From Rhynchonema sp. JSB1_4 (lineage: Eukaryota > Nematoda > Chromadorea > Monhysterida > Xyalidae), in the NCBI GenBank assembly GCA_030248065.1, contig JASAMV010003281.1:1-64000 (forward strand): 64,000 nt of DNA, written 5' to 3'. Positions within the stretch are counted from its first letter, which is position 1, and the number at the start of each line of letters is the position of its first letter. The notes under the pieces were generated by a model. The model had not been told where the DNA came from and did no database searches. It saw only the letters and a list, made by a program, of their open reading frames with translations. Positions 1 to 64,000 of the stretch are shown one piece after another. The position numbers and the translations under genes were made by a program.

Positions 1-489
1 GGGTGCCGAGCGTGCCTGACATTACACAAACATACCTGTGTGCGTCTTGAGCCTGATAACTTCAGGCCTGATTTCGGCACGACAAAACATCAATAAATAA
101 GAAGAAAAGGTGACGCGATTGATTAATGGCGTTGTAGTTGACGTACGCGCATGCAAAATCCGCTCGTTTGGCACGGACCACCTGGACATTCGAAACATCA
201 CGCAGTTTTTTATGTTTCATTATGCCTGCCGGTTAATGAAATTAGATCTGTCAACAAAATTTGAATTAAAATGAAGCAATTTGTCATCGATTGTCTTTTT
301 GTCAATGAAACTGTGCCGAAATATCTTAACACAACCATTTTGATATTATGTTTCTTCTTTCGTGACATTTCAAATGACATTACATTACTAAGTGATCAGA
401 TTTGTGTGTGACCAACAGATATTGTGTCGCATTCCCAGGGCGGAAACAATTTTGTTGTCGTTTTGTTGGCGCATGCCGTAAATAGCAGA
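1..489. other. Non-coding, no feature seen
   Basis: No exon-like open frame, known domain or clear repeat is visible here. It is AT-rich compared with the element that follows. Confidence 0.5.
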
Positions 490-491
490 TA

Positions 492-725
492 CAGTTCCGG
501 GTGCAATTCTAGGCTGAAAGTTGAAGTCGCGTGCACGGGGCGTGCACGCGGGTGCCCGCGACTTCGTAGTGCTAAAACATAAGGAGCGCACGCCAGCGCA
601 CGCGCAAAACTTCGCGTGCACGCGCGTGCACTCGAAGCTACTTCGACTTTTGCCTATACTTTGCACTGCTTCGCACGCGCGTGCACGCGACTTCAACTTT
701 CAGCCTAGAATTGCACCCGGTACTG
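492..725. mobile_element. Mariner-like MITE with TA target duplication
   Basis: The element starts CAGTTCCGGGTGCAATTC and ends with its reverse complement (one mismatch near the tip), and the inverted repeat continues for about 45 bp through AAGTTGAAGTCGCGTGCACG. It is bounded by TA at 490-491 and 726-727, and its tips are CAGT/ACTG, as in Tc1/mariner elements. The 140-bp interior is very rich in GTGCACGCG words and codes for nothing recognisable. The TA flank and CAGT tip suggest the family; no transposase is present, so it is non-autonomous. Confidence 0.85.
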
Positions 726-727
726 TA

Positions 728-1569
728 GGTACCACCGACACTGATTCACGGGTACAAATTCAAAAATGCATTTCATTGCGTATTTTCATGACATTTCTTG
801 CACCCCACGATGGTATATACGGTGGTCAGGTAACTGTGCACCAAGACCAAGCGTGTCCGTCTGAGCCAAAAGGGCGTGACGGATATTTCCAATCGATAAA
901 AGACGATCTAGTCGATAATTGTTCTTGCTCGTTTGCGTGTTCGTGAGAAACACTGCCGCGGCGGATCACTATCATATTAATCCATACATGTCAACGCTGT
1001 ACCTTGGTGACCAGTAAAATAGACTGTTGATAAAAACAAAAAGGTTTATTGTTAAATGTCAATACCGCAATCTTTTATTCACTCCTGGTATTGTGCGTCG
1101 TGTTCGTCCATAAATCACGTGTTTTCGCGGTAATTACATGCAGATCACCAGCTGAACAGTTCTTTATCCTGTTATGTTGCGAATCAAATTATGTGCATAC
1201 TTGAAATGACTTCGATTGACAGACGCTTATACACGTAATGGGAGTCAAGATCAAGCATCTACTTGTTGCGAGCAAGGCCCGGTCTGGGATAAGTCTCTGA
1301 TTTGGGGTTATTGGGGCTAAACGATTTTTAAAAATTGAGAAACGTTCACAGAAATTTACTGAGTGTCAAGCTTTCGGACAGCGCAGTTGTTGTTCCCAGC
1401 TCATTCAAAAAATTGTACGCTGCTAGACCAGTGCATTCACATAAACCTCATGTCCGAGGTTAAAAGCCACAGGGCAAGATTTTCGAATGTCACTCCAGTT
1501 GCAGAACAGCAACTGAATTGAAACATCAACTACATAATCAATCAATCGATCGATCGATCGGGTCCGACC
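728..1569. other. Non-coding upstream region
   Basis: No supported gene. A short (CGAT)n run lies at about 1541-1560, just upstream of the start codon of the next gene. I could not identify a promoter motif with confidence. Confidence 0.5.
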
Positions 1570-4500
1570 ATGCCGATATCGATTGGCGGCGTGCGCCGAC
1601 ACGCACATCATGCGATTATCGATTTATTGCTGCTGATCGGATTTTTATCGGTGATCAGAGACGCACAGGCCGGTGGACTGTCACTCCAGGGCGGATACGG
1701 AGGAGGAGGTCCTCAGCCACCTCCGCCAACTTATGGGGTCAGTCAGTGGGTTGAGATTTGAGAGGTGCTCATTATGTTCCTCTTGTTTTGTTGAGTGAAA
1801 ATGACGGCTGCAGACCGATTAGTTGCATTACGTCAACCATTTACCATGAACTTGCTGACCGGATCAGATCGATTTGAAATAAGTAGACCGATCACAATGC
1901 AGGTGACTCGATCCTTACACGCTCCGGTCACCCAAGCTTGATGTCAGTTACTATTCTAAGTTGTCGTAACCAACCCCACTCTCATCCTATGAAAACGGTA
2001 TACTGGTCGTTGAGCAACCCACGGTACCGCCGGGTCACGTCAAAATCAGCTACTGTGCAAACGTGATGATTCGCAAAATTGTGTGTCCTGCCAACGAAAA
2101 AGTTAGCACTGAATTGTGTTTGCCTGCATTTCAGGGAGGCGGCGGTTTTCCCAGTCCGGCACCACAGCCGAGTTATCCAACGCATCAACTTCCTAGTCCC
2201 AGCTACCCACAACCTCAACCGCAACCCTACCCTGACCCAGGACCCCAGCCCAGTTATCCCACCCATCAATTGCCCAGCCCCAGTTATCCACAACCGCAAC
2301 CGGTCCCGCAACCCAGTTACCCGCAACCCCAACCGCAACCCTCTTACCCGGGCCCTGCCCCGCAACCCTCCTACCCTTCACCCACCCCTGCACCCAGCTA
2401 CCCCTCACCCCAGCCCTCACCCGCGCCCAGTTACCCAGGCCCCGCTCCGCAGCCCAGCTACCCAGGCCCTGCTCCGCAGCCCAGCTACCCAGGCCCCGCT
2501 CCACAGCCCAGTTACCCAGGCCCCGCTCCACAACCCAGTTACCCAGGCCCGGCACCTCAACCAAGCTATCCTTCTCCTGCGGCCGTGGGATATCCCGGCC
2601 CAGCACCTGGTCCAAGCCCAGGAGGTTACGGCGGGGGCGGGGGCACTCCCCCTGGACCAGACACAAGTGGGTTGAGCTTTGTTTCAATCTCACTCTTGAT
2701 TGTCATTACAACGTACATGTTTATAGGTTATCGAGTTCTTTGCAGTCTGGCGTTGCACACATATCCCAGTACTGAAGAGCAGAAAATAGACTTGTGTGCA
2801 ATATGTGCACCCCCTTTCCCATTATGAAGTTCCAGAGGCTCTAAATGGAAACTGGTGAGAACTATGTATGTATGTATCTGGTCTTTCCGGTTTAGATAGG
2901 AAAATTCCAATGAGAGCCCGCATTTCGCCTCTCAAGGGGCCTTATCTGCGGCGAGACCACCAAGAAACGGTGCCAGAAATCATAGCCAGGCATATGTGCA
3001 TGTAAGATCCTAAAGCGCACGGCACCAATATTCTCAACTGATGCCACACACGCACAGGTGACCCATGTTTCCGTCGTTACGCCAACTGCATCATCGTCAA
3101 CGCGCAGCCATACGAGCGACGCAGCACCGTCAACATCCAGGCGTGCAAGGATCTGTGTCTGGCGTCCACCACGGGCGTGTTCCAATGTCGGTCGTTTGTG
3201 TACGACAATCAGAATCAAGTGTGCGATTTGTTTGGGCACACCGGCAATCAGTACCCGGCAAAGTTGGTTGCACTGGACTGATTCATTGACAGAACATGGA
3301 TTTAGCAGAATATCCCCATTCTCTGCCATCATAACTTCTAATGGCAGAACGTTGCACATCGCCATTTATTCAATTGATCGATTGAGTGACCATGGGCTTT
3401 AGCAGAAGATTCTTGTGGCCGAACATAGATTCGTCCGATTATCGCAGCGTAGAATATCTGGGTTCCCTGCCGTAACATTCCATAGCCACTATACATGTGA
3501 CCGTAATTGGTTTACCAATCGATTGATGCAGATTGATCACATTCTACAATCGCGACTACTACGAGCCAACCGGCACGTGCGACAACGGTGGCGTGTCCGG
3601 TGGCACCACAACACAACCCACCAATCCAGAGCCACCAGTCGGACGTGAGTTGTAATCGAGGCGTGCGATTTTGTGCATAGTCATTTGGAACAAGCGAATG
3701 GTCAACTGTTCAACGTGAGGCTAAGCAAGACCCAGAGGAAAGAGTGGTGTCAGCAGAATGGCTAGACCGATAAAAATGTTATCGCTCCTGGACTTCTCGG
3801 GCTGCGTTTCGTGAATTCAGTTGTCCATGCAGTAGCTCACACAATTTAATTGTGCAACGGGTTTTAAACCAGGACCCACACTCGAGCCCTGCAGATTCGG
3901 CGCCAAAGGTCTAACAGTTAGAACCTATCGTAAACTGGGCGGGACCAAAACCCCTCATCGTATGTACACAACACAGTACATGTACGTTGTAGCTGAACGT
4001 TCCAACGAGAAAAGTTGTGGAACATAATGTACGCACTTGAGCGCAGCCAACAACCAGTCCTTCCATTTTCCAGCCACGTGTCCACTCGGCCAAGACCCAC
4101 GTCTGTTGCGCATTGAGGGTTTCATGTTGCAGGGCAGTGATGATGTGACGCATAGCAATGCCGCAAATATCAATGAATGCATACAGGCGTGCTTTGATAA
4201 CAGGGTGAGCGTTTGGGAATGGGACAGGTACATACTTGTGTTGGGTTTGTTCCTGAGAAAAACCTTCTGTGCGAGATTTTGGAGATCACGATTGAGGGCA
4301 TTGGCTGGCTCTACGCATGAGCCTGTAGTTCGTCTGAGAGCAAGAGAGGCCAACTCCGAATTAACAAGTTTAGTTTATATGACGTGACTTATGTAGCCGA
4401 CTTATGTAGCCTTGTTTTGGTCGCCCGTTCCACAGACGGGCGGTGCACCAGGTCATCGTCAGCGCGAATGTACCAGATGGTCACACAAACCAACAATTCC

Positions 4501-7030
4501 TTCCCATGCAGCTGCCGGACGGCACCTCAGCCCCGTGTCAGTCCTTCGATTTCACCAGTGGCAACTGTATTTTCACTGAAGAGGCAGCAGTGCCCACTGG
4601 CAACGGCCAGTTGGTGCAAAGTGCATCGTCGGATTATTACGAAAAGATCTGCGTCGATTGTTAGCAGTTTTATTTGAATATTATGGGTGTATACTATACA
4701 TGCGTGGCACTATTAAGGAACTACATAGCACTTCACTGTTACATACTTACAGTATCTGTTCATGAAATGTCGGCTTATCCCAATGTAGTCTACGCATCAG
4801 CACAGATCTAAGTTATGTAGGTTCAATACCTATACCAAACCAAATGTTTCAGCTGCTGCCGCGGCCGAGTGTCCCCAAGTGTTCGAGCGATTCCCACAAA
4901 TGATCCTGGTCGGATTCGCCGAAACTGTGGTGGATGCGAACGGATTCGAAGAGTGTCTCGACAATTGTCTCAATTCGCAATCACTTTATGGATTCAGATG
5001 CGCATCGGGCATGTTCTACTTCCAGGTTGGTGATGATAAAAAAACACTTATCAACCACACCATTTTATTTGTGCTGTTATGGTCCCTTACTACCATAATC
5101 CGGTGTTTTATTGCAGCTAAACTTTTCGTGGATTCGTTTTGCATTTCGGATGCATGTGGACACGCAGTGGCTTTTTGGGAATCTCTGCGTGCACCGTGTT
5201 TGGTCATGTTTGACCAGCGTAAAAGTTGTTGATTTCGGTGTGAGGCTAACAACCTTTACACTGGTCAAAATTAGTGCTGCGACTATAACATGACATATTG
5301 TGGTTAAAACACCAGAGTTTGTCCACGCCGAGTGCCCTTGTAATGTTTGTCGTACCAATGTGATTGTGTACTTCCAAATTTTCCAGGAGGACCAACTGAA
5401 TTGCATTCTAAACACGGAGGATCGTACGACGCAGCCCGATCTGTTTGTGCAGGAGGATAACGACATTGTGGATTACTTTGAGACTGGCTGTGCCGGCACA
5501 CAGACTGTGTCCGCTGCCAGCAGGAGACGTTTTGCATCAAGACAATGTGCGTTCGCGGCGGCGGTTTAAATTTAGGCATTTTTTATGGATTTTGATGAAA
5601 AAATTATCGAGAATGACGTGTGTTGGCATAAAGCCGGTCCTGGTATGGTTTTTTTGTACAAAAAATGTTTCAAGATTGTACAAATTTTGACCAGCGTAAA
5701 AGTTGTTCCTGAGTCCTATGGACCAAAGAATTTTGCGTTAGTACGTTAGTATAACTGGTCACCTTGAATGTCGGAATGAAAAAACTCGAAGTGGAAGTGT
5801 TCTACCGCACCGACCATGGGCAAAGCAAGCACCCAAATTAATTGTGTGTCAGTTCACGTCACCAATACTCTGCTCTGCGCACTGTATGTGTGCCCATCTA
5901 TTTTGCAGCTGTGCTCAAGCCAAACGCGACCACCGAATTCAAACAGTCCGAGCGAACCACCCGTCTGCTCACATCGCCGATCGACAAGAACGTCAAAAAG
6001 GATAAATTGGCGGTACAATCGAATGACGACTTTTTGTATGAAGACACGGCTGCTTCAAGTTGGTTTCTGTTCCGTTTTTATCGTTTTCTTCTGAAAAATG
6101 AGGTTTGTTCAATTTTTGGGATGAGACGGTGTGCACTTTGTTGGAATCAAAGTCGTGTTTGACCGCGGGCTAGCAGATGGCTAGTTGGCTAGTTTGGTGA
6201 CAAATAACGGGCAGCGTGTACAGTTCAAAATCCTAAGCGAACAAAAAGTCTGCTGCCAAAAAGCATAACCTCACATTGTTTTCGACTGAAATATCACTCC
6301 ATCACAGCGCGTCGTGCGCCCGACTTTGGCCAATGGACACAATGGAGTCCTTGTGATCGATCAGTAGACGGACGAAGGGTGCGATACAAACGATGCCGAA
6401 AGGCGAATCTGAAGGAATGCGAAGCGCAGACCGAGTGGTGCAACAGGGAGTCATTACCCGGTTAGGGCACTTCTTGGTCGCCGTGCTGAGGCGCATGGTG
6501 TTGTACACGTCTTTTGTCTTCGGGGCTTATCTAAACAATTCTAGAGGTATCACACTGCTTGGTGATGGGTCCAGCGCAGAACTTGTTCCTCGACAGCTGG
6601 GGAAGAGCCTTTACGCTCGTTAAAATCACCAATGGCCATCAGTAGCGTAAAAAAAGTCAAAGTAAGGGACCGGTCTGGATACGGACCGATGACTTCGATG
6701 CCGGCGTGACTGATTTGATGCCGTATTGATATTTTTGCAAAATTTCTGCTGCATACTGTATAAGAAATTTGACCATGTCGCAACTTGCATTTACCATGGT
6801 CATACAACATGGCACTAAATGCTCCCGATTCCGTGACGTTTGCAGAGAACACGCACAATCTGGATGCACTACAGCACGCGGCAGGCACGAAGAACGGTGA
6901 GGGTGGCGGGCTGCAATGTCCGGATGATAAATGTTGCGCGGTGTTTGGTGGCTGCAGGATTGGACTCAAACGCGATACCGTAACCGGCAATATTCGTTGG
7001 TGCACAGACCCGTGCAAGGGCGATGCTTGA
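1570..7030 (+). CDS. Secreted Pro/Tyr-repeat, triple PAN/Apple, TSP1 protein
   Basis: Exons 1570-1737, 2135-2666, 3058-3262, 3532-3644, 4074-4204, 4512-4659, 4853-5025, 5387-5546, 5909-6058, 6308-6460, 6846-7030 join in frame to 705 aa. Residues 1-34 are a signal peptide ending AQA. Residues ~58-225 are Pro/Tyr/Ser-rich with SYPGPAPQP repeats. Three PAN/Apple domains follow (~236-320, ~341-432, ~437-535), seen from pairs such as ACKDLC, ECIQAC and ECLDNC and later cysteines. A basic linker leads to a thrombospondin type-1 repeat (FGQWTQWSPCDRS..., ~600-645) and a short Cys-rich tail. PAN and TSP1 domains bind proteins or glycans outside cells, so a matrix, cuticle or adhesive role is likely (inference). 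No membrane segment is visible. I do not recognise a named orthologue. An upstream non-coding exon cannot be excluded. Confidence 0.85.
2429..2563 (+). repeat. 27-bp coding tandem repeat (SYPGPAPQP)
   Basis: Five consecutive 27-bp units encode SYPGPAPQP inside exon 2 of the PAN/TSP1 gene. Units differ mainly at synonymous third positions, so the peptide is better kept than the DNA. Looser relatives (SYPQPQPQP, THQLPSPSYP) lie on the 5' side. Confidence 0.9.
4421..4480 (+). repeat. Dispersed repeat D, copy 1 (intronic)
   Basis: Contains CAGACGGGCGGTGCACCAGG then TCATCGTCAGCGCGAATG. It lies in the intron just before the exon starting at 4512 of the PAN gene. Four related copies occur at 13541, 35201, 47320 and 49980. 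Confidence 0.75.
5209..5280. repeat. Dispersed repeat B, inverted pair (hairpin)
   Basis: TTTGACCAGCGTAAAAGTTG is followed after about 20 bp by its imperfect reverse complement (AACCTTTACACTGGTCAAAA), so the RNA could fold into a hairpin. It lies in an intron of the PAN gene. A single copy of the same word is at 5688. Confidence 0.75.
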
Positions 7031-8689
7031 GCGTTGTGAAAGTTGACGGATCACTTGTACATAAGCACAGCTGTTGTCAACCCATCATTGTTTGCTGCAT
7101 AGATTATACAGTATCGTCTGGTACTTGTTCTCCATCGAAGCCTGTACACCAAACTCAGAACTCATTAGGCATGGTGTCTGACTTGGTGATTGGATTGGAT
7201 TCGATTCGGTGTGTCAACTTGCTGATCCTGACCCGTACGATCCGATCACAAAGGTAGATGTCGGTGTATAAACATAAGAAACTCGCAACTCTCTGAATTG
7301 ATGGGCTTTTTCTGACTTAATTATGTATTTTTCTCATTGATGCACAATGTTTAGTCCCACTACCCGCTGGTTTTTCATGATGTTGATGTCACACAAGTGC
7401 AATTTCGCTCGTGTATGCATTTAATCCAAAGATCGTCTTTCATGGCAACAAATTATATTTTTCTTATCGAAATAATGTTTCAGTTATCCATTTTGCATAT
7501 CTAACTGATGTTCATCTCCGTATTTTGTACACTTGAACGTGTGAATGACTCGGTTGTGCGTGCCAAATTTGGTCGCCCCACGTCGGCACCAGTTTGGCCG
7601 CTGTCAAGCTTTACAACTCATCAAATATACTTTCGTGTGTTCTTTGCGTTGGCTCATTGGTTTTGCAATTGGTTGTTGCGCTTATTTGTTATCGGGGACA
7701 TCTAATCACAATCGACTCACCAACATGCCCCAGACTTATGGAGGTTCTGGCTGGCTGGTTGGTCTAAATGAGCCCATAATGGGCTTCTCAGCGTGTTATT
7801 GTTTGTACCCGAGAACAAATCACGTTGAATGACATGCAGGGTCGTCAAAAACTTATTTTTGAGCTGAAAATAGACAAACAACCATGTCAGGCCACCCTGT
7901 GTGCGCGAGTGTTGAATGTGTTTATGCGTTGTCGTTAACGTGTGATCAATAAATACATGACAGATCCGACGGAAAACGTGAAGCAACAAGAATGCTCGAA
8001 TGTAAAAAGAAACTTTTCGGCTGAAAAAAATGGTAAAGCATACAATTCATGATAAAATTGGTGTCTACACACAATAGACGGCTCACGCCCCATATATTAT
8101 GCCCCGCATGAGCCCTCCAATGTATGTTACGAGCTTCTGTATAACTTGGGCGGCGGCTGGCCTGGCCATTAAATGGGTATCAAAATCTCAGAGCTCTGGT
8201 AGTTCATCTGTGGAACATGCAACACAAAAAACAAGCAGAATGACTGATTATGATATTCATGGATTGACACAATACCGTATGAATAAATAAAAAAATCCAA
8301 AATAAGCTGAATCACAAAAGCGCGTGTAGGAAGAGCGATCACAAGAGGGGACCGGAACCGGACCAGTACGAGATCACAAACCAGAGTTAGGAAACGGTAC
8401 AAACGACAAACAAACAAGTGACTCAGACTTTGAAAGATGCGAATAGTTATGTGACTGACCAGAATGCAGAACAATACCGAAACCAGAAAAATTAATTGAC
8501 ACAATTTACGCTGGTCAAAAGTCATGACGTAAGATCTTTAAGTTAGGGGTTCCTGTATACGAAGAGTCACGTGACCAAAACTGGACCGATCACCAACTTC
8601 GATATCGGGTCCGGCTTTGTTCCCGGCTGCAAACTGAAGGGCCCACCACAAACCAACAACAGGTAATAACCAATCTATCAATGAGTCAG
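7031..8689. other. Intergenic, convergent gene ends
   Basis: Between the 3' end of the PAN gene (+) and the 3' end of AVL9 (-). No exon is supported. One AATAAA on the plus strand at 7948-7953 could serve the PAN gene but is 0.9 kb from its stop. Copies of dispersed repeats B (8501-8522) and C (8571-8630) are present. Confidence 0.5.
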
Positions 8690-11600
8690 TCAATGTGTAT
8701 CATTCATTTCCAAATTGTCGTTTTGGTTCGCTTGCGTGGTCGGCGTTGTGCCCTTGGTCACGTCAGACAGCCATGATTTCAGTTTGACACCAGTTGCACC
8801 CAGATATTTGCCTGAAATAGCAAGGGCAATGTTTGGCGAGCAAATAATTACAGTCCACCCACCGTCTTGATGGTGACATTGATATGATCGGGACCCGGCA
8901 CCATAAAGCATATTCATACAGGCTACAGGGTGATAGCTAGGACACAAGCACTGCCCAGCTCTACATACAGTAGGTCACCGTACAGATTTCAGCACAATGA
9001 GGGTCGCCAATAAAGAAGGGACTGCACGTGAAACCAACGATTTTTTCGAAACTTTCAGAAACAAGAAATAAAACACCAACAACCAAAGACTGATAGTACC
9101 AGTCTGTCCAATCGTCTGCTGCAGCCGACGTCCGGACTCCGAATTAGCCATAGATACTTCCACCCGAAGTTTGACATCAGACACACTCAGTTGACCAGCG
9201 AATGGGTGACTGAAATAATTGAATCATCATCAGCATTCTCCCTGACGACGATCTGGCACACCGCTGCCGTGAAATGGAAACAGATCGAAACGGGCAGCCA
9301 AAAATAAGGCCGCAACACGCATTGTTTTACATTTACGACATACTGATCAACCAAACAACGGCATCATAGACTCTCCATGAAACACAGGACGTTACGAAAA
9401 TAGGTTTTTAGTTTTCACAGGAAAAATGCTGGAACTGAATTTGTTCCCTCTCTCTGGTGCTAACATAGCGATCGTGAAACATTTTTTGAAGCATCACACT
9501 TAGCGAGCCCTCAAACAACCACAGCAGGACAAGTTTTTAAGTGTGCGCATGAAGTTCGATTTCTGTGAACCATTTACACAAACTGTGCTTATAAGAGCGA
9601 GGCCTATCATCACACGAGTGCTATAAAAGGATCGATTTAATAATAACCAATCCAAAAAAACTCCGCTTACCCTGGCACGGCATTCTTCAACTCCGCATAA
9701 TCACCACGAGCCCAAATACGATAATTGTTGGTCGTCTTCCAGGCGTGCACGAACGAATCGTTGAAATCAGCCAGCACATTGCCCTGATGATCAGGCACAC
9801 TTGCTATCAGTGACAAAAGATAGGAACGAAACTGTAGACGAATCCATTCGTCGCCGCCCTCCCAGCCTGTGAAACATTTGCGTGGTTGAAGAACATCCAA
9901 CATTTGGAAACAACGGTTCTCAATTTCAAAATAGACGTTCTTGGTGATGCTTGGTTCTTAGTTTATAAGGACCTGTAAAAAAATGCCGCCACTAATTTCG
10001 ACCAGCGTTGGGTCGTCCATTTGAACAAAAGTTGAAGCTGATCACGACATCGATGAAACTCGAAATGATAGAATAGTGCAAAAGCCCTTTCTGCATCGAA
10101 CACCCGGATTGCTAACGAGTAACGATAGCCAAGCTCGATACAGGCAGGACGATGAGCTACCACTTTGTTAACTGCTTGTGGTTTTTGCGAAAGGCCAACA
10201 GAGAGATGATAATAAAATGCCATATCAGCCAGCGCGCCACAAACCCGTCCCATCGGTGAACACATTGCCGCTGTCCTGTGTGTGTTTGAGTATGAAGTCC
10301 ATGAATCGCAAATCGGCCGTGCTCAACGCCGTCTCGCGTCGCAGATCGGCGTCGGTGAACTCGATTTGCAGCTCGTTGCTGTCATCGAACTGAATAATGT
10401 GGTGACCATACAAATGGGCTACTTTCACTCGCTTTGTGTTTTGGCGGCATCCAACTTGGTGATCGGATCGGATGTGTATGGGATCTATATGTTTATGAGT
10501 GATGAAGTAGCGGCTCGGACATGCGTCTGCTTTGCATAGGACTGTTCGAAAATCCAATGGTGATGACACTAATTTCGACCAGTGCAAACATGCACTCCCA
10601 ATCAGATTCAAGTAACAAACCTCGTCGGTTAGTAGTATCAGTAAATCTCGAAACACTCTTGCTTCAGAAATGATACATAAGTGACCCAAGCAGATCCGAT
10701 TGAATCACAAAGCTAAAGATTGCCTCAAAATTTTATTTTCTGCTTGACAAAATCTTATTCACGCTTTAATGTTCAAGAAAGCATGTTTTCCTGCAGCGGC
10801 AAACAGCCACTCACATATACGATGGCATCGAATAGTTCCCTTCGCTGTTTGAACAGAGCGTTGGTGGCCCCAACCACGTAGCCAAAATCGGATTGTTCTT
10901 TGAGTTTGTCCAAGTGCGCCAAAGATAGGTACGGATGACATTGATTGCCCTAAATGGAAAAGACAAACGTGTCAAGAGTCTCAACGTTGTAACTGGATAC
11001 AACCGGTATTCACCAGCATCAAGTGTAATCGGCTCTGTTTGGTTACACGAGCTTTGTTATAGATATCTTGAGATGTCACTCATACCGGCCAATGGTACAG
11101 TCGCCAACTCAATACTCAAGCGGTCAACTCTCGTCGTCAGCTCAAACAACTATAATTGATCGCGAGAAATTATACAGGGCAGTTGACAGCAGAACTATAC
11201 GCCCTGATGTCGAGCAGCGCAAACATGTGTCCAGGCAGGCAGTTAATACTACCTCTTGTGTTCATGGAAATTCCTGGCGTCAGAAAATCTTCAAGGACAG
11301 AACATAGACAGATCCGATTTGAGCACACAAATCGACACCAGGCTGCACGCAAAGGCCAAATATTGCATCCGGTTGCGTTTCCACAGAGTAAAAATACCAA
11401 ACACAGGTACCACTAACTTTCACAAACAAACTCAACGGGAACCCCCACGAGTCGGTGTTCAGTGTTGTGCCACATGAGGTTTCATCCAACGCAGCATCGC
11501 CCGCCATTTCAATGGTGGAATCGCATTGTGCAGATGTTGAGCTGCTAACTGGCTCATTTGAAGATTTGGTTGCCGAACTTGAGCTCGTATCGCTGCTCCA

Positions 11601-14104
11601 GATGTAACCGGTTAATCTGCAAGAAATAAAGACAAGATATGAACAAAATCCATTGTCGCTGCAATAAGCAATACATAATGAGCATATTGACTGACGGATG
11701 CGATGCAAACAAGTGGTACGGCATCGATTATGTTGCAAGATTTATATACAGAACTTTCTGCAAAAACGTGCAATTATTGACCTTGAGCTGACTTTGGCGT
11801 AAACGTCGGTGGACGCTTTGCGCAGCGAATCGATCGACGTCGACTTTGGCATCGTGCCAGCAACAGCAGGCTGTGCTCCAGCGTGATCTGCAGCATTCGT
11901 TTGATCACTCGATGGTTCGCATGGCTCGTTGGCTATTTCGACGCCATCCGTTGAGTCTGCGACGGTAAGTGTGTTTGTATTACAACGTCCAGACGCAAAT
12001 AAACCTCAAAACTTCAGCCAGTCAGTACGAAACTCGGTGACCGATCTTGCCTTGGTCACGTGACGTTTTCTTGTGTGAAGAATATTATTCACTGATTTAC
12101 TCATGCCATTAATTAAGTTATACATTGACAGGACCTCTGCGTTTTTAGCAAAAAAAACCAACCCACTTTTCACCAACGGTTCCGAGCGTTTCACGGAGCG
12201 ACGTTGTTTCCTATGTTTCGCATCCAACAGCGTACCCACGACGGTGGCTTCGGTCAAGCCGTGCTCAAGCATATCTACGATGTGATGTTGCAAACATGAG
12301 CGATAATAACCGCAGTATAATTCTGCTGAATTACAACCAGAAAAACGGACAACAACCAACTCGGGAATAGCGAAAGTAGCGCGAGAATGGAATGGCACAG
12401 GTCGAACACCGGGAACACGAAGAATAATATCTGAAATGAAAAGACGAAAGTTTTGAAAGGAATCGACATTTTAGCACATTTGAAAAAAAACAGTTGTAAA
12501 TATTTCAACGCACCCGTCTTTCCAGCAGGATCGCTTTAAACAAGAGCAGTGTGCGGTGCCGAAACAGACGTACCACGTCTCGGCACGAAATGCCTAAGTA
12601 GCTTTTTTGATCCAGAATTTCATTTTAGGGATAATACGAAATTAATCCTCAGCAACAAAGCAACCTACCAAACAATGAATGTGACACAATTGTATCCTTG
12701 CCCACGGTCTCACACAAGCTCTTATACATTTCGGCCAACACTTCGTTCTGAAATCAGACAACAACGCAGCATTTAGACGATTTGATCTTAGGGCGAACTT
12801 AGGTTAAATCCGGAATCCGGAACCCGGAAATAGTTTGCATGCAAAAATACAAAACATTTCTGGTCCCCGGAAATATTTCCGGAAAACGCAAGAATTTACA
12901 TACAAAAAAACCCGAACCCCTCAAAAATAACCTACTTTCATCCCGCCCTTACCTGCTTTCATCGCGTGACTTTTTTGAATGAAGAACATTTCTAGGTTTT
13001 TATTGATGCCTCCAATTTCAAGCAGCAAAAACAGTTGTTTCGCACCCGTCTCGGAACAGTTTTCTACTTTCACTGATGGAAATTAGTGGCACCATCAAAA
13101 ATCTTGGAAGACACTATATTCGTGACAACATCCAACCTTAGCAAAGTCTCTTTCATTGAAGTACGCTTGCGTAATGAGTTCGAGCTTTGCCTTTAGCAGA
13201 CCGAATAGCGGTACCCGACTGATCACACAAACACTTTTCTGCACGGATGATCGGGTGACCTCGTCGCTTTTCGAGATCAGATCCTAAAACGGTACGAATA
13301 ACTAAATATGAAAACAGTGCCAATTATGAAGAAAACGTTCTTTTGTCAATCGCACTGCAAGCAAACCGTGTTTTGAAACATCAACTTACACCTGCATTTA
13401 TCTGTCTGTAGCAGGACACACAGTAAAGGGCGTGGCCAGGCTCGCGTACCGAAGGCAGCAGGAACATGACTGTGTCTGCATGAACAACAATTTTATGTTG
13501 CGATGTGCTCAAAACTCAACAAAGTTTCACAACATCGATTTGTTTTCATGGACAGACGGTGATCGTCAGTGCGAATGCACCATATGGCCACGTGAAGCCA
13601 ACCTTTTTCGACATTATGTGCTCCGTCCGGCATGGCCATTGACGGCAGGCCACTCCATTCAGCTGGCAGGTCATGATCGCTCACGGCTGCGCCGTTGGAC
13701 GCACTCAACGGTGGGTAGCAGAATTCGACCTGATGTATTTAATGGTTGGTGTGTTATGTCTGGCACATCTGAATATTAGTGCTGTGCGTGTAGGGATAGT
13801 CCACATGTTTGTAACATGCCGATTTTTCTCAGATCTGCAGCAAATTCCACTGCTGATGCTTGGCGATTATTTTTTACAAGTTCTGGAGACGGGACCGAAA
13901 CGTTGGTTGCGCTTGCTTCTCACACTCTAGCCGCAATAACCTTGAAATGACTGATCAGGATCAGTTCTGGCTGCTCTTCCGGGCAATGCGCAAAGCGACC
14001 AAATTTTCCACGAAAAGTTGACCAACCTGCGAGCCTTTTTTGTGATGAAATCCCACAACCAATACATGAAGAACGTACGGATCGAGGTTTGGTAGGCTTG
14101 TCAT
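8690..14104 (-). CDS. AVL9: AVL9 homologue (DENN-family late secretory pathway protein)
   Basis: Fifteen exons, in transcript order 14104-14027, 13729-13603, 13475-13390, 13283-13137, 12747-12669, 12593-12514, 12430-12361, 12274-12167, 11956-11782, 11616-11418, 10949-10815, 10389-10245, 9866-9671, 9209-9100, 8811-8690, join in frame to 618 aa, close to the human length. AVL9 family landmarks appear in order: VVGFHHKKGSQVEFCYPP near the N-terminus, MPDGAHN, VSCYRQI, QKSVCVISRVPLFGLL, SLFPNMLEHGL, a Ser/Thr-rich unstructured linker (~230-375), then VVGATNALFKQ, STADLRF and DGTGWEGGDEWIRLQF. Yeast and animal AVL9 proteins act in late secretory transport; the exact activity is not well defined. 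The start is the only in-frame ATG before VVGFHHKKG. Gene order is tail-to-head with KMT5A, 540 bp upstream on the same strand. Confidence 0.95.
12791..12948. mobile_element. PIF/Harbinger-like MITE in AVL9 intron
   Basis: Begins GGGCGAACTTAGGTTAAATC and ends CGCCC, flanked on both sides by TTA (12788-12790 and 12949-12951). A 3-bp TTA duplication is typical of PIF/Harbinger elements. A sibling sits at 46834-46995. The right terminal repeat is diverged, so this copy looks older than the sibling. Confidence 0.7.
13541..13590 (+). repeat. Dispersed repeat D, copy 2 (AVL9 intron)
   Basis: CAGACGGTGATCGTCAGTGC followed by GAATGCACCA. A shortened relative of the copy at 4421, in the intron between AVL9 exons 13603-13729 and 13390-13475. 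Confidence 0.6.
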
Positions 14105-14253
14105 AGTCTACAGATAGTCATCAATTCAATGAAGTAAATATGAAGCCGAAGTTCGTTGCAAATTGCAAGAGATAATCATGATTATGGCATCGTTGGAAAA
14201 CGATTAATTGGTTGACTTCAAACAACTCCCATCAGGATGTGATAAAAAAACAG

Positions 14254-14259
14254 TTTATT
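14254..14259 (-). terminator. Putative polyadenylation signal of KMT5A
   Basis: AATAAA on the minus strand, about 385 bp past the KMT5A stop and before the AVL9 start codon. Position only; cleavage site not known. Confidence 0.35.
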
Positions 14260-14643
14260 CTACGAACAATAACGTGGTTGCACAGGAGAACTCCGAGAAC
14301 ATACTCGAAATATTCATACAACTCAAGAGCAGAAGAATCAAAAGTTCAGAAACAAAGGAATTTTAATATTCGCCACACATAACGATATAGAAAATGTGAA
14401 AATGTGAAAAATAGTGAACAGAAAACAAGGAAAAAACCGCAACAAAGGGGATACAACGCTCGCTGAAGGTTCAGTAGCACCCAATAAATACAAACAAAAT
14501 AACGTAAACATACAGCAAAAAAACACAAATTTAACAAAGAGCTCGGTTTGTACACAAATGCATACAAAGTTCGAGTCGACCTGAGATCAAAAAGTAACGA
14601 GTTTCAACTTCAATATACAAAATAACCTTTAGACAACCGGTGC

Positions 14644-16211
14644 CTAGCTTTCAATCAACCACGGATTTGCATCAATGACATCTTTATTCCGTTCACCATA
14701 GTCGTAGAGTAGTTCCTCGCCCTGGGCAATCGTACGCATCGCCACCAAAATCAAATGCGGTTTGCCTGTGAAACATCGTACTGACTTTGAATCAGCGCCG
14801 GAGTTACAGAAAATTCAGCAGTAGAAGACTTAAATACGTTGAATTATAAATACGCTCAGAAGTCCCTGAAATGAGCAGTTTTCAAACATGCTACCATTAA
14901 CTGAAGTGGTTACCTTTAATTTCCACAGCCTTTGTTTGCAGATTCGGCTTCTTCGACGAGTGATTGACCAATCGGCCAAGATATGGACTTTCGCTCGTTG
15001 CGTCAACGCTAAAAAGTTTACGAAGCAAAGGAAGTTAAGTGGGGATAAAGAATGAATTGAGTTATGTTATTAAGCAGGTCACTCCTAAATCAACCAACCA
15101 CCACTGTTTGCCCGAGCACTCAAAATAGTACATGTAGCAACCAACACCAGAGTCGTTAACGTATTGCTTCTCTCGACATTTTGCGGTCTTCACGTCGATC
15201 AGATCGCCTCGGTACTCCACTACGAATTCACCTGAATTCATATGTGACAATGTAGGCAGTTTTTCGGGCGTAGTTATAGCACCGATGAAAGCGAATGTCC
15301 TACATTGCCCCGAGCAACCTGTTTTGCCCCTAAAATTCTGATATATTCTTATTCCGAAGTGAATTCGGATTCGGGAAAACCCACAAGACTCGACCGTGGA
15401 TCATATCCACACTGGTGCAGGTACGCCAAAAATTTGTTCACCAACAAATTACCGGACAGAAGTTGGCTGTCGACTTCAAATACCCACCTCGTTCAAACGA
15501 TCGTTCAGCATGAATGCCTCGTCCTTTGACCGGACATTTCACAACTTCCAGGTCCGGCTCGTCTTCGCGCAAAATCTTATCGTGCAATTCTTGCTGCTTT
15601 TCCTCCTGAATATTTCCATTTGTTATTTGTTAACTCTATTTTAAATCAACCCAAATCCAAAATACGACCAAAGGGTGGCGTGGACGTCGTGGACCAAAAT
15701 ATCAGGTAAATGTAAACTAAAAAAATGCACAATAATTAATCAAACGAGCAACACAACAACACCAACTTCTATGAGTTTTTCCGGCTTTCTTGTGCTTCGT
15801 CTGACCGGGAAATAATCGGTGATACGATGCGATTGGACCGCTTGCTGTTTCTTGGATCGCTTTTTCGACTTTGCCTTCGTTGCGGTGGTTGTTGGCGGCT
15901 CGATCTTATCACCTTTCGACTTTGGTTCGTCGTTGTTGACAACCAGTAACGTTTCCTCGCTCAATGCCTCAACCAGACCAGATGTTGTTTCATTTTCGTT
16001 CAAATCTGAGGGCGGCACCACTTCTTCGGTAGTTTCTGCCGCAGATGATATTTCTGTCTTCTCAGTTGGAGCGCCGTTGATGCCAGATGTTTCACGTTCC
16101 ACAACAACCACCTCGGGCTCAGCTGTGGTTTGCGGTGCAATTGCAGCAGCAATCTCGAACGACGAACATTCGTCCCCGTTGACTATCTTCGTCGTTGTCG
16201 CAGTCGATTTC
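14644..16211 (-). CDS. KMT5A: KMT5A / PR-Set7 histone H4K20 monomethyltransferase, 5' end not resolved
   Basis: Exons 16211-15767, 15605-15488, 15231-15102, 15008-14914 and 14765-14644 join in frame to about 303 codons. The C-terminal SET domain shows GEFVVEYRGDLIDV, GCYMYYFE, CVDATSESPYLGRLVNHS (substrate/SAM-site NHS motif) and EELLYDYGERN, with the chain ending soon after (DANPWLIES), as in KMT5A, which has no post-SET zinc cluster. The enzyme monomethylates histone H4 lysine 20 on nucleosomes and is needed for chromatin compaction and S-phase control. Upstream lies ITDYFPVRRSTRK, a PIP-degron-like motif. The first exon here starts in phase (two bases needed), so a 5' exon is missing; a possible one is at about 16723-16794 (MCKCASISDSF...), low confidence. 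Confidence 0.92.
15797..15835 (-). promoter_or_regulatory. PIP-degron-like motif in KMT5A protein
   Basis: Codes QSHRITDYFPVRR: the T-D-aromatic-aromatic core with a basic residue four positions after the second aromatic. In vertebrate KMT5A such a motif binds PCNA on chromatin and recruits CRL4-Cdt2 for S-phase destruction. The first PIP position is Ser or His here rather than Gln, depending on alignment. Confidence 0.7.
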
Positions 16212-16910
16212 CTGAAATTTGGGTGTAGAGAAAAGGTATCCATGTGAATTTGCAAAAAAACCAAACGAACGCTACATGCAGCTGAATGAAACATTTTGTA
16301 ATTCTGGAACAGTCCAATTCTGGATGGAATATAAAGCCCCAATTCTGGAACACCTCCTTGTCGAACACTGTTACCCGCCTGGTGTGGGGTATTTGAAATT
16401 GGCCGAGAGTATGGAGCATGGGAAATTCTTAACTTTCGGAACCAGCACCCCTGAGTACTTTCGGGTTTTGTCCGCGGTAAGTACGGCGAGCGGGACACCC
16501 CAACGGTTGGCCCCCCGACGAAAAAAATCATTGTTAATAATGCCCCTAAAAATGGCTTGCTTTCGGTATTTTCTAGCTTTAACAGCGGCAATTATGCTTA
16601 AAGCGGCCCCGCCCCGCCGCTATTATTTTTTTGATTTTCGACCTCGGTTTTTTTACTTATATCGTTTGTTGGCATCGAGATCAAAAACATTAGTTTTGAC
16701 GAACTTCACCAAAATGGCGATTACCCACCGAAATCGATCCACCAAGATGGTCTATCGGGAACAAAACTGTCTGATATTGACGCACATTTGCACATGATGG
16801 TCAGGAATGACAAGAGAAGTTCAAAATCACTGGGGCGTGATATAGGCGGCGGGTTACGGTAGCCCGATAAAACATTGGCTCTATTGTAAATAATAAATGT
16901 TATGTCAACC

Positions 16911-17310
16911 CAGTGTAGTGGCAGGCCCATGTGTGCGAGGTAAGTATGATGCGGGGTTGGGACCGGATGCGTGAGAGGTATGATTTTGGTCACCCAAAAA
17001 GGCGAAAAAAAACCGTTTTTGTGATACAATTTTGGCCAAAAAATGAGGTAAAAATAGTACTTTTTCCAAATTTTCGCCGAAAATCGCCTAAAAACAGGTA
17101 TTATGGGAGGGTTTGCGCGCGTAGCGCGCGATTTTTGGGAAAATAAGGTCGAAAAACACCGATTTTTGCCTTAAAAAGGTATAAAATTGCTTGTGAAAGG
17201 TATGATTTGGAGTTGTGAGAGGTAAGTACTCAACCCCCCCCCAACCCCCCTCGGGTTTTGTGGTAGGTAAGTACTGAGAGGGGGGCAACACCCCCCCAGC
17301 CACTACTATG
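16911..17310. mobile_element. hAT-like non-autonomous element with 8-bp TSD
   Basis: Flanked by TGTCAACC (16903-16910 and 17311-17318). Termini CAGTGTAGTGGC and GCCACTACTATG are inverted repeats with two mismatches. 8-bp duplications and a CAGTG tip fit hAT. No transposase reading frame. Confidence 0.85.
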
Positions 17311-17339
17311 TGTCAACCTACCGTAATGCGCCGCCTATA

Positions 17340-17445
17340 CCACACCCGGTATTGGTATTGGGTACTGGTATTGGGTCACCAATTTGGTATTGGTATTGGG
17401 TATTGGTACAGGGCCGGTATTGGTATTGGGTATTGGTATTGGGTG
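17340..17445. repeat. TATTGG-type tandem repeat
   Basis: Runs of GGTATTGGTATTGGGTATTG flank the hAT element at 17446; the same block recurs at 17925-17972, so a pre-existing tandem or duplicated segment was split or copied here. Confidence 0.7.
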
Positions 17446-17877
17446 CAGTGCTGTGGCTACTTTGGCGGGGCGGGTAGGGTACATAGGTGGAAAAAATCGG
17501 GGCGGGTAGGGGGTAGTGTACCTGGGAGTTTGGGGGGGGAATCCGGGTTGGGGAGGAAGATTTTTCGGGGCGGGTAGGGTACAACACAAGTTTTTTTCGG
17601 GTGCCTGTTTTTATGTACTAAAAAGTACATATATCGCGCGCAGCGCGAGATTTTTTGCACTTTTTAGGGTTTTCGGTCGAAATTTGGGCATTTTTGACCG
17701 AAAAATGGGCATTTTGAGTGTAAAAATCGGGGCGGGTAGGGTACCAGGGCGGGGCGGGTAGGGGGTAGGGTACCAGAGCGGGGCGGGTAGGGGCAGGGGG
17801 TAGCGTACCAGGCCGGGGCGGGTAGGGTACCATTGGGGTGGGGACCCCCCACCCCCACCCCCCCAGCCACAGCACTG
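17446..17877. mobile_element. hAT-like element, perfect TIR and TSD
   Basis: Flanked by ATTGGGTG (17438-17445 and 17878-17885). Termini CAGTGCTGTGGCT and AGCCACAGCACTG are perfect inverted repeats. The interior is rich in GGGGCGGGTAGGGTACC and includes CATATATCGCGCGCAGCGCG, shared with the element at 18473-19075. Confidence 0.9.
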
Positions 17878-18309
17878 ATTGGGTGTCAAAAGTGGTATTG
17901 TGCCCAGGCCTAATTGGGTCTCACCCGGTATTGGTATTGGGTATTGGTACAGAGCCGGTATTGGTATTGGGTGTCAAAAGTGCTATTGTGCCCAGGCCTA
18001 GCCACTACTATGCCCCCAGGAACTACACTGGACCCCACTGAAAAAATAAAACCCGACAATTCTATTTCCGACAATATGGTCACGCACAGTGTAGTTCCTG
18101 GGGGGGAGGGCCACCCCCTAAGGTACACTAACCGCCGCGACCAAGGTACACAGTACACTAACCGCCGCGCCAGGTACACTAACCGCCTCAATTTTCGCCG
18201 GCATTTTTAGGCCTAAAAAGGGCATTTTTAGGCCTAAAATGGGTGATTTTTAGGTCAATGATGTCAAAAGTCGTCAAAATACCCTTTTTATAGAGAATTT
18301 TTTCCAAAA

Positions 18310-18640
18310 AGAGGCAAAAATCGGTCAAATTTTCTTCCTCAAAAAGTGACTTTTTCCTGAATTTGGGTCTTCCCCCCAGGGAGGTATACTGACCGCCGCA
18401 CGGAAAAAAGGGGTAGATACACCACAGACCACAACACTAACCGCCGCGCCGGCCGGACCAGGAACTACACTGCAGTGTAGTTCTGGTCCGGCGCGGCGGT
18501 TAGTGTACCTGCCCCTTTTTTCCGTGCGGCGGTTAGTGTACCTCCCTGGGGGGAAGGGGGGAGCCCCAAATTCAGGAAAAGTCACTTTTTGAGGTAGAAA
18601 ATTTGACCGATTTTTTGCGGTCCCTAAACCGAATTTCCCC
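18310..18640. repeat. ~330-bp palindrome centred at 18472/18473
   Basis: The left arm ends CCAGGAACTACACTG and the right arm begins CAGTGTAGTTCTGGTCC with no spacer. Both arms continue through GCGCGGCGGTTAGTGTACC, a CCGTGCGGCGG block and AAAGTCACTTTTTGAGG-type sequence. Arm identity is high but not perfect. Confidence 0.85.
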
Positions 18641-18986
18641 CCCCCCCCCCAAAATCCCAGGTACACTACCCCCCTACCCGCCCCGATTTTTTCCAGGGGG
18701 GGAGGGGGAAGATTTTTCGGGGCGGGTAGGGTACAACACAAGTTTTTTCGGGTACCTGTTTTTATGTACTAAAAAGTGCATATATCGCGCGCAGCGCGAG
18801 ATTTTTTGCACTTTTTAGGGTTTTTAGGTCGAAATTTGGGCATTTTTGACCGAAAAATGGGCATTTTGGGGGTAAAAATCGGGGCGGGTAGGGTACAAGA
18901 GCGGGGCGGGTGGGGGGGGTAGGGTACCAGAGCGGGGCGGGTAGGGGGGTAGCGTACCAGGCCGGGGCGGGTAGGGTACCGTTGGG

Positions 18987-19026
18987 TGGGTGCCCCACCC
19001 CCCCCCCCCCCCCCCCCCCCCCCCCC
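18987..19026. repeat. Poly-C tract
   Basis: An almost pure cytosine run of about 30-40 bases near the right end of the composite hAT insertion. Such tracts are error-prone in assembly, so its length should be distrusted. Confidence 0.8.
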
Positions 19027-19615
19027 AGCCACAGCAAGCACTGCCCCCCAGGAACCACACTGCTCTGCTACACTGGTCACGCACGGTCAAACCCGGCCCA
19101 ATTGACACCTCTGAAACCAACTAACTTTTTGCGCACTTTTCGCTTTGCCATTACAATTTGCTTCTCTTGATTTTCAAGTCAGTCAAGCTTTATTGAGCCA
19201 TTCGCAAAAGCCTGTTTGTAGGCTGGGAAATTTTCAGTTCCAGTCAGGCTCCGTTGCGTGCGTTCCGTCTCTGAATCTGAAGTCACAGGCGGGTAGCGTT
19301 TATTTTTGCATTGAATTTGTTGTCGGTAGCACAGCATTACCATCGCCGTTTAACAGGTCGAAATAAGAAAAACATCACTGCCCAGCAGCCCATTCACATC
19401 ACACAAAAAATCACATTTTCTTTTTCTTTGGGCCAAGCCAACCAGGAAAACAGCCTAGCCGGTAAGGCATGTTGGGAAAAGCTAGTCCAGTTGCCTTGAC
19501 AGAGAGAAAACGCGAATTTTCGATTTCGCGATAGAAGGCCGTGCCGGGAAGACTCATTATAAATAAAACGGATTAAACAGATTAACCGGATTAAACGGAT
19601 TTTTGCGTGCTGGGG

Positions 19616-19920
19616 GGAAGACTCATTATTTCTTTGAAAATAAAACGGATTAAACGGAATCCAGCTGGAACTTGGTCCTGAACCAATGTTTGGGCTCAGG
19701 CTTGAGCTCAGGCTTAGGCTTAGGCTTACGCTCACGTTTAGGCATATATAATGGCTTCAGTCTTGGCTCAGGCTTAAACTTAGACTCAGGCTTAGGCTGA
19801 ATACACGCCGGGCACATACAACATGCATAATGAGCCTTCCTGGGAAACGGCCCTGGGGGAAAACTCATCACGGGGATTCCGTTTAATCCGTTTTATTTTC
19901 AAAGAAATAATGAGTCTTCC
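19616..19920. mobile_element. MITE with 47-bp perfect inverted ends
   Basis: Left arm 19616-19662 begins GGAAGACTCATTATTTC; right arm 19874-19920 is its exact reverse complement. A partial third copy (GGAAGACTCATTATAAATAA) sits at about 19547. The interior carries TCAGGCTTAGGC-type tandem repeats, also present at 20180 and 23450. No clear target duplication. Confidence 0.75.
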
Positions 19921-20269
19921 CGCCAGAGCCTCTGCAGGATAAACTGATTACAATAGTAATGAGTCTTCCATCAACCGTCCACACACGGAAAAAGGGAAGT
20001 CAATTTTGAGACTGGACTAGCTTTTCCCAAAATGCCCGCGTGTTCTGCATTTTCAATAATGTTTCAACAAAGCGTGGAAAATTTGAATTTATTGCCCACG
20101 GGAACGGGACGGGAGACAGAATTCAATTCACGTGAACGGAATCCACCTCTGGTTTCTCTTTCGTTCAACTTTTCTTTTAGCTCAGGCTTCGGTTCAGGCT
20201 TAGGCTTAGGCCCCCACCAGGAAGTCCTGTGCACATTTCTCATTCCACGCCTAATTTGAAGCCTGAAAC

Positions 20270-20355
20270 GACCCAGCAGGGGGGGGGCCCCCCCCCCGCC
20301 CCCCCCCCCGCACCCCCCCCCCCGCGCCCCCACCCCACCCCCCCCCCCCCGACCT
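20270..20355. repeat. C-rich low-complexity tract
   Basis: A run of almost only C with scattered G, A and T. No gene; probably the edge of one of the GC-rich elements. Confidence 0.7.
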
Positions 20356-20803
20356 CAGCACAATTATGATACTGCCGTTTCGCGTCTGGATTCCGTTTGT
20401 GTGAATTCTATCTCCGCGTACCCACGGGCCGTGTTGCGGCGGCGGGCGAGGCATGGCGTGGCGGCACTGGTGTAGCTGGGGTGGGGGAGTGGGGGGAGCC
20501 CCCCCTGCCCCTAGGCACAGTAGGTAGGTAGGTTGACGCTCCATCCTGGTACAGTAGGTAGGTCGCCGCCCGGCGGCTGGTACAGTAAGTTGCTATTTTT
20601 GGCTCAAAATGGTATAAAATCGGTATTTTTCACTCCAAATAGGCGAAAAATTGCGCGCTACGCTCGAAATTAGCGTTTTAGAGTACATTTTCATCAAAAT
20701 TTCGACCTAAAAAATTTTCTTCCCCCCTAGCTCGGCCGGTACAGTAGGTAGGTTGCCGCCCCACATTTTTGGTGGTACAGTAGGTTGCCGCCCCGCCTGG
20801 GTA

Positions 20804-21219
20804 CCGTATTCCCTAAAATAGAGCCCCCCAAAAATAGAGCCCCCCAAAAACACAGCCCCCCTAAAAGGGGTCAGTGAAAAAATAGAGCCCCCCCAAAAAT
20901 ACAGCCCCCCAACTTGGAATTCCCCGCTTGTGGGTCGTAAAGTCAAGTTCTTGTGTAAGACACCTTGTGTACAACGTTTGTGGTTGAGTATATGATGACG
21001 TAAAGCCTTTTATGGAAGATCTGCACCTGAAAACACTCAATAATGACCAGTAAAACCCTGACAGAACTCCATTTTAGGGGTATTTTTTGGAACATTTTTT
21101 GAGATTTTGGGCAGCGAAAAAATACAGCCCCCCAAAAATAGAGCCCCCCCAAAAATACAGCCCCCCTAAAAGGGGTCAGTGAAAAAATACAGCCCCCCCT
21201 TGTATTTTAGGTTTTACGG
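20804..21219. mobile_element. TA-flanked element with CCGTA tips
   Basis: Bounded by TA (20802-20803 and 21220-21221). Tips CCGTATTCCCTAAAATA and, reversed, CCGTAAAACCTAAAATA form a diverged inverted repeat. Near both ends the unit AAAATAGAGCCCCCC or AAAATACAGCCCCCC is repeated. No transposase frame is present. Confidence 0.7.
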
Positions 21220-21647
21220 TAGCTACACCACTGCATAGGTGGAAAAATCCGGGGCGGGCAGGGGGGTAGTGCACCTGGGATCTTGGGGGAAATCCGGTTT
21301 GGGGGCGGGAGAGGGGGGAAGATTTTTCGAGGCGAGTAGGGTACCATACAAGTTTTGGGTGCCTATTTTTATGTGCTATCAAGTGCGCGATTTTTTGCAC
21401 TTTGAAGGGTTCTCGGTCGAAATTTGGGCTTTTTGGTACCTGAGCGGGGCGGGTAAGCGGAGGCGGGTACCATTGGGGACCCCCTCCCCCCAGCCAGAGC
21501 ACAGGTACGGATTGGCCCAGGGTTTGGCCCAAGCCGAGGGGGACCCCCTCCCCCCAAGAACTACACTGGGTCCAACACTGCCCCTACCCTGTACAGTAGC
21601 TATCCCCTCGCCTAATACGGTAGGTACCTATCCCCGATGTTTGGCAT

Positions 21648-23142
21648 CAGTGTAGTTCCTGGGGGGAGGGGGGTCCCCTTCCCTAAGGTACACTAACCGC
21701 CGCGACCAAGGTACACTAGTACACTAACCGCCGCGCCAGGTACACTAACCGCCTCAATTTTTGCCTAAGATCGGCATTTTTAGGCCTAAAATGGGCATTT
21801 TTAGGCCTAAAATGGGTGATTTTTAGGTCAAAAGTCGCCAAAATACCCTTTTTATGGAGAATTTTTTCTAAAAAGGGACAAAAATCGGTCAAATTTTCTA
21901 CCTCAAAAAGTGACTTTTTCCTGAATTTGGGTCTTCCCCCCCACTGTAGTGGCTGGGGGGATTCCCCCCGTTGCAACCACCCCGGAGGGTACCTTGCAAC
22001 CATCAATTTATGGTTTTAATAGCCAAAAATGGGTGTTTTTCGACCTCAAAACAAGCAGGGGAAAAAAAAAAAAAAGAAAAAAACAAAACAACACTCAAAA
22101 CCCCAAAAATCGCGCGCTCCGCGCGCAAACCTCCATATAATAGGTATTTTAGGCAAATTTTCGGCCAAAATGCAAAAAAGTACCAATTTTTTGGCCAAAT
22201 TTGCAGTATAATGCATGCAAAAAACACCCTTTTTTCGGACCTCAGGGGTACCTTGCAACCACTGTAGTGGCTGGGGGGGGATTCCCCCCCTAAGGGGTAT
22301 CTATCTCGAGTCAACCTTTGGGGGGGATGGGGGGCGGGGGGAAGGGTATCTATCTCGAGCCGACCCCAAAGGGTATCTCGAGCAAGCAGATTTATGCTTT
22401 TCAAAGGCAAAAATCGGTGTTTTTCGATCTCGGAACCCCTAAAAATCGCGCGCTCCGCGCGCAAGCGCCAAAAATTGGTCATTTAGGCCAATTTTCGGCA
22501 AAAATGTCAAAAAGTACCCAATTTTGGGCCAAATTTGCAGTAAAATTGCATGCAAAAAACGGCCTTTTTTCGCCTTTTGACGGACTATAGGGGTATCTTG
22601 GGTAGCCTTTGGAGGTATCTCGAGTAACTCCGAAACCTTCCCCCCCCTAGCGCCCCTAGGGTATCTTGGGTCGATTGGCCTGCCACCACACTGCTTGCAA
22701 CCTCCCGGAGGCTGGGTAGGGGTACCTTGCAACCATCTGGATCCATCCCCCCAAGGGTACCTTGCAACCATTTGCCTGCCACTACACTGATCTCGAGTAA
22801 GTAGATTTATGGTTCTCAAAGGCAAAAATAGGTGTTTTTCGACCTCGGGACCCCCAAAAATCGAGACACCCAAAAATGGTCATTTTAGGCCAATTTTAGG
22901 CAAAAATGTCAAAAAAATAGGGGCCAAAAAATACCCATTTTTAGGCCAATTTTGCAGTAAAATTGCATGCAAAAAACGGCCTTTTTTCGCCTTTTGACGG
23001 ACCATAGGGGTATCTTGGGTAGCCTCTGGGGGGTATCTCGAGTAAGTCCGAAACCTTCCCCCTCCCAGGGAGGTACACTAACCGCCGCACGGAAAAAAGG
23101 GGTAGGTACACTAACCGCCGCGCCGGACCAGGAACTACACTG
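21648..23142. mobile_element. 1.5-kb hAT-like element with nested copies
   Basis: Flanked by TTTGGCAT (21640-21647 and 23143-23150), with CAGTGTAGTTCCTGG and CCAGGAACTACACTG as perfect inverted ends. Inside are partial elements with CACTGTAGTGGCTGG (21943, 22260) and GCCACTACACTG (22778) ends, so later insertions landed in it. Its first 300 bp are close to the unit at 18087-18350. No transposase frame. Confidence 0.88.
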
Positions 23143-23280
23143 TTTGGCATGGTACAGCAGGTCGGGCCGGGCCGAGCTTTCGCAAAACGATCTGTTGAAG
23201 CGCAGTTGGTGTCAAAATTTCATTTTAGGGCCACCAAATCAAGGAAACAGGAAAATATTATAATATATGCAGAAGCCATT

Positions 23281-26200
23281 ATGGCGGCAACGGAATCGAC
23301 CAGCACAACGAAGCTAAGGGTGAGTTTCACTTTCTTTTAATGCCTGCCAGTGCCAACCGTACCGTGTTACCCATACCCATAATTGGGCGCCGCGCTCCAG
23401 TCAGGGCCAGGGGTACCCCAAGCCTCGGCAAATTGACGTTCGTTTATCTCAGGCTTAGGCGCTTAGGGTTGGTTTAGGCCTTGGTTTGAGCTTAGGCCAA
23501 AGCCAAGTGCCGTTCATTTGTTTTAAGCCACCGATTCAAACCCATTTGATTGCCAACATTTATGGATTCAAGTGCAAAAAGTTCGGGGGGGGGGGGGGAG
23601 GGATCGCAAATGCCCTTGAGGATTATAGGAAATATTCATTCAAGCTGTATGAAACGGTATTATCGAAGATATGGTATAGAATTATGCAACTTGTTCAACA
23701 TACATATATGTGGAAATTTTATTTGTTTTTAATATGGTATGGATTTGGAAATTTCCATTACGCTCCCTTTATGACATGAATGAATGCGCTATGGAGCTCA
23801 AACCTGGCATGGCGGGGCGCCCAACCCCCGCTCGCGCGTCGCGTTCGCGCCAAGGACTGAAACAATCGTCTGATGCGTTTTGAGTCCGAAAAACGGCCGT
23901 TCTTTCAGAGAATCGAAATGACGGTATCGGAATCGGAAGAAGTGCGCACAACACCAGTGACGACTATGAAGGATAGTAACACGTTGGCACCATCATCAAC
24001 AACCACACCAAAATCGCCATTGAGGGTCAGTTTTCTGACTGTCGTGTGCTTTGGTCATTCATTCATGGTTCGAGTGTTGCGTACATTTTGTCTCGTCAAT
24101 AATATGGGCGCTTATTCGGAATCGGGATCCGACACCCAACATCTGAAAAAAAGCCGACACCCATCAGTAATGCAATTTTTGGCGCACCTTACTGTATTCA
24201 AGTTTTATCAAACGAAATAGACACCAAACTACCACATTCTGCGCCTTCGGAAACATTTGATCCGAAGAAAATTTTCTTTTTGAAATTTTTTCTTATGAAA
24301 ATTTTTCTCGGCAAAACTGATGTTTCGAACTGTAGCGAAACCAGACACCTGCTTTTTTGGCGCCCGACACCCAACTTCCCTCTAACCCTAACCGACAGTT
24401 TGAGGAAGACCGACATCGACTGTCTTAAAAAATAGCCGACATCGTATTTTTGCACCAAAATCTCGAGGAAAATTTTGTCCTTTTTTGGCTCAAAAACAAG
24501 ATATTGGGTGTCGGGTATTTTTGGAACTGTCGGGTGTCGGCTTTTTTCCTCAGATGTCGGGTGCCCCCGACCTCTAACCCTATTAGAAGGGGTTTGAACA
24601 AAACAGGACAGCGAAACAAGGCTTCGTGCTCCCTGGTGGGCTGAAGAAATATTTTGAAGAAAGTTTTTCTCCAACCTTCAAGCGTCGATTTTTTTAAACC
24701 TGATACCCGACATTTACGGATCAAAGCATCACCTTTGTTGAGGTTATACTTGCGGGCCGGAAAAAAACCGTTTTTTCGAAAAAAAAACCGTTTTTTTTCC
24801 GAGGCCCGGAAAAATACGTTTTTATGTTTCCGGAGATTTTTCCAAGTGGCAACTTTTGGAAAAAACGGTTTTTTTCCAAAAATTTCCGAGATATTTTCAA
24901 GGGTTGCGAAAGGATGTTGTCAAAACCAATGTAAATCGGTGCTAAACAGTTCAAAATGAGCACTTTTTAATCTCCAAGTGCATTTTTAGCCCGTTTCAGG
25001 CCATTTCCAGACAAAATTTTCTCCAAAATAGGCGTTTTTGGACCGTGGGTATCCTTAAGTACTGGAAAAATATTTGAAAAAAAACGGTTTTTTTTTCGAA
25101 AAAAACGGTTTTTTCCAAAAATATATTTTTGCGGAAAAATACGCAAGTATAGTTGAGGTGTCATCTAAACGCTTTTTGGGTGTCGATATCCGATGTTGTC
25201 CGATCCCTAATGTTGTAACGTCCATTGCATATTGTATTTCAGCCGGTGCAAAGCTCGTCGTCTAACGAGGACGCCTCATTTCAATCAGCAACATCACATT
25301 TGGCCAAGCGAACCAGTGATTTGGCGCAGTCATTCACGATGAAAGATCGACAGCGAAAATTGAGGGATTTGGAGGAATTAAAGTCGGTTCTCAGACACCT
25401 TTCATTATTTGTTTATTTCTTTGTTTGTGAAATTAGATATATTATTAGCATAATAATAAGCTTTTAAAGTGTAACTTTTTATTTGTCAAAAAATAATAAA
25501 CACAATTTTCCTGTTTTATCAAAAATTATTAATTTTACAAAGTGAGTTTCACATGGCGTTTGTGCCATTCGACTGACGAGCTGGGGGCACAAATGTCACG
25601 CCGACAGTCTCGATTACCCAGCGAAATCTAGGCGTAGTTACCGTAGATCTTAATTAACATTAGTTTATTTTTTATCTGTAATTTCTTCCGTTCACAACTA
25701 AGTTTTTTCGTCATACTCTCGCATCCCTCAATTTACCTTTGGCGCAAACGACCAGACCAGAAAAGTGACCAAGACAGATCCGATCCGATGGCCAAATCGG
25801 TTCGACACAAAAACCTTATTTGTAGACAAATGCTGGACCAGCTTCGCCAGCAACTGCGCGATTCTCGAGATTCACTGGAACGAGAACGTCAGACACGGGC
25901 CACAGTCGAATATGAGCTTGAGCGCAAGAAACAACGCGATGAGCAGGTGGTCGTGCAGTTGAGACAGCTGAAGGATGAAACTATCAACGTATGTGTGATT
26001 GATTTATGTGTATTTTAAATTTTGAGGGTCAAATTGTAGCCTTTGGGTGCCTGCCTTGGGTGGTGGTGCCGAACTTTATAAAAAAACAATGCCTTCAATT
26101 TCTTCATTGTTCATTGCAGCTGAAACAAGAACTCGAACAAGAAAAGTCACGCAACGCACGTCTTACTAGCGAGCGAAACAACATCAGAATCAGCAATGAA

Positions 26201-29200
26201 GCCACCATTATTTCATTGGAGACCAAACTGGCGCAGGTTTGTTGCTTTTTGTATTGACTGAAGTTGCATCCGTGGTTTACCTTGGTCACTATTATAAGAA
26301 AGTCAGTGATGCAACTAATTTTTACATTGAACAATGTTAGAAGTTGTTGTCAGTTGATCTCGAACTGGTATCAATGCGAAAGGTCGCGTGACCAAGATCA
26401 GACCGGCGTCGGCGTCTGATGCAGGTCGTTCTAAAAATAACAGGGTTGTCTACTTTTTACAGCGCAAGTCGCAGTGCGAATCAATGGAATACGAGCTGCA
26501 CGAGTTGCAGCAGAAATACGACGAATCACGCGCCAAGAATAATAACGCCAGAAAACGATCAATAGATAGCGACAAGCTTGAGGATGAGTTGACGGACGCA
26601 AAGAAACGATTGGCCGCCAGCAGCGAACAGGTAAATGCGGGGCGCTTTGTCACACGGATAGCTTCGAGGCTGACAGAGTCCACCTACTATGCTCAATATG
26701 GCTATGACTGATAGAAAAAATAACCTGGTCGGTGCCAGCAGTGGTGTCGTTGAGAGATCGAAATTTTTTTGTACCCAGCCCAATTTTCGGGAAATTTCCC
26801 ATATATACCCCCAAAAATCAAAAATTTCCCATACCAAGGGGGGTTTCTCCAAAAACTCAAAAATTTCCCATACCCGAGGGTGGGGTTTTGAAAACAATGA
26901 CCCCAAAAATCTTCTAAAAGTGCCAAAATTGTTCCAAAAAGTGCTTAAAACAGAGTTTTCTTGCGGCAGCAAGCGGTCTTTGACATTTTTGGACGAAAAA
27001 ATGGCAATTTTTGGTACTTCTCGGGGTCAAAAAGTCGTTTCTTAGGGGTGCTTGTTCCAAAAGTGAAAAATTTCCCATACACCATACCCCCGGTCGATTT
27101 CCCTTACCCCATACCAGGGGGTAACCCCCCCCCCCAACCCCCCTAACGACACCACTGGGTGTCAGCAAATAAACCTACCCCATATGCATGCAAGGCAAAG
27201 TGCATGCCTGTCCCAAAGCCGTCTCAAAACCATTGCATGCGGTCACACAAGCCAAAAGTAGCTCCATTTTAATAAAAACCTAAGATCAGCACGGTTTTCC
27301 AGATCCACCAACTACGCGAGCAACTAACGGCGGTGTCTGCTGCGACCGCCCGTTCGCATTCCAACCACGACGATGCACGCGAGCTGCTCAGCCAAATCCG
27401 TGCTCTTTCGGAATTGGTCGCGTCGAAACCACTGCGCACGGTCAGTGTCGGCGACGCTGCGTCGGATTCGGTCGCGCTGGTGGGTTTGGTTCCGTTGACA
27501 GTTTTGGGCGTATTTTTTTAACTGTATAGTACAGAATAATTGTCATTCACACATGTCAGTTGGAATCTTAGGCAGATGCAGTGGTGTCGTTGGGGGAGGG
27601 GGGTTACCCCACCCCCCTAGTATCTGGTATCTTGATTTTTTCACCCAGAGGTATCCGGTATCCTGACTTTTTGTCCGGGGGTATCCTACCCTAAAATTTT
27701 CCCGAAAACCGTAAAAATCGCCTATTTTTACCTCCAAAATGCTCAAAATCGCTTGCTAACCCCAAAAAGGCCATTTTGTGCTATCAACACCAACGACACC
27801 ACTGGGCAGATGGCACCTGGAAATTGCGTCTCTTGTGGTGAGTGTCCTAATGTTTTGGTGCGAATAGCACGGGCAAGATTTTGAAAACTCCCTGGTGCTG
27901 GTTTCTGAATTGTTTTGGCCTGTCAACAACAAAAGGATTATTGAACAAAACCATTTTCAATATTAGTACCTCGTTGTCGGTGCAGGATGGCTACACTCAG
28001 TGCTGTGCAAGGTACCGGCCATTCTGAATTTATAGATTGTATGACACTAGGTTGAGTATGATGCACAGGAAATATGCTGGTGATTGGACGCCACTTTGGC
28101 CACAACTTGGTGCCTGAGGTTTTTGAACATTGTGAATCAGAACATCGGCTTTATCTTTTGGTGCGGGTGTTTCGGGCCCAAGAAATAGGCCCGGTAAATT
28201 TCGGACCCGGACCTGGCGGATCCTATTTCTTGAGCCCAAGATATTCGGGCTAGAAGCTAAGGCCGCTATTCGATATCCCCGTGGCCGAGAACCACTGACC
28301 CCTAATACTTAGTCCGACTGAACTCCGTTTATTGCGTGCATTTGCGGTCCATCATCATAGCTATTGTTGGGCCACCCTATAGTGCTTGAAATGTTCTTGC
28401 GCATCTCGCATGCACAACTCAATTACAGCAGCTTCGCGAACAAGTTGGCGCCCTTCGTACATCCAACGAATATCTGGAACGGGACTTGAAACGCAGCGAG
28501 CTGGCTGAACAGACATTGAGCAAGGCCAGTCAATCATTTTTATTCCTGTGTGCGACCGTGTGTATAGTAAATATTTTTGGGCGACAGTTGGACTCTCACT
28601 TGGGCGCTTTCAAACTCCTAATTTCCTGCTGAATATTGTTTATTGAATACAAATATAGTGGACAGAAAAGCTTGTCCCGATCGTGTGTCCTGCACTAGCT
28701 GGGGGGTGGGGATTCCTGCCGCTAGTGGTAGACTGTCACCACACTGAAAGAGCGTGTACTGTCATTGTCTTTAAACTGTGATATTTAGAAGAAACTTATT
28801 GACCACCCTGTGTTATTGTTGTTCAGGAATTGGCGCGCGCGCAAGACGAGGTTGAGAATCTGCGAGCCGAACTGGCACGACAGAAACAGTCGAGTGGCGA
28901 TCGTGAGGAGGAGGCCGATGCCGCTCATCGGTCGGTTACCGGTTTCCTTCATTTTTATTATTTCATTTTTAGACGCACATTTGATCCATAAGTTCAGTTG
29001 AAGCTAAGAATGCAATATTTGATGCAGTCTGTAAGGAAGGGAATCTGCATTGCAAGTCATATTTTGATAATCAAACGCGCGATAGATGTGAGATTGCAAA
29101 TGGTGCCCACATCATGATGCAAACAGCTTCCGCAACAATATGGAAAAACAATTCTGAATGCAAAACATGAGCTTACTTACACCTGCTCCGTTTAGCCCGA

Positions 29201-32200
29201 TATTCATGTTGTTTATTTTCACGGTCAGTAACTATTCACTTGCGTGGAATCAGTCATCTGACCATTGTGGCCGGATATCGTTATGTTGTAGCCAGACTAC
29301 ACTCAATGCAGAATTTATTATGCTCGCTGCGTTGCCTGATCCGAAAAGCACACCCGCGTATGCTGGAGCAGCGCATGGCGTCTACTTACTGTATGCTGCT
29401 GCTCCCTGGCCGCGTGTGCGCTGTCGCACACGAGGTGCGGTGCGCTTTACGGATCAGGCCACGCTGCGGGCACAAATTCTGCATTCGTTGTTGTATGTAC
29501 GACCATACGTTGTACCAAAAAGCTAATCATTCTAAGCATTCTAATCATTCTAATCATTTGCAGCTATCTATCGGACGAAAACTCGAAGATCAAACAACAA
29601 AAAGCCGAATTGCGCGTGCGTCTGGTTGAGGCCGAACGTGAGCTGCGTCGATTGAAGCACAACAACGAAGAACAGAAGGCCAACATGGAAGCCAGCGGAA
29701 AGTTGTTGGAGTTGCGAGCTGAATTGGCATTGTGCCAAAAGAAGGTGAATGATTTGGAAACCGAGAAGGAACGGTTGGTGCAGGAGAAGACCGAATGTGA
29801 GTCGAAGGCCACCGCAGCACAACGCAAGACGGAGGAACTAACAAGAAAAGTTAGTGATGTTTGATTCATTATTTTTCGTTTGTAAATTAAATTTCAGATT
29901 TATAAATTTGAATTTGTTTCACTTTGTTCTCAGATAGAAACACTGGAAAGCGATGCTAAAGTGGATCAGACCAAATCTGAGATGTGCAAGAGCGATATGG
30001 AGAAGCAAGTGGTGGAATTGACAAAGGTATGTGTTTATTACATCAATGTTGGTGATCGGAGATCGGATGATATCAAATTTTAGGCGCATAGGGCATGTTC
30101 CGGAATGTTCTGCGTCACCAATTTCGACCAACATAGAATCTGTTTATCATTCAATGTCTGAATGGGAGCAACTTCTATGCTGGTTAAAATTGGTTGCATC
30201 AGTGGTTCTCTAGTTTCATGACATGACAATGGCAGGCAGTGGCAGATATGATCCGATCACTTGGTTTTCCACCGATCTGGAATTCTTAACTACTATTAGT
30301 GGCTCTTCCTTGCTGCAGGAGAAGGACTCGCTGCTGCACGCGATACAAGAACTCGATCTACAATGCGACCAATTAGATCAGCTGAAGCAGCGCTACCACC
30401 TGCAGGCGGAGGACGCCAAGGACGATGCGAATAGAGTGAAACAGGTGAAAATGATGTTGATTTTACATGTTCTGGATAAATACGTAAAAATAGAATCAAT
30501 CGAACAGGAGTTGGTGATCGCTCGGTCGGAGGGCAGACGCTACCAGCAGCAGGTGGAGGGACTCGGCGCCGAAAAGACCAGGCTGGAGACCAAGAATCGA
30601 TACATGCAGGTTGGGAAATGAGAATTTCGTGCACTGATTGGTCCGGTTGTGGGCGCCTGATACGCAGATTTAGTAGATTGCGAGTTTGTCAATGCAATAA
30701 GTAACCAAGCTTCATAGCTCGACCCAAGAACATGATAGCCGCCTTATCGCACATTTGCCGTATGATTGTTTGGCTACAAACATGAAAAAGGGCCCGAATT
30801 TTTCACGGATGCTGACTAAGTTTGCAGGAAGAACTGAACGCGACGCACACCGACTACAAGAAAGAAATCGAATTATTGACGAAAGAAGTGGCGGAATTGA
30901 AGGCTGGTCACCGGCCTGTGGTGGTGCCACAACAGAAAGAGGTCAGCAAGGAGAGGGCATCGGCCAGCAATCTGTTGAACGCCAAATATCAGGCACAGGT
31001 TGGTTGTTGTTGGCATGTGTTTATTTTCAACAACATAAATCGCCTCACGATCAGTCTAGTTCATTTTCAAATCAACGTTAGTGAGAGATCTTCAAAAACA
31101 TGTTGCGCCCGCCCGTATTATTTCATACCGAACGTTAACTCGTATGCCAATTCCTTTTGAGCCAATAAGCCAACTGATGAACACGACTGCTCGGGGTCGG
31201 GATCAATATTCTAAATTCTGCACACATCAACAACGCAATCACACAGATCCAAGAGCTCGAGTCGGCCAAACGGAACATGGACACCGAGCTGGCGTCGCTG
31301 CGTCGACAGTTGGAAGAGGCACGCAATGAAAATAAGAACATCAACTCCGATGTGGGTCATATTTTGGGACTTTTATTTTTTCAATTCGAAATGATAGACC
31401 GTTAACCGTTACGGACTACCCACTTTCTGCTGACTCTCTTGAGGTTGTTACATACACTGAATGTTTTCTGCATCTCTTTGTATTCCCAACCTACTGTTAA
31501 ACTCCCGGTTACCATACCACTCTACTGCATGCAGTGAATGTCGTTTTTAAATGACCCAAATCATGTCACTAAAAGCGGGTAGCCGTTATTATATTTTCTG
31601 TTCGAACAACTGGGAACACGAAAGTAATCGTTTCATTTTTTCAGCTGCCCAAACTCAACGAGCAATTAGCGACCGTGCGTGCCAACGAGACGCGAGCCAC
31701 CGAAAAGTTGCGAGAGGCGGTGCTCAAAGCAGAACGATACAAAAAGGAACGCGATGAAGTGCTGACCACAACTGACAGCATACAGAAACAGTTGAACGCT
31801 TTCAAGGTTGGGTCGTTGGGGCTGTATGCCGGTAATCAAGCAGTTTCAAGGTACTAGAATCAGACACCGTCGTGTGCAGCACAGAGTTTACGATGAAGCT
31901 GATTCGTTCTAAAATGCCAGAATGGAATGCGTGCACAAAAGCAGATGCGACGCAGTAACTCACAAAAGCTACATTTGAGTTGCGAGGCGACTTGGAGTTG
32001 GAACTATTCACATTTTTTTGTTCAGCTGGCTGAAAAGGAAATGGAACGATACAAGAAGGAGCGCACGGCGCTGCAGGACGAACTGAACAATGTGCTGGAT
32101 GACATGCGGAATTTGAAGGTCGGTAACGCTCGTTTCCGTGAAGACAGCTTGCGCTTTTCACACTTGATCTAAATCCTTGATTTGGCTACCTTGTCCCTGT

Positions 32201-35200
32201 GTGTGCGCCGTATGCTGCTGACATTTGTATGCAACGGACACAAAAATGCCATATTTCTCATCATCCATGCTGCTTATCCCCGATTGCTTGCTTCCCTTGT
32301 CCAGGCGCGCAATTTCGAGCAAAACCATCGGCACGAAGAACAGATAGCGCAGCAGCAGAAGCTGATCGACTACCTCCAGGCACAGATACAGGCACGGTTG
32401 TTTTATTGTGTTCCTTGGAGTTCCAGAATTTTTGTGGAAAACCACAAAGGTTTCAGGCACACTTTGCACCTAGAATTGCCTCATTTTGATAATAAAACGA
32501 AATTCTCTCTGGGTGCAAATTGTGACTAAAATTCTATCAAACTAAGACATTTCGAAAAAACCGTGTGCTACAGGCCAAACACACGCACAGCGGCGGCAAC
32601 CTGCGAGTGTTGGAGAAAATGGGTATTCGATCCACAAGTCCAACCAGTGAGCAACGCAAGGTCACCGTCATGGGATCGGTTAGTTCTGCTGCTTGCGGTC
32701 GTTTGTTTGGTTTGGTGATTGACTTTGGCTAAGTGCCAACCTGACAGCACCGGGACACCCGAACACTGCAATTTGCAGCAGGCGCTCAACGCACACGAAC
32801 GTCGCAAATTGACCGAGCTCGAACAGAAAGTGCGCACGTTGGAACGGGAGAAACAGGACTTGGAGTTTGGTGAGTGTTGGGCTGGCTGTATTAGGGAACT
32901 TGAATGTTGGTGCCGCCTCTGTGAATGTGTGCGAACGGATCTTGGACCGGCGATTCCGGCTGTTCCTAGATTTCTCGGTGTGTTTGATTGACCCGATCGA
33001 GTGAACATGGCACTCTGGCTGCACATGAAAATTGGTGATAAATCCTGACAGAATCGGCCATCAATTTGCTGCCAGCACGTGTCTTTATACGATAGTCGTT
33101 GTTTGTTGCCAATCAAACTGATCCAATCAAACGAAATTCGTGTCAGGCACGCTGCGTCGTTACGACCAACAACATCGCGGTGAGACGATCGCCGACTTTC
33201 GTTCGTCGATCAGCGCTGCGACCGACACGAGTGTGATGGCCGAACCCACGACGGAATCGCCGCCGAAAAAGGCCGATATCATTCGATCCCCGCCACCAAA
33301 GCGAACCAAGCCCGAACAGCAACAACGCAGTCCGATCAAGGAGACGCGATTTGCTGTGCCGGCTGCACGTGGGTCATTTCGATTGATGCAAACCGTTCTG
33401 GTCGCTTGTTTAGACACCTACTTTCACAGACCGGAGCGGGCTACGTCACCGTCAATGAGAAGGCATGCGCCGCTTTTTATGCTCGCGCAAAGTACAACAG
33501 CACGGGGAAACACCCGCTCGTCCAGTGAAACTTTATAGTGACATTGTCAGTAACCGGCATTTTCGTCACCACATGAAAAATATTTTACATGGATGCAGCA
33601 GATGATGACGTGCTTGATTGGAGATCAAACTATCGATATCAAACCATAAATATTTTCCATGGGGCGTCTCACTATGAAGAGCGTAGACTACTTACTGTGT
33701 CATCATCATTGATTTGCAGCCCAATCGCCATCTCGATCTATCCCCAGTTCTCGTGCGTCGACCCGCTCTACGTCGTCAACAGTAAGCACGGGCACAATGC
33801 GTCACAACATACCGCACAAATGGAAACGCACGATTGTGGTGCGACCGATGAAATGCGCAGTGTGCTTGGATGGATTGTCCTTCCTCACATACTCGTTCAA
33901 ATGCACTGGTTGGTGTGACTGCGCTTGTGGTTCGGTGCATGTGAGAGAGAAACCATGCGTAGTTCTTTTCTTTATAGTTGTGCTTGTGCGTTAGGCCTTC
34001 CATCTATATCGAAATTTTTTACCTGAGGCCACTTGGGGTTTTCTTGGACTGAACGTGGAAACTCTCTTTTTTAGCCAGAGCCACCAGGACTCAATTTTTT
34101 GCGTTCCCATTCCGAAACAACCGTTCGATGCGGTGATATGAAATCACCGTGTACAGTACCCACATAGAGATCTTTGCGCAACTCATCTGCCAAACGCCTT
34201 GGTTGAAACCACTGTTAGAAAAATTCAGACCAGGGATTAAGAACCTGTGTGCACATATAAAGCAGCCAGCTACATACCGTCACCATCAATTAAAAACTAG
34301 TTTATACTGATTGACGCATAACTGTTCATTTTACAGAATGCCAAGCAGTGGTGCATCGCAATAGTTGTGCGGACGCGATGCTGAACACATGCGGCCTGCC
34401 GATGCTCTACACCGACTATTACCTCGAACAACAGAAACGCATACAGGCCGCCATCGAAGGGGGTGCTGGCTCGGGCTACAAGAAGCAGAAACGACTCAGT
34501 CTGCACGACACGCCCAGCTCGGAGGGCAGAATGGCTGGATGGGTCAAGTTGTGGAGGTCTGTTCTGTTCTCTGTTCAGTTTTGATTTTGAATCACAATTT
34601 ATACACGCCCTAAATTTATAGTAATGCCCGCAGCAGCATGTTAATCCAAGTCGTGTGCATACGTTGTTAATGAGGGCCTGCCATGAATATTATGTCGGTT
34701 ACCGTGTCCCTCGTCGATCACAACACGACTTCTGCGTTTGCGTCAACTACTTTACAATTAGTCTACGCATGGGCGCTGCTTGATCTGAATAGAACTTGTC
34801 ATTGAATTTTTGTGCATGAACTTTGCTACACGTACAGGAGCGACGAGCCGCAATACGAACAATGGCGTGACGCGTGGGCGTGCATGAAAGATCAGGGACT
34901 GCAATTCTATCACGAAGACGCCTCGGATGACAACAAAGCACCGCAGCCGTTCCAGGTCGGGCTTTTGATTGGTGGTGAAATCAAATGAATGTGAAAACCC
35001 CCATTCTGTTGTATATATCGATTGCAATAGTCTTCATTCTTGTAGGACGCAAGCAAATCTTCAGGTTTTTCAATCAACTATGGAGTAGCGGCATTGTGTC
35101 TTGGTTATCGTAATTGTGTCTGTCCTCTTGGTTGTGCTAAAGAGGATTTCCATAAGCTAAGTGGCGCGCGAATGATCTGAATTCTGCACCGTGTTTTTGA

Positions 35201-38200
35201 TTGCCCGTTTAAATTTCCTTTCGCAGATGGGCGGTGGTGTACTAGGTCATCGTCAGTGCGAATGTCATTGTTATTACAGTCAATCGATTTGTCATCACAA
35301 GAGTGGCGCATTCGTTTCCAACAACACGCCGATGACAAAACGCGTCTGTCGCCGGCTGATGTGCCCTACTTGGTCGAAATCAAGATCATACCGGACGAGT
35401 GAGTCATTTTTTTACTGTGCTTTATTCACAAAGCTTAATGGCAAAACACAGCCAGCGTCATTTACGTATACTGTGTCATGAACAAAGCATTTGAGACCGC
35501 AACAAAAAAAGAGAAATGAAAGGGAACATTTCAGAAACAGCGGCCACCTGAATGCATGCATATTTGGGGAATTTGTGGGCCTAAGCCCAATGACTAAAGT
35601 AGCGGCTATAAAAACAGACACCTTTGTTAGCACAGCCCATCTCGATGCCATGCAACTTGTCTTTACAATTGCTGCCGAATAATAATAATCACATTGTGTT
35701 TGCAGCGGTGTGCCGCCGTACCGTCTGTATCTGATGGCCCCCACGCTGCAAGCCAAACAGCGATGGGTGAATGCACTGCAGGTGGCAACCACAAAGAAAC
35801 AGTTCGCGCGACGCGTCGAATCATTGGTGAGGCTGGCTCTGTTCTATTGTAGAATACCACTTGTAATAAAACATTTCTTATTGTTGTTCGTCCTTCACGC
35901 ACGAAACATCATCCTAACTTTGCAGCGCCTCACCGATGGCACGTTTCTGCGCCTGAATGCGCCGCACAATCTGCTCATTCATTCGTGCTGCATTCTCAAT
36001 GATGATGTGAGCTTGACTGACAAATTGACTGATTTCATATTTCTAATGTTTCACGTGCCTAATACCGTGCCAGTCAGAGGTATCCAACTTGGTAACTGGA
36101 TCGGGCCTGCCTTAGCTACGCAGTTGTTTTCATGGGGATATCCTATTTAGAGATTTTTCTGGTGCCACTGATTTCAACCGGTTTCCGACCGACTGTTGCT
36201 CTGGTCGAACGAAATTAGTGAACAGTAAATTTTCAAATTTAGTAGCCTAAAAGCTACTAAATTTGTATTTTGGCCAAAAAAGCTAGTAAAATGGCTTTTC
36301 GGCGGCCAAAAAGCTGCTAAATTTTTAATTTTACCAGCTTCTTGCTACTAGCCCATTTTGAAAAAATAAACCCTGCCCTGCACAAATTCGTTTGCAGCAA
36401 CGTTTTTGCCACCTGTCTTGATGTCTCACGCAGCCCATATATTCACAGGTGCTGTTGATCGGTTGTGAGGAAGGTCTGTTCTTCACCAACGCCGTCCGCC
36501 CGTCGGTGCCCTTCCGCATTGCTGGTGTTGATGCGGTGTATCAGATTGAAATATTGACTGATGTCGAGACTGTGGTCGTTATTGCTGGTTAGTTGGACCA
36601 ATTGTAATGTGGGTGATGCGCTGACTTCACAGATCAACGAATACAATCAAATTAGCCGTCAGCTGTTTGCACTTGTTGCTGATGTGTGTCCGTGTCACCA
36701 AATAAATTTTTTGGGCAGGTGTCTGGTCACACATCCTTGCTCCCAATTCTGCATAAATTGTGCGTGCAACTGAGACAAATGACTTCAGATTTTGTACTTA
36801 GCTGCCGATTGACAGCCAAGCACCAGTCCGTACACGCGTGGCACTGACTTTCGGAATTCACCATGTCCTTGCACCAGCTCTCACCGTTTCCATCCTGTTC
36901 ATTCAGGCAAAGACCGTCAGATCGGCTACATCCACCTGGCCGAACTCAAACAAGCGTTGATCAGCCAAACACCGGGTGTGCGACCTACATTGGAGCAGGA
37001 CACACAGCTGTGTCATTTGTTCTTGCGTGTCAAATACGATGACGAAATGTGCGTTGAAGGGAATGATTGTGTGTGGAATCTGCCCAGCAAAATGTTCCAA
37101 CAAATTTATAAGTAAAATGTGAAACAAACGGGCACTGATCTTATCAAAGGGATCTTGATCTTGTAAAATCTGAGCGCACAAAGGGAGAAAATTAACAGCA
37201 AACACATTGCAAACATTATTTGTTGGAACTTTATCCGGTTCTCGTTTTGTTGCGCGTGAAGCATGTCCCTCAGCAGCGGCTTGGGCTTACCATTGAGCTT
37301 AAATCCATATTTAAGCTGGAAGGCGCAAGCTGAAACCTGCAAATATCAGCCAATCAATGTCAGTACGTTATGTGCCAATCACCTTAGATTTATCCATATT
37401 TTCAGGTATTTGTGTGCGGCCGATCCCGATCAAATCAACGTGCTTCAGTTCAACAAGCGAATGCAAGTGTTCACGGTGGCACGGGTACGTTATGTACAGT
37501 ATTCACTCAGATGACTTAGCAAGCGTGCCGGGCGCATAAATCTTTATTCCCGAATTTTTCCGCGCAGCTTGCTTTAAAGGGCTCGGGACACAACCGAAGG
37601 AAGGGCAGCAGAGCGCAGTGTTATACATCGTTGGAAAGCACTGTGATAGCATATGTCACGCACAAATGTTAAGCTCCTTAGAGATTCGCTATCTCTTGGT
37701 GGAGCGACTTTTCATTCCAGAAAAAAGTGAATTTTTTCACAACTTGAAACGACCGGTGCAGAAACTACAAATGAGTTGAAAATCAAGTAATACGTGCATA
37801 GGATTACAACGGCTTCGGGATAACTTATCATGAGAACTTCAGTCGCTCAAAGCATTGCTTCACTCGGTGAGGGTGCGAAATGTTCCAAAAATCGGCCACA
37901 TTTTTCGAAAACACAAGTTTGTCTCTAAATTTTGAGGCCGCGCTTTGTGTTGCAGAAATGAAAATGCATTAGAAAAAATAGAGCATTTTCGAAAGTACCA
38001 GAAAATAAGGTTTTTAAATTTTAAAACACTTATATAGCGGCGTGACAGGCCGAAAAAGACCTAAAAATTGCCACTGAACTGCATAGTTGCATTCATTGAC
38101 GGAAATGTGATGTAAATAAGCCACGTATGGCATTGCATTGAAAACGAGAAAGTCAGATAAACGCACAGTCCAACAATCTAGATGAGTTTCAAGACTTCAA

Positions 38201-41200
38201 ACCACATGGTCCGGCTGCTGCAGCCATGCCAGCCTGAATAAGATATTTAACTATAAGTCGTTGCTGTTAAGAACTATTGCATTTTAATAGCATCAAACGA
38301 TGTAACTCTGAATTAGCTATCGAACGATGTATGACATGCCCATACTATCTCTTGTTATGGACAAGAAACGGTCAAAATTCCGAAATCGCACACGGTGACG
38401 TGACGGTTCATTCCAGAATCGTCAAAAAAGCAATTTTTTAACCTCTGCCTTTAAGCGTAAGAATTTATTGGGGCTTGTTATATATCATTCGAAAGCTACT
38501 CCCGAGATACATTGTTTGGTGCTATCACCTTTACGATAGCTGTTAACAATAAGCATTTATAGCTGAATATCATATTCAGGTTAGTATGGCTGCCCCGAGA
38601 GATCTGTAGACCTTGGGGTCTTCGGACCTTGATAGGTTGTTAAAACAGGCGTTTCTCTCATTTTTTTGTTTCGAATCCGATATAATCTGTGGCCTTTATG
38701 TGTCACAATTCTGGCGATGAATGTAACCACCTAATTTAGCGGCAATTTAATGGATTTTTAGGCCTGTCACGGAGCCAGCCATGAGTTAAAAATTTAAAAA
38801 CCTTATTTTCTGGTACTTTCGACAATGCTCTATTTCCCCATTGCATTCTTATTTCCGCAGCGCTAAGCGTGGCCTCGAAATTTAGGGACAAACTTGTGTT
38901 CTCGAAAAATAAGGCCGATTTTTGCAACGTTTCGCACCCTCACCGTGTGAAGCAATGCTTTGAGCGACTGAAGTTGTGATGGTAAGCTATTAGAAAGCTG
39001 TTGTAATCCTATCCATGTGTTACTTGACCTTCAACTCATTTGGGGCTTCTGCACCGGTCGTTCCAATTTGTGCAAAAATTCACTTTTTTCTGGAACGAAA
39101 AGTCGTTCTACCAAGATATAGCGAACCTCCAAGGGGCTTAAAATTTGTGCGTGACATAGGCTGTCGGAATGCTTTCCAACGGTGTGTAACAATATGTCCT
39201 GCTACCCTTCCTTCGGTTATGTCCCGAGCCCTTTAACCTTCTGAAACACCGCTTCAATGAATATGGAGGGCGTTAACCCTGGTCACAAATGTTTTTGGGT
39301 TCATGTGGCCATTGGGTGCGTCAATGGGTGCAGCAGGCCTGTGAGAACAAGTTGAAATTGGCAGCAAACATGCTGTACAATTCAATCAAATATTATCAGC
39401 GCACAAACATTCTGAATCCCTGTTCCCAACATGTTTAATTGTAGCACGTACCCACACGCGAGCCGGTGACGTGCATGATACAAGTGAACGACAAGGTATT
39501 GATTGGAGCTGAACAGTTCTACTTGATGAATCCGGCTGATGCGACACTTAGTGGTTAGTCTTGGTTGATTTTTTACCGTGTTTGTGCTGTAAATACAAAC
39601 CTATTCAATTCTTGGCGGACGCGAACGCTGCATCCGGCGATAGACGTGGCGTTTGTCGTACTTTTTGCCGTATTTTGCGGCAGTTAATTGACGCAATAAT
39701 TTTGACCAGTGTATTTTGTTTTCTTGAACAAATCAACTCTTACAAAATCTGGCTCGCACAAAACTAAGGAAAGTTTGCATCCGTTCTCGGATGCAGCCAA
39801 AAGTTTATATAACCGTCAGGTGCACGCAATCCACAAACAACGCAAAGTAATCAAAACTTGATGTGAACCTATCATTACTATGCGCACGGCATTGCAAATA
39901 TTGCAGTGTTCATCGATGTATCCGATGCATCGCTGTCATCAGTGATGTCGGCATCGGCTCGCAACGAATACCCAACCGATGTCGTTAGATTGACCACCGA
40001 TGCGAATGGACGAAGGGTCAATGAATTGCTGCTCGTGTATCAGAGTTGGTTGAGGTTTATTATTTGGGGTGATCAGGGCATCACAAAAGATATTGCGAAG
40101 AAACGGACGTGCCTATGTATTGTTTTCTGTTTATTTCGTGTTGCTCTTATTGGAAACTCACGTAATTAACAACCTTCACAGCTCTTGGATAAGGCATGTG
40201 GTTCACGTGTAACATCACATTTTGAACTTTATAGATTTTGCGCTTCTAAAAACGCGCATTGGCTTCGTTCGGTTCGGCGATCTTCTTTCTCACCGACCAC
40301 ACTGTAGATCTCTCTTGATGCGTCCACTAATTCTATGGCGCATTCTATTGTTATCATAATGTCATGCACATTGTTGTTTGCAGATTTCGGTGTGTTCGTC
40401 ACGTTGGATGGTCGTCGATCACGAAATGGTGACATTGACTGGGAACGGTCGCCGTTGGAAATCGGTACGTTTTATGGTGTGCAGCAGTGATGTAGTTGGT
40501 CCGAGCAAGAAAGCTAGCTACCTAGCTGGAGGGGTCCGGCACAAGAAAGCTAGCTAGCTAGCCGGGGACCCCGATTTGGGGGGGTATTGGTCCAGAAGTC
40601 AAAAACAGGAGTATAAAATTTGGTCTAAATTATGCTAAAATAAGCCTTAAAATGCGTATTTTTGTGCACGTGTGAGAAAATTTGAACGAATTTGACCATT
40701 TTGTCCCATAAAATGGTCATTTTGGCACTAAAATCAACACTTTTCTTACTTAATGACCGGAGCAAGAAAGCTAGCTAGCCAGTTTGGGGGGTATGGGTTT
40801 CGGAGCAAGAAAGCTACCTAGCAGTTGGGGGGGGTAATACCCCCCATACCCCCCAACCACATCACTGGTGTGCAGAATATAATTTTTGTGTGTTGTAGCA
40901 TGGCGCCTGCTCCGTCTTGGCCGCTAAGCTGTTTCAGAACGTCAGCTACCTAAGCTGCGTTGCGTGCCTACAACGTGCAAATGTATATATTGCTTATGTT
41001 TGCTGCCCGGCGCAGAAATCGCCGTTTGTTTCTGTTCATGACATGCTTATACAGATGAAACAATCTTTTTGCAGCCTACACCTCGCCCTATCTGTACGTG
41101 ATGCACTTTGAATCGATCGAGGTGTTCAATGTGCCCCCATATCACGACTTTGACACACCGTGCGTTTGTATGTTTCTTTCTTTGCTCATACCTAGCATAT

Positions 41201-41995
41201 CATCCACAGCGGCATCAATTGTGACCGGTTCTGTCCTGTCCGATACGTTATTTGCAGCAAAAAAATCACGTGACTAAGCCAAAACACTAAAACAGGACGG
41301 GATCAATTGCGAAGTGCGATATATTGACCTCAATATTCGGCACACGATATTCATTTATCAACATTTGCAGTCTACTAGAACGCATGAATCTGCTGGACGT
41401 GCCGAGTCCGCATGTTTGTGGTCGTGCGCGTCACGCCAACGACGTGTTGATTGCGAGCACACAACTCAACCAGACCGATCTGTTGCTGTACAACGCTGTC
41501 AAACCGTGGGTCATGTTTGCTTGTTCAATGACGTGTAGCAAATGGAGAGAAATAGTCCAGCTAGTTATTTTGGGTCTGTCGTATTTCTCGCATCAGAATA
41601 AGTCATATCTACTTTTTTCTTCTTCCGATGGAAGCGGAGTTTGTCAAGTTTTCTTTTTGATGATTTCTGACAAGGTTTCGCCCATCGTAGAAGTCGGTCT
41701 TTTACTTGTAAAACAGCTTTTACGGTGGTCAAAATTAGTTGGTCAACTCGGCCATTGAGCATGCTGGTTACCGGATATTTCGCCTGTGATCTCTCAATAT
41801 CGCAATCACGTCACGCCTGTGATATTCATCCTAATTAATTCACACTTGATAATTGATACATGGCGATGGCGTATTGTTTTGGACCACATCATCGCAAATC
41901 TTCACACTGAATCTAATTGCAGGTCTGGTGCGGCGAGCAACCCAATCCAATACGTGAAGCGCAAGCTCAGCAACAGAGCAACTTCCTCCAAGTAA
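23281..41995 (+). CDS. CIT: Citron homologue without kinase domain (coiled coil-C1-PH-CNH)
   Basis: Exon starts and ends: 23281-23319, 23909-24025, 25243-25382, 25826-25988, 26120-26236, 26463-26630, 27303-27440, 28429-28524, 28827-28930, 29564-29849, 29934-30026, 30319-30444, 30508-30609, 30828-30998, 31247-31351, 31645-31806, 32026-32118, 32305-32391, 32574-32678, 32779-32869, 33147-33368, 33720-33908, 34337-34556, 34838-34955, 35280-35398, 35706-35826, 35926-36006, 36449-36587, 36907-37048, 37406-37484, 39445-39553, 39907-40044, 40384-40464, 41075-41159, 41371-41505, 41923-41995; 1517 aa in frame. Order: long coiled coil (~55-835), C1 zinc finger (~936-990, HNIPHKW...CAVC...CTEC), PH (~1034-1164), CNH (~1192-1500; NFGVFVTLDGRRSR, SPYLYVMHFES). 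HNIPH before C1 points to citron rather than MRCK/ROCK. Citron links RhoA and anillin at the cytokinetic ring and midbody. No kinase exon lies upstream, where transposons and KMT5A follow. Two introns appear to use GC donors (28525, 32392). Confidence 0.93.
24130..24563. repeat. Inverted-repeat element in citron intron 2
   Basis: CGACACCCAACATCTG...GCCGACACCC (24130-24162) is mirrored by GGGTGTCGGC...CAGATGTCGGGTG (24532-24563). ACACCC words recur between them. Probably a MITE, but no clear target duplication was found. Confidence 0.6.
24745..25151. mobile_element. 407-bp element, TATACTTGCG ends, 8-bp TSD
   Basis: Flanked by GTTGAGGT (24737-24744 and 25152-25159). Ends TATACTTGCG and CGCAAGTATA are perfect inverted repeats. 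The interior is a series of CGGTTTTTT / AAAAAACCG palindromes. The 8-bp TSD suggests hAT or P-like origin, but the tip differs from the other hAT-like elements here. Confidence 0.85.
26739..27157. mobile_element. hAT-like MITE in citron intron
   Basis: Flanked by GGTGCCAG (26731-26738) and GGTGTCAG (27158-27165), one mismatch. Ends CAGTGGTGTCGTT and AACGACACCACTG are perfect. Same termini as 27579-27804, so one family. Confidence 0.9.
27579..27804. mobile_element. hAT-like MITE, second copy of the CAGTGGTGTCGTT family
   Basis: Flanked by GGCAGATG on both sides (27571-27578 and 27805-27812), identical, so a fairly recent insertion. Ends match the 26739 copy but the interior is shorter and different. 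Confidence 0.92.
35201..35270 (+). repeat. Dispersed repeat D, copy 3 (citron intron)
   Basis: TTGCCCGTTT...CGCAGATGGGCGGTGGTG then AGGTCATCGTCAGTGCG, ending 9 bp before the citron exon at 35280, so it sits in the position of the 3' splice region. Confidence 0.7.
36230..36380. repeat. AGCTACTAAATTT-rich repeat in citron intron
   Basis: Alternating AGCTACTAAATTT / GCTAGTAAAAT words on both strands. Its right end, read on the minus strand, resembles 43190-43220 (GGGYTTATTTTTTnAAAATGG), so the two may be one degenerate MITE family. Confidence 0.4.
37578..39232. mobile_element. 1.65-kb foldback element flanked by TTAA
   Basis: Arms of about 500 bp (37578-~38080 and ~38735-39232) are inverted copies: AGGGCTCGGGACAYAACCGA at the tips, GAGGGTGCGAAA and CTTATTTTCTGGTACTTTCG further in. 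Flanked by TTAA at 37574-37577 and 39233-39236, the target of piggyBac-type elements. The ~650-bp centre has no long reading frame. It fills most of the 1.96-kb citron intron between exons 37484 and 39445. Confidence 0.88.
40485..40867. mobile_element. hAT-like MITE with CTAG-rich interior, citron intron
   Basis: Flanked by GTGTGCAG (40477-40484 and 40868-40875), identical. Ends CAGTGATGTAGTTGG and CCAACCACATCACTG, one mismatch. Interior has AAGAAAGCTAGCTAGC blocks near both ends. Confidence 0.92.
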
Positions 41996-42545
41996 AGGCT
42001 TCGCCAGAAATGGTACCTAATTATTACATCTTGCTTGTTTCTGTTTATCTTTGAATTGCTGAATTTGGCTGGCCAATATTTTTCGTCTGGTATAAATTAT
42101 TTTTTTGACAAGGTTTTTTGTTACCTGATCTGTATTTGTCCAATTGTTTGTCGGGTGCTGTGCTGATTGTCCACTGAACTCTCGTTAAGATAAAGTACTC
42201 TCTTGTGCACAGGTTGCATTTTATTTCAAACGGTATCCCACATCAGATATCAATGCTTGTGCTGGTTGATTACCTTGTCTCTTTTTGTAACATTTGGTTT
42301 AATCCCGATCTCTTTTTGATATTGTCTGATCTCTATCTTGGCTTTCCTATTCTGGTACTGTTTTGTGTTCATTGACTTTTTGGAGCTAGTTACATCACTG
42401 ATGGTCTCGTTACAGCAATATTAGCAAACTCATTATTGTATTGTGCGTTTTCTTTCGTTGTAACTCTACTTTTTTGCCGATTTGTGCACCGCACCATGAG
42501 GTTCGCTCATCACTATGGTGATTACCCTGTCGTATTTTCTGTCCC

Positions 42546-42842
42546 GCACGTTTGTATTTGTTTCTTTTGTAATGCGTGTCTCTTTTAGTGTTTCTTCCAC
42601 ATGTCTTAGAGCACTGATTATATCGTAAGTGAATAAACGGTTCCTTGTTTATTTTTGAACTCAGTTTCGTTTCAGAGTGTCACATATCACACAACGCACG
42701 TTGCACGCCTTTGTATTTGCTTCTTTTGTAATGCGTGTGTTTCTTCTACATGTCTTGGAGCATTGATTATATCGTAAATGAATAAACGGTTCCTTATTTA
42801 TGTTTATTGAACTCAGTTTCGTATCAGAGTGTCACATATCAC
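42546..42842 (+). repeat. Tandem duplication of ~145 bp carrying polyA signals
   Basis: Copies at about 42546-42692 and 42703-42842 share TTTGTATTTG/CTTCTTTTGTAATGCG, GATTATATCGTAA and GAATAAACGGTTCCTT. Each carries AATAAA (42632-42637 and 42781-42786). They lie between the citron stop and the CDK10 start and may give two citron 3' ends. Confidence 0.8.
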
Positions 42843-43013
42843 AAACGTGCCCTGATTAACACCAGGCATTTTTACCTGCAAAAAGTTCGGAACATACAAC
42901 GTACGACCACAAGTAATGTTCTTCTTGCTGAGTATTTCAATAAAGAGAGCCACTGGACGCATACAGAATCAATGCATACATATTTCAAATTCGTGACATT
43001 TTGCAGCATCATC

Positions 43014-46000
43014 ATGAACAAATCATTCTCGCACGATGTCCCCGGATCCAGCGATCAGTTGACTTACACGTCGATTGCGACTTGCTCTGAACAATCGCTG
43101 AAATCGGTTGGTTGAGAGTGATTTTTTTTGACGAATGGTCGTTATTAGCCGGCATTCAAGAGGCTGAGATACTCATTTTGCGGTGCAAAGTCCGGGCTTA
43201 TTTTTTAAAATGGCGAAACTCGCCACTTGACCCAAATCGCCAGTAGCGATCTTAAAATTGAAGTGGCGATTACGGAACCGCACGTTGTGCCCTGTAAAAA
43301 GCTAGAGTCGCCAAATGAAAGACCGCAGCACAAATTTTTTTAAGCTTCGAACTAGTAAACGATTAAAATTACGCGATAAGCAGTGTATTAATTACATCAG
43401 TGTTTACCAAAGTGCTCAACCTTGTCATACCATGCAGCTGGCCAAAATAGCCACCTGGCCCGAAATATGTCGTGTGGCAAATTTCAAATGGCGCAATTCC
43501 CAAAAAAGTGGTGTACCGTTGTAAAATGTTTCTAAGCCAATGCGTATCGAATCACCAAGTTAGGAACGGCGGTCACTGAGTCGTACCGCATATGAACGCG
43601 CCAGCTCTGCTTTATACGCCGCACGGCGCCAATATATTTCCGTTTCAACATTTCCTCTCAGTCTCATGTGCGTGGCGCGTGTCGCACGATTGAGGATTTC
43701 GACAAGCTGAATCGAGTCGGGGAGGGCACCTATGGAGTGGTCTATCGTGCACGCGACAACAAATACAACAGAATTGTGGCGTTGAAAAAGCTCAGGTTCG
43801 GTTTTTCTCAGAGTCACAAAGTTCTCTCTCTTAAATTTCACACTCGGTATTGTAATTATGCTCTGAGTTGGTGTGGGCGCAACAAACTAAACTAACTAAG
43901 CTCTCCCTTATGGTAAAAGCGGACCTGTGTGACAACATGTGGCATCGCCTGAATTTCGCAGTTTCCACCTCGGTGCGGTGCGTGATTTTGGCATGCGTTG
44001 CGTTGCGTCTTGCCATTCAACTTTGCGAATGTGGTCTTTTCTTAGAATTAACAGCAGTTTCTTTGCAGAGTTGACAAGGCGACGGATGGCCTGTCGGTCA
44101 GCAGCTTTCGTGAGATCAGCTTGTTGCTCGAACTCTCGCACAAAAACATTGTCAAACTGCACGAGGTCAGTCATTTAATTCTTCATGTCGATGTCTTTCG
44201 TCACCTCGTGGTACAACCAGATTCAGCTCTGATGCTGACTATGCAAACGTCAACCATCTAGCTTCACACATTAACTGCCCGGCGCAGATATGCACGAGCA
44301 GTATGTTTATACATTGCGTACCTGACGCACGGCACTAATATTCTGAATTGCAAATTCAATCCACAACATTTCATACCAACACACAGGTGGTGGTCGGGAG
44401 TGGCCTGGAGCAGAACTACCTTGTGATGGAGTACTGCGAGCAAGACCTGGCCAGTCTGCTGGACAACATGCAAGCGCCGTTCAGTGAGGCACAAGTCAAG
44501 TGCATCATGTTGCAACTGCTCGAGGCTCTCCAGTTTCTGCACGCACATTTTATTGTGCATCGCGATATAAAGGTAATGCGCGCGTCACTGATATTTTGGA
44601 TTGGTTGTAAACAAACTTGCCGATCGGATCGGACAAGACTCTTCTTCTTCACGGGGCTTTTGTGAAGAAAGAAATTTACGCAGGTCTCAAATCTCCTGCT
44701 CACCGATAGTGGCTGCGTCAAATTGGGCGATTTTGGCCTGGCACGTCGTTACGGCGAACCGATGCAGAAAATGACGCCGAAAGTGGTCACGCTGTGGTCT
44801 GTTAATTGTATAACATAAATTGATAGATTTGGTGCTGCGCATATAAGCATCTGTTTGGTGAGCTGACTGTAGGAGGTTCACCAGGGCATCGATAGGGTGA
44901 ATGCAAAAGGTACCCATGTGACCCCAACCCCAAAAATACGTAGGTGGGAGCAGTTTTCCAGACGTGGGCTGTAATCCTCTGTTACTGCAGGCCTGGGAAC
45001 AGGCGGTATTTTTTAAGACACCCATTCTGTGCTTGTATGTGTAGCACTTGTGCTGAAATTTTTAGGTACCGTGCCCCCGAGCTGTTGTTCGGCTCCGAGA
45101 TGCAAACCACGGCAATCGATATGTGGGCAGCTGGATGTATACTTGGTGAACTGCTCATACATCGACCGCTCATGGCTGGAAAAACGGAATTGGCACAGGT
45201 TTGGCTCGATAGGTATTCAACGATCAACGGAATTCACAACGTTTACTTGTCAGTAAGAACAGCCAATGACAGGGCCTGAAATAGTCAACGTCGTGGCCAG
45301 TGTCGACCTTTGTAACCGGATCAGATCTGCTTTGATCACGTGGCTCCTTTCAACTAAGGCTTGTTGTGGCTTTACTGGTGCTGATGTTAGTTTATAGCGC
45401 CGACACCCACTCCATAATACATAAATAAGAAGATTAAGTGAAAGAAGCATAATTACAAGGCCGGGTGTGGAGTTTACGGACATGAAAATACATACAAAAC
45501 AGGGTGTGCAAGTTACGGGAATGAAAAATATATACAAAACCAGGACAGGAAAGGGTGAGAAGGTGGACGAAATCACGGTGCTGGTGCTGATCCCTATCTT
45601 TGTGAATGGACCGTTTGGTATTCTGGTCTTGTCATTTGCAGGTCAACCTAATAATCTCCCTCTTGGGCACGCCGAATGAACAGATCTGGCCGGGTTTCGA
45701 GTCACTACCATTGTTGCGCACATTCACATTGAAACATCAGCCGTACAACAATTTGAAGGAGGTTGGTTCTCAACTGTGGGAACAGTACAGCAACTCTGGG
45801 GACCTGTCGAGAACCGGGTGGCGAATACAGGCGTTTCCTCATTTTCCATCCACCGTTGCAGGTATTCAAAGACGTGTCCGACATCGGTCTAGCCCTACTA
45901 CACGCGCTGTTCATGTACGACCCGGTCAAACGTGCCACGGCCAGTGAATGTCTCAAAAGTGAATATTTCAAATTGCCACCCCTGCCCTGTGATCCAAATA

Positions 46001-46107
46001 TGATGCCCAGTTTTCCGCAACATCGAAATCTCAAACGGAGACCCCTTGAACTGGAAAAAGATGAGATGGTGAAACCGAAAAGATCGGTGGGCAAAACTAA
46101 AAAATGA
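43014..46107 (+). CDS. CDK10: Cyclin-dependent kinase 10
   Basis: Exons 43014-43106, 43662-43795, 44069-44165, 44387-44572, 44684-44796, 45066-45198, 45642-45761, 45862-46107 join in frame to 373 aa. Kinase features in order: [11 protein letters not shown] glycine loop, ALKK lysine, [11 protein letters not shown] (cyclin-binding helix equivalent), [65 protein letters not shown]..., CEQDLASLL and the tail [16 protein letters not shown] are CDK10 hallmarks that separate it from CDK11. In vertebrates CDK10 pairs with cyclin M and limits ETS2; here the partner is not known. The first exon starts at the only ATG in frame with the conserved [11 protein letters not shown] block, but its N-terminus is not conserved, so the start is less sure. 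Confidence 0.95.
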
Positions 46108-46153
46108 CATCAATTATTATTGTTGGTGGCTTGTTATGAAACTGAACGCATGA

Positions 46154-46159
46154 AATAAA
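46154..46159 (+). terminator. Putative polyadenylation signal of CDK10
   Basis: AATAAA 47 bp after the CDK10 stop, followed by a T-rich stretch. CDK10 and the next gene converge, with their signals about 230 bp apart. Confidence 0.7.
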
Positions 46160-46390
46160 CGTTGCAATATATTTTGTCACTTGTGTTTCGTCTGGCAGCT
46201 AAGAAATATGTATAATAATATAGTAATACCACATGTTGTTTTGAGCAATCTAAATGCATGTGTTGGTTGTTAAAAAACACACTTGCTGATGTGCAACTGT
46301 ACAAATCGGTGTCTAAATAGTGGCAGTTTCAAAAAGTTTCACTAATTGGCTATCAAGTCATCATACTGCTTTCATAGTTTCTTTCTTCCC

Positions 46391-46396
46391 TTTATT
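46391..46396 (-). terminator. Putative polyadenylation signal of saposin-like gene 1
   Basis: AATAAA on the minus strand, about 100 bp past the stop at 46499. Confidence 0.6.
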
Positions 46397-46498
46397 CACG
46401 TTTGAGCATTTTATCTTGGGTTGCTGAAAAAGCAGCGTTGTTGACAACCACCTTTATAATGCCGATAATGTCACCATGCAGAGGGTGGACTGTTTCAG

Positions 46499-48612
46499 TC
46501 ATAAACGTGACCAACCGACAACGCATCCGAATTGTTGGTCGATGAATTTGAAGATGCCCTCTACCATACTGACGAAGCCGGGCACCGTGTCGTTCATCAG
46601 ACGTTCGCACATTTGCTCAAGGAACGGCACCGGGGTGCCTTTGCACGCTGCGATTGCTTTGTTGAGCCATGTTGCCTGAACGAACAAGTATAACGAGTAC
46701 CACCTTGGTCGGTATCAAGCTTTCGTGATTGGTTCGGTCCTCTGAATCGGTCGGTGACTTTTTGCACTTTACCTCGTGCTCCTGGCACTCGGTAGTCTTG
46801 GATTAGATGTAATCGTTGTTCCCAGCGCCCTTAGGGTGAACTTAGGTTAAATCCGGAAACCGGAAATAATTTGCATACAAAACCAAAACATTTCCGGACT
46901 CCGGAAATATTTCCTGAAAACGCAGAAATTTACATGCAAAAATAATACGTTTTCCGGAAATATTTCCGGTTTCCGGATCCAACCTAAGTCCGCCCTCATA
47001 TTGCTCAGTGGCTTTTTCAGCCAGGCCAAATTCAGGCACCAGTGATTCACGAAATATGTGCGGAACTTACAGTAACCGGACCGGTCTTGCCGCTCATACC
47101 TAATCACCACGACAAAATCACGTTGATCTTACCACGATCGCTTCCACCCGTGCCATTGCATCACAGACGGGCGGAAACGGGGCACCGGCACCCGCGCGCG
47201 GACAATTCATAATTTTCTGCAGAAGATGTGCATCATCAAACGTGCGCCACATATTCACAAAACGGCAATAAACAATCATCATTGTTTGATGACAAGCACG
47301 CAGCACACAAACAGGGTGCTCCGTTTCGTTCTGTTTTCACGAACGGACGGTGCTCTGGGACATCGTCAGTCCCAGTGCACCAACTAGCAATGTTACTCGA
47401 AGAGAGTAATGTATTTTTCCTTAATCATCACATGCTGCCGCGTGCGAAGCAATGACATGGAGCTTTTTTCATGTTACTTACGACTCGGAACATTGCAAAG
47501 TTATAACAAATGCCATTTGGGTATGCGTGAATGAAAGTGCGCCCACCTGACAAAGCGCCTCTGAATTGACCGTGACATCGACGATTAGTTGATCAAGCGA
47601 ATCGCACTGGAACATTACAAAGCACATGAATGTTCTATACGTTCGAATATTATGATGGCCACGTTCGAATTTTTTTTGCCAAGTACAGCCATTTATGATG
47701 CTCTGGGACGCTTTTTTGACGGACCACATTAATGTTTGCTGTGAAACATCATCATACTTGCACTGGGTTAAATCAAAGCACACTCATGACTGTGTGATGT
47801 TTCACAAAACATTCAAACCACAAACTGTGTTTGCGGTAATTGTGACTCACGTTTCCGCTGATCAAACAGTACGCCATCGCGGCTTGCCGCATTCGTTTCA
47901 CATTATCTTCATTCTTCAGAAGTCCGGCTCCTGCATAAATCAATTTACAGCACAAAACAGCACACGAAATGGAGGGTTTGGCATTTGCCTACACCTGGAA
48001 TGACCAGGATTTCAGGAATTTTCAAGCAGCCATTCCCATCCCACACATAACCAAGCGGACGTTGGGAAGTTGTCTATATGGTTGCTTTGCATGCGCAAAT
48101 TGTACCACAAAACAAGAATAAAGTAAGTGAAAAAAGCGAAATACAATATTTTTGACACACACCGTGGTGACAGACTGTGCACAAGTCAGTGAAAATATCA
48201 GCATCCGTTTCGCTTATTTGTTCGTCCACCTTTGGAAGCACCGCACCAGTGACCGCACTCAGCAACACAACTGTAAAACCGTTGGTCAAACATGTATAGT
48301 TTATGGTCGACCACAATCTCTGCGGTTAACACTGTAATTGTCTCTGTATAATAAACGACAGTTTGGTCACCACACACCATCACAAGCCTCCCAGTAATAT
48401 CCCTAAAATTTTGCCATCTCACCACTGCGAATATTTTTTTGTGGTGAGTGCAAGAATTCAGGTGTCAATCCGAAATGTATATTTGATGTGTACAAAGTAT
48501 TTTTCAAATTACAAAAAAACAAATTCTCGCGTTATAAAATTTGTGATAAAATGGTTCCAGACATTTTAGTTATTGAAAACGGCTTACCAGTCAGCAGCAT
48601 AAACGTCTTCAT
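46499..48612 (-). CDS. Secreted saposin-like protein 1
   Basis: Exons 48612-48588, 48270-48163, 47930-47851, 47606-47547, 47216-47133, 46675-46499 join in frame to 177 aa. MKTFMLLTVVLLSAVTGA is a signal peptide. A saposin B-type domain follows: DLCTVC, then a Cys after about 25 residues (AYC), GNCDSL, and LCQKIMNC, six cysteines in the usual spacing. A second Cys-containing helical part (AACKGTP, QMCERLMND, FGC) ends the chain. Saposin-like proteins bind or disturb lipids and are often secreted by gut or gland cells; which role applies is not known. It has a paralogue 1 kb upstream on the same strand (49653-51080). Named for fold only; no orthologue recognised. Confidence 0.85.
46834..46995. 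mobile_element. PIF/Harbinger-like MITE in saposin-like gene 1
   Basis: Ends GGGTGAACTTAGGTTAAATC and, reversed, GGGCGGACTTAGGTTGGATC; interior full of TTTCCGGAAA-type words. Flanked by TTA (46831-46833) and TCA (46996-46998). Same family as 12791-12948. It lies in the last intron. Confidence 0.8.
47320..47388 (+). repeat. Dispersed repeat D, copy 4
   Basis: CCGTTTCGTTCTG...CGAACGGACGGTGC then GACATCGTCAGT; diverged member, in an intron of saposin-like gene 1, antisense to it. Confidence 0.55.
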
Positions 48613-49652
48613 TTTGCAAAAAAAATGCTTCCGCTGCTTCAGAAACAGTAACTGTACGTAATAAGTCAACTGCCCTTGTAAAGTTGTAATAATGAGATGA
48701 TATTTTTTACGATTATGCTACCGGAGTAGGTGGGGCTGATTTTTGGGTAGTTCTTATCAAAAAATTATTCAAGTTATTTCTCCACACAAAAAGCAGAATA
48801 TGTCGATAAAATACTTTAAGGTAGTGCGTAAAAATTTGACTTGCATATACTTTTCCTGAGTTTTCATCAGTTGTGCGTCGCAAGTGTTTCTCGGTCTCAA
48901 ACTGAGTTCGAAGATTGCGCTTCAAAGTGCAATCTGCTTGATATTCAATAGCTTCATGGAACGCAGCACACATTGAACCAAAGCAAACAGTTTGCGTAAC
49001 GAAAGGTTTGTGTCCCCACTAAATATCCTCTGTGGTGTAACCAGATTTTCTATGATGTTCCCAAAGCGGTCTTGCTTTCTTGTTCCCATTCCCATCCATA
49101 TGGCTCCCCGTTATTATCCCCACACAAAGTCTTCTTCCAAATAATTTTTATCACCAACTTTTCTCTTCCTACAAAACAACAATAACGTACTCGTTCAGTT
49201 ATCAGTGACATAAATCACTAAAATAATACATGATAGGAAAACAACCGGTTTATATCTTTCGACCAAACCCGTGACCGTGTGAAAATAATTCACCGGGAAG
49301 TGCTGCATTACCGTATACGGTTGAAAATGTGCAGGATCATTCAGATAAATTTAAGACATTTCATAAAACACATCTATTTTGAAAGATCAATTACTTCAGA
49401 AAGATCAATCAATTAGCGCAGATCAATAACTTCAAATTTCTTCAGGTCTGCTTCGCCTAACGAGCCTGAAATTCTATTTATTACATCATTGTTGCTTTGT
49501 GCATAACAGCGAGTCTGAAGTTGCGGAAATGTGACACCTCGTCAAACAGTACGATTACAGTCGATCCTCTGTAGCGACGCCATCCGGAACTGGTATTTTT
49601 TGGTCGCAATGCATGGTTATTCACTGCATTGCATGGGGAACTCAACGGCAAC
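48613..49652. other. Intergenic region between the saposin-like paralogues
   Basis: Holds the 5' flank of gene 1 and the 3' flank of gene 2, with a minus-strand AATAAA at 49477-49482 about 170 bp past the gene 2 stop. No other gene is supported. Confidence 0.5.
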
Positions 49653-51080
49653 TCAGGAACATCTTATGGAGTGGAGGATTTCACCATCAGGGTCAATGTA
49701 AAGAGGGTGCATTTTACCAGACCAACCAGTCTGATTCCGTTCACATCCGAACAGCGTGTCCACGGCGCTAAACAAGGTCTCCACAAACTGGGTGAATTGG
49801 GGCACCGTTTCGTTCATGACTTGTTCACAGAATTGTTCGATTGTTTGGATCGGGATGTGCTTACAGCCGTCAATGGCCTCAGATGGCCAACGGGCCTGAA
49901 ATTAAAGTAGGAAATGGATGAAAGTACTGTTGATCATTCGGTGGGGGAGTGCTTGCGATATGCACTGTGCATTCTTGGTACTGCCCGTTTCGACTTGCCT
50001 TCGCAGACGGACGGTGCACCAGGTCATCATCAGTGCAAATGCATCAGATGGCTATGACCCCAAAAAACACATGTGAGCTGAGCTTCGTTTTCTGCTCTGG
50101 TCGCTCCAAACATGAAAAGCCTGGGCCCGGAAGAGACAGAGCAACAACGATATCATAGCCTGCGCGCTTACCACATAATCTTCCACGTTTTTCATCGCCG
50201 TGCAAACGGCCGGAAACGGGGGTGCTGCCATTTTGGGACAGCCCAGTTTCTGACAGGAACCAGGTAGATGCACTTTGAGCACTTCGGACATCAGTGAGTT
50301 CACATCCAAACCTGCGCACTGAAGAAATGAATGAAACATTTGCAACTTCGGAGTAGCATTGTTTCTTTTAGACCGATGATGGACTTCGACTTGATGATCG
50401 GATCTGCCTGGCTGATGTTTCTTAGATCTAGCAACAAATTGACTGTTGGCACTCGTTTTGACCAGCGTAAATGTTGTTCCCAGGCCTAAAATTACGCTGG
50501 TCGAGAATAGTGACATCGGTAAATTTGTTATTTTTTGATTCAAGAAACTCACGCGACCCATGTGGGTCGACCTGATTTGATCCGATCACCAAACCTTCGA
50601 TGCCGGTTATAGTGTGCCCCAGGGCATTATTATGATTCGGACAGAATTCACCCTTCAAGTTTATACACACCTGTTTACTGAACATGCAGTACGCGTTGAC
50701 TGCTTGTTTCACGCGTTGCACATTGTCGGGTTGCAACATCAGCTGCACACCGTGTTCACATACAATGCACAGGTCGGTGTATAGGTCGCTCGGTTCTTTG
50801 GGCACATCAGCCAATGTGGAGGGACTCGCAGCCAGAACGGTTAGCAATGCTGCAATCAAATATGAACCGAATCCGGTACTCCCGCAACTCGAGTACCCGT
50901 CATGCCAAGACTAAGGTCGGCATTAAACTTGGTGAGCTACAATCAGATCGAACCCAGTCCGATCACTTTATGGTCGAGAAATGGTCTGTTCCTATCATCA
51001 AAATTTGATTCTCAGTCTTAGGCTTTTAGCCGAACTACTTCACGCAAAGACTTACCAGCAACGCAGACTTGGAAATTCAT
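49653..51080 (-). CDS. Secreted saposin-like protein 2
   Basis: Exons 51080-51056, 50849-50671, 50318-50172, 49895-49653 join in frame to 197 aa. MNFQVCVAALLTVLAASPSTLA is a signal peptide split after codon 8, at the same place as in paralogue 1. Saposin-type cysteines follow: DLCIVCEHG, NAYC, QCAGL, SCQKLGC. The C-terminal half (FPAVCTAM, DGCKHIP, QFCEQVMNETVPQF, LFGC) matches the paralogue, then a unique tail of ~30 residues ends IRCS. Two introns of paralogue 1 (47850-47607 matches; 47546-47217 and 48162-47931 have no counterpart) are absent here. Function as for paralogue 1, unknown. Confidence 0.85.
49980..50052 (+). repeat. Dispersed repeat D, copy 5
   Basis: CTGCCCGTTTCGACTTGCC, then CAGACGGACGGTGCACCAGG and TCATCATCAGTGCAAATGCA. 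The most complete copy with 4421. In the last intron of saposin-like gene 2, antisense to it. Confidence 0.75.
50448..50515. repeat. Dispersed repeat B, inverted pair
   Basis: GGCACTCGTTTTGACCAGCG...TTACGCTGGTCGAGAATAGT, arms of about 20 bp around a 20-bp loop. In an intron of saposin-like gene 2. Confidence 0.7.
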
Positions 51081-52395
51081 CTTCGCAACTTTTACTTGAA
51101 AGAATAATACAGAGTATGTCTGGGACAGCAACAAATTCCAGATACCTACCTAGATAGTAGCAATAATAGCATAGGGGGTTCGTTCTGGACAGCTATTTTA
51201 TACCATCACAAAGTTGACTCAACGCATTTATTTCTCTGTTGTTTGCGTCAATGGATGTTCTTATCAGACGTGCAGACGGATGGGAAAGCCCTTTATTTCA
51301 TCACTTTACTCCACGAAAGGGGCGTGACCAAATATTGAGTCACGGGAAATACTTTATCAAAAAGCGACTTAAAAGTTCACCTTTGATGGTGTGTCAGCAG
51401 GTCCGTGAATATACTGTAGTTTCTATTAGCACCCCCCAGGTTCACGAAGCATTGGTTTGGTTTGTGAAAGTTGCCGCCGTATATTGCCTTTCAAGGGAGC
51501 GTTTGGGACTGTTTTCGTATTTTTCAGCGTGTTTATTGGCGAGGTTTGAAGTCCATAGATCGTAATGCATCACAATAGTACTCAGCTTTTTTTTATATAT
51601 TCTGAGCTCCGAACAATGATGATCATCATTACACAAGAGGGATCACAAAATCCAAAGACTAACAAAAGAAAGCTGAGCGACTTCTCCTAAGTGATCATAA
51701 GCAAAAGCCGTTAATAGATCCAAAGGACATATCACTATCAGCATTTTTGCAGTCAATCTCAGTAGTTCATGGTCCTATTCAATTGCGCTCCTTTCGCTCC
51801 ACATCAGATTGCTCTAACGCTTCAAAGCTTCAGGCGGCCATGTGTGCGCGATTTGCGTTGATCTTGGATCTTCTCTTGAATTTCTTTACTCTATCCCGTC
51901 TTGGTGCTGTTGTTTCTTTGAGTCCAGATGTTGAAAAAGGCTTGTCTGCGATGAATTTAGTCTCTTCTTAATTGGAGCTTGGTAGATTAGTGATGTGGTG
52001 GGTAGGATCAGCAGACGAGTTTGGTGGGTTACTGTGGTTAGTTGGAATGGAAAGGGATGTGATGAAACTTTCGATTGAAGATTGATCGAAAAGGTAAAAT
52101 TCTTCGTCGGTAAAAAACCAGAAATCCGTATCCAAACTCAGTACTCAGCTTTGAAAATGACTTCGTTCGTTCGATATTTCCCGCTGAGAAACATTCATGC
52201 ACTCATTTATTCAAAACTCTAAAATTCGACCATCTACCATAAAATATCATAAAAATGATAATAAAGACAAGGTCAAGCACAAGCAAAAAACATTAAAATA
52301 TGGATAAAACTCTGCTTTTTTGGGTTCAACTTGTGCACAATAAATACATAAACAAGCAAAAGAGTGAAGATTCAAGTGAAACGAAGTGTGGTATA
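51081..52395. other. Intergenic region
   Basis: Between saposin-like gene 2 and the reeler gene. The open stretch at 51239-51565 has no conserved motif or splice support. A minus-strand AATAAA at 52206-52211, about 185 bp past the reeler gene stop, may be its polyadenylation signal. Confidence 0.5.
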
Positions 52396-55300
52396 TTAGC
52401 ACGCTATCCGATAATAAGAAAAATAATAGCACACGAAAGCGGTCACAATGAGGGAATGACTAGACAAATCGTAGAATCGTAAATATTTGTGGGTTTGGCC
52501 GGTTTTTGGCAGTGTCAGGGCCAGACTTTGGTGATTGCACAATCTCACTTGACTGTGAATGCCGTATGTGCTCAGGTCGACGCGTTTGATACGGGCGATC
52601 CAGCCATCTGAAACATCACCCAGCCAGGAGGATGAATACATAGCAGCCTCGAAGTATATGACTGACTTGATTTATTGACAGCAATTAGGTTTGACTTGAT
52701 TCATTGACAGCAATCAGATTTGTGAGTTACTCATGTACCAGTAGTGTAACCTGCTTATCATGTCGTGACCCTCTATTGAGTGACAACTCTATTGCGCACA
52801 AACAATTTGTCCAAGCTGCAGTTGACCTCCCACACATATATATGACGTGCTCACTTCACAATAACGAAGCCATAGTCGCATTCGAGTACTAATTTACGCA
52901 CTGCAGCACAGAGCGTAGAATCCAATCACAGCAACACATCTAACCTTGAGTGATAGTGCCATAAGTGAAGTACACTTTTTGGTGCGGTTGAAAAGCGAGA
53001 TTCTTTCGCTGGAAACTACATCTGAACCGACCGTCAGTCGTATGTTTGAGTCGGGTCGGTCGTGGGGCGTTGTCGGGGTCGAGATAGACCTGGGAGGTTG
53101 GATTTAGAATATTAATGCCACGCGCGTGTAAAGTTGAAGATCGGACCGAGAGCGAAGGTCCACCAGCCAGGACCATAGGGATCTAAACTGCATTGGCCCC
53201 ATGATTTTTTATTTCGAGAATGACATTATTGATCTCAAGTCTGGATGTCATCTGTTGTCCTCAAACAACTTTTACGCTGGTCCAAATCAGTGTATTCAAT
53301 AATTTTGGAAAATCTTCAAATCAAACATGGATCGCATACTTGACAGCCATCATGTTCGTCCCACCAAATTTGAAATCATCCCAGAATATCCCGCATTACC
53401 AACCTCTGAGTACGAATCCGGCAGAAAATAGTTATTGACGGTCACATAGCGCGTGCCATTCAGATGCAGTTTGTATTGACACAGCAGACTGTTGCCATGC
53501 TGCAATTGTGATACGGGGAATTGTGAAATGAAGAATGGATAAAGAGTTTTTAAAAAAATCTGTGAGCATGACAAAAATTTGCCGATCCTGATAATCCGTT
53601 TGCTGCATCAACTTTGGTCCTGCCTCGGTCTGGCTTTTTTGTATTTAGGAAAAGGGATTCTCTGATGCCACTGATCTTGGTCACCTTAACAGTTTTTCTG
53701 TCAAAAATGTCTTGGGACAACTGTTTCGCAAGTCGAATTTGTGGTGGCACCGGAAGATCTCACTACCTTCTATGAAAAAGCCTTGCCAGACCTCCCGTTG
53801 ACCGTATTTTTTAGGATACATCCGGAGCCTAATGTTCCGAAAGCATAATTTCGTGAAACATCACCAAAGTGCACGCACCCATGAAAGTCCGACGAAAGCG
53901 TCGGTCGGCGTCTCAACGTTGGCGTAGCGCGGGAAAATATGCGATTTGTGTGCGATTATGTCAAAGTACGTCTGCGCGTGCTGGCATTTCCAGCGCAAAG
54001 TGTAATCACAGGTTCCTGCGAGATGGTTGATGCACATTTTTGTGTAGTTTTGCAAAAAAATGGCAAAAAAATTAAAGTTTCTGTTGAAACCTGTGTTGGC
54101 GCAGCCACCGTCACCGGCGTGGATGCAGCCGAAACCGAGGCCGCACACGTCTGTTGATACTGAAACATCAGCAGGTTTTGGAGAACACGCAGGAAACAAA
54201 AACTGTTTTGTATATTCAAACCGTGAATTTTCTCAGTTGATGGGTGTAGCACCGGGGACATTATATTCGTCCAGAACACGCGTCTGCTGGCCACCACGGT
54301 CGCGCTGCAAAATTTTCACTACCGGTGTAAAAATTTTCTCTCACTTTTGAAATAATGAATAACCTACACATTTTCTCTTACGGGTGGAAAGTGTGAACAA
54401 TTTACGCATTCGGTGTGAAACGCATTGACCACACAGTTTGAAGGTATGAATAATTTACACTTGTCGTGCCAAATTTACTGGCACAAACTTTTCAACTGAT
54501 AAAGACAAATGAAATATATTACGCACTCACACAAACACAATCGGTCCAACATCATGTTCAGGCGGGTACCAATTGAAGCTGGTGTGCTTTTTGTTACGCG
54601 AATCTATGTGCGTGACAGCAGTCGCCTGAAACATCAAGTAGAACTGTTGATACAATACACAGGTCGATCGTGCGTCAAAGTTTTCGTCTCATTAAATCAC
54701 ATACTGTAGTTACCGTAACCTGCACCACTCCAGCCACCAGCTCATGAGACGCCATCAGCTGAAACTGGCTTCGCCAGATCTAATAATATTTCGGTTCCAG
54801 TGTTTCGAAAACAAAAGAAAGAAAAGTGACAGTGTACATTGCATACACAATTTCTCTTTCTTTTGTTTTCGAAGCAGGTAGAACCGGAACATTATCGAAT
54901 CTGGCCAAACGAGCTTCAGTTTGCTGCGTCTCATGAGCGGGTGGTTGGACCATACCTGTCTGTGATGCGCATGTTTCCGTCTCCTATGCCATTTCTGATC
55001 ACATTGCAGCAGTTTGGCACCGACGGGCAGCGGGGGCACGAAATGACCGACTCGACGTCCGGACCCGGTCAGTGTGCGTGCCTGCAGCATGAAACCGACG
55101 AAGCGCGGACCGCGGATGGTCACTGAAACATTAGAATAAAGTGCGACCACTTTGGTTCTTGTATGTAGGTACATATCTGGCCGTATCAACTTTGACGGCA
55201 AGCACCATACAACTACGGTTGTATATATGTTCGACTCGACCCCTGGTCACAATTATCATGGCTGCGTTGGACCTTGTGGTAACTTCATCGTTTGAGGCTT

Positions 55301-56583
55301 GGTCTTTATGCTGACGTTCAGAGTCAGTTCTTGCCAAACCACATGTGGGTCCCTCATGCGTTCATTTTGCAGCTTTATAGACAACCATTCAGTCAGCCAG
55401 CGCAAGCACATTACACTAAATTAAACGGTGTTTTGGGCAAAACAGACCCCAAATTCAGCATCGGAGCATGGCAACTTGCGCAATCACTGAAGGATTATGG
55501 GGTTTGGGATTGGTGTTGGCCCCATTCACGTAAGGGCTGAGCGCGCAACACGTAATTTGTCATGTCAAAAGATTCCCTCTTTGTCAGACCAAATATTTTG
55601 AGCATATTAGTGCCGTATGCATAAGCGACGGTGTAACTGATGCAATGAAAAGGGGTGCAACATGAACACGGATGATTTTTCATGTTCATGTTTCGAAGCA
55701 AGCCGTACGCGTATGACAGCATGCTTTCCCGGAGACACTAATATTCTGAGCCAACGTCACCACACACGAAGGACCTTGGTTGGTTCAGATTCCGGTACCA
55801 CAACGAACTAAACTGGTACTGGTTTCAATGGTGCAGAGAAGAGCCACTCACACGTTATCTATATGACATGATGACAGGCTAATCACTATGACCAGTAGCA
55901 TACTCCTTACAGCTTCACATGTCGTCTTTGACCGAAGGTCATCATCCGTTCAGACACGTTTGGCTCAAGCAAGGTCTCATTTTGCATGCCATATACATCT
56001 CAAATGTCGCTTGGGTTCACTCCATTCACATCGAATGACGCAAAACCCGACCACAAATGGGTGTAATCATGATTTGCATTTTGATTATTTGAGTGTAAAG
56101 TCGCGCCATCAGACATGGCCGTTGGTCTTGCGTTACTGGCTGCTGGATGTAGTGAAAATCCGCAACCCGCAGCATTCAGACTATTGATGCTGCGGGTGTC
56201 AGCATACCAAGCTGCCAACAGCACGAAAACTTCAAAAACTGCTGTGCATGGTGCTAATATTTCAAACAAACGATCAAACTGGGACATTAAGAAAGTGATT
56301 TCCACCAACCCCTAATCGCGTATCGTTTATCCGGCTGGTATTCGTAGGCAAATCGATAGAATCGGTCAAATGCCCTCAGATCATAAGGGGGTGCAGTCTG
56401 ATTAGGCAGCACCCCATGGCCTTGCACTGAGTCGGGACTCGGCAGCATTGAGTCGCACGCTGACAAGGGGGCACCGTTTCGATAGGGCAGACATGATTGG
56501 ATGAGGAGGCTGAGACCCAGCCAGACTCGCCTCAAGTCCAGGGGCAGGGAGTTCGAGAGGCTTGGGCCCCAGGCGAAGCGCAT
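52396..56583 (-). CDS. Reeler plus DOMON domain protein (ferric-chelate-reductase-1-like, no cytochrome b561)
   Basis: Exons 56583-56310, 55122-54956, 54625-54531, 54304-54222, 54159-54091, 54015-53879, 53769-53722 (tentative), 53499-53404, 53089-52945, 52607-52396 join in frame to 441 aa. A signal-like hydrophobic stretch (RVWLGLSLLIQ) precedes YRNGAPLSACDSMLP. The reeler domain (~35-205) shows GPRFVGFMLQAR, AVTHID, FNWYPP and ATVVASRRVFWTNIMSP. Then VCGLGFGC...TCDYTLRWKC opens a DOMON-like domain ending DGRFRCSFQRKNL and VYFTYGT. The tail (LIVTAFVCYYFSYY) is hydrophobic, either a membrane anchor or a GPI signal. In animals this pair occurs in FRRS1 with a cytochrome b561 core, which is absent here, and in secreted reeler defence proteins. 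Redox or immune roles are inference only. The 48-nt exon is the weakest call. Confidence 0.85.
54740..54938. repeat. Inverted repeat in reeler-gene intron
   Basis: Arms ~54740-54828 and ~54852-54938 are inverted, about three-quarters identical: CTCATGAGACG, CGCCAGAT / TGGCCAGAT, TTTCGAAAACAAAAGAAAG. The outer end lies 18 bp from the exon at 54956. Could be a MITE or a local inverted duplication. Confidence 0.7.
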
Positions 56584-59500
56584 GTTTGCGATTGGTTCAG
56601 GGCATGTTGTTTAGAGGTTTATTTGATTCAGGTTCTTAATGTTTTTTACATTGTTGACTGCAGCAATGCGACTCTGCCGAAGGCAGTTAGTATTTGCAAC
56701 GCCTGAAATGTAGACATGAATTAGTGTACACTTATAGACAGTCGGTGTCATAAAAACCAATTCAAAGATGTATGCTGCGATTGTGCCAGGCATAAAGTTA
56801 CACGAAATAATGGGTGAGCTGATTCGTACAAATAAACTTATACAGTACAGAAACTAACAAGTTTGGTAGATCAGGAAACAAGGAATTTTGAGGAAAGATG
56901 GAATAGTACACGTTTCTGGATGCTGTATGTATATAATAGGACAATCCATTCATTCAAAGAAAGCAAGCTCGACTTTGAGCGCTGCATCCTTATCTTGAGA
57001 CTTGCAAGCGGCTAATAATAACGCGTCAAGTAGAAACTCGTCCAAAGTTGACCCTGACCTACGCGCACCGCTGCTCTGTTTTGACATGTCCAGCTGTTAC
57101 TGCAGTGAATGATTGGCTACGATTTTTACGTGCCGAGGATTCCGGAAAGCATGACAGGCTGCAGCAGTGGACGTTTGTGAAATGAAGTAATGGTGTTGGT
57201 GTATAATACATGGGACGCCCAGCGAGTATTATACTCGCCACAAACTCATGAAACACTTTCTGTCAGAAAAATCCGTCGTGCATCAAAATTAATCCGCTCA
57301 TGTTCTTGCAAGATTCTAGGTTCGGGTGCGATGATGGCCAACTTGAGCATGGGCATGGTCACATGTGCTTTGCATTTTAATCTAATTTGTGCAAGGTCAA
57401 AAAAGGGAAGACGGTCAAAAAGTACAACATTGAAATGAATACGAGCATTTCTCAAAAAAAATGTTGGACGCTTTTTTCAGCAGCCAGTGACATCTTTGTT
57501 TGCGGTAACAAGATGGCACTTCCTGTGACGCGCGTCCGCCATCTGAATCAGTCTGACTAGATAAACAACCGAACCACACCTGTATGGAGGGTCCGTATTA
57601 CCCACCAACAAAAGGGAGTCACCCGCTGCTCTTTGGGCACCTGAAACGGGATACGATACAACACAGTGCTGTAATTCCCTTCTAAATACGTATTAATGCA
57701 ACACCAGCCAAGTTTCCAGTGAAACGTTTTCTTGACATATGAAATACAGAATCGGGAGTATATAAAATACTTATACGCGCGGCACTATTACTCTGAACTG
57801 AATCAATGTGTTTACCAAAACTTCTATAAGAGCGCATCCAAGGAAACAATGGAAATAACCGTAAATGGATGTAAAGTACGAACGGGTGTGTGCTTTGAAT
57901 GCAAACAAACAATTGAATTAGCAGCCTCGCCTCCCCATTGTACCGAACCGAATGTTTGGGAGCACTTGAAATGCTAGAATAATGTGTGGTCTAATATAGA
58001 GAGAAGGTACGGTCAGTTACGCACCTGTTTGGATAATTATTTCAATGGAAACACTTCTCAAACTTCAATCAGTTTTGGATTTTAGTGCCGCGTTTACGTG
58101 TGCAAGCCATTTTATACTGACCGAGCTTCCAGCTGTGCCGCTGCAGGCTTTCACAGATAGCCTCGCCTATAAAATAGCGGTGCTAGAAATAAGCTATCAC
58201 GCCACTTATGCGAGCGGTGCTAATATTCCTTTGCAGAAACGGTGTGCTTTTCGATGCAAAAGTGTCATAGCTCTTCAAAGTGGCCGCCCAAAGTGGACAT
58301 TTGGATTGCATTGCGCAGGACCGTGACCCTTGTGAAAGAGAATTGACCAGTCAGTACACTATAATTGGATTTGAAGCACTGAAATACGCTCAGTAATAAA
58401 AATGCGAGCCGGCCATAAAGTTATTTTTTCGACAATAATGGGTGGTAATAAAAATATATTGCGGCTGTTAAAACCGTGTAACCGCAATACACCAAACTCC
58501 TGTAGTTGCAACGTACATACTATAAGAATATCGAAGGACTATTTCCAGTGTCATCAAGTTACACACAACATTACAAATTATAACGTGTAATGTGCGGTCG
58601 TAATTATTCATCACGACACATTTCACTGATTGAAATTGAAAATAATTAACCATAATAAATATGCATGCATAAAACTCGCGAGAAGTCGGGCTTTATTCTG
58701 TTGAGACCAGTCTGCATTTACCAAATAAAGCGTGTGTGGTTTTCACTAATTTCTTTCTGCTAAATGAGTGAGAAAAACTGGAAACTTGGAGACCATTATG
58801 TAATACAAGAAAATTATCCGCGTGCGTAAACATGACTTTTTTGCTTCGGGAATAAAGCCGAGAGCGGTACATCGAATCACAGATACTACATAGTTGTGTT
58901 AGCATTTACCATGGAACTAACGCATTCTGCTTCGTACGATCATGGCACCGGCTCGCGAATAAGCGAATCTTTTCGTGGAACTTTTTACACCTTTCCCATT
59001 GTGGCCCTCTCAATATTGGCGTCAAGTGAAATAAAATATTCAGGAGCATGAAGTGAGCCATGCAATACCAGCTTGACTTCTTAATCGAATCTATTCCATT
59101 CCAGGTTATGAACGATTCAGAATATTGATGCCGTGTGCACATATACATGAGCAGCGCGCTTCGCGATTTGAGCAACATAAGCAACCTTGAATAAGCACTT
59201 TTTCATTTTAAGTGCAACAAGCTCTGTGCAAATGGCACTAATATCACCCCTAATTTAGCAGTAAATGGGGGAAGGAAGCATCATCACGTTTTTGAATACA
59301 AAATGCGGTAGGCAGCAAAGCACGGTTGGTTGGTATTGTACGTACGTTAGGTACAGGTTGTGTACCAGAGAACGGACAACTGTAAAAGTCAAGCTGTGAT
59401 GTGAGTGAGAGTCGACACGATACGCGCATAAATTTGGCATCTGGCAATACAAATCTATACAAGTGGCAAGTCCTGCCACAAAATTGCCTGCGTTTTCATG

Positions 59501-62500
59501 ACTGGGCTCAGTAGCGAAACCATGTTGCGAAATTTGTCTCACGTTTGCTCAGAAGACTTGACCATAAAATGACAAGGCAGTAGATGTTTACAGTGAAGAG
59601 CCCACTCCTGGTCTTGACTCGTAACAACCAACTAGAGGAAAAGATTTACTCCTCTTTACCGCCGCCATGAGGTCAATTGTGGATGCAAACGAAGTGCTTG
59701 TTATGTGCCTGTGCTGCTACTGGTGTGGCAGCAGATCTGGTAGATTAGGAATATTAGTGCTGCGCGCACAAGAACCCCGCACAACTTGATTCAAGTTCTG
59801 CGCCGAGGTGATCATGATTTGTTTGGTGTGCAACTTTACTTGTCACGGCGCACGAGCTGATAATGTTATAGCAAGACTACTTTGCAATGATCATACGCAT
59901 GGCACTAATATTCTGAAATCTATGGGAAGAAAATCAATCGGCATTCAAGGCATCATAGAGTTCCCGTGTTTCGAGGGATACTCAAAACCTCACATACCAT
60001 TGGACTAAACGCCCGTGATCCTCAAACTCGAGAGCGGTATGAAATTTGAGCTGTCTGCATGCCAAAAAATAAGTGTACTCCAGGCATACTCCAACGCGGT
60101 TTTCCAGTTCTCAACGCCCTGAAGCGAGTTTTCAAATGCAAAAGTGCCCTGGGCATATTAGAGTATAATACACATCGCATGTGCATATTTCATGAGCATA
60201 ATTTTCGCTTGAGAAATTTATGTGACACCTATTACGGCGTCTATGTGAATTTTGAGAAAATTTATTGCAATGGATGAACAATAAATCAGGGTCTGTGTGT
60301 GGAAACTACAGCCACAGCTGCGCACTGCTATACCAATCCAGCATAATTTTATGGAAAATCGCATTTCCAGAGAAAAACATGTCAAGCGGCTAAGTGAGGT
60401 TTAACGGACTTCAAAAAAATATGCTCCTCCAATTTGAGAGAGAAATTTAGTGGGGTGTAAGAGGGAATGGAATCGTAACCAGGTAAATTAGTCAGAATGT
60501 TAATGCGTAGTGCGACGTACAACGTATGTATGTGTATCAAGCTGCACGGCTCATGTGGATTTCATGAAGGCTCCGCACAATGATATTCGCATGTTGTGCT
60601 AATGCGTACGGTACCAATATTCTATAGTTTGTTTCACAGACGGTTTGGTGTGTTGCATGCAAGGTTTTACGGTCGATCAAAACAAACACACAAACACGTA
60701 GTGCATACCGTATACGAAAGTTAATATCATGAAGGAATTTCCGACTACTACCGTAAACCTTAGTTTGCTGGTAAACTACAACTGTGCGGTTGGGCTTAGG
60801 TTTCTTTTAACGCGCTCCCAAAGGACTTTAATAGTATCGTAACGTAGCCGGCGGGGTCAAAATTTGATTGCGGATAACATGTGGCTAACGTTGGGATGTA
60901 AGACAAACTAAAGATAATGCGCCTATATTGGTCAGCTGTGGAAGTGACCATATTCTGTCACGAATGACCGAAACGGACACCCAAACATACCGCAATTGTT
61001 TCGGCTTCAGACGCGTGAGCAAGATTTCAGCAACAAAGCCAAGACTTCATGAGCGACGTTGTTGGTAATGCACTTTTAGTCTCAGGATAATTTGGTCACA
61101 TTGTACATTAGGTGGTATAAAGATGTCTAAATCAAATGAATTTCTTTGTTTCCACCCAGTTAAACCCATAAACCAACGACTGATGCTATCGTGTTCGTAC
61201 GATGGCACGTTGCCGCTTTTAAGATGAGATCAAAGTTCGCTGTGGCGGTCTTTATGCAGTGTGTTCAAATAACAGTACGAAACGCAAACACACGAAAGAT
61301 TAAATTGGGTATATGTAGCGAACAAGAAAACTTTAATTCAATTCTAAAAATAGAAACACATACAGAAACACGGAAGGACGCAGGAAAGTAATGAAAGCCA
61401 ATTACAAACTGTAATCCCTGCGTTCGGTTGACAAAGGAGGTCAAGTCAGGATTTAGATTGCGCACCGACAACAGAGGAATTTAGTTCGCAAGAAGTAATC
61501 CTTCCAATCCTTCCACCTTTCACAAGAAGATGGGTGCTCAATCAAATACCAATGAGAACAACCGTTCTTTCAGGAACAACCGGTGTACAAGGACACTGTT
61601 GTACAGTCAATCCTCTTTATAGTGACATATAACTGAGAGCCGGCATTCTCGGTTGCCTTGTCGAATAGTCACGATTTTGATTGGTAGACAAACCTTGGGG
61701 ATCAAACTGTCTGTCACTAATCACCACATAGACCCATGCGAAGAGGCTCACTATACGGACGGCACATATGTATACATACGTATAAATAAGTTCTAAGCGT
61801 ATGCATGTCAGAATTTGTTGCAAAACCTGAACATGTACAAACGAGTCAATTAGCCACTCTGTGCACATTGCACCTTTATAGTACGCTTACTAGGTACAGT
61901 ATGTACATGAACATCATACCGTATAACAAAGTCACGCTCCGAATACTAATTACAGACGCAAGCAAACTCAGCGCATCGTCTAACTGACCATTAACTGCGC
62001 GCAAATGAGCTGTGTGACTGTGAAGCCGTTCCGTCAGCCATGAAAGCAAGGGGCCACCTAACATGCTAGAAATCAGAAACGCGTGAAAACTGAGCAGCTA
62101 CGTATATGTATTGCAGTATGAACCGACATGTGGGACAGACATGGCTTCACACACACCCCCTCCACCCCCACATCAAAGCCAAGCCTGCTGTTCTACCCAA
62201 TCATCTGACGAAGAGCTCCAAACGTACATACTGTATCTCGGTCAAACTTGCTTCGCATCCGAACGCTAAGTTGAACACAGGTTCACAAATTTATGTGGGG
62301 TTCAATGAACGGAGATGGTTGTCGCATGGGCACGCAGCAAAATGAAAGCCACAAAGGGATCGGTACACAACGGGTACGTAGGCAATGCCGTAATTTAGCG
62401 CACGAACCTGTGTTATGTATGCGTATGAGGGCATAATCAGTCGCAGCTGTATGTGTGACCAAGTGTTGTGCATGGGGCTTTTTATTGCGCACATGTTACA

Positions 62501-62819
62501 CCCAATTTGCACCACTGTATATGCACCCAACCCTTCGAGGGCGTCTATTTCGACTAAATGGCCGCTCTTGGGGCTGAACTTGACATGACAGAATTGAACC
62601 AAGACACTAGTACCTCCAAGTAGGCTTTGCAGTGAATTTATCACCGCATTTTGCATGCACATTATGACAAAAAATGAGGGGGCTCAAATAAAAAATGGTT
62701 GGACCCAAGGCATCGCATTTTGCGCACATTTAATCGAACATACACATTTTCTAACAACAATCAATTTTTTCAACTGAGACAAATATACAGTAACCGATCG
62801 GATCGCTACCGTAGTCACC
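56584..62819. other. Gene-poor region of 6.2 kb
   Basis: I found no exon chain. The short open frames (for example 57732-57977, 58045-58326, 60059-60277) have no conserved motifs. The region carries several copies of dispersed motif A (about 57775, 58207, 59116, 59231, 59746, 59891, 60490, 60601). It contains the 5' flanks of the reeler gene (-) and the MATH gene (+), which are divergent. Confidence 0.5.
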
Positions 62820-64000
62820 ATGTCCGCAGCACTATTCAATCCGGACATTTCCGTGCTCAGTGCTGCCGATTCGAATAGGGAAAGATCGTTGCAGGTTTTT
62901 CATATTCACACGACATGAAATTATTTTGTTAAAATTTTATTAAAGTTAAAAGTCGGTTAGGGTTTCAGAATACTGTTTGACATTTATGTTGGGATCAAAG
63001 TTGGGGATAGGATAGGACCGATCAGATCTGCTTTGTCACCTTACTTTGGTGTGTTGAGGAGCAACTGTTCTGCTGATGAAAGTTCATGGCAGACCGATTT
63101 GTTCCAACAGTCCGAGAACTAAGTTTGATAGCAATCTAAATAAATAAAAACTGTATCCGCAGACATACACCAAGAACAAGAAAGCAATAGCTGAGGGTAC
63201 AGTGACACTGCGAATCAAGGACTTCTCCGACATGGCGGACGAATCATGCTACGCGAACAGCCCAGTGCGCACAATCGCAGGTTGGTTGGCTGATGTTTCA
63301 TTGTGATGTGCTGCAGACGATGAAAAGCGAAACAATCACAGATATAAAACTATTTATGAGCTTTGTGGCGGCTTGCTCTGGGCATGCGTGAGAGGTGAGA
63401 TTTCTGTAGTTCTTTGTACCGCAACGAGGAAAATGTACAAAGTCCGATCTGGATCGAGCCTGTCGATGAGCCATTGTAAATCTTTGAATGCACAAAATTG
63501 TATGTTTGCTTAGACGCACGACACTAACATTGAACTATACATAACAGGTCTGACGTGGCGTCTCCGTGCCAGGACTGAATGCAGCGCACGTACGGGTGAC
63601 CAACGAGCGCTCAATCTGTTCCTCCACTGCAACGCCGGATCGCAATCGAGTCTGTGGTCGTGCGAAGCGCAAGTCAACTTCAAATTGTTCGACAAATCAG
63701 GTATTTGAACATGTTGAACATGAGCCCATCAGCTGTGAAGCGTGCTGAATAGCCGGGGCGAGACGCTAGAGACAGGATTGAGAATATGGCCCGGATCTTC
63801 GTTGGGACTGCGACCCGCCGAGCAATAAATTCGCCGGGGCTAGAAAAACATGAACATACGGCATAAATAGGGCTCGCGCTAGCACACTCAGTTTGAAAAA
63901 AAGGAACTCCACCTCATCCTCCTGTACTTCAGGTCGCGGCGAACACTACTTCACCAATTTCACCTACAATTTCCACGCAACGGCAAACAATCGTGGTTAC
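62820..64000 (+). CDS. MATH-domain protein, 3' end outside the window
   Basis: Exons 62820-62894, 63163-63280, 63548-63700 and 63933-64000 (runs off the edge) are in frame. After a 25-residue leader, the MATH/TRAF-C domain reads EGTVTLRIKDFSDM, SPVRTIAGLTWRLRAR, LFLHCNAGSQSSLWSCEAQV and YFTNFTYNF. The CNA-S-WSC-AQ block resembles the MATH domain of USP7, but MATH-BTB adaptors share the fold and the decisive C-terminal part is missing. Either way a role in ubiquitin pathways is likely. The first ATG after a stop-rich stretch was chosen as start. Confidence 0.85.

Follow-up and report, generated by a model that had tools for sequence, protein, structure and literature searches.

Background

Few pairings are as conserved across eukaryotes as that between the donor site of an intron and the 5' end of U1 snRNA. 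Extra U1 genes with altered letters are described in human (the vU1 genes) and in Drosophila, and many of the human vU1s are reported to differ in the donor-contacting 5' end (PMC5159530, PMC10645366). In these accounts the human and Drosophila variants are minor, and GURAG makes up about half of human donors (53.6% as given in PMC11732430). A species-level change in donor preference is reported for the Saccharomycotina, where the preferred +4 letter switches from A to U in connection with METTL16 and SNRNP27K, and where U1 is given as ACUUACC, invariant wherever U1 was found (227 + 9 species; PMC10581693). The tunicate Fritillaria borealis, with its non-GT/AG introns, is reported as a case in which an animal spliceosome takes donors beyond the usual consensus (PMC13326754). 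Donors of the AG//GUNNN class have AG before the cut and lack RA after it.

Here we describe the donors of the nematode Rhynchonema sp. JSB1_4, using a stretch of 64,000 nucleotides (the window) together with parts of two other contigs, C137 and C1676. The shift in donor consensus is real and is present on all three contigs examined, and a matching U1 variant is its best candidate partner. Extra U1 genes with altered letters are shared with human and Drosophila; however, position 6 of the variant described here complements the commonest +3 letter in the introns examined. Unlike the Saccharomycotina as reported, this nematode has also changed at +3, has G leading at +4, keeps METTL16 and SNRNP27K, and has two U1 genes that read ACUAACC. 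Compared with the published description of F. borealis (PMC13326754), GT-AG is kept, the change lies at +3/+4, and the candidate is the U1 sequence rather than U2AF or m6A. Many donors here do have AG before the cut without RA after it. However, they are not simply of the AG//GUNNN class, since GURAG occurs in 3 of 51 introns placed by homology and the G at +5 is kept in 44 of 51. Among the literature matches listed we found no relevant report of GTTGGT donors or of nematode donor shifts, which is not proof of absence.

Introns placed by homology

Introns were placed with a spliced aligner that scores protein similarity and charges a flat price for each intron. GT is preferred, GC and other starts are taken at a cost, and the other donor letters are ignored. 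Profiles of 30 to 40 homologues were used for CDK10 in the window and for eIF3D and XRN1 on C1676. Single PDB chain sequences were used for a PTGR2-like gene and AP3D1 on C137, for KMT5A in the window, and for MPG and RRAS2 on C1676. Seventy-two introns were placed, and 51 with well-matched flanks and no gaps were kept from these eight conserved genes; the 21 dropped had a flank score below 5 on the left or below 4 on the right, or a nearby gap. The best nematode match was Plectus sambesii (56% identity for eIF3D, 50% for XRN1), with many other nematodes next in the eIF3D search; these two genes place the genome among nematodes, at some distance from the matched species. The top eIF3D match overall was a Coregonus record at 45% identity, which we set aside, and the top match of CDK10 was a mite (Medioppia) record that itself has a duplicated stretch. 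A nucleoside hydrolase match was weak and was left out of the homology set, and a SMYD gene model had no PDB match at 1e-8.

The introns are of the U2-type GT-AG kind, but few have GURAG-like letters at +3 to +5. All 51 begin with GT, with other donors permitted at a cost, and 50 end in AG as aligned, the remaining eIF3D junction being aligned to ACA. One CA and one GC start occur among the unfiltered 72, with poor flanks or GT-like alternatives. The U12-type donor motif is RTATCCTT; no donor among the homology introns listed starts with GTATCC, and an AT start, again permitted at a cost, was never used.

The filtered introns have T at +3 in 21 cases, A in 13 (25%), C in 10 and G in 7, and G at +4 in 17, T in 15, A in 11 and C in 8. 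The other positions are kept, with G at -1 in 41, G at +5 in 44 (86%), T at +6 in 35 (69%) and T at +7 in 28. GTTGGT is the commonest hexamer with eight examples, followed by GTATGT (5), GTGGGT (3) and GTCGGT (3), and GTAAGT is absent. GTAAG occurs twice, and the probability of finding three or fewer GURAG donors in 51 at the human rate is 3e-13. The unfiltered 72 introns are similar (+3: T 30, G 16, A 15, C 11; +4: G 28, T 19, A 14, C 11), with GTTGGT found 11 times and GTAAGT never. Compared with the background of GT sites, the excess of T at +3 is not significant (p=0.065), G at +4 gives p=0.074, and the two together give p=0.0055. The share of A at +3 is not below this background.

Introns found by an unsupervised gene finder

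A small generalised hidden Markov model, whose initial state knew only GT and AG, was trained by EM on 254 kb of DNA comprising the window, 100 kb of C137 and 90 kb of C1676. It predicted 389 introns, of which 99 had repeated flanks and were dropped as false genes in repeats, leaving 290. The full set contains 113 pairs of similar introns; 31 of these start at the donor in both members, and the 20 that were listed are taken as repeat-derived false genes. We also considered introners, mobile introns that would spread GTTGGT. This idea was rejected, as GTTGGT introns have no strong common sequence past +8 and the repeat filter took just 2 of 49.

The 290 introns have T at +3 in 128, G in 73, A in 45 and C in 44, and at +4 they have G in 109, T in 81, A in 70 and C in 30. 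G is found at +5 in 244 and T at +6 in 190. The background frequencies at GT sites across the 254 kb are.303 for T at +3 and.236 for G at +4, against which T at +3 is enriched with p=4e-7, G at +4 with p=8e-8 and the combination with p=4e-12. The two positions are coupled: among donors with G at +5, G follows at +4 in 62 of 110 with T at +3 compared with 41 of 134 with another letter there. The pattern extends beyond the window to C137 and C1676. It is weaker in the 99 repeat-flanked introns (+3: A 30, G 28, C 21, T 20; G at +5 in 46), which include GTTGGT twice and GTAAGT not at all.

The original prediction was that donors favour GTTGGT, GTGCGT and GTGGGT over GTAAGT. The first of these is indeed the top hexamer, with 47 of 290, and GTAAGT is nearly absent with 2. 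However, GTGGGT (14) and GTGCGT (9) are far rarer, and GTTAGT (12) falls between them; GURAG is found in 28.

These results depend little on the starting model. EM begun from a GTRAGT matrix still moved to GTTGGT as the top donor (52 of 386; +3 T.36, G.30, A.19), although the score it reached was somewhat lower. GTTGGT was also the top donor with the GTRAGT matrix frozen (29 of 337) and with the donor matrix absent (22 of 324), although this last version recovered only 21 of the 51 homology introns. The learned matrix places 41 of the 51 homology donors, and the gene finder gave all six CDK10 introns exactly. The gene finder does lean to its own consensus, with A at +3 in 16% of its introns compared with 25% of the homology set.

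We conclude firmly that the preference for A or R at the donor has been lost. A positive preference for T and then G at +3/+4 is likely, being clear in the 290 model-based introns but no more than suggestive in those placed by homology. We grade this choice of letters below the loss of A/R because the excess of T at +3 alone reaches only p=0.065 in the homology set.

Gene models in the window

Gene models cover positions 1570..63708 of the window, in which the gene finder predicts 108 introns (the first at 1738, the last ending at 63547); 85 pass the repeat filter. An earlier hand count over about 90 introns had given about 17 with A at +3, about 14 with GTTGGT and about 6 with GTAAG, and the 85 filtered introns give 11, 16 and 2, respectively. 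GTAAGT is absent from them and GTGCGT and GTGGGT are found four times each. The letters said to be well kept, G at +5 and T at +6, are present in 77 and 56 of the 85, as they are in most homology introns. The bias was also said to occur on both strands, and before the repeat filter GTTGGT is found nine times on the forward strand and eight times on the reverse strand.

One gene of the window is CDK10 (43668..46107, forward strand; the start of the first exon is approximate), all six introns of which were placed both by homology and by the gene finder. With / marking the cut, their donors are CAG/GTTCGG (43796..44068), GAG/GTCAGT (44166..44386), AAG/GTAATG (44573..44683), GTG/GTCTGT (44797..45065), CAG/GTTTGG (45199..45641) and GAG/GTTGGT (45762..45861). 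Two introns of KMT5A, on the reverse strand, were also placed by both methods, with donors GAG/GTGGGT (15232..15487) and GTG/GTTGGT (15009..15098).

U1 snRNA genes

The assembly searched has 5747 contigs with a total length of 204 Mb. Ten U1-like loci are detected in it with the Rfam U1 model, nine of them above the cut-off, and a DNA search with the variant U1 as query returned the same nine. When the 5' end was searched for as a pattern, eight of the nine matched exactly and the ninth with one mismatch, among 25 matches in total compared with 43 for the control. Six loci have the standard 5' end AAACUUACCUG. Two (L006 and L007), at C137:40934 and C4510:68156, read AAACUAACCUG, in which the U at position 6, within the 5' end that pairs with the donor, is changed to A (A6). 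The locus on C3984 reads AAACUUACUUG, and the locus below the cut-off, on C2996, is degenerate and reads AAACUUACCUC. None of the eight exact matches has C at U1 position 5, a change expected to favour G at +4. A one-mismatch match on C1723 reads AAACCAACC and was dismissed, the matches being fewer than those of the control.

Both variants score well above the cut-off of 69.5 bits (L006 109.4, L007 106.9) and retain most of the U1 fold and the U1A loop CCAUUGCACU. They have in common A6 and the loop of stem-loop I, GAUCAUUGAG, but are separate paralogues, since their mutual identity is just 85%; their identity with the standard genes is 83 to 88%. Set against the standard gene L001, L007 carries three two-sided pair changes and a single one-sided change with no pair broken, and 44 of 46 model pairs are standard. 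L006 shows one two-sided and four one-sided changes; four further changes create or remove a non-standard pair, mostly in stem-loop III, and 41 of its 46 pairs are standard. A PSE-like promoter block, TTTCACGCGNGAATGAC, lies at exactly the standard distance in L007, while in L006 a diverged block with about four letters differing is found at the standard place. The pattern of this block, allowing at most one mismatch, matches the genome 267 times compared with 29 for the reversed control. Among the standard loci only three (L001 to L003) have both the block and the U1A loop intact: the block is missing from its usual position in L004 and L008, and the U1A loop is altered in L005 and L008.

Predicted pairing of the two U1 classes with donors

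Position 6 of U1 faces +3 of the donor. The predicted duplex of CAG/GTTGGTTT, a GTTGGT donor, is -13.1 kcal/mol with the variant U1 and -9.3 with the standard, and that of CAG/GTAAGTTT is -9.3 with the variant and -13.4 with the standard. The retained T at +6 and +7 fits the AAA with which both U1s begin. Over the 290 introns the predicted duplex is better with the variant in 119, better with the standard in 113 and equal in 58, and the mean energies are about equal; for 42 homology introns the numbers are 16, 19 and 7. Equal mean pairing would be expected if each U1 served some of the donors, and equally if the variant were irrelevant.

We tentatively favour a major spliceosome in which two U1 classes share the reading of donors, the expression and causal role of the variant being what we infer from sequence. 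The donor is released from A/R at +3 and from A at +4, with G at -1, GT, G at +5, T at +6 and a weaker T at +7 kept. The standard U1 would pair with A at +3 and tolerate G, whereas the A6 U1 would form a Watson-Crick pair with U at +3 and a wobble with G at +4, so that GUUGGU on the A6 U1 should be about as strong as GUAAGU on the standard U1. With both present, T, A and G would all occur at +3, and the commonest hexamer would be GTTGGT. For this the variant would have to be transcribed, enter snRNPs, and have caused or permitted the donor shift. A more specific proposal, in which the duplicated A6 U1 is a working second reader, with donors divided between GUU and GUR and with U1 and splice sites co-evolving across the genome, is possible but somewhat doubtful.

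Several observations weigh against two working classes of U1. The preference for G over A at +4 is accounted for by neither class, since GTTAGT (-13.4) pairs with the variant as well as GTTGGT does, yet it is found in far fewer of the 290 introns. Mean pairing is about equal, T at +3 is not significantly enriched in the homology set and A still holds a quarter of it. Standard loci outnumber variants six to two, and L006 departs in part from the standard fold and has a diverged promoter block. In addition, human U1 variants are reported to be more than 1000-fold rarer than canonical U1 in spliceosomes (PMC10645366).

Much of this would also follow if the reading of +3/+4 were relaxed elsewhere, through U1C, LUC7, PRP8, the U5/U6 handover or snRNA modification, with the A6 U1 a bystander or minor component. 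We consider this a serious alternative, but a somewhat less probable one. Neither U1 nor U6 letters account for G at +4, and the homology set lies near background at +3 and +4 except for the T-G pair. However, two separate U1 genes have the base complementary to the commonest +3 letter, and enrichment of T-G in both intron sets is not expected from plain relaxation.

The near-background letters of the homology set could likewise reflect a TTGG-rich base composition or mutation bias that drifted into donors with the machinery unchanged, especially as GTTGGT makes up 0.9% and GTAAGT 0.2% of all GT sites in the 254 kb. This is unlikely. A standard U1 should go on selecting A or R at +3, just as G at +5 and T at +6 are still selected, and T and G rise strongly above background in the 290 introns.

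A loss of METTL16 or SNRNP27K of the kind associated with the yeast +4 switch is not found here. METTL16 exons with CNPPF (the NPPF motif) are present in the genome, as is a SNRNP27K exon with YMNRKGG; going by the human C-terminus, we take the Met of this motif to be residue 141. U6 is also unremarkable, with the ACAGAGA box unaltered in both full-length loci (L013 and L014) among nine matches. Reduced U6 m6A or SNRNP27K function could still have lessened the need for A at +4 with the genes kept, as yeast +4 preference is reported to track both proteins (PMC10581693) and the METTL16 exons occur here in several near-identical copies. We think this very improbable, as both genes have their key motifs, the yeast route yields U at +4 where G leads here, and +3 is unaddressed. 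Finally, an artefact of intron placement is most improbable. The gene finder does favour its own consensus and predicted false genes within repeats, but introns placed by homology without donor context have the same top donor and the same scarcity of GURAG, and GTTGGT leads even without a donor matrix.

The original prediction further suggested that the bias is a property of the genome's spliceosome and that U1 5' ends might show compensating changes or multiple variants. The U1 genes bear out the second point, as two loci have an A6 complementary to T at +3. The first is borne out in part: the pattern spans three contigs and eight homology-checked genes, and U1 has several variants, including the two that complement T at +3. 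However, U6 has no compensating change, GTGCGT and GTGGGT do not match GTTGGT in frequency, and the U1 variants, if expressed, would be a candidate cause.

Significance

GTRAGT-trained gene finders will misplace introns in this genome, as a fixed GTRAGT matrix recovered 35 of the 51 homology introns and the learned matrix recovered 41. A genome led by GTTGGT donors and possessing a matching base in U1 is a test case for whether U1 sequence can drive the evolution of splice sites, and for whether two U1s can serve a single spliceosome.

Acceptor sites and repeats

The prevailing acceptor consensus among the 389 introns predicted in the window and on other contigs is TTT(T/G)CAG, a pattern of nematodes. 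T occupies position -6 in 65% and position -5 in 74% of these introns, and C is found at -3 in 76%. Repeat families occur at about 16200-24000 of the window and in parts of contigs C137 and C1676, and their translations, which contain runs such as GRAGPGRP, misled the gene finder. Stretches similar to these repeats were found again across the contigs examined. Several predicted exons on the minus strand at 46392-56583 of the window appear saposin-like by eye and possibly constitute a small tandem family.

U1, U6 and METTL16 loci

The variant U1 locus L006 (C137:40934-41096, plus strand) lies within a predicted intron (40110-41267) on the same strand, and its predicted host gene (C137:39529-46440, plus strand) appears fasciclin-like by eye. 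Three of the standard U1 genes, L004, L005 and L008, form a near-identical trio. The U1A loop is altered to AUGGCAC in L005 and L008. In L004 and L008 the snRNA promoter block is absent at the usual distance, and a copy is located about 300 bases upstream.

Two further U1-like loci, L012 on contig C3984 and L048 on contig C2996, have the 5' ends AAACUUACUUG and AAACUUACCUC, respectively, each with a differing stem-loop I loop. A pattern match with one mismatch, AAACTAACCGGGCGGGGG, at C4663:28477-28494 shares TA at positions 5-6 with the two variant U1 genes. This match was recovered neither by the U1 model nor by the DNA search, and it is therefore probably due to chance.

Several near-identical copies of METTL16 exons (L023-L028), located on both strands of contig C3041 and on contig C5237, probably represent a recent duplication or haplotypes. 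Three U6 copies (L015, L016 and L017) are truncated and retain only the 5' half.

Distribution of the snRNA promoter block

A pattern search of the whole assembly allowing at most one mismatch identified the promoter block, TTTCACGCGNGAANGAC, at 267 places, compared with 29 for the reversed pattern. Because the exact copies among these places (61) far outnumber the U1 genes, the block may also precede many genes for further snRNAs or for spliced-leader RNA.
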